A DNA stretch of 23,995 nucleotides from a virus: IMG/VR virus record IMGVR_UViG_3300025132_000296, positions 1 through 23,995 of that record. One strand, given 5' to 3'. Position 1 is the stretch's first letter; each line of letters starts with the position of its first letter. Made by a program: the position numbers and the translations under genes. Of the stretch, positions 1-23,995 are shown piece after piece. The notes beneath the pieces are model-generated. The model did no database searches. It was not told the DNA's origin and was given only the letters and a program-made list of their open reading frames with translations.

Positions 1-1613
1 CGGTAAATCTTTTTAGCACTTACCATTTTTTTACAAAACTCCCTACTATTCGATTGTGTTTTTAAAGGAGCGTATTGGTATCTTACTTTAAATTGTACGC
101 CATCTTTATTTTCGCCATCTTGTTCACTACTCGCTTTTGGTCTTGCACTTCCCGTACTTGCCAAACCTATCATTTTATCCAAAGCGTCTTCTTGTTCATA
201 ATCAACTTGGCGTTCGTCAACAAGTTCCCATTCGTCTAAGTTTTCATCTTCGCCAAATTCATCTAGTAAATCAAACATCTTGTTATCATCAAATTCGGGT
301 GCTTGTTTAGATAACTTGTGTTCTTCACAAGGCATATACCAAGTCCTACCATCTAAGTCGTGGGTGTGATAACCTTTACAACCTAAATCTTTTGCTATTT
401 CTTCGGCTTTTTCTTGTGTTGAATAAGCTAGCCTATCGTCTATTATTGCGGTTTCGTTATTTATTACTTGTGAAGCCATTTTAACGCCCGTTTCTTCCTC
501 CCTCGCTTCGTTAGTTATAGCATTGTCGGTTTCAATAAATTCAAGCGGTTGTAGGGTCTTAAAATAAAGCTTTAATGCAATACCATTTACCGCTAAAATG
601 TCGTCCATTGCATCAATAATTAAATCTTGGTAAGGTCTTATAGTTGTGTTGTGAAATAGTAAAGAAGCGGTTTTTATTTCGTCCGCATTATTACCAAGTC
701 CATTATTGCTATCCCTAATACCTAATAGTAAAGGTGATGTAATCCTATGTGCTACCATTAACTTACCAATACATTCATTTGATAAGTATTCGTAATGTTG
801 TGGGGCATCGGTAAGTGGAATGTCGTCGACCGTTGTTTTGCTTTCAGCGTTATTGTTAAAAGCTATAATTACTTTTTCGCCCCTTGAACCCGTAAGCTTA
901 CGCATTACATCGGATTTAATTTGTAGTTGTTTCTCTCGGTCAGGTACTCCGTTATTGAAGTTTACTACTTTGGTACCGCTAAATCCGTTTTGTACATCGT
1001 TAATTAAGTAATCCGCCACTTCGCTTTCTAATTCCGCATAAGCAATACCCCCCATGTAGTCGGGTGGACAATAATAGTCGTAACCCGATAAATACCTTTT
1101 TACTATTTTAATTTCGGGTTCGCTACCGTTACCACATCCAAACGCTGCGATACGTAATGGTTTATCTTTTGGTTTTATTTTTGACCAATCATGAAAATAA
1201 TAGTAAGCTTCTATTTTACCATCTTCGTTTGTTTTTTCCGCCCTTAATGTTTGACGTGGGAAGTGTTCGGCTTTGGCAACCCTACCATCTTTGTAAAGCA
1301 CTTGAAAACTTGCTTCGCCTAGTAATTTTAAATCAAAACTTATTTTTCTAAGACAAGAATCGTTAAATATACCTCTAAGTGCTGCGTATTCGTTTGTTTT
1401 TGTTGAACTATCTAAAGCATCTAGTCCCTTACCATAAATCATTTGACTTACACCATTAATAATTGCGTTGTTAGTTGTCGATTCAATGTAAAGGTCTATT
1501 AAGTAACTATAAAAATTGTTGTCGTCCCCGTAGTTTACCCAATCACGCTTTTTATCTTCTTTAATTTTAGGTCTGTTATAAGACGATAAGTTAACTATAT
1601 GTAAGTTATCCAT
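1..1613 (-). CDS. Phage portal protein, partial (3' end beyond window)
   Basis: Reading from the ATG at 1613, the frame stays open for 537 codons and runs off the left edge. The first ~370 residues look like an HK97/PBSX-type portal, the dodecameric ring at the capsid vertex through which DNA is packaged. Typical features are the repeated YGKGL and LGEASFQV region and the stretch around residues 287-315 (VAHRITSPLLLG, then GLGNNADE). Two further segments follow. A Cys/His-rich piece at about 411-432 (CKGYHTHDLDG then YMPCEEH) and a piece starting near 507 (FKVRYQYAP then NSREFC) resemble C-terminal modules I associate with Bacteroidetes phage head proteins. Start and upstream stop overlap as TAATG. 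The portal call is well supported; the roles of the C-terminal modules are unknown. Confidence 0.8.
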   Translation of the reverse strand, partial: MDNLHIVNLSSYNRPKIKEDKKRDWVNYGDDNNFYSYLIDLYIESTTNNAIINGVSQMIYGKGLDALDSSTKTNEYAALRGIFNDSCLRKISFDLKLLGEASFQVLYKDGRVAKAEHFPRQTLRAEKTNEDGKIEAYYYFHDWSKIKPKDKPLRIAAFGCGNGSEPEIKIVKRYLSGYDYYCPPDYMGGIAYAELESEVADYLINDVQNGFSGTKVVNFNNGVPDREKQLQIKSDVMRKLTGSRGEKVIIAFNNNAESKTTVDDIPLTDAPQHYEYLSNECIGKLMVAHRITSPLLLGIRDSNNGLGNNADEIKTASLLFHNTTIRPYQDLIIDAMDDILAVNGIALKLYFKTLQPLEFIETDNAITNEAREEETGVKMASQVINNETAIIDDRLAYSTQEKAEEIAKDLGCKGYHTHDLDGRTWYMPCEEHKLSKQAPEFDDNKMFDLLDEFGEDENLDEWELVDERQVDYEQEDALDKMIGLASTGSARPKASSEQDGENKDGVQFKVRYQYAPLKTQSNSREFCKKMVSAKKIY

Positions 1614-1954
1614 TATATAAATATAAATTCATTTGTAGAACTTTGTTCCGTATATTGACTATTGTTAATCGTGTAATCGGCAATAGTTTGATTTGTGCAA
1701 AATATCTTGTCCTTAAATACTACATTAGTACCCGATTTAATCGTAACCATGTAAAAGTTATCTTGCTTTACGCCAAAGATAGCATTTAGTCTATTGTAAT
1801 ATAAGTTTTCGCTAATAGATGTAACGTCTTGATTGTAAATCTCCGTATTGGTTTGTTCGTTTACTATCGTAACGTTATACGTGTTTCCGCTTGTAAAACT
1901 TCTTGGGATAAAATCCAAGTTTTGTGCCGACGCACTTTCTTGTAATATTGTCAT
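1613..1954 (-). CDS. Hypothetical structural-module protein (113 aa)
   Basis: A 113-residue protein encoded directly before the portal gene and sharing one base with it (TAATG), so the two are probably co-translated. It is rich in Thr, Asn and aromatic residues with alternating hydrophobic positions (for example NTYNVTIVNEQTNTEIY and NFYMVTIKSGTNVVF), which suggests an all-beta fold. It has no signal peptide or membrane segment. I recognise it as the kind of small protein that sits beside portals in Bacteroidetes phages, but I know no function. It is the first gene after a late-promoter-like motif whose last base is 5 nt from this ATG. Confidence 0.7.
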   Translation of the reverse strand: MTILQESASAQNLDFIPRSFTSGNTYNVTIVNEQTNTEIYNQDVTSISENLYYNRLNAIFGVKQDNFYMVTIKSGTNVVFKDKIFCTNQTIADYTINNSQYTEQSSTNEFIFI

Positions 1955-1959
1955 ATATA

Positions 1960-1985
1960 TACAATAAGAAAACTTAAATTTTGTT
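1960..1985 (-). promoter_or_regulatory. Putative phage late promoter for the 113-aa/portal unit
   Basis: On the minus strand AACAAA (1985-1980), a 13-nt spacer and TATTGTA (1966-1960) match four other gaps in the late region. The ATG of the 113-aa gene starts 5 nt downstream of the motif, at 1954. It lies immediately downstream of a terminator hairpin (1997-2024), as expected for the start of a new transcript. A host-type TTTG-N19-TAAGTTTT reading overlaps the same bases and cannot be excluded. Confidence 0.55.
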
Positions 1986-1996
1986 ATTTATAAAGC

Positions 1997-2024
1997 AAAA
2001 AAAAGGGCAGCAAATGCCACCCTT
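1997..2024 (-). terminator. Intrinsic terminator after the tail-tube-like gene
   Basis: The minus strand reads AAGGG, a 12-nt interior that can partly pair (GGCA with TGCC), then CCC followed by a run of eight or more T. It lies 23 nt past the stop of the gene at 2047-2595. The stem is less regular than the other terminators here because of a bulge, but the U tract is strong. Confidence 0.6.
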
Positions 2025-2046
2025 CCCAATCAATCAACATTACTAA

Positions 2047-2595
2047 TTACGAATTAGTTCCCTCCGTTACTGTTACCGTTGCACTCGACATACCGCCAAA
2101 TGGATTGGCAGCGGTTGGTGCTGATACAAAGTTTGCGGGCATCACCTCCTGTGATGTTAGCGTTAATGTATAACCCGAAAGTTCTCCAAGTCCTGACCCC
2201 GTCACAATAGTACCGCCACTCACGTCCGCTCCATGTTCTAATCCCATAACAAATACATTACCGTTGTAATCTTCAACCGCAACGTGTGGTCTTCCATAAG
2301 CTAGAAGTTTCAATTCTTTGTTATCTTCTTTAGTTAGTTTTTTAAGTGTAATATTCAAAGTTTGTTCAAAGAAAGTTGTTCCATTTTCCCTTGATGAAGT
2401 GATAGTTTGCTCAAAGCTACTTGTCCCTTTTAGTTCATATTCAAAGGCAGTAAAAGTACCACTCATGTCAGTAATCTCGTCGTTAGTTTGTGTTACCGTT
2501 CCGTAACCGCCGAAGTCCGTAAAATAGACTTTTCGAATTCCTCCAACTACGTCCTTACATGGTTCTTTTCTACCCGCTGTTAAGTTGCACGCCAT
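2047..2595 (-). CDS. Putative major tail tube protein (182 aa)
   Basis: A 182-residue protein encoded directly after the major capsid gene. The middle contains SSRENGTTFFEQTLNI followed by LKKLTKED, then a beta-rich part around residues 100-155 (RPHVAVEDYNGNVFVMGLE and GELSGYTLTLTSQE). A glycine-rich loop before a conserved GYTLTLT strand resembles tail tube proteins of Bacteroidetes siphophages, which polymerise into the tube around the tape measure. Such a protein should be highly expressed, and here it is flanked by two terminators (2609-2642 and 1997-2024). A capsid decoration protein is the main alternative. The tube call rests on recalled family resemblance, not a search. Confidence 0.5.
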   Translation of the reverse strand: MACNLTAGRKEPCKDVVGGIRKVYFTDFGGYGTVTQTNDEITDMSGTFTAFEYELKGTSSFEQTITSSRENGTTFFEQTLNITLKKLTKEDNKELKLLAYGRPHVAVEDYNGNVFVMGLEHGADVSGGTIVTGSGLGELSGYTLTLTSQEVMPANFVSAPTAANPFGGMSSATVTVTEGTNS

Positions 2596-2608
2596 CTGTT
2601 TTTATATT

Positions 2609-2642
2609 AAAAAAGGGTAGGTAGATAATAAACCACCCACCC
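2609..2642 (-). terminator. Intrinsic terminator between capsid and tail-tube-like genes
   Basis: On the minus strand GGGTGGGT (2642-2635) pairs with ACCTACCC (2622-2615), an 8-bp stem with one G-U pair and a 12-nt loop. A T6 run follows at 2614-2609. It begins 22 nt past the capsid stop. No promoter is visible between it and the next start (2595), so partial read-through that sets the ratio of capsid to downstream transcripts is plausible. Confidence 0.7.
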
Positions 2643-2664
2643 CTTTATGTTATTTAATTAATTC

Positions 2665-3618
2665 TTAGTTAGCGGAGTTTGTGATACCGTAGGTAGTTAT
2701 ATCCTCGATAATCCCATATTGTACTCCAGCACTAAATCTCATCACAACTCTTACGTTGTCCGAACCGTCAAGGTCTGACATATCCAAAACTTTAACCTCG
2801 TTGTGGTCAGCTAGTAGACCCGTTCCAAAGAATAAGTTTGATTTTTCAGCAGCTATTGCTTTGTTATCCGCAAGACCATTAGCGACAAATATCTTTACGC
2901 CATCAAATGATAAGCTTCCGTTATTCCACCATTGTGTACCTTGGTTGTTAGTACCCGCAGCACCTAAACCACTTGCACCAAATCCTCCTAATGCTCTTAC
3001 ATAAGCACGTGCAATGTTTTGAGAAACATAGATAAACAAATCTTCACTACCGTAAAGTGCGGATGGAATCGCATCAACGATTGAGCCAAGTTGTGCAATT
3101 ACGTTTGATGAATCTACCGTAGTACCCGCAACTTCTTGACCCGATGGTAAAGAAGCATCCAAAGATACTAATTTTGATAAACCGTCAAACTGTCCATTGT
3201 TACTTGTATTTCCATCCCAAATGCTTTGTTCGGTTTTTTGTGCAACCTTTGCAGCAACGTGTCCTATAAGGAAATCGCTAAAGCTTGATGGTAAGTCATG
3301 GTGTGCCGACATTCCCATTTGAATCGCTTCCCAATCCGATACAAAGTCTTTTTTACAAAGTTGTAAGTTAACTTGCTGTAATTCAGGTTGTAATATTTTT
3401 TCAGTAAGTGTAATTGTAGAAGTAGCCGAGAAATCACAGGTGGCATCCTTTACGATTCCGTCCGTTGCAATCTTTTTAATTACTTCTTTGAATTTAACGT
3501 TAGGTTTTACAGTTATCCCACCGTTGTCAATAGTTGCACCGCTAAGTAAAGCTGCGGAAATGTATTCCCCCGCAAATTCGCCAGCGTATGTGCTTGTAAT
3601 ACTTGTTGTAGTAGCCAT
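2665..3618 (-). CDS. Major capsid protein, HK97 fold (317 aa)
   Basis: A 317-residue protein that should assemble into the icosahedral shell. The N-terminus (TSITSTYAGEFAGEYISAAL) is followed by a P-domain-like part with DWEAIQMGMSAHHDLPSSFSD and a run similar to the spine helix, KVAQKTEQSIWDGN (about 130-145). The C-terminal half has SALYGSEDLFIYVSQNIARAY and NNLFFGTGLL-type beta segments, ending in VRVVMRFSAGVQYGIIEDI, a common ending for Bacteroidetes phage capsid proteins. It is preceded by an acidic scaffold-like gene with only 7 nt between them and by an XkdF protease two genes upstream, the usual capsid neighbourhood. No obvious in-protein propeptide is present; scaffold is supplied by the separate upstream gene. 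Confidence 0.85.
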   Translation of the reverse strand: MATTTSITSTYAGEFAGEYISAALLSGATIDNGGITVKPNVKFKEVIKKIATDGIVKDATCDFSATSTITLTEKILQPELQQVNLQLCKKDFVSDWEAIQMGMSAHHDLPSSFSDFLIGHVAAKVAQKTEQSIWDGNTSNNGQFDGLSKLVSLDASLPSGQEVAGTTVDSSNVIAQLGSIVDAIPSALYGSEDLFIYVSQNIARAYVRALGGFGASGLGAAGTNNQGTQWWNNGSLSFDGVKIFVANGLADNKAIAAEKSNLFFGTGLLADHNEVKVLDMSDLDGSDNVRVVMRFSAGVQYGIIEDITTYGITNSAN

Positions 3619-3625
3619 TTTTTAT

Positions 3626-4213
3626 TTATTTTTTAATATTAGCAATTTTAGAAAATACCCTATCCATTGTTGTTTCAGGTCTTTTCTGTCCGTATAATTT
3701 CATTTCTTTTTTTGGTTCAGCTTCGGGGTTGTGTGTTACTTTTTCAAGTTCTACTTTTTCCTCAACCTTTGAAAGTTCTTCCTTAACGTCTTCTTTTACT
3801 TCTTCAACTTCTTCCGACATTTCTTCTTTCTTTTCAATCATTGCCTTGATTTCTTCAATCATAGTTTTAACCTCGGCAAGTTCTTCTTTTGTAGCGTAAG
3901 CCATTTCTTCTTCTTCAAGATTTTCTTCCTTTGGCGCTTCTTCTTCAGCGGGTGCTTCTTCTTGTTTTCCGATTGATGCAATAATGCCTTCTTCTTCAAC
4001 TACAAGAGTTTCGCCATCCTCTAAAGTATACTCGCCAACAGGTAGTGCCACCTTTTCGTCGTCTGTTACAATAAACACTTCACTACCAGCAGCGAAATCC
4101 TCACTTTCTATAACAGCACCGTTCTCCAAAGTCGCTTGTGCTAATTTTACTTCTTCGGATGCTTCCACCCCAACAAGTTCTTTTACTTTGTTTAACATAT
4201 CTGTCGCTTTCAT
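3626..4213 (-). CDS. Putative scaffold protein, acidic coiled coil (195 aa)
   Basis: The first ~85 residues form a compact beta-rich domain (LENGAVIESEDFAAGSEVF, VALPVGEYTLEDGETL) that I associate with proteins encoded just before capsid genes in Bacteroidetes phages. Residues ~85-165 are extremely rich in Glu and Lys with heptad spacing (KEELAEVKTMIEEIKAMIEKK), a long acidic coiled coil typical of internal scaffolds. The basic C-terminus (residues 170-195, ending SKIANIKK) could dock on the capsid shell, as in other scaffolds. A promoter-like motif lies upstream (4232-4257). The role is inferred from position and composition; it would be removed by the XkdF protease during maturation. Confidence 0.7.
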   Translation of the reverse strand: MKATDMLNKVKELVGVEASEEVKLAQATLENGAVIESEDFAAGSEVFIVTDDEKVALPVGEYTLEDGETLVVEEEGIIASIGKQEEAPAEEEAPKEENLEEEEMAYATKEELAEVKTMIEEIKAMIEKKEEMSEEVEEVKEDVKEELSKVEEKVELEKVTHNPEAEPKKEMKLYGQKRPETTMDRVFSKIANIKK

Positions 4214-4231
4214 AAATTTAATTTATATATA

Positions 4232-4257
4232 TACAATAATTATTAATATAGTTTGTT
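4232..4257 (-). promoter_or_regulatory. Putative phage late promoter for the scaffold/capsid unit
   Basis: Minus-strand AACAAA (4257-4252), 13-nt spacer, TATTGTA (4238-4232). The scaffold ATG (4213) is 18 nt further on, the longest leader of the five copies. It sits in a 50-bp AT-only gap between the 403-aa gene and the scaffold gene and would drive scaffold plus major capsid protein, which are needed in large amounts. Confidence 0.55.
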
Positions 4258-4263
4258 ATATTT

Positions 4264-5475
4264 TTAAATGTCTAATACTTCTTGTATTACACCGTCTTCA
4301 ATTCTTACTTGCTTTGTATTATTATAACTTGTGTAGTATCCATCGGCTAATGCTTGATTAAGTAAAGTCGCATCACTAACAGGTATGCTTGCAAGTGTAT
4401 TTGTATAAACGCCTATTCCAATGCTATTAGTTGCATCGTATAATCCGTAATTGTTTGCAACGTTATTCGTGTTATTAGTATAAGAAACCGTGCTTACATT
4501 AGGCGTACCCGTTTGTTGTGTTGTAAATAATGAACTAGAAAAGTATTGTATATCGTTTCCACTATTAGCCATTACCGCACCCGCTAAGGCTAAAGATGCA
4601 TCTTCGGTTTCCGTCATAGTTAAACCGCTTGTGTTTCCGTCTACTATTTCGGGTTTACTAAAAGATGAAATAGTTATACCCGACGATTGACCTAGTTCGC
4701 CTTTTATTCCCTTTATGTCTATGAAATCGCCCGCAGTATTATAAGCAAATCTATAAATAACGATTCCCGTAGGGTAACCCGTAAACGCATACTTATATGG
4801 GTTGGTTGTAACGGGGTTTGATAATGTTGCAATCGGTTGTGTTGCGGTTGTTGTACAAGCTAATGTTGCCCCCGCATTTGTGTAACCCGATGGGACGGTT
4901 ATATTTACATTTAATGTTCTAGTTGTTTCGGTACTTACTAAAGCAAAGCTTAATGGTGTTGTGCTTGATATAGTTCCGATGTCTATAGTTGGTTGTGTAA
5001 TTACACCCGCTTGTGAAACCGCAAAACCCGTAAAGGTAATATCCGAACACGAAAGGGCAACCGTCACATTTGCGGGTTGAGTGATTGTTTCCGTTTTACT
5101 TACCGTGTCGCCTTTGTTTGAAAATTTAACTTCTTCCGAATCAACAACAACGCTTTCGGGAACTACTAAACTAGAAGTTATTGACCTTGGGGTGTCTGTT
5201 ACTACGGGTGCAAATGATGTTGGTGTTACCGTAACCGTCCCTAAATCAGCACCTTTATAGTTTGCGGTAGGCGTTGAAACACCCCCACCTTGTGATACAC
5301 TTAAACTTGCAATAGTTACTAAACTTTGACTTAATGCTAGACCCGTTATATTACCAATACCTTGTGCATGGTAATCGTCATCGCAACACTCCCTAGAATA
5401 AGTATTACTATCCCAACACAAGCAACCCCGACTATCGTCTTGTGGAACCGCATATCTATCTTTGTAATCCCTCAT
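4264..5475 (-). CDS. Structural protein with tandem Ig-like modules (403 aa)
   Basis: The N-terminus is Cys-rich (CLCWD at 18-22 and ECCDD at 29-33) and leads into AQGIGNITG, a start I recall from Bacteroidetes phage virion proteins. Two diverged ~75-residue beta modules follow, at about 55-134 and 143-216. Each has a SVSQ-GGV or VSQAGV strand, a central G(T/A)..PTSF or PLSF segment and an ending TITQPA or TATQPIA. A related module occurs in the 182-aa protein at 11411-11959. The rest is Thr/Ser/Asn-rich and ends with VRIEDGVIQEVLDI. Start and the protease stop overlap as ATGA. A capsid decoration or head fibre role is plausible from its position between protease and scaffold, but that is inference. 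Confidence 0.65.
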   Translation of the reverse strand: MRDYKDRYAVPQDDSRGCLCWDSNTYSRECCDDDYHAQGIGNITGLALSQSLVTIASLSVSQGGGVSTPTANYKGADLGTVTVTPTSFAPVVTDTPRSITSSLVVPESVVVDSEEVKFSNKGDTVSKTETITQPANVTVALSCSDITFTGFAVSQAGVITQPTIDIGTISSTTPLSFALVSTETTRTLNVNITVPSGYTNAGATLACTTTATQPIATLSNPVTTNPYKYAFTGYPTGIVIYRFAYNTAGDFIDIKGIKGELGQSSGITISSFSKPEIVDGNTSGLTMTETEDASLALAGAVMANSGNDIQYFSSSLFTTQQTGTPNVSTVSYTNNTNNVANNYGLYDATNSIGIGVYTNTLASIPVSDATLLNQALADGYYTSYNNTKQVRIEDGVIQEVLDI

Positions 5476-6509
5476 TTAATTGGCACACAATTAGGAACTC
5501 GTTTACCGTTTTTCATTTTAAAACCTATCATTTCATAACCCGCATAACATGGTTTTTTAAGACTAGCTTCTAACAAGTCAAGTTCTTTAAGTTTTGCACC
5601 CGACCATCTAAGTCCAGCTTTACCACCCCATAATAAGTAAGATATGGTTCCGCAAGCTTCCTTGTTACCCTCGTCGTAGTATTCGCCTGCCCTTGATAAG
5701 TAACTAAACATCCTTTTTATAGTTTCAACACTTATTGGTTTGCCTTGTGCTAATTGTGATGCCCGTACTTTGCCAACTTGAGTTGCACATTTATTGTTTA
5801 CTTTTTTGTTTAGTTCAATTCCTTTTTTTGCGTTATTAGAAACCGCATCGGGATAATCGGAATACGATTCCATTTCAATCCTTTTATCGCCTTTAGCCCT
5901 TTTGTCTTTTTTTATAATAGCACGCACTTCTTTTAATAAGTATTCCGCTTCTTCTTCTTCTATTTTTGCAAGGTCGTCTTTTATAGACTTGTCTTGTGGT
6001 CTTTCCAACTTATCCGCAAAATAGCCTTCAATAGAAAAGCCTTTCAGCTCGCCGTCTTTGACTTTTTTCCAAATATCGTCGTTTAATACTTTCATTGAAA
6101 CCATCCAAGTACCCATTGGTACATTTAAATCGTACATACGACTTTTATCTTGTTCACTTTCTACTATCCAACTTTCAACCGCCGACATTCCCGTAAGTGG
6201 TATGTTGTGTTCTAATGTAGAGTTATTTTGATTACCATTTATAAAAAACAATTCACTTGCTTTACGTACCGTGTCTTTTGAAAAGTATATATAATATTCC
6301 GATTCGCCACTCCGTCTATAAATAGGTTTGTTAGGAACTAAAGCAGCACCCATTAGGATACGCTTTTCCTTATCTACTTCTGCAAGTTTAAACTCTTGGT
6401 TTTTTAATGCAATAAAATCTTCTTCGATGGCGGGGTTTTCAACAACGCTAATTGCTTCGATTCCCGAAATGTCCTCATCTTCGTCTATAACAAGTTCTAC
6501 TATATTCAT
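5472..6509 (-). CDS. XkdF-type prohead serine protease (345 aa)
   Basis: Matches the phage XkdF/S78_2 putative protease family as I know it. The N-terminus is VISVVENPAIEEDF-like, followed by MGAALVPNKPIYRR (53-66), a His in TLEHN (98-102), SAVESWIVE (109-117), GTWMVSMKV (133-141, Ser138) and GFSIEGYFADK (157-167). His101 with Ser138 is a reasonable catalytic pair by family comparison. A second module (about 215-300, NNAKKGIELN then SYLSRAGEYYDEG and LWGGKAGLRW) and a C-terminal tail (KPCYAGYEMIGFKMKNGKRV) are recurrent add-ons in Bacteroidetes phage proteases. It should cleave scaffold and capsid precursors during prohead maturation. It is the first gene after a late-promoter-like motif (6515-6540) and overlaps the next gene by ATGA. 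Confidence 0.8.
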   Translation of the reverse strand: MNIVELVIDEDEDISGIEAISVVENPAIEEDFIALKNQEFKLAEVDKEKRILMGAALVPNKPIYRRSGESEYYIYFSKDTVRKASELFFINGNQNNSTLEHNIPLTGMSAVESWIVESEQDKSRMYDLNVPMGTWMVSMKVLNDDIWKKVKDGELKGFSIEGYFADKLERPQDKSIKDDLAKIEEEEAEYLLKEVRAIIKKDKRAKGDKRIEMESYSDYPDAVSNNAKKGIELNKKVNNKCATQVGKVRASQLAQGKPISVETIKRMFSYLSRAGEYYDEGNKEACGTISYLLWGGKAGLRWSGAKLKELDLLEASLKKPCYAGYEMIGFKMKNGKRVPNCVPIK

Positions 6510-6514
6510 ATTAT

Positions 6515-6540
6515 TACAATATTAATTTTTACTTTTTGTT
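6515..6540 (-). promoter_or_regulatory. Putative phage late promoter for the protease unit
   Basis: Minus-strand AACAAA (6540-6535), 13-nt spacer, TATTGTA (6521-6515), and the protease ATG exactly 5 nt later (6509). The motif fills the whole 31-bp gap and starts one base after the tape-measure stop codon (6541-6543). The gap therefore holds nothing else. Confidence 0.55.
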
Positions 6541-8091
6541 TTATATTGACGCACTTTCGATAATGTTTCTATCTAAACTCTGTGCGGTTGTTACATCGTT
6601 ACTTACTACAAAAGCTTTAACGGGTTTATCTTCTTTTTCCCCAATCGTTTGTGCAAGTTGACTTTCGGGGGCAGCACCTACAACGTTAAATGCTGGTGGT
6701 GTTGGTGTTGACGGTACGGACGCACCTCTACTCCCCGCACTACTGCTACCTCCCGAAACCGCTGGACCTACACTCGTTATTCTTTTAACATTAGCAATAC
6801 CTGCTGAAACCGCCGCCGCTGCTGCTATGGCACCAAGAACGGGTCCAACTATTGGAATACCCGCTAAAGAAGCAAATGCTGAAGTTGCACCTTTATATGT
6901 TTCGATTGTTGTCTGTGCTATCGCTGCTGCCTTACCCGCTTTACTTTCTTCGCCTAACATACTTGCTAAATTCCCCATAGCGTTCGACGCTAAATCTAGC
7001 TTTTGACCTGTCGTAAGCTTATCAACCTCTACTTGTTCTTCTGCGTCTTTCTTTTTTAATAGACTTAAATCGGCAACTTGTATTTTTTGTTCTTCAATCC
7101 CCTTGGCTTGTATTTGGTTTATGTCATCGCTTTGCTTTTGTATCGCTGCTAATTCCGTTGCTCTTTCCGCTGCTTTTGCATCCGCTTCCATTTTACGCAA
7201 TCCCGCAGCAACACCAAGTAATTCTTTGTTTTTTAATATTCTTTGTTCTTCAAGTTGTAAAACATTTGCAACAAGTTGTGCTTCTTGTTCTAAGTCTTCC
7301 CTATTTGATTCGCTTAACGTGTTTTGTTCAATCTTAATATCCCTTCTTAACTTTGCAAGCTTAACTTCTCGACCCGTAATCTTATCTTCTTCCGCTGCTG
7401 CTTCTTGTAAGAACTTTATTCTTTCGGCATTAGTGAATTTATCAACTTCGGCAGCTTTTGTTTTTAATTCATTAATTTTAATGTTAGCTTTTACACGGTC
7501 AACTATTAATGTTCTTTCTAGTTTATTGGCTTTCGATGTTTTGTCCGCTAAATCGCCCGCAAGTGCAAACTCCCTTCTCGTTTCTTGTCCAAAGTTTACA
7601 ACCCTTTCTTTTAAAAGGTCAAAGGCATCACCCGCAGCATCAAAGTTACCGCTTAACGTTTCTAAAATAACATTCCCTAAACTTGTAAATATATCGCCAA
7701 CGTTACCCGCTATAACACCAAGTTGACTTAGTATCTTTTGGAACCTATCTTGCCCCGCTTCACTAGACGTAAACGCTGCCGTTAAAGAACCAATAGCGAT
7801 AACTAAAGCACCAATCCCCGTTGATAGAATTACACCTTTTAATGTTCTAAATCCTTTTGTTACATTTTTAACACCGCCTAGTAAACCTTTAAATTTAGTT
7901 ATAGCACCACCCGTAACGGTGTCAAGTTGTCCACCCATTTCCGAAAAGTCATTGCCTAACTTTTTTGTTTCTTCAGATGTTTCTTCCGCAGCGTCTTGTA
8001 CTTTTTCTAATCCGTTTGCTACTTCTTTTAAATCCTTTTTGGTTGCACCCGTTTCCGCCTTTAACTCTAATACTACTTCTTTTCTTGCCAT
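6541..8091 (-). CDS. Tail tape measure protein (516 aa)
   Basis: The N-terminal ~70 residues are charged and coiled (ETGATKKDLKEVANGLEKVQDAAEETSEE). A glycine/hydrophobic segment follows (VILSTGIGALVIAIGSLTAAF, about 88-108), then a long Lys/Glu/Ala-rich coiled coil (about 170-370). A second hydrophobic stretch, GIPIVGPVLGAIAAAAAVSAGIANVKR (about 410-436), and a Ser/Pro/Gly-rich tail complete it. This is the usual tape-measure architecture: a helical ruler that fixes tail length and carries membrane-active segments. At 516 aa it is short for the family. The start overlaps a 51-codon ORF in another frame (8073-8228). Confidence 0.8.
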   Translation of the reverse strand: MARKEVVLELKAETGATKKDLKEVANGLEKVQDAAEETSEETKKLGNDFSEMGGQLDTVTGGAITKFKGLLGGVKNVTKGFRTLKGVILSTGIGALVIAIGSLTAAFTSSEAGQDRFQKILSQLGVIAGNVGDIFTSLGNVILETLSGNFDAAGDAFDLLKERVVNFGQETRREFALAGDLADKTSKANKLERTLIVDRVKANIKINELKTKAAEVDKFTNAERIKFLQEAAAEEDKITGREVKLAKLRRDIKIEQNTLSESNREDLEQEAQLVANVLQLEEQRILKNKELLGVAAGLRKMEADAKAAERATELAAIQKQSDDINQIQAKGIEEQKIQVADLSLLKKKDAEEQVEVDKLTTGQKLDLASNAMGNLASMLGEESKAGKAAAIAQTTIETYKGATSAFASLAGIPIVGPVLGAIAAAAAVSAGIANVKRITSVGPAVSGGSSSAGSRGASVPSTPTPPAFNVVGAAPESQLAQTIGEKEDKPVKAFVVSNDVTTAQSLDRNIIESASI

Positions 8092-8228
8092 AACTCTTGC
8101 TTAAATATGTTATACGCTTCTTTTAAACTATTGGGTAATTTGTTTTTGCCTAATGCTATGGATGTAAATTCCCCCGTTTGTTTAGTCTTTTTTGCTATCT
8201 CTAATAAGTTTAATATATTTTCTATCAT
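8073..8228 (-). CDS. Small tail-module protein before the tape measure (51 aa)
   Basis: This ORF fills the apparent gap between the 713-aa gene and the tape measure. Its ATG (8228) overlaps the upstream stop as ATGA, and its TAG lies 19 nt inside the tape-measure gene in another frame, so it is tightly coupled on both sides. The peptide starts MIENILNLLEIAKKTKQTG, continues with ALGKNKLPNSLKEAY and ends KQELWQEKK; it looks helical and soluble. Tail chaperones often sit here, but the chaperone pair in this phage is at 12923-13665, so the function is unknown. Confidence 0.6.
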   Translation of the reverse strand: MIENILNLLEIAKKTKQTGEFTSIALGKNKLPNSLKEAYNIFKQELWQEKK

Positions 8229-10366
8229 ACCGTTCCGTTCCAATCTACTCTTACATTCGTATTATCACAAGTAATAAATCTTTGGTCTACCGATTCCGCA
8301 AAGAACTTATCTTGGTTTTCAATCACAAAGTCTTTTACTTCGTTTATTAATTCTAAATCACTTAAACCCGTTGCAAGGTTTGTGGTTATTTGATTTATTT
8401 TGTAAAGCCTATCGAATATTACAAGCCTATCCGCTAACGTCAAATTAAGCAATATCCTTATAGGTAAATAAGCTTTAAATTTACTCAACCTTCTTTTTTG
8501 GTCAAACGTATCGCTTATGTAATTACTATAAAACGTTTCAAATAATGTTTGTTCAAACACCGTACCCGAATACTCATTAAATTCCGCTTTAAAGTTTAAG
8601 TTTTGACTATCGGTAATATCGATACTATTAGACGGGATATAGTAATCCGTAATACCTACCCGTACCGATGAACTTTTCATAACGCTTATTTGTGTCCCAC
8701 TTGTTATCTTTTTTGCATAGAATAATAATGGGTCGCCTAAATAAGTTTCTTGTTTTATATCTACCGACCAACCCCATTGTGCGGTTGTTGGTGTACCGTT
8801 ATTATCTCTTAGTCTTTCAAACTTGTGGTGTTCAAAAGGTATTTGTAATTCAAACGTACTTCCTTCGGTATTGTAAAAGTCCTCATAGTTTTCTTCCGCC
8901 CATGTTACGTTAAATAGTTCTTTGTGACTTTCACTAAAAAAGCTTTCCGTTCCTTTATAACCAAACTTGATTCTTTTGTAAGGCATTAAGGCATCAACCG
9001 AAGATTGTGTTGTATCTAAAAACTCGGTAATATCGTAAGTGTTTTTACTTTGTTCGTAAAATTCGTTTAATGGTTTAACTTGTACAACCCCGTTTGTATC
9101 TTGAAAAGCCGTCAGATTGAACATCTTAAATATCCCCGTAATAAAGTCCATTATTTTAGTGTCGGGTAATTGTAGGGCAGCATTAACATCGGCTATTGTT
9201 TCAACACTTGCGGTTCCTTGGATTTGTACTTTTTGATTACTACCACCTAAGAACTTTTTAACAAATTCGTTTAAGTATATATCAAGTTCAAAACTTGCAG
9301 CCGATTCACTCTCAAAGAATATTCTATAAGTACCAGCGGGAAATCTGTGGTTTTTATCAATCCCCCCTAGTGTTAAGTTTCCGTTTACACCTTCGTGCTT
9401 TTCCCTTTCTTCACCGTCCCTTTCTACTATTACCGTATAGTTTTGTGCGTTAGTTTTAATGTCTATTCTATATTGTAATCTAACGTTATCCGTATTATCG
9501 GGTTGTCTAAATATAAAATGGTCGCCTTTAATAAAAGGTCTCCATAAGTTTTTATCAGGGGCATAGCCCGTCATGCAACACAAGTTAGTCTTTGCCCTTA
9601 TTGCACTTTCTTCTAAGATACCACCTTCCTTTCTATGTAACCATAAATAAAGATTGTAAAACGTTGGGTTTGTTTTATTAAAAAAGTCGCCACTAAATTC
9701 TAGGTTATACTTATCTTCTATTGCCTTAATTAAAGCGTAAACCCTAATTGCGGGTTTTAATTGTTCGTATTTAACCCCTTGAATAGTTGAACCGTCATAA
9801 GCAATATTACCGCTTTGTGCTACGGGTGCCGTACTGTTATAATATAGCCTTTGTGTATGTGTAATTAAAGGCATAACAATAGCATCCGTATATGTAACAC
9901 CATCAACCGTTGCGTCTAATCCGTCTTGCATATAGGTAACAACATTGTCGGCATTATATTGGAACTCTATTCCATAAATGTTATCCAACGCCCCTAGCTT
10001 ACTTTCGCCAAGTAAGTCTTTCATGTTTACCGTGTCGCCTATAAAGGTTAATCTATATGTGTGTGCTTTACCTTGTTTTACACTCACGCCCTCAAGTCTT
10101 ATCTTACCTTTCTTAAATACTTGATGGTTTAAAAACAACTCTGCGGTCTTTTTAGTTCCCGATACATACCCCTCAATGTCGTAATTGTAAAAGTGTTTAA
10201 ATAGAATGTTATTTGTTTTACTTGCGGGTACGCTAAAGGTTTTAGTAAAATCCGTAAATATCTTACTAATGTCTTTTACATTTTGAAGTGTTTGGGTAAG
10301 GCTTACGCTTTCATCCTTAAACAATTCTACTTCCGTACCCTCTATGTAAAGCTGTAGGTTTAGCAT
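8225..10366 (-). CDS. Tail-tip/baseplate-type structural protein (713 aa)
   Basis: The start (MLNLQLYIEGTEVELFKDES, then TDFTKTFSVPASKTNN and HFYNYDIEGY) is a signature I associate with a large tail protein conserved in Bacteroidetes siphophages. The body is mixed alpha/beta with many aromatic residues and no membrane segment. It includes NAALQLPDTKIMDFITGIFKMFNLTAFQD (about 410-440), a common element near the tail hub or distal tail region. The gene lies in the tail cluster just upstream of the tape measure, consistent with a Dit/Tal-like or baseplate hub role. It overlaps the upstream 329-aa gene as TAATG. Family membership is recalled; the specific role is inference. Confidence 0.6.
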   Translation of the reverse strand: MLNLQLYIEGTEVELFKDESVSLTQTLQNVKDISKIFTDFTKTFSVPASKTNNILFKHFYNYDIEGYVSGTKKTAELFLNHQVFKKGKIRLEGVSVKQGKAHTYRLTFIGDTVNMKDLLGESKLGALDNIYGIEFQYNADNVVTYMQDGLDATVDGVTYTDAIVMPLITHTQRLYYNSTAPVAQSGNIAYDGSTIQGVKYEQLKPAIRVYALIKAIEDKYNLEFSGDFFNKTNPTFYNLYLWLHRKEGGILEESAIRAKTNLCCMTGYAPDKNLWRPFIKGDHFIFRQPDNTDNVRLQYRIDIKTNAQNYTVIVERDGEEREKHEGVNGNLTLGGIDKNHRFPAGTYRIFFESESAASFELDIYLNEFVKKFLGGSNQKVQIQGTASVETIADVNAALQLPDTKIMDFITGIFKMFNLTAFQDTNGVVQVKPLNEFYEQSKNTYDITEFLDTTQSSVDALMPYKRIKFGYKGTESFFSESHKELFNVTWAEENYEDFYNTEGSTFELQIPFEHHKFERLRDNNGTPTTAQWGWSVDIKQETYLGDPLLFYAKKITSGTQISVMKSSSVRVGITDYYIPSNSIDITDSQNLNFKAEFNEYSGTVFEQTLFETFYSNYISDTFDQKRRLSKFKAYLPIRILLNLTLADRLVIFDRLYKINQITTNLATGLSDLELINEVKDFVIENQDKFFAESVDQRFITCDNTNVRVDWNGTV

Positions 10367-11355
10367 TATTTAATATTGTTAATTTTGCTAAATGCAAATT
10401 CAAACTGTAACGTATGATTTATTAATTTGTCGTTTAATGAAGTTTTGTAAGTCATGTCTTTAGTCTTAACAAGCACAGGAAGTGTTTTACCTTCCCATCT
10501 AATCCACACGTTTTCGGAAAGTAAAAGTTCTTCAATAGCTTGGTTAAAATCCTCATTTACAAACCCCGTATTCATTTGTAAAGATTTAGTTGCACTTACA
10601 TTGTATCTTTCTTGTTGCCCTTTATATGTTGCGTAAGTGAGTGAAGATGTGTTTATAATATTAGCTTTATAAACTTCGTCGCTTACATTCATATTCTCAA
10701 CACTCTTTTTAAACATATAAACGTCTTGGTAAGCACCGTGCTTATTTACGAAAGTAACCTTATAGGGTGTAAATTTGGGTTCGCATACGTTTTCAACATT
10801 TACCGTTGCAAGTAAAGTAGCATCGTCCGTATCGTAAACTAATATTGTGCTACTATTAGCGGGGATTGTAAGATATTGTATTTTTTGATTTGAATTACCA
10901 TTATCGGTAACTTGTGTTGTTGCACTATCTATTATAACCTTACCAACTCCCGCTGCAAGAATCGGTAATTTACCCGCCGTGTTTTCGGGTAAGTATATAC
11001 GTGTATTACTCATTAATAGGTTATCGGATAGTTGCGGGTTTATACCATCTTCAAAATATCCATAACCATCTAAAGCTAAGTAATGATTTGTTACAGGGCT
11101 ACCCGTAGCGAACTCCGTTCCATCCGAATCGTATAATCTTGTGATTGCGGATACCCATTTAGTTTTACTTAAATAGTCATTGTTAAAAGTTTGGTCAATA
11201 TAATCCCTCACAAGTTCGCTTATCTCAAATAGGATATTGTCTTGCGATGAAATTCTTGATTTTGATAATGTATATTTAAGGTCAGTTGTGGCATAAGCCC
11301 CCGACGTTCCATCGTAAATATATAATTGTAATTCGGCTCTATCTAATACGGGCAT
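10366..11355 (-). CDS. Tail structural protein (329 aa)
   Basis: The N-terminus (RAELQLYIYDGT, then LKYTLSKSRI and FEISELVRDYI) and the central segment CEPKFTPYKVTFVNKHGAYQDVYMFKKS (about 195-222) resemble a virion protein found beside the 713-aa family in Bacteroidetes phages. In relatives as I remember them, the N-terminus carries a YARSPFF-like leader. Here that leader is encoded by a separate 16-codon ORF ending 2 nt before this ATG. The protein is beta-rich with no membrane segment. A tail-tip or baseplate role is inferred from neighbours (gp10-like upstream, tape measure downstream). Confidence 0.6.
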   Translation of the reverse strand: MPVLDRAELQLYIYDGTSGAYATTDLKYTLSKSRISSQDNILFEISELVRDYIDQTFNNDYLSKTKWVSAITRLYDSDGTEFATGSPVTNHYLALDGYGYFEDGINPQLSDNLLMSNTRIYLPENTAGKLPILAAGVGKVIIDSATTQVTDNGNSNQKIQYLTIPANSSTILVYDTDDATLLATVNVENVCEPKFTPYKVTFVNKHGAYQDVYMFKKSVENMNVSDEVYKANIINTSSLTYATYKGQQERYNVSATKSLQMNTGFVNEDFNQAIEELLLSENVWIRWEGKTLPVLVKTKDMTYKTSLNDKLINHTLQFEFAFSKINNIK

Positions 11356-11357
11356 AA

Positions 11358-11408
11358 TTAAGTGCTATTAAATTGTAAAAAAAACGGGCTTCTTGCGTAT
11401 ATTCTCAT
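11358..11408 (-). CDS. 16-codon ORF carrying the YARSPFF motif
   Basis: The ATG at 11408 lies 2 nt after the upstream stop, and the TAA at 11358-11360 lies 2 nt before the ATG of the 329-aa gene. The peptide is MRIYARSPFFLQFNST. Its core ARSPFF repeats the start of the 182-aa protein (MIRARSPFF), and the DNA repeats too (GCAAGAAGCCC plus a T run near 11395-11379 and 11949-11934). It may be a detached N-terminus of the downstream gene, a remnant of a duplicated start, or a leader for translational coupling. Confidence 0.4.
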   Translation of the reverse strand: MRIYARSPFFLQFNST

Positions 11409-11410
11409 AA

Positions 11411-11959
11411 TTAACTAAGTGTATCTGTTGTGCATCCTTGTACTAAATCGAAATATGTAGCATCACCAATTACCGTTGGATAACCAGCAGTTTCGGAATC
11501 AAATGGTGCAACACATATATCAACGGTTTCTGACGGTTGCATAGTGTGGTTAATTTGTACACTACCATCAAACGCAGTATATTGTAAAAATGCGGTTTGG
11601 GTTGTGCTATTGTTTGTTACTCTAAAATTCTTTTGTGCTGCTGTTACGGTTGTCGCTGGTTGTGTAAATTGAACGGGACAAGCTATTTGATTACTTGAAT
11701 CGGTTGGTGGTCTAAAGTTACTTGAATCGTATGTTACATAAACCAACACGTTCCTTATAGTTGCGGTGCTTACGGTGCCAAAGCTTGTTGGTTCTACGCT
11801 ATGGAATGTTCCAACACTTACGGATGGGTTTGTTATAGTTCCGTTTGCTGCAATCGACAATCCCGTGATAGAAGTATCCGCACAAGTAAACCTTGGTAGT
11901 ACCGTAGGTGCTGACGATTCCTCATGTTCTATAAAAAAAGGGCTTCTTGCTCTTATCAC
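11411..11959 (-). CDS. Ig-like structural protein starting MIRARSPFF (182 aa)
   Basis: Translation starts at GTG (11959), which overlaps the gp10-like stop as GTGA. After the ARSPFFIEHEES leader, residues ~26-102 form one beta module (CADTSITGLSIAANGTI, then TSFGTVSTATIRNVLVYV, ending PVQFTQPAT). It is clearly related to the tandem modules in the 403-aa protein at 4264-5475. The C-terminal third (VTAAQKNFRVTNNSTTQ, then NHTMQPSETVDICVAPFD) is another beta-rich part and ends with a Cys. Position among tail genes suggests a tail decoration or tail-tip accessory protein; the exact role is unknown. Confidence 0.6.
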   Translation of the reverse strand: MIRARSPFFIEHEESSAPTVLPRFTCADTSITGLSIAANGTITNPSVSVGTFHSVEPTSFGTVSTATIRNVLVYVTYDSSNFRPPTDSSNQIACPVQFTQPATTVTAAQKNFRVTNNSTTQTAFLQYTAFDGSVQINHTMQPSETVDICVAPFDSETAGYPTVIGDATYFDLVQGCTTDTLS

Positions 11960-12468
11960 GTTGTAAAATCTAAAAAGTTATCAATATCTAATGCAAACTT
12001 TTCTATAAGTTCATCGGGCATTTTTAGGTAATTATCTTCGAACGGTTTAGTAAAAAAGAAACTTGCCCTTAATCCTTTCCTATATATACTTCTTGCAATC
12101 ACATAAGTAAGACTATTTATATTTCCTTTTAATCCTTTTTCTTTTATCCACTTTTGTATCGACCCTTTAGCTTGTGTATTAAGTGGCATCTTTTTATATT
12201 GGAATCTACTATTGCGACTTTTATCGTAAGTGCTTTCCGCACCCTTAACACCTTCGTCTTGATAAATACCGTAATCTGCCATATAAAATTCTAAACTAAA
12301 ACTATTTGGACTTACGTTTAAATCATATCCCAAGCTTCCCTCTAAGTCCCCACTAGACGAACCCGTAATAAACTTATTGTTTCGGTGTCTACGTAAGTTA
12401 CCCTTTGATTGCTTAATAACGGATTTAGCAAATATTTCTAAAGCTTGTTTTGTTTGTTCAAATGTCAT
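11956..12468 (-). CDS. HK97 gp10-like neck/tail-completion protein (170 aa)
   Basis: I place the start at the ATG at 12468, which overlaps the preceding stop as TAATG; a TTG three codons upstream is less likely. The chain starts MTFEQTKQALEIFAKSVIKQSK and has basic patches, then FYMADYGIYQDEGVKGAEST (about 75-95). The GIYQDEGVKG turn resembles the Y..fvEfGt turn of gp10/HK97-type tail-completion proteins, which join head and tail. It ends with helical segments (FTKPFEDNYLKMPDELIEKFALDID). Its neighbour is a tail-terminator-like gene, the usual companion. The identification comes from pattern and context, not a search. Confidence 0.55.
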   Translation of the reverse strand: MTFEQTKQALEIFAKSVIKQSKGNLRRHRNNKFITGSSSGDLEGSLGYDLNVSPNSFSLEFYMADYGIYQDEGVKGAESTYDKSRNSRFQYKKMPLNTQAKGSIQKWIKEKGLKGNINSLTYVIARSIYRKGLRASFFFTKPFEDNYLKMPDELIEKFALDIDNFLDFTT

Positions 12469-12926
12469 TAGTCGCAAATTGTCATATCGTTTTGTATTAC
12501 TACATCAAAGGACGCAGTCCAACCCGCTAGTTTGTTTTCAAACCTATCCACAAACGGCTCACAACTTACGTCGGATTGCACTTGATACATTTCCGTATAT
12601 AAGTCTCCCCTTTGTAAATCGTTTATTACCCTTGTAAGTAAAGCTAATTGTGTATTTAATACGTCTTGTTCGTTGTCGTTTCCTACAAACACATCGGTGA
12701 CCTTATCGTTAGATATATCAACTATGTCCATTGCAAGAATAGATATATTAAAGGTTGTTGTTTTAGTTCCTACGATAGCGTTGTTTACTATCACATGGGC
12801 AAGCGGGAATATGCTTTGTTTATCTAAATCAACATCGTCTATTGAACCAAAAGAAACCGTATTAACAAAAGGCTCTTCTTGTAGTTTTGTTTTTAATTTA
12901 TCCGTTACGTTGTAAAACCCTTTCAT
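12468..12926 (-). CDS. Putative tail terminator protein (152 aa)
   Basis: A 152-residue alpha/beta protein starting MKGFYNVTDKLKTKLQEEPFVNTVSFG, a typical amphipathic first helix plus strand of tail terminator/neck proteins. The centre has FPLAHVIVNNAIVGTKTTTFNISILAMDIVD, and the end is NKLAGWTASFDVVIQNDMTIC, an ending I recall from Bacteroidetes phage neck genes. These proteins cap the tail tube and connect it to the head. Its ATG overlaps the stop of the -1 chaperone frame (ATGA), so translation of that frame probably couples to this gene. Confidence 0.55.
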   Translation of the reverse strand: MKGFYNVTDKLKTKLQEEPFVNTVSFGSIDDVDLDKQSIFPLAHVIVNNAIVGTKTTTFNISILAMDIVDISNDKVTDVFVGNDNEQDVLNTQLALLTRVINDLQRGDLYTEMYQVQSDVSCEPFVDRFENKLAGWTASFDVVIQNDMTICD

Positions 12927-13177
12927 TTCCTTTTAATTAGTTTTTTTTCTAGTTCTAACTTTTCTTTTTCAAATGCTAAAAACATCAAAGACTTATGTAT
13001 GTTTAAGTTGGTAACCTCATCGAACTTGGTAATATCCCCTTTAGCGATTCCGTAAATTGACTGATACCAACCCCACTTTGTTCCAAAATTAGCCGTTGCT
13101 CCGTAGTCAGGTTCTCCCCCATCTCTTTGCTCAAATAACTCAGGGTAGTTTGTAGTAATTCGTTGCTTAAATTCCAA
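12923..13177 (-). CDS. Tail assembly chaperone -1 frame (T part, 84 codons)
   Basis: This frame overlaps the end of the 220-aa chaperone gene. Its only apparent start is a TTG inside a T9 run, so I read it as the -1 frameshift extension and not a separate gene. The protein includes NFGTKWGWYQSIYGIAKGDI and TKFDEVTNLNIHKSLMFLAF and ends with a Lys/Glu helix. I recall this WGWYQSIYG signature at the end of chaperone fusions in Bacteroidetes phages. Joined to the first 163 residues of the zero frame it gives a 247-aa protein, equivalent to lambda gpGT. Its TGA overlaps the next ATG (ATGA), further evidence that the frame is translated. Confidence 0.75.
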   Translation of the reverse strand: MEFKQRITTNYPELFEQRDGGEPDYGATANFGTKWGWYQSIYGIAKGDITKFDEVTNLNIHKSLMFLAFEKEKLELEKKLIKRK

Positions 13178-13665
13178 AAAAAAACAAGACCCCCCATAAC
13201 AACATCTAAAGGCATATCTTTGAACGTATCGGCTTTGTCTTGGTTTGTGTAATCTTCTATTTGATACCTATGGTTCTTTTGTATTGTAATCGGTCTATAA
13301 AGAACACTCATTGCCTTATGCATTGTTTCCCAATCGGACAAAGTATTATCAAGGTCTATATATTCGCCTAAACTAATATCGTCAAGCTTTGGTATAAAAC
13401 CGTATTCTACGCCCTTTAATTTAAAGATAGGTATAAGGGGTGTCTTTTGATTAAACATCCCGTTAAGGTCGTTTATAATAGCTTGTACGTCCGTAAATTT
13501 AATTCTTGCAATATCCTTTAAATCAAGGTTGCAAAATATCTCTACCATCTTATGCAAAAGGAAATTGCTATTGCTGTTTTCTTCCGTATTTAACTTTGCA
13601 AACTTTTGATATTGTTCTAATGTAATATCCGATAAGCTTTCGGGTACGTAAATGTTTACTTTCAT
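13003..13665 (-). CDS. Tail assembly chaperone, zero frame (G-like, 220 aa)
   Basis: The equivalent of lambda gpG: a cytoplasmic chaperone that coats the tape measure and recruits tail tube subunits; it is not in the virion. The start is MKVNIYVPESLSDITLEQYQKFAKL, followed by a helical domain with VEIFCNLDLKDIARIKFTDV and a region ending MPLDVVMGGLVFFWNLSNELL. The slippery codons are residues 162-163. Beyond them the zero frame continues for 57 residues (ending GILPSSMRLPT) while the -1 frame runs on as the T part. It lies immediately after a terminator and a late-promoter-like motif. Unusually, it is separated from the tape measure by five larger genes instead of lying directly before it. 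Confidence 0.75.
   Translation of the reverse strand: MKVNIYVPESLSDITLEQYQKFAKLNTEENSNSNFLLHKMVEIFCNLDLKDIARIKFTDVQAIINDLNGMFNQKTPLIPIFKLKGVEYGFIPKLDDISLGEYIDLDNTLSDWETMHKAMSVLYRPITIQKNHRYQIEDYTNQDKADTFKDMPLDVVMGGLVFFWNLSNELLQTTLSYLSKEMGENLTTEQRLILEQSGVGISQFTESLKGILPSSMRLPT
13176..13185 (-). promoter_or_regulatory. Slippery heptamer for -1 ribosomal frameshift
   Basis: The zero-frame codons are GTT TTT TTT TGG, giving U-UUU-UUU followed by G in the correct register (nine T at 13184-13176). Slipping back one base after codon 163 enters the -1 frame as TTG GAA TTT. A GGGGGG run lies about 5 nt upstream of the T run (13195-13190) and could act as an internal stimulator, although Bacteroidota rely little on Shine-Dalgarno pairing. 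I see no clear downstream pseudoknot. Confidence 0.7.
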
Positions 13666-13670
13666 ATTAA

Positions 13671-13696
13671 TACAATAAAATTTATTAGATTATGTA
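13671..13696 (-). promoter_or_regulatory. Putative phage late promoter for the tail unit (variant hexamer)
   Basis: Minus-strand TACATA (13696-13691), 13-nt spacer, TATTGTA (13677-13671), and the chaperone ATG exactly 5 nt later (13665). The hexamer differs from AACAAA at two of six positions. It starts 4 nt beyond the T run of the terminator at 13701-13726, so it would open the tail operon running to the tape measure. Confidence 0.5.
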
Positions 13697-13700
13697 TAAC

Positions 13701-13726
13701 AAAAAAGGGTAACATCTCTGCTACCC
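13701..13726 (-). terminator. Intrinsic terminator before the tail operon
   Basis: Minus-strand GGGTAGC (13726-13720) pairs with GTTACCC (13713-13707), a 7-bp stem with one G-U pair and a 6-nt loop. T6 follows at 13706-13701. It begins 25 nt after the stop of the 81-aa gene. Confidence 0.75.
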
Positions 13727-13751
13727 CTTAACCAAACAATCAAACGAAAAA

Positions 13752-13997
13752 TTATTTCTTTAATGCAATATACAAATAATCGTATAGTTCATGTACTTTT
13801 TTTGAATATTTTAATTGTCCCGATTTATTTTGTTTATATACTTCTTCGCCTAACTGCTTGTTTCCGTCAATGTCTATTTCTATTTTAATATCGGATTTAG
13901 CTTTGCGTTCCATGACATACGGATATATAAATATGTTATTATCCCAACACCACTTTCTTTTAATATAATGTTCTACAAATTCTTTATTTAATACCAT
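13752..13997 (-). CDS. Hypothetical protein (81 aa)
   Basis: I choose the ATG at 13997 over an in-frame TTG two codons upstream; it leaves a 10-nt overlap with the small membrane-protein gene. The chain starts MVLNKEFVEHYIKRKWCWDNN, continues with IEIDIDGNKQLGEEVYKQNK and ends with a helical, Lys/Tyr-rich tail (VHELYDYLYIALKK). It is highly charged and soluble, with no recognisable motif. It is the last gene before a terminator. Confidence 0.5.
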   Translation of the reverse strand: MVLNKEFVEHYIKRKWCWDNNIFIYPYVMERKAKSDIKIEIDIDGNKQLGEEVYKQNKSGQLKYSKKVHELYDYLYIALKK

Positions 13998-14143
13998 ATC
14001 CAAAATAATACTTTAACAAATACAAAGATACTTATGTAGATACCCATTAGAAATAAACTAAAGTCTTTTGCAACTTTAAGTATTGTTTTACGATTGTCCT
14101 TTGCGGTTATATCTTTCCAAATAATTATAAAGTCTTTTTTCAT
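13988..14143 (-). CDS. Small single-span membrane protein (51 aa)
   Basis: ATG at 14143, TAA at 13988-13990. The N-terminal half is soluble and basic (MKKDFIIIWKDITAKDNRKT). Residues ~29-51 are hydrophobic (SLFLMGIYISIFVFVKVLFW) and end IWY, so the C-terminus would be anchored in the inner membrane. The leader is a strong terminator hairpin (14157-14179) only 13 nt upstream. A holin-like or superinfection role is possible but nothing specific shows it. Confidence 0.5.
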   Translation of the reverse strand: MKKDFIIIWKDITAKDNRKTILKVAKDFSLFLMGIYISIFVFVKVLFWIWY

Positions 14144-14156
14144 GTTTTGTGTATTT

Positions 14157-14179
14157 AAAAAGGGGCATTGCTGCCCCTT
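14157..14179 (-). terminator. Strong intrinsic terminator with GCAA tetraloop
   Basis: On the minus strand AAGGGGCA (14179-14172) and TGCCCCTT (14167-14160) form a perfect 8-bp stem closed by GCAA, a GNRA tetraloop, followed by further T. It separates the 65-aa gene from the membrane-protein gene. The flank between 14180 and 14248 holds no convincing gene. Confidence 0.75.
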
Positions 14180-14248
14180 GTTGTTTTACTTTTCTTTTTT
14201 CCAAATTTTTATGTGTGATTGTTCTTGATATTCATTCCAAATCTTTTT

Positions 14249-14446
14249 TTAATTATTATCGTAAATTGTAGTTAATTTATGCTGTAGAGTTATTAATTCT
14301 TTTATTCTAAGTTCAGCTTGGTCTGCTACAGTCTCTTTACCGTAAATAACTGTGTCATCTTTTAGGTCGTTTGTCGCTTCAACTATTTCATTCTCTGTAT
14401 AACTGAGTAATTTTAATAATTCTTTTTTTGTGATTTGTGTAGTCAT
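14249..14446 (-). CDS. Hypothetical protein (65 aa)
   Basis: I choose the ATG at 14446 (MTTQITKKELLKLLSYTENE); an upstream in-frame TTG at 14503 would add an unlikely basic leader that overlaps a promoter-like sequence. The chain is helical and acidic and ends LQHKLTTIYDNN. No motif is recognised. After its TAA the same frame stays open for about 20 codons with a plausible protein-like sequence (IWNEYQEQSHIKIW), so the C-terminus may once have been longer. Confidence 0.5.
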   Translation of the reverse strand: MTTQITKKELLKLLSYTENEIVEATNDLKDDTVIYGKETVADQAELRIKELITLQHKLTTIYDNN

Positions 14447-14473
14447 AATTTCTATTTTTATTGTTTTATGATG

Positions 14474-14504
14474 TAAATATATAACCTTTTTTTTAATAAA
14501 CAAA
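14474..14504 (-). promoter_or_regulatory. Possible host-type promoter before the 65-aa gene
   Basis: On the minus strand TTTG (14504-14501), a 19-nt spacer and TATATTTA (14481-14474) match the Bacteroidetes pattern TTTG-N19-21-TAnnTTTG except for the last base. It lies just after the TerL stop and 27 nt before the ATG. In such AT-rich DNA one chance match is easily possible. Confidence 0.3.
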
Positions 14505-14521
14505 TAATAAACAATTTATTT

Positions 14522-15688
14522 TTAATAAATATGATATTCGCCCCTATGTTGATTATCTAGTGTATCGGTTAATACATATCGACAAGCATCTATGCAATCG
14601 GGATGTTCGCCCGTTGGTTTTGGTAATGTGTTACCATCCTTATCCTTTGCCCACACATATCCTTGTAATTCCCTTTTTAGGTTTCGGCTTTTACTTGTAA
14701 TGTATATTTCGTTTTGATTTATTAGGTTGATTCCAAAGTTTACACTATCACGACCTTTTGCACATGGGTATATATTATGTCCATCACGTCTTAATGTTTC
14801 TATTGATTTGGGTTCAGCACTATCGGCAATTATATTTTCTTTTATGTTGTTTTGTTTTAAAAATAAACTCACATCCCTTAACACTACATTCGATTTATAA
14901 AACACTTCATCGAATATATAAGCATCATTCCATTTGTAAAGTGAAATAATTACATGAGGGTCAACATATCCGAAGTCCATGCCATAAGATAATAGTCTTG
15001 CATCTTGTGGTATTGTATCTATTTCTTTCCAATCGGGTATACACACCCCCTCTAAACTTCCAATTTCCCCATCAAGGTAAACACGGCACCAATTCCTCCA
15101 ATAGGTAGATGTCTTTCCTTTGTCCCTTGCTTTTAGTAATTCCTTTACTATGCTTTGTGGTAAGCTATCGTTGTCTTTATAAGTAAGTGTAACAAAATCC
15201 GTGTCGGGTTGTCCTATTAGTTCTTTATCTACCCAAAACAAATTAGTCGGATTATAGTCTAACCATATATTTCCCGATGTTCTTATTGCTAATTGTTGGT
15301 AAGAATCAAAGGGTATATTGTTACACTCATTAATAAATATATCGGTACGTCTAGCACCTCTTAGTTTATCGGGTTGGTCTGTACTAAAGAACTCAATATA
15401 ACTTCCATTTGTAAAAGTGTACTTTAAGGTACTTTTATTGAATTGACTATCCTTATACCTATGCAAACCCTTTAAGATGCCTAAGAAGTCCTTTAAAGCA
15501 CCTCTACGCAAGTGTGGTATGCTTTCGGATACTACGCTTACTTCCTTACCTTCATTTATAATTGCATAATCTATTAATATAGTAAGAATACAAATAGTCT
15601 TACCCGCCGAAGTGCCACCACGTACTATGCGTGTTCGGTTCTTTAGTTTTCGTAATGTAGTAAGTGCTTTTGTTTTTTTTACGTGCAT
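14522..15688 (-). CDS. terL: Terminase large subunit, PBSX-like (388 aa)
   Basis: The ATP-driven motor and nuclease that packages DNA into proheads through the portal. Walker A is GGTSAGKT (24-31), and Walker B with the catalytic acid is DIFINECNN (116-124). A coupling motif probably lies near IWLDYNPTN (141-149). The RNase H-like nuclease domain shows GMDFGYVDP (236-244, Asp238), IADSAEPKSI (287-296, Asp289) and HPDCIDACRY (362-371). All key acidic residues are present, and its 388 aa is slightly short but complete. It starts 1 nt after the small subunit stop. Confidence 0.92.
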   Translation of the reverse strand: MHVKKTKALTTLRKLKNRTRIVRGGTSAGKTICILTILIDYAIINEGKEVSVVSESIPHLRRGALKDFLGILKGLHRYKDSQFNKSTLKYTFTNGSYIEFFSTDQPDKLRGARRTDIFINECNNIPFDSYQQLAIRTSGNIWLDYNPTNLFWVDKELIGQPDTDFVTLTYKDNDSLPQSIVKELLKARDKGKTSTYWRNWCRVYLDGEIGSLEGVCIPDWKEIDTIPQDARLLSYGMDFGYVDPHVIISLYKWNDAYIFDEVFYKSNVVLRDVSLFLKQNNIKENIIADSAEPKSIETLRRDGHNIYPCAKGRDSVNFGINLINQNEIYITSKSRNLKRELQGYVWAKDKDGNTLPKPTGEHPDCIDACRYVLTDTLDNQHRGEYHIY

Positions 15689-15689
15689 A

Positions 15690-15920
15690 CTAATCTACAA
15701 ACAACGGAATGTCCTCGTTGATTGTAATATCCCTTGTTTCCCTTGGTTTCCCTGCATAGTAATTGTAAAATAATTGTACGTATTTAAAATCGCCTTTTTC
15801 AACACCGTCTTTTAATGCCATGAATGCGGAATCTTCTAATGGCGATAATTTCTCTATTAGGTTTATTTCGTCGGATTTAGACTTACGCCCCGCACCTTTT
15901 CTTTTGCCACCGTGTTTCAT
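15690..15920 (-). CDS. terS: Terminase small subunit (76 aa)
   Basis: A small DNA-binding protein starting MKHGGKRKGAGRKSKSDE, the basic KRKGAGRK start seen in many short phage small terminases. It continues with a helical part (SPLEDSAFMALKDGVEKGDFKY) and a YNYYAGKPRETRD segment. It recognises the packaging site and stimulates TerL, its immediate neighbour. Its ATG overlaps the TGA of an 8-codon ORF (ATGA), which itself starts 3 nt after a late-promoter-like motif. At 76 aa it is at the lower end of the family. Confidence 0.75.
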   Translation of the reverse strand: MKHGGKRKGAGRKSKSDEINLIEKLSPLEDSAFMALKDGVEKGDFKYVQLFYNYYAGKPRETRDITINEDIPLFVD

Positions 15921-15943
15921 CTTGATAAAACTTGATTATTCAT
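15917..15943 (-). CDS. 8-codon leader ORF coupled to terS
   Basis: ATG at 15943, TGA at 15917-15919, encoding MNNQVLSR. The stop overlaps the terS start as ATGA, the same arrangement used between full genes here. The ATG lies 3 nt after TATTGTA of the late motif, the position where the first ATG of other late units is found. It may serve only to deliver ribosomes to terS. Confidence 0.35.
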   Translation of the reverse strand: MNNQVLSR

Positions 15944-15946
15944 ATA

Positions 15947-15972
15947 TACAATAAAAAAAACTATTCTTTGTT
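15947..15972 (-). promoter_or_regulatory. Putative phage late promoter for the terminase unit
   Basis: Minus-strand AACAAA (15972-15967), 13-nt spacer, TATTGTA (15953-15947). The hexamer is inside the last codons of the 25-codon membrane ORF. The 13-nt spacer ends in seven T, and the sequence CTTTGTT..AACAAAG just upstream could also form a weak hairpin, so an AT-rich terminator is an alternative reading. Confidence 0.55.
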
Positions 15973-16038
15973 AAAAAACAAAGCTATTAATAAGGTAACA
16001 ATACCAACAATATATATAAATGCAAATACTTCAGACAT
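15961..16038 (-). CDS. 25-codon single-span membrane peptide
   Basis: ATG at 16038, TAG at 15961. The peptide MSEVFAFIYIVGIVTLLIAL ends FFNKE, a nearly perfect single transmembrane helix with an acidic N-end and a charged C-end. The ATG overlaps the end of the SET gene by 8 nt (GATGTCTGA), which supports real translation by coupling. The function is unknown; its size and form resemble phage membrane micropeptides. Confidence 0.45.
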   Translation of the reverse strand: MSEVFAFIYIVGIVTLLIALFFNKE

Positions 16039-16309
16039 CGTATAATCTATAATATACCGTTAGTTCTTCATTTTTTTTTATAGGTCTTATCGTGTGTAAT
16101 ATTCCTATATCTTCTTTGCTTACAATATAGCAATTTGGTTTATTACTATGGTTAAGAAATCCCCCTAGTGGTGTCCTTATTGGGTTTATTGTATAGTAAT
16201 GTGTTTCGCCTAGTATTTTACCCGCCTTAATCGGTTCGGTTGTAAATACCCCTAATCCATGTATCTTGCTTTTTTTTATAGTAAGACATTCTTTAAGCGG
16301 TTTATACAT
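16031..16309 (-). CDS. Minimal SET-domain protein, putative lysine methyltransferase (92 aa)
   Basis: Shows the three SET landmarks in order: KIHGLGVF (15-22, S-adenosylmethionine-binding start), GGFLNHSNKPNC (49-60, the NHS..PN knot) and KNEELTVYY (79-87, including the conserved tyrosine region). At 92 aa it is a bare catalytic core without pre- or post-SET parts. Known relatives methylate lysines on proteins; here the target could be a host or phage protein. It overlaps the DnaA-like gene by 8 nt and the membrane micropeptide by 8 nt, so it belongs to the early operon's end. Activity of such a small form is not certain. Confidence 0.75.
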   Translation of the reverse strand: MYKPLKECLTIKKSKIHGLGVFTTEPIKAGKILGETHYYTINPIRTPLGGFLNHSNKPNCYIVSKEDIGILHTIRPIKKNEELTVYYRLYDV

Positions 16310-16724
16310 TTACCTTTTCTTGTAAGTTCTTATTTATGTGATTATATAGGGTTCGGTTTACTTGTAATACCTGTCTATGTTCAATAAGTAACTTAGTAAA
16401 TTTGTGTTTGTAGTAATTTAGGTCTTTATGTTTAAGTGTTAATTTTAAGTTGATTCTTATTTTAAATTCTATGTCGTTATATAGTTCTTTATATTGGTCG
16501 TCGTATCTTGTTAACACTTCGTTGTAAAGTTTTATACCGTGTAATACCGAGGCATGGTCACGCCCTACTATCTTACCTATTTCATATAAAGTTGATGTTG
16601 TGTATTTCTTACACAATGCAAATAATACCGCCCTTGTATAAACTAAATGTTGTAATCTACTATTTGTATTTAATTTAAGTTTAGTTTTATTTTCTATTAA
16701 ATTTTTAATTTCTTGTATTTTCAT
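16302..16724 (-). CDS. Stand-alone DnaA domain IV-like DNA-binding protein (140 aa)
   Basis: Residues ~22-66 match the C-terminal DnaA-box-binding domain: LQHLVYTRAVLFALCKKYT, then LYEIGKIVGRDHASVLHGIK. The GRDHASVLH part is the DnaA signature that contacts the box. The AAA+ domain of DnaA is absent, and the remaining ~70 residues are a basic helical tail. It may bind DnaA boxes to start phage replication, to redirect the host initiator, or to regulate transcription. It overlaps the upstream 57-aa ORF by 20 nt and the downstream SET gene by 8 nt. Confidence 0.7.
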   Translation of the reverse strand: MKIQEIKNLIENKTKLKLNTNSRLQHLVYTRAVLFALCKKYTTSTLYEIGKIVGRDHASVLHGIKLYNEVLTRYDDQYKELYNDIEFKIRINLKLTLKHKDLNYYKHKFTKLLIEHRQVLQVNRTLYNHINKNLQEKVNV

Positions 16725-16878
16725 ATTCTTTTATTGCTTTTTGTATTCCTTGACACGCTTCGAAATCTTCTATATCTTCGTACATTCTTAACGTTTCTTT
16801 CATTTCTTGCATACTTACACCATGTTGAAAATCTATAAGTGCAAGTAAATAAAATTCATTAACGGTTTGTTTATCCAC
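16705..16878 (-). CDS. Small hypothetical protein (57 aa, GTG start)
   Basis: This ORF occupies the gap between the nuclease-like and DnaA-like genes. It starts at GTG (16878), overlapping the upstream stop by 8 nt, and ends 20 nt inside the next gene. The peptide (VDKQTVNEFYLLALIDFQHG, then MQEMKETLRMYEDIEDFEA) is acidic and helical. The start is uncertain: a methionine at codon 23 is possible, but the GTG gives coupling and a sensible first helix. Confidence 0.5.
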   Translation of the reverse strand: MDKQTVNEFYLLALIDFQHGVSMQEMKETLRMYEDIEDFEACQGIQKAIKEYENTRN

Positions 16879-17311
16879 TTAATGTTTCTTTTTTAAAGTC
16901 TTTTAAGTTAAATATAACCCTTGGTTTTTTTCCTTTGGTTTGAAAGTATTCTTTTTTCATTAACTCCCTTAAATCCTCATGGTATATTACATTGTCACTT
17001 AGACACCTTATAAATAAATATGGTATAATGTTCGTTTGTCTATATAATTCTAATCTTGCTTTTATTTGCCACATTGGCAAACCATGCCCGTCGAAAGGTG
17101 GGGATAAATATTTTTCTTGTGTTTTTACTTCGGCACAATAGTAATTATTGTTATAATTAAACATTAAATCAATTTGCATGAAATTAATGCCTTTTTGACT
17201 TAGAAAGTTTCTTATTTCACTTTCGCCGTCGTAACCTATTTTTATTTGTTCTAAGTTTTCTTTAAACCAACTATGTTTTTCAACTTCCCCAAATATGTTT
17301 ATTTGTTTCAT
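16871..17311 (-). CDS. Putative PD-(D/E)XK nuclease with N-terminal QINIF motif (146 aa)
   Basis: A helix with GYDGESEIRNFL (27-37) is followed by NFMQIDLMF (43-51, Asp48) and YYCAEVKTQ (57-65, Glu61-Val-Lys63). That is the acid, strand, D..EVK order of PD-(D/E)XK nucleases, with a later conserved-looking MWQIKARLEL. It could be a Holliday-junction or structure-specific nuclease in phage recombination. The start MKQINIFGEVE is nearly the same as the start of the adjacent methyltransferase (MQQIDIFGELE) and fits the bacterial clamp-binding pattern QL(S/D)LF. It overlaps the methyltransferase stop (ATGA). The fold is reasonably supported, the substrate is not. Confidence 0.6.
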   Translation of the reverse strand: MKQINIFGEVEKHSWFKENLEQIKIGYDGESEIRNFLSQKGINFMQIDLMFNYNNNYYCAEVKTQEKYLSPPFDGHGLPMWQIKARLELYRQTNIIPYLFIRCLSDNVIYHEDLRELMKKEYFQTKGKKPRVIFNLKDFKKETLSG

Positions 17312-18189
17312 TGTTTTTTGAATATTAATATGTTTTGATGAACTTTTACAAGCTTTTTACTTTTCATATTACCATTAACCCTTAACGGAGCACTTGCAAG
17401 GGAATTTAATAATATGGCTTCGTTGTAAAATTTCATTCCACATTTTTGAAAAGCTTTTATTGTGTCGGGAACGAAACCAATATAGTTGCCTTTTTTGTCA
17501 CGTACTTCCCCAACAACAAAACACGCAAAAGAATCTTTTTTTAACAACCTACAACTTTTTAAAATTATACTTTCGTAAGCTATTAAAAAATCGTTGTAGT
17601 TCATATTAGATATATCCCCATCCAAATCACTATACACCTCTAAGTTTGCGTAGGGTGGACAACTAAATAAAAAATCATATCTATTTTTAAAATCATCTAA
17701 TACTTTGTTACTATCCCCCACATACCATTGTGGTTGGTTGTTTAATTCTAAAATATCTAAACCCTGTTTCCTATTGCTATTTACTTGTTCTTGTCTTAGT
17801 TCAACACCCGTGTAATTGTAATTCATGTAATTAGCAACAACACCCCTCACACTACCCCCCGCAAATGGGTCTATAATATTACCATCTTTAGGGCAAAACC
17901 AATGATATATTAATTCGCATAATGCTGGGTCAAATATAGATGTATCGGACGGTAAATTTTTACCGCTTTCTTTACTTTCTTTCCTTTTTTTATCGCCCCA
18001 AGCTTTCATGTGAAAAGCGGTTGCATCCCGCCCAAGTTCACTTTTTATACCTATCTTTTTCCATAAGTTTTTTCTTCTTTGCCAATTACCACTTTTACTA
18101 TCTAAAACACTAAAAGGTGGTTCAATAAATTTATCCCTTAAAAGCGGGTTATTGCTTTCTAATTCGCCAAAAATATCAATTTGTTGCAT
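17308..18189 (-). CDS. DNA methyltransferase, N6-adenine or N4-cytosine type (293 aa)
   Basis: After the short MQQIDIFGELE start, a phage-type leader (PFSVLDSKSGNWQRRK, then KKIGIKSELGR) precedes the catalytic motifs. Motif I is IIDPFAGGSVRG (105-116), which binds S-adenosylmethionine. Motif IV is FSCPPYANLEVYS (175-187), a variant of the DPPY/SPPY catalytic loop. The order with the first ~100 residues before motif I is common in phage modification enzymes. It probably protects phage DNA from host restriction or marks it during replication. No restriction partner is visible apart from the adjacent nuclease-like gene, which shares its N-terminal motif. It overlaps that gene as ATGA. Confidence 0.85.
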   Translation of the reverse strand: MQQIDIFGELESNNPLLRDKFIEPPFSVLDSKSGNWQRRKNLWKKIGIKSELGRDATAFHMKAWGDKKRKESKESGKNLPSDTSIFDPALCELIYHWFCPKDGNIIDPFAGGSVRGVVANYMNYNYTGVELRQEQVNSNRKQGLDILELNNQPQWYVGDSNKVLDDFKNRYDFLFSCPPYANLEVYSDLDGDISNMNYNDFLIAYESIILKSCRLLKKDSFACFVVGEVRDKKGNYIGFVPDTIKAFQKCGMKFYNEAILLNSLASAPLRVNGNMKSKKLVKVHQNILIFKKQ

Positions 18190-18237
18190 TGTCGTTTTAT
18201 TGTGTGTTGCCTACTCTTTTAGGTTTTCGGCTTACCC

Positions 18238-19002
18238 TTATAATATACCACGCATTACGTATTGGTCAATGTCGTTATCTTCTACAAAAAAGTACTTGTA
18301 TAAATCGATACCTTGTCTAAATTTATCTTTGCCCCTTTCTATAAATTCATCACTTGCTTCAAATATTCCTATGTCACAACTTCCTTTATCTATAACAAGG
18401 AACGTTACTTTACTAGCTTTAAATAAGTTTTTATATATGTAGGCTTGTAAATCGTAACCGTATTTGTCGGCACTATATCTAAAAGAAGATAGTTCGCTAG
18501 ATGTTTTTAAGTCTATTAAGTGGTCGCCTTTTAAAATGTCCGCCTTACCCCTTACCGCAAAACCTTCAACCATTTCTATTGCGGGAACCTCAAACTCCGA
18601 TTTGTTTAATAGTTTAATCGCAGCTTCATTTCTAAGTAAAGCGTCCGTTAGTCTTTCCGCTTGTTGCTTTTCTTTTTCTAAATAAACCTCTCCGTGTTCG
18701 CTAAGTGCTTCTTTATAAACTTTGCTATTCTTAGATGCAATATCTAAAAAGTGTATCTTATCAATCTTTTGTGGTTCCAATACCATCCAATGTAAAAGCT
18801 TGCCTTGACGTAACGCTGGCGTATCAAGATTATTACCGTATGTCATTATGTTTCTATATGACTTAGGGCTTTTAAGAAGTGTCTTTATGCTACTACTACT
18901 TAATGCGTGTTTGTTAAGATGTCCATAATAAAATTCATCCGAAACCATTTGGGTAAGTATTTCTTCTTTTCCCCAATGTTCCCCGTTTAGTAGTGTTATC
19001 AT
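18238..19002 (-). CDS. RecE/exodeoxyribonuclease VIII-like PD-(D/E)XK exonuclease (254 aa)
   Basis: I choose the ATG at 19002, which overlaps the stop of the 51-aa ORF as ATGA, over a methionine 18 codons upstream. The protein shows the family features: LSSSSIKTLLKSPKSYRN (34-51), GKLLHWMVLEP (67-77), GKADILKGDHLIDLKTS (152-168, Asp155 then Asp164-x-Lys166) and YDLQAYIY (183-190). This set is the RecE-like DUF3799 exonuclease pattern, which resects double-strand ends for single-strand annealing. No annealing partner is recognised nearby, although the phage has its own single-strand binding protein at 22361-22690. Confidence 0.8.
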   Translation of the reverse strand: MITLLNGEHWGKEEILTQMVSDEFYYGHLNKHALSSSSIKTLLKSPKSYRNIMTYGNNLDTPALRQGKLLHWMVLEPQKIDKIHFLDIASKNSKVYKEALSEHGEVYLEKEKQQAERLTDALLRNEAAIKLLNKSEFEVPAIEMVEGFAVRGKADILKGDHLIDLKTSSELSSFRYSADKYGYDLQAYIYKNLFKASKVTFLVIDKGSCDIGIFEASDEFIERGKDKFRQGIDLYKYFFVEDNDIDQYVMRGIL

Positions 19003-19154
19003 ATCCCAATCATTTCCATGTCGTCTTCCTCCCTGCGTTGCAATTCTATTTTGCACCTTGCCCGAAAAGAATTAAGATGTTTAGGATTATTACTAATGTT
19101 AATTAGTTCTTGTGTGGTATAACTTCTATAAAATAGTTCTTCGTAACTGTACAT
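18999..19154 (-). CDS. Small hypothetical protein before the exonuclease (51 aa)
   Basis: ATG at 19154, with a TGA that overlaps the exonuclease start as ATGA. The peptide starts MYSYEELFYRSYTTQELINI, has an Arg/Lys-rich middle (FRARCKIELQRREED) and looks soluble. No motif is recognised. Its existence decides the exonuclease start. Confidence 0.5.
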   Translation of the reverse strand: MYSYEELFYRSYTTQELINISNNPKHLNSFRARCKIELQRREEDDMEMIGI

Positions 19155-19191
19155 ATATTTTGTTTTATGTTACGAATATACTTATTAATAT

Positions 19192-19380
19192 TTAATTAAC
19201 ATCTTCTTTTTTAAAAACTTTTTTTTCTAGCTTTTCTATTTTGTCTAATGCAACCACTAAAGCTTGTTGTGCAATCTTTAAATCGTTTTGCATTTTAATT
19301 AATTTACTTTCTTTCATGTTCGTAGTTGTTGTTGTATATCTATCTAAATTTTCGTAATATTTACTTACACTATCCCCCAT
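19192..19380 (-). CDS. Small coiled-coil protein (62 aa)
   Basis: The chain starts MGDSVSKYYENLDRYTTTTT and continues as a Lys/Glu-rich helix with heptad leucines and isoleucines (LKIAQQALVVALDKIEKLEKK). It overlaps the upstream gene by 11 nt. Small coiled-coil accessory proteins are common in phage early regions; the function is not recognised. About 37 AT-rich bases without a clear signal separate it from the next gene. Confidence 0.5.
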   Translation of the reverse strand: MGDSVSKYYENLDRYTTTTTNMKESKLIKMQNDLKIAQQALVVALDKIEKLEKKVFKKEDVN

Positions 19381-19684
19381 AGACTTTTATTTTATTTTTT
19401 AATTTAAGTATTTCTTTTTCTAGTTCTTTAATCTTATTTTCGGCGTTCGTTGCCCTTTGGATTGCACGAAGTTTGTCTGCACGATATTCGTTTACCGTGT
19501 GATTAAAATATAGTTCATTTGTATATATTTCCGTAACGTAATAATTAATATCTATAAGCGTACCCATTAAATCATTAACGACATCGGTTCGCTTTTTCTT
19601 TTGCCACTCAAGCAAAGTATTAGCTATTATGTCAAAGTTGTTTAAGTAGTTTATATGTTTTAAGTTGTGTGCTTTTTTATTCAT
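19370..19684 (-). CDS. Coiled-coil hypothetical protein (104 aa)
   Basis: The N-terminal part (INYLNNFDIIANTLLEWQKKK) is helical, and the last ~35 residues form a coiled coil (ATNAENKIKELEKEILKLKNK). Its ATG overlaps the upstream stop as TAATG. No catalytic motif or membrane segment is visible. With the adjacent 62-aa protein it forms a pair of short coiled-coil genes that might interact. Confidence 0.5.
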   Translation of the reverse strand: MNKKAHNLKHINYLNNFDIIANTLLEWQKKKRTDVVNDLMGTLIDINYYVTEIYTNELYFNHTVNEYRADKLRAIQRATNAENKIKELEKEILKLKNKIKVYGG

Positions 19685-20079
19685 TAAAATTTACATTTAG
19701 AACAATTAAAGTATTTTCCTATTTCATTGATGTAAGATATAAAATTTTTTGGTTTTTTAAAATAAGTCCAATTTCCTTTGTAATATCTAGCGGACACAAA
19801 ACACTTTTCTAATGGTATATTAGTCTTGTCGTCTTTATATTCGTGTTCTACTTTTAAAGCAATACCACCTTCGCCCCATTTATCTATTATCCTTTCTAAT
19901 ATTAGCTTTTGACCCGTTGGTATTTTGTTATACTTTCTTTTTACTTCGCCAAGTATTAAAACATTATCGTCAAATTCTAAAACAAAATCAACATCCGATG
20001 GGTGCATTTTGCCATTTTGTACACCCGTAAAATCTATAACTTGTTTTATTTGGTTTCTATTTCTTATTAAACTATCCAA
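19684..20079 (-). CDS. PD-(D/E)XK-like protein with C-terminal CSKC (131 aa)
   Basis: I accept the TTG start at 20079, because the first downstream ATG would cut into the conserved start VIDFTGVQNGKMHPSDVDFV (14-33). Asp30 and Glu43-Val-Lys45 (ILGEVKRK) give the D..E-x-K signature, followed by TGQKLILERIIDKW, a motif pair I recall from Bacteroidetes phage proteins of unknown function. The C-terminal FNCSKCKF may bind metal. A nuclease fold is likely; activity and substrate are unknown. It overlaps the upstream gene by 8 nt and the downstream one as TAATG. Confidence 0.55.
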   Translation of the reverse strand: MDSLIRNRNQIKQVIDFTGVQNGKMHPSDVDFVLEFDDNVLILGEVKRKYNKIPTGQKLILERIIDKWGEGGIALKVEHEYKDDKTNIPLEKCFVSARYYKGNWTYFKKPKNFISYINEIGKYFNCSKCKF

Positions 20080-20488
20080 GATATTCTTTGTAAATACGTT
20101 CTAATCTTTTAAACACTCCATTTAAAAAACATGACCCGCAACTTGTTAATTCTCTTTTGTCTTTAAATACCCTATTATAGATATCTAATAATTCGGTTTG
20201 TTCAATAGGTGTAATTTGATTCTTTTTACTTTTAAATATTTTTGATAAATAATTAAATTCATCTTCCGTTAAGCACAAAGGTCTTTCGTAAGGAAATAAG
20301 TAATTCAGCTTATCTTTACGTTCGTCGCAACCGCAGTCTTCGCCTGCTAAAAACTTAACCGCCTTTTTAATACCCGTTGCCTTGGTTATTTTCTCGACCG
20401 TATCGCCGACACCTTTACTTGCTTTCGCATGGTTCTTTTTCCATGCCTTATACTCTTTGCTTCTTTTGTCTCCTTTAAATTCTGTCAT
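20072..20488 (-). CDS. Cys-containing conserved hypothetical protein (138 aa)
   Basis: A basic N-terminus (GDKRSKEYKAWKKNHAKASK) is followed by GVGDTVEKITKATGIKKAV, then CGCDERKDKLNYLFPYERPLCLT (52-74) and a C-terminal part with TSCGSCFLNGV (about 115-125). The CGCDERK segment is a recurrent feature of marine Bacteroidetes phage proteins as I remember them. Cys pairs at 52/54 and near 117/120 could form a zinc site. No function is known. It overlaps the sigma-factor gene by 14 nt. Confidence 0.6.
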   Translation of the reverse strand: MTEFKGDKRSKEYKAWKKNHAKASKGVGDTVEKITKATGIKKAVKFLAGEDCGCDERKDKLNYLFPYERPLCLTEDEFNYLSKIFKSKKNQITPIEQTELLDIYNRVFKDKRELTSCGSCFLNGVFKRLERIYKEYLG

Positions 20489-21020
20489 AATCGTTATTTT
20501 TAAAATCCTCGTAATCTTCTTTAAATAATTCTTTTAATTCTTGTTTACACTTTTTTAATGTGTTAAATATACTTACCCAACTTATGTTAGTTTCTTCGGC
20601 TATTTTTCTAATACTCATATCCGTATCCCTATACAATCTAAAAAGCGTTTTATCATACCATCGCCATTTGTCTATGTGGTCATCTATTAATGTATATATT
20701 TTATTGTATCCTATTTGTTCATCCATTTCCGAATCGTCTGCAATTTGCGTGTAATCTTCTTCGTCATCAAGTCTAACCTTTTTGACTTTATTTTTAGCGT
20801 TACAATATTGTAAAAAAATACTACGTAAAGTAAAATAAACATACCCCCGACTAACAACACCATTATTAATAATTTTTGTTTCATTAGCATACTTATATAA
20901 AACCTCGTACATCTGTTGTACTATATCTTCGGCATAATCATATTCGCCAAATGAACGAACAATTTGTATCCATTCTTTATGCCGTTGAGCCACCTTACTT
21001 AACCACTCCGCTTCTCCCAC
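20475..21020 (-). CDS. ECF-like RNA polymerase sigma factor (181 aa)
   Basis: Two-domain sigma architecture. A region 2-like part at ~15-80 includes YDYAEDIVQQMYEVLYKY (27-44), the usual EDxxQ core helix, and the RSIFLQYCN region. After an acidic linker (LDDEEDYTQIADDSE), a region 4-like helix-turn-helix follows at ~122-165 (LFRLYRDTDMSIRKIAEETN, then ISWVSIFNTLKKCKQELKE). The length is typical of ECF factors. The start is GTG, overlapping the upstream gene by 22 nt. It is a candidate to redirect host RNA polymerase to the AACAAA-N13-TATTGTA motif in the late region; that link is inference. An alternative is a DNA-binding regulator with a sigma fold only. Confidence 0.75.
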   Translation of the reverse strand: MGEAEWLSKVAQRHKEWIQIVRSFGEYDYAEDIVQQMYEVLYKYANETKIINNGVVSRGYVYFTLRSIFLQYCNAKNKVKKVRLDDEEDYTQIADDSEMDEQIGYNKIYTLIDDHIDKWRWYDKTLFRLYRDTDMSIRKIAEETNISWVSIFNTLKKCKQELKELFKEDYEDFKNNDYDRI

Positions 21021-21259
21021 AATACATTAACGCTAATAAAAAAGATTAAACATTGTAACGTATATTCTGTTACCTCCTCATTTTCTTCGTTTATGTATGT
21101 TTCGTTGTGTACTAAAGCACCCGCCATAAATCCCTTGATGGGACTTAATATTATTTCGGCGTTTACCGATAAACCTATTATAATAAATAAAAAGCCTAAA
21201 AGCATAAGCATAGTAAATAATTGTATAATCGGGTGTGATAAGAATAAAGTTGCGTCCAT
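20999..21259 (-). CDS. Small membrane protein (86 aa)
   Basis: One strong hydrophobic span lies at ~12-33 (LFTMLMLLGFLFIIIGLSVN), and a second moderate one is near the C-terminus (YTLQCLIFFISVNVLW). Between them is an acidic soluble loop (NEENEEVTEYT). It lies between the helicase gene (TAATG overlap) and the sigma-factor gene (22-nt overlap). No family is recognised. Confidence 0.6.
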   Translation of the reverse strand: MDATLFLSHPIIQLFTMLMLLGFLFIIIGLSVNAEIILSPIKGFMAGALVHNETYINEENEEVTEYTLQCLIFFISVNVLWEKRSG

Positions 21260-22173
21260 TAAAATTTAATTTTTTCTAAAGGTTTTTCATGTATTATATC
21301 TTTACCCATAAACTCAAACCCAACATTATTTAATGCCATTCGTAATTTAATTGGTTGTTCGTAAGGCGTACATCGACCGCCCGTTTCGGTTTCTTTTATC
21401 TTTAATACGTTTATATGACTAAACATCCATTCATTCGGATGGCTTGTCATCCTGTGAATACAAACCACATCGTCGGCTCGGTTACCAAACGCACCACCTC
21501 CTTCAACATCTGACATATTTAAAGGTCTTACCATTCCTTCGTAATCATGTCCACTTGCATACACCTTACGCATCGCATCCGTTACACCGTGACAATTTAC
21601 CCATATTGCAATTTTTTCTTGTCTTGAAAATAATCTAAGTTCGGTAAGGCAATAGTAATTATATTCGTAACCGTTGTATTGTTTCGCCAATCTTGAATCC
21701 CTAGCTAAACTATTATATGGGTCTATAAGTAAACCTTGATAATCCCATGCGTCTTTTATTGCTTTAGCTTCTTTTAATAATTCAACATAAGTATATATTT
21801 TGTCAGCATCAATTATTTTAAAATGATTATCCGCCCAACTAATTGATTTAGTTATTAAATCTTCGCTTGCCGTGTGTATTGGCTTACCCATTTTAAATTC
21901 TATTATTTTACGCACAATACTTTGCGGTGTGTTTTCACTACTAAATATTAAAAACCTAAGATTGTGTTTTATTGCCCATAATGTAAACAAATAAACTAAG
22001 ACCGTTGTTTTACCTACGTTACTATGTCCAATCGCTAAATTTAAACTGCCTTCACTATACTTTAATCTTAAATATTCGTCTATTTCGGGTATCCCTATTT
22101 TTAAACCTTCTTTTACCCTACCGTGTTTAATGTCAAATATTCTATCTTTTATTTTATTGCTTTGTGCTATCAC
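21259..22173 (-). CDS. DnaB/RecA-fold replicative helicase-like ATPase (304 aa)
   Basis: Walker A is GHSNVGKTT (49-57), preceded by a strand. FLIFSSENTP (74-83) matches the motif 1a acid position of DnaB-type ATPases, and Walker B is GLLIDPYN (147-154). VNCHGVTDAM (about 198-207) and VEGGGAFGNRADDVVCIHR (about 224-242) correspond to motifs 3 and 4. It is the C-terminal motor domain only, without the DnaB N-terminal domain, as in some phage helicases. It probably unwinds DNA at the phage fork or loads another helicase. Translation starts at GTG, overlapping the 51-aa ORF as GTGA. Confidence 0.8.
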   Translation of the reverse strand: MIAQSNKIKDRIFDIKHGRVKEGLKIGIPEIDEYLRLKYSEGSLNLAIGHSNVGKTTVLVYLFTLWAIKHNLRFLIFSSENTPQSIVRKIIEFKMGKPIHTASEDLITKSISWADNHFKIIDADKIYTYVELLKEAKAIKDAWDYQGLLIDPYNSLARDSRLAKQYNGYEYNYYCLTELRLFSRQEKIAIWVNCHGVTDAMRKVYASGHDYEGMVRPLNMSDVEGGGAFGNRADDVVCIHRMTSHPNEWMFSHINVLKIKETETGGRCTPYEQPIKLRMALNNVGFEFMGKDIIHEKPLEKIKF

Positions 22174-22325
22174 CTAATTTCGTTTATGTTTAGTTCGTAT
22201 TTAATTTTTTCTTTTGGTATATTACGTATTTCTTCTTTGTATTCATATCCTAATATAGGGTTTATATTATAATTCCAAAAATCGCTAGGAAATTTATCCC
22301 CTTGCTTTAGTTTTTTTAAAGACAT
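22170..22325 (-). CDS. Small hypothetical protein before the helicase (51 aa)
   Basis: ATG at 22325, with a TGA that overlaps the helicase GTG (GTGA). The peptide starts MSLKKLKQGDKFPSDFWNYN and ends with a Lys/Glu-rich segment (EEIRNIPKEKIKYELNINEI). The leader is only 6 nt from the T run of a terminator, so expression depends on read-through unless a promoter is hidden in the terminator. Function is unknown. Confidence 0.55.
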   Translation of the reverse strand: MSLKKLKQGDKFPSDFWNYNINPILGYEYKEEIRNIPKEKIKYELNINEIR

Positions 22326-22331
22326 AAATAT

Positions 22332-22356
22332 AAAAAAAGGGGGTCGAAACCCCCCC
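22332..22356 (-). terminator. Intrinsic terminator with TTCG loop after the SSB gene
   Basis: On the minus strand GGGGGT (22354-22349), loop TTCG, ACCCCC (22344-22339), then T7 (22338-22332). It lies between the SSB stop (22361) and the helicase operon, so it probably lets SSB be made in excess while a fraction of transcripts reads on. Confidence 0.8.
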
Positions 22357-22360
22357 TTAA

Positions 22361-22690
22361 TTAAAATGGTAAATCAACCGTTGTTTCTCTTTCAGGGTTT
22401 TGTTGCAAGTTCGTTACTTCATTGTTTAATATTTGTGCAACTTTCCAACCAACTATATTATTATAATATTTACCGTTGTATTCATTACCCCTTAAATTAA
22501 TACCTACCGATACTTTTTCATTTATTTTAAACTTTTTAAGTATATCTATTTTGTCGTTTAAAAATTCTATTGCAATGTTTTGTGGGTATTTGGTATCTTC
22601 GTCAATCGTCAATACCATTTGTTGTTTAGTTAGCTTATCGCTTACTTTTACGGGGTCAATAATGTGTTTAATAGTTCCTTGTAAATCCAT
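22361..22690 (-). CDS. DUF3127-like single-strand DNA-binding protein (109 aa)
   Basis: The pattern fits the DUF3127 OB-fold family as I know it: GTIKHIIDP (5-13), KLTKQQMVLTIDED, TKYPQNIAIEFLNDKIDIL (33-51) and VSVGINLRGNEYNGKYYNNIVGWKV (60-84). A flexible linker ends in DLPF, like the acidic C-terminal tail by which bacterial SSB recruits partner proteins. This supports a single-strand DNA-binding role in phage replication. The ATG starts 3 nt after the stop of the 107-aa gene. Confidence 0.7.
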   Translation of the reverse strand: MDLQGTIKHIIDPVKVSDKLTKQQMVLTIDEDTKYPQNIAIEFLNDKIDILKKFKINEKVSVGINLRGNEYNGKYYNNIVGWKVAQILNNEVTNLQQNPERETTVDLPF

Positions 22691-22693
22691 ATC

Positions 22694-23017
22694 TTAATTT
22701 ATCTTATTTAATTCTTGTTCTACCTCTTTACTCACTTTGTATTTGTTTCTTATATCCTTTACCGCATAACCTTTTTTAATAAATTCTATTGCTACGTTAA
22801 AGTCGGGTGTGTTTTTATTTAACCACTTTTTGTCTGGGTCTGCAACCTTTGGTATTTCGGGCAAACTATTTAATTGTTCGCCACCTAATACATATTGCTC
22901 AAACACCTTTGCGGTTTCAATAATTTGTTCTTCGTTCCAAGCATCCTTTTTAGAATACAAGTCCGTTGCCCTATTAAGGGAACTTTGTCTAATTATGTAA
23001 AGTTGTGTCTTGTCCAT
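22694..23017 (-). CDS. Hypothetical replication-region protein (107 aa)
   Basis: The start IIRQSSLNRATDLY resembles a short motif I have seen in proteins encoded near Bacteroidetes phage SSB genes (RQSSLKAA-like). It is followed by a helix (EEQIIETAKVFEQYV) and a C-terminal part (AIEFIKKGYAVKDIRNKYKV) that could be a small helix-turn-helix. No membrane segment. It overlaps the 43-aa ORF by 29 nt. The role in replication is inferred from neighbours only. Confidence 0.5.
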   Translation of the reverse strand: MDKTQLYIIRQSSLNRATDLYSKKDAWNEEQIIETAKVFEQYVLGGEQLNSLPEIPKVADPDKKWLNKNTPDFNVAIEFIKKGYAVKDIRNKYKVSKEVEQELNKIN

Positions 23018-23120
23018 ATCGGATACCGTTTTGAATGTTTAATTGATTTTTAAGTAATCTGTTTTCCTCTCGTAGTTCCAAGACCTCGCCTTGAAGTTCT
23101 ACTATTGTATTGTGTTTCAT
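22989..23120 (-). CDS. Leucine-zipper-like micro-protein (43 aa)
   Basis: ATG at 23120, TAG at 22989. The peptide begins MKHNTIVELQGEVLELREEN and continues RLLKNQLNIQN, a four-heptad coiled coil like a short leucine zipper. The last 29 nt overlap the start of the 107-aa gene in another frame. It follows a terminator at 23150-23177, with only a weak promoter candidate between. Confidence 0.4.
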   Translation of the reverse strand: MKHNTIVELQGEVLELREENRLLKNQLNIQNGIRYGQDTTLHN

Positions 23121-23149
23121 GCGACTAAGTTAATAAAAAAATATTTAAC

Positions 23150-23177
23150 AAAAAAAGGGTAGCCTAAACCACCCTTT
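23150..23177 (-). terminator. Intrinsic terminator after the NinG gene
   Basis: Minus-strand AAAGGGTGG (23177-23169) pairs with CTACCCTTT (23162-23154), a 9-bp stem with one G-U pair and a 6-nt loop. A T run follows to 23150. It begins 22 nt after the NinG stop. Confidence 0.8.
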
Positions 23178-23199
23178 ACACACATAAAACAATAAAACT

Positions 23200-23592
23200 T
23201 CAAATAAGTAATTTTAGTTTAGAATTGTAATTGTCAATCATATCCTGTATGTCTTGACTAGAAAACTTAACTAATTCCTTACTTTTCAAATATAAATCAT
23301 TTGCAAGTACCGAACCAAGGAAAAGTGAATATTTATATTGCTCACCACTTTTAAACATATTGCAACCAACACACTGTGGTTTTACGTTGTTTTCGTTCCA
23401 CCTAGTTGAATAGTGTTTACGTGACATAAAGTGTCCCGCCTGTATATTTTTCCAATGAAATTGTTTATTGCAAGTTATACACGTACACATACCCCTACCA
23501 TCTGCATTACTCAATCTTATATATTGACTAAATACTACATCTAGTTTTTTGATTAATTTACTACGTGTTGGTTTTTTTGCAGTTTTAGGCAT
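23200..23592 (-). CDS. ninG: NinG/Rap-like recombination nuclease (130 aa)
   Basis: Shows the NinG arrangement: CTCITCNKQFHWKNIQAGHFM (36-56), then SRKHYSTRWNENNVKPQC (57-74) and QCVGCNMFKSG (73-83). The two Cys pairs form a zinc-binding HNH-like fold and the AGHF.S...YSTRW motif is diagnostic. Lambda Rap cleaves branched DNA such as Holliday junctions in phage recombination. Its position at the early end fits. The basic N-terminus probably binds DNA. The gene starts 4 nt after the 80-aa gene stop. Confidence 0.85.
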   Translation of the reverse strand: MPKTAKKPTRSKLIKKLDVVFSQYIRLSNADGRGMCTCITCNKQFHWKNIQAGHFMSRKHYSTRWNENNVKPQCVGCNMFKSGEQYKYSLFLGSVLANDLYLKSKELVKFSSQDIQDMIDNYNSKLKLLI

Positions 23593-23596
23593 TGGA

Positions 23597-23839
23597 TTAT
23601 ATGTCCATGTGGTTCAATAGCATTTTACCCGTACGTTCATCAATACCTTTTATTTGCTTATACAAGAATTTACTATCAGACTTAACCTTAGTTTTTTCGG
23701 TTTTTGTAGAATCAATACCTAAATTAGTATATTGGTTTGCATCTAGTTCTAGTAATAAATCGGTACGTTCTTTAATACTTAGTGCAAAATCTTTAGCAAT
23801 TTTTTGTGCTAAATTTCTTATAGTTAAATCTTCATTCAT
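23597..23839 (-). CDS. Early hypothetical protein (80 aa)
   Basis: The first full gene after the early promoter. The chain starts MNEDLTIRNLAQKIAKDFALS, followed by an acidic middle and FLYKQIKGIDERTGKMLLNH. It is helical, charged and soluble, with no catalytic motif. Because it is probably transcribed first, a host-takeover or regulatory role is possible but unsupported. Confidence 0.5.
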   Translation of the reverse strand: MNEDLTIRNLAQKIAKDFALSIKERTDLLLELDANQYTNLGIDSTKTEKTKVKSDSKFLYKQIKGIDERTGKMLLNHMDI

Positions 23840-23875
23840 AGTAAAATAATTATTAATAGTTAAACATTATATCCC

Positions 23876-23904
23876 ACTAACCCGCCAAAGTTAGTTTTTT
23901 TTTT
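23876..23904 (+). terminator. Hairpin followed by T10 on the plus strand
   Basis: Plus-strand ACTAAC and GTTAGT form a 6-bp stem around an 8-nt loop, followed by ten T. This would end transcription only on the plus strand, where no gene is seen. On the minus strand the same bases lie inside the early promoter and start of the leader. The A-tract there may matter for promoter bending, so the terminator reading is weak. Confidence 0.25.
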
Positions 23905-23917
23905 AGACAATTTCAAG
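23886..23917 (-). promoter_or_regulatory. Host-type early promoter (TTG-N20-TAACTTTG)
   Basis: Minus-strand CTTG (23917-23914), a 20-nt spacer with an A10 tract, then TAACTTTG (23893-23886). This is an exact match to the Bacteroidetes -7 consensus TAnnTTTG with a correct distance to the -33 TTG. It gives a leader of roughly 40 nt before the ATG at 23839. It is the best host-sigma promoter in the window and would serve the early genes. Confidence 0.5.
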
Positions 23918-23933
23918 TTTTGGTTAACAACTT

Positions 23934-23995
23934 CTACTTTTTACCTTGTCCTTTATATTTCTTTTTGTAAAATTTACTTGATTTTAGCATACTTG
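23934..23995 (-). CDS. Possible 3' end of an upstream gene
   Basis: The frame ending in TAG at 23934-23936 is open to the right edge and encodes a very basic end (SSKFYKKKYKGQGKK). Only about 20 codons are visible, too few to identify a protein or exclude chance. It stops just upstream of the early promoter. Confidence 0.25.
   Translation of the reverse strand, partial: SMLKSSKFYKKKYKGQGKK

Follow-up and report, generated by a model that had tools for sequence, protein, structure and literature searches.

A predicted late-promoter class and a candidate phage sigma factor that may read it in a probable marine Bacteroidota virus

A bipartite motif, AACAAA-N13-TATTGTA, occurs on the minus strand of a viral genome fragment in four exact copies and one TACATA variant, each before a late gene. 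The fragment (IMG/VR record IMGVR_UViG_3300025132_000296, analyzed over 23,995 nucleotides and called the window here) comes from a virus whose host is probably a marine member of the Bacteroidota. We consider it very probable, on the strength of sequence comparison, that the two boxes are the -35 and -10 elements of a late promoter class read by host core RNA polymerase together with a phage-encoded ECF-like sigma factor. The sites, the candidate sigma gene, and its neighbor are listed in Table 1.

Table 1. Predicted promoters and associated genes in the window
Feature	Positions	Strand	Elements	Context
P1, predicted late promoter	15947-15972	minus	AACAAA 15972-15967; TATTGTA 15953-15947	upstream of terS (15690-15920) and terL; terS ATG 26 nt downstream of box
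P2, predicted late promoter	13671-13696	minus	variant TACATA 13696-13691; TATTGTA 13677-13671	upstream of 220-aa gene (13003-13665); ATG 5 nt past box
P3, predicted late promoter	6515-6540	minus	AACAAA 6540-6535; TATTGTA 6521-6515	upstream of head protease gene (5472-6509; Pfam PF14550); ATG 5 nt past box
P4, predicted late promoter	4232-4257	minus	AACAAA 4257-4252; TATTGTA 4238-4232	upstream of putative scaffold gene (3626-4213); ATG 18 nt past box
P5, predicted late promoter	1960-1985	minus	AACAAA 1985-1980; TATTGTA 1966-1960	upstream of 113-aa gene and portal; ATG at 1954, after 5 nt
181-aa ECF-like sigma factor	20475-21020	minus	GTG start	assigned by profile and predicted fold
138-aa gene	20072-20488	minus		overlaps end of sigma gene; conserved neighbor
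Candidate early promoter, host type	23886-23916	minus	TTG-N20-TAACTTTG	precedes 80-aa gene (23597-23839) at head of early genes; weak lead

A pattern scan of the window returned the same five sites that the initial annotation had listed, and four exact copies compare with none in 493 and one in 7 of 500 dinucleotide shuffles, the rarity test that had been proposed for the motif. With up to two mismatches allowed, the pattern occurred at chance level in the window (8 found versus 4.9 expected), so the significance lies with the exact copies. We also counted, unsupervised, all 6+7 dyads whose gap is 3 to 25 nt on the coding strand of the window. AACAAA/TATTGTA came joint first at four copies, together with two low-complexity GAA-type dyads, and at least four copies were reached in 6 of 100 shuffled windows. 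Because of this tie and the shuffled counts, the window on its own is suggestive, and the relatives are decisive. Stray copies of TATTGTA on the minus strand had been placed near 4067, 16112, and 20801; the first and last are correct, and the true position of the other is 16121. The plus strand of the window holds 13 further copies. The name tail chaperone, previously given to the 220-aa gene, was not confirmed; only phrog_32199, of unknown function, matches it. The TACATA hexamer before this gene is not a decayed copy, since relatives keep TACA at the same gap. TATTGTA does not fit the Flavobacterium TAHHTTTG element, as given in the excerpted text of PMC6847099, consistent with the mismatch to the host pattern that had been pointed out.

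The window and 22 relatives (23 contigs) formed the comparison set. All 97 relaxed matches in these contigs are on the coding strand, and 93 of them occupy five homologous late gaps, 7 of the 93 having been assigned manually past an incorrectly called start or the end of a contig; the remaining four are found after the portal gene (one) and within the protease ORF (three). None lies in the early block of any of the 23 contigs, as had been noted for the early-region gaps of the window, and several copies of one motif are thus found before late genes and none before early ones. The sites are not spread inside genes either: 78 of 89 distinct sites lie in gaps, 8 more are inside an ORF but shortly upstream of a start (a mis-called start or an ORF overlapping the gap), and the 3 truly inside the protease ORF are related to each other and fit only the relaxed TATTATA form. 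Strict sites in this set numbered 84 versus 0 to 4 in 20 shuffled sets. With overlapping loci counted separately, exact AACAAA/TATTGTA dyads at a spacing of 13 occurred 51 times in the sense and never in the antisense orientation, versus at most 6 at any other spacing from 0 to 30. Across 39 records, WACAWA-N13-TATTGTW was present in 27, at 88 sites and in a single orientation per record, compared with 2 hits for the reversed pattern. Five neighboring genes, terL, capsid, tail182, portal, and g152, served as controls, and the motif was absent from their upstream regions (0 of 216). One relative with a sigma 38% identical (G032) has no such site, and another (G034) has none at the five gaps. 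The general form of the motif is [AT]ACA-N15-TATTGT[AT]. The promoter reading offered by the initial annotation is thereby supported on three of the points where it could have failed, namely, the shuffles, the location in gaps, and the homologous gaps of relatives.

Box conservation in sites chosen by the motif was discarded as circular, and the measurement was redone on regions taken by gene start, without regard to the motif. For the protease gene (n = 26), the two boxes had a mean column conservation of 0.83 and 0.79, compared with 0.64 for the spacer and 0.51 for the sequence upstream; the corresponding values for the 113-aa gene (n = 16) were 0.83 and 0.79 versus 0.68 and 0.68. In the scaffold gap, the box lies at varying distances from the ATG, and a -10 window anchored on the gene shows no conservation (0 of 17 at 5 nt).

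The form of the -10 box covaries with the phage sigma. Where the sigma is at least 54% identical to that of the window, TATTRTW was found in 113 of 129 late regions, the other 16 having neither form. In contrast, where it is less than 50% identical, YGTTWW was found in 25 of 37 late regions and TATTRTW in 1. The -35 ACA and the spacing are retained in these divergent regions. Both the YGTTWW form and the P12024 form were chosen post hoc on those same genomes, and the tabulation tests TATTRTW first. Altogether, 43 of 230 late regions match neither TATTRTW nor YGTTWW, some being mis-called starts and some genuine. Where the sigma is most distant, the genomes of that group have AACA-N14-CGTTAT 18 times in sense and also 5 times in antisense orientation. 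Because the difference between TATTRTW and YGTTWW follows clades, the split may represent only a few events. Between groups A and B, conservation of the sigma is higher in region 4 (0.50) than in region 2 (0.41), but this does not hold between groups A and C (0.35 versus 0.36), and this mixed region-by-region conservation gave no residue-level link from the sigma to the changing -10 box.

The window sigma matches the ECF sigma profile TIGR02937 (E = 1.1e-9; 38.1 bits), but the score is under the curated NCBI naming cut-off of 42.9 bits, which is exceeded in none of 23 records; we therefore call the protein ECF-like and not a named member. All 41 aligned sigma members match this profile at E <=0.1 (best, 1.7e-10). 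The window protein also matches TIGR02985, a Bacteroidota ECF family (E = 1.9e-10), and phrog_1740 (E = 1.5e-4), which is annotated as an RNA polymerase sigma factor, and one such sigma per record is found in 22 of 23 records (E 0.001). Region 2 spans residues ~1 to 83 and region 4 residues ~101 to 171, and the AlphaFold2 model (pLDDT, 83; pTM, 0.42, with the domain arrangement uncertain) has two helical domains resembling them. The best PDB matches of the model are sigma factors: the region-4 part aligns with 2h27_D, E. coli sigma-E region 4 on -35 DNA (Z, 9.5; rmsd, 1.6; 69 aligned), and the region-2 part with 4lup_A, sigma-E region 2 on -10 DNA (Z, 8.6; rmsd, 3.0; 79 aligned), although Z values of about 9 are common among small helical proteins. 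Foldseek against the PDB gave a sole row with E <0.001 (6dv9_F, 7.7e-4), and a BFVD fold search listed a GAP52 protein, the ECF sigma of this phiEco32-like phage, at rank 29 (E = 0.018). By profile and model, the product is an ECF-like member of the sigma-70 family that is predicted to bind core RNA polymerase.

Searches beyond the relatives were mostly negative. No match at E 0.01 was obtained by tblastn with three of the sigmas against 50,697 phage records, and two conserved sigma peptide patterns searched in 84,980 species genomes recovered one Bacteroidetes MAG contig with a 49% identical sigma and none of the three motif forms. Phage Fpv5, whose terL is 49% identical, gave no sigma hit; it has no copy of the window's motif form and one antisense match to the group B form. 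The 138-aa gene is the next called gene after the sigma in 26 of 33 contigs, and its model (pLDDT, 68) had no PDB fold match under E 6.

The distance from the -10 box to the start codon is often fixed. The first ATG lies 3 to 7 nt past the box in 56 of 78 distinct gap sites, from which leaderless late mRNAs are predicted, and exactly 5 nt past it in 44 of the 78. When the protease is the next called gene, the distance is 5 nt in 19 of 19 distinct sites. Among regions chosen without the motif, a box ends exactly 5 nt before the start in 20 of 26 protease regions and 37 of 54 regions of the 220-aa gene. Phage-sigma promoters in phiEco32 and 7-11 have starts 6 to 9 bp from the box, according to the excerpted text of PMC8948821. 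Three of the five window promoters (P2, P3, and P5) have 5 nt between the -10 box and the ATG. Transcription from them is expected to start on or within 2 to 3 nt of the start codon, and their transcripts would be leaderless messages.

The Nonlabens (Persicivirga) phages P12024S and P12024L, which have been cultured, resemble the window in having a sigma gene and bipartite sites, and their capsid is 29.6% identical to that of the window. In the annotation, their sigma appears as a hypothetical protein with a Sigma-70 region 2, and it is too divergent to be detected by tblastn with the window sigma. AACA-N15/16-CGTTA[AC]T sites number 7 in P12024S and 6 in P12024L; the 7 sites of P12024S are all sense (0 antisense), each 4 to 5 nt before an ATG, compared with 0 to 2 sites in 300 shuffles. 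Unlike the window, these phages have CGTTAAT as the -10 box, more sites, and another gene order. The annotation examined contains no promoter entry.

Among cellular ECF promoters, that of E. coli sigma-E has GGAACTT and that of B. subtilis SigW has TGAAAC-N16-CGTA. The motif shares with these an AAC core in the -35 and about N16 to the -10, and their CGT-type -10 is seen in the divergent groups and in P12024, whereas the window's own group has TATTGTA. Phage sigma/late-promoter systems are already known from phiEco32 and 7-11. In Salmonella phage 7-11, the sigma SaPh711_gp47, which has region 4, sends host RNA polymerase to bipartite late promoters, GTAAtg-(16)-aCTA (excerpted text of PMC8948821), an arrangement like that proposed here but with a different motif sequence and host phylum. 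The phiEco32 sigma gp36 uses tAATGTAtA, with starts 6 to 8 bp downstream, and this box resembles TATTGTA; however, it is a single element and the excerpted account describes a sigma without region 4 (PMC8948821), whereas the window has a -35 box and region 4.

The exact 5-nt distance could also be expected of a translation-start signal, A-rich and Kozak-like, in a phage of bacteria lacking Shine-Dalgarno sequences. At this distance, the last A of TATTGTA is position -6, and A at -6 aids initiation in F. johnsoniae (excerpted text of PMC6847099). However, the box form is unchanged at 12 to 33 nt from other starts, a second box 13 nt upstream accompanies TATTGTA, and the starts of capsid, tail182, portal, terL, and g152 do without the motif, which makes a translation signal in place of a promoter quite improbable.

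The identity of the reader is a separate matter. The sites could be promoters or operators for a host ECF sigma, for the host primary sigma aided by an activator, or for a different phage protein (the 138-aa neighbor, for example), the phage sigma having targets elsewhere. This alternative is unlikely but carries slightly more weight than the translation signal. It would accord with the relationship of the phage sigma to the Bacteroidota ECF family and with the conserved 138-aa gene, but TATTGTA is not a TAHHTTTG element, the -35/-10 geometry is of the ECF sigma type as judged by the general ECF consensus, and the -10 differs where the phage sigma is distant. A strong motif in late gaps on one strand only could likewise indicate a single-subunit phage RNA polymerase, as in T7-like phages. 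We give this reader almost no credence, as the motif is bipartite and sigma-like and no Pfam polymerase match was found among nine larger proteins of the relative G001 (eight without a window counterpart, plus the portal). G001 is probably complete because it has a 77-bp terminal repeat; its 803-aa protein is DUF7483/laminin-G, and two of the scanned proteins match nothing. A search for PF00940 is uninformative: none of the 23 records had it, and control genomes were equally silent.

The phage sigma is most likely the reader of P1 to P5, with its binding, transcription, timing, and start sites as predictions. Its gene, located in the early block, would be expressed first from host-type promoters. 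As suggested by position and covariation, the sigma would then steer RNA polymerase to the five late promoters, starting units for packaging (terS/terL), the 220-aa gene and tail, the protease, scaffold/capsid, and the 113-aa gene and portal. A loose host-type promoter pattern occurs 6 times in sense and 4 times in antisense orientation in the window, and the early promoter candidate is therefore not significant by itself. Scans for consensus sigma-70 promoters (positions 1 to 17000; 57 found versus 59.5 expected) and for terminators (9 versus 9.9 expected) were at chance level.

Four points go beyond the initial annotation: the cognate sigma candidate, its covariation with the -10 box, the parallel in cultured phages, and the often constant spacing between box and start codon. 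If correct, the proposed system would amount to a regulon under a phage-encoded sigma in phages of Bacteroidota; our searches of CC-licensed PMC papers listed no description of one. It is an even question whether a large, mostly uncultured Bacteroidota phage group has late promoters fused to start codons, with leaderless mRNAs made by the sigma in hosts whose messages are mostly leadered, and has replaced all late -10 boxes of a genome in concert with the sigma at least once. Matched sigma/promoter pairs at graded divergence could be used to learn how sigma specificity shifts, and the cultured pair P12024S and P12024L is a system in which the pairing is testable. If the late messages are leaderless, they would bear on how ribosomes of Shine-Dalgarno-free bacteria initiate translation.

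The initial annotation had proposed a late-promoter class in the window, AACAAA-N13-TATTGTA, in five late gaps of the minus strand. All four exact dyads were recovered where it had placed them, and so was the TACATA variant. The motif also stood above the shuffle level, with an exact dyad in 7 of 500 shuffled windows and never more than one copy. When the words were not named beforehand, the dyad shared first place by copy number among the 6+7 dyads of the window, and some 6+7 dyad reached at least four copies in 6 of 100 shuffles. The window alone is therefore borderline, and its relatives carry the argument.

Features of the window (all on the minus strand; promoters and sigma function predicted)
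Feature	Coordinates	Remark
terS promoter	15947-15972	exact dyad
220-aa promoter	13671-13696	TACATA variant; hexamer 13691-13696
Protease promoter	6515-6540	exact dyad
Scaffold promoter	4232-4257	exact dyad
113-aa/portal promoter	1960-1985	exact dyad
Sigma gene	20475-21020	181-aa product
138-aa gene	20072-20488	next called gene after sigma
92-aa gene	16031-16309	directly before terS promoter
8-codon reading frame	15917-15943	between terS promoter and terS
Hairpin and T run	13704-13729	
Hairpin and T run	2619-2642	
Hairpin and T run	2000-2027	

The genes listed for the window lie on the minus strand, with an early block (ssDNA-binding protein, helicase, exonuclease-type and methyltransferase genes) at high coordinates and a late block at low coordinates. 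Pfam identified terL (PF17288/PF04466) and the head protease (PF14550) in the late block; scaffold, capsid, portal and tail are names from the initial annotation or from position. The window, which is a 23,995-base virus record from IMG/VR, had no match when 50,697 phage records were searched by megablast, a set from which very near records were possibly left out. From the terL, capsid and sigma relatives we infer a Bacteroidota host, probably among the Flavobacteriia.

Loci on viral contigs were obtained by searches with terL (at least 80) and sigma (63); the sigma profile search covers the best 80 of 520 relatives. Across spacings of 0 to 30, the exact dyad peaked solely at 13 on the sense strand (51 versus at most 6 elsewhere). 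WACAWA-N13-TATTGTW was found in 27 of 39 records at 88 sites, with a single orientation per record, and the reversed-pattern control gave 2 matches. In 22 of the 34 fetched records plus the window, all 97 relaxed sites (8 of them duplicates) were in sense, and 93 lay in the homologous late gaps: protease 21, 220-aa 21, scaffold 19, terS 16 and 113-aa 16. Gaps were assigned by flanking genes, 7 sites being placed by hand past a mis-called start or contig end. Elsewhere, three sites lay inside the protease frame, none in the early block and one after portal, where the box is also followed by an ATG at 5 nt (G013). At the 220-aa promoter, TACA replaces AACA in the window, in group B (relatives with a more distant sigma) and in near relatives with a well-placed 220-aa start; group C, also with a distant sigma, has AACA there. 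It is as if promoter strength were set differently at this gene.

The proposed reader of these sites, the sigma product, gave a weak Pfam signal (UPF0122) and matched TIGR02937 (sigma70-ECF) at E 1.1e-9, under the curated cutoff; at E ≤0.1, all 41 members of the sigma alignment match. Its AlphaFold2 model has two helical domains (pLDDT 83, pTM 0.42). By title, the top Foldseek matches are ECF sigma factors or else initiation complexes containing one, just the first having E <0.001. The region-4 and region-2 parts of the model fit E. coli sigma-E domains whose structures were determined on -35 and -10 DNA, respectively. A sigma gene was called in 21 of 22 motif-bearing fetched records (54 to 97% identity to that of the window) and in 11 of 12 without the window's motif (34 to 42%). 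The sites very probably represent a real, well-conserved promoter class with a probable cognate sigma.

Among viral structures, sigma was matched best by BFVD A0A516LNX5, an entry listed without a name, with 88% identity throughout its length; UniProt therefore contains a near relative. In a Bacteroidetes MAG, a contig of 5.7 kb (CANHGM010000057.1) encodes a 49% sigma relative; it is perhaps a phage contig binned with a host. The 138-aa gene follows sigma in 26 of 33 contigs, frequently overlapping it; C72 and C117 are invariant, and C52 and C54 nearly so. In the distant groups it is 47 to 59% conserved versus 34 to 42% for sigma, which is not the case in the near group. Its product could be a sigma partner; a structure search found no fold match for it.

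The 12 records without the window's motif carry a different form in their late gaps: [AT]ACA-N15-[CT]GTT[TA] in group B (sigma 41 to 42%) and AACA-N14/15-CGTTATCA in group C (sigma 34 to 38%). The latter has five sites each in G029, G030, G031 and G033, with 2 further chance-like matches in G030; it was not found in G032, and G034 had none at the five gaps. For the five genes we tabulated the regions upstream, 230 distinct ones in all, testing TATTRTW first, after 321 identical regions (these and control genes) were dropped.

Box form upstream of the five late genes by sigma identity (YGTTWW defined after inspection of group B and C genomes)
Sigma identity	TATTRTW	YGTTWW	None
≥54%	113		16
50-54%	4		5
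<50%	1	25	11
Not seen on fragment	44		11

The sole TATTRTW below 50% (G025 scaffold) is also readable as AACA-N15-TGTTTA, and none of 216 control regions matched either pattern. Because several unrelated gaps per genome differ together, the -10 difference points to a common protein reading all late gaps.

The capsid search matched only the cultured Nonlabens phages P12024S and P12024L (4 records, 29.6% identity). In both, a gene a short distance before terL is annotated as encoding a Sigma-70 region 2 protein, and this protein also matches TIGR02937 (E 5e-7). Using a form defined after inspection of P12024 sequence, AACA-N15/16-CGTTA[AC]T, we found seven sites in P12024S, all in sense with an ATG 4 to 5 nt past each box (before gp01, gp05, gp08, gp35, gp41, gp44 and gp45; 0 to 2 in 300 shuffles), and six in P12024L with none antisense. 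In Fpv5 (terL 49%, no sigma match), the window's form was not found.

Two late promoters have a hairpin followed by a T run directly upstream, and another such element precedes the 182-aa gene. By eye, relatives have them too; the overall number of such hits is not above chance. Their position suggests a terminator and then a promoter as the possible boundary of late units. The TGA that closes the 8-codon frame overlaps the ATG of terS, and a AATAATCAA..TTTTCAA-like leader is retained here in many relatives; the region may serve translation coupling or as a packaging site. The 92-aa product matches phrog_28741, a family without assigned function, and is reminiscent of SET-domain proteins. Its gene is rarer in relatives than the adjoining DnaA-C-like gene (23 versus 97 matches, overlapping loci).

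Among regions picked by gene start, a distance of exactly 5 nt from box to start was seen in 20 of 26 for protease, 12 of 16 for 113-aa and 37 of 54 for 220-aa; for scaffold the distance was longer (0 of 17). Over 78 distinct gap sites, the distance from the box to the first ATG was 5 nt at 44 sites, 3 nt at 5, 6 nt at 6 and 7 nt at 1; the ATG was farther at 20 and absent within 60 nt at 2. In passages of PMC8948821 on phages 7-11 and phiEco32, transcription starts 6 to 9 bp from the box ("upstream" in the discussion, "downstream" in the results); applied here, this distance would fall on the ATG. Zheng et al. describe a -10-like signal about 10 to 12 bp before the start codon as a mark of leaderless genes (PMC3160421). 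Judging from the box-ATG distance, leaderless late messages are predicted, with transcription expected to begin on the ATG. This would be unusual in Flavobacterium johnsoniae, where, according to a passage of PMC6847099, 87% of predicted transcripts have leaders of >10 nt.

Among the CC-licensed papers listed by our searches, we found no comparable system in Bacteroidota phages. Some phages are already known to have a sigma factor of their own with late promoters dedicated to it, the closest being 7-11 and phiEco32 (PMC4331800, PMC8948821), and the promoter class with its probable sigma is a variant of such systems.
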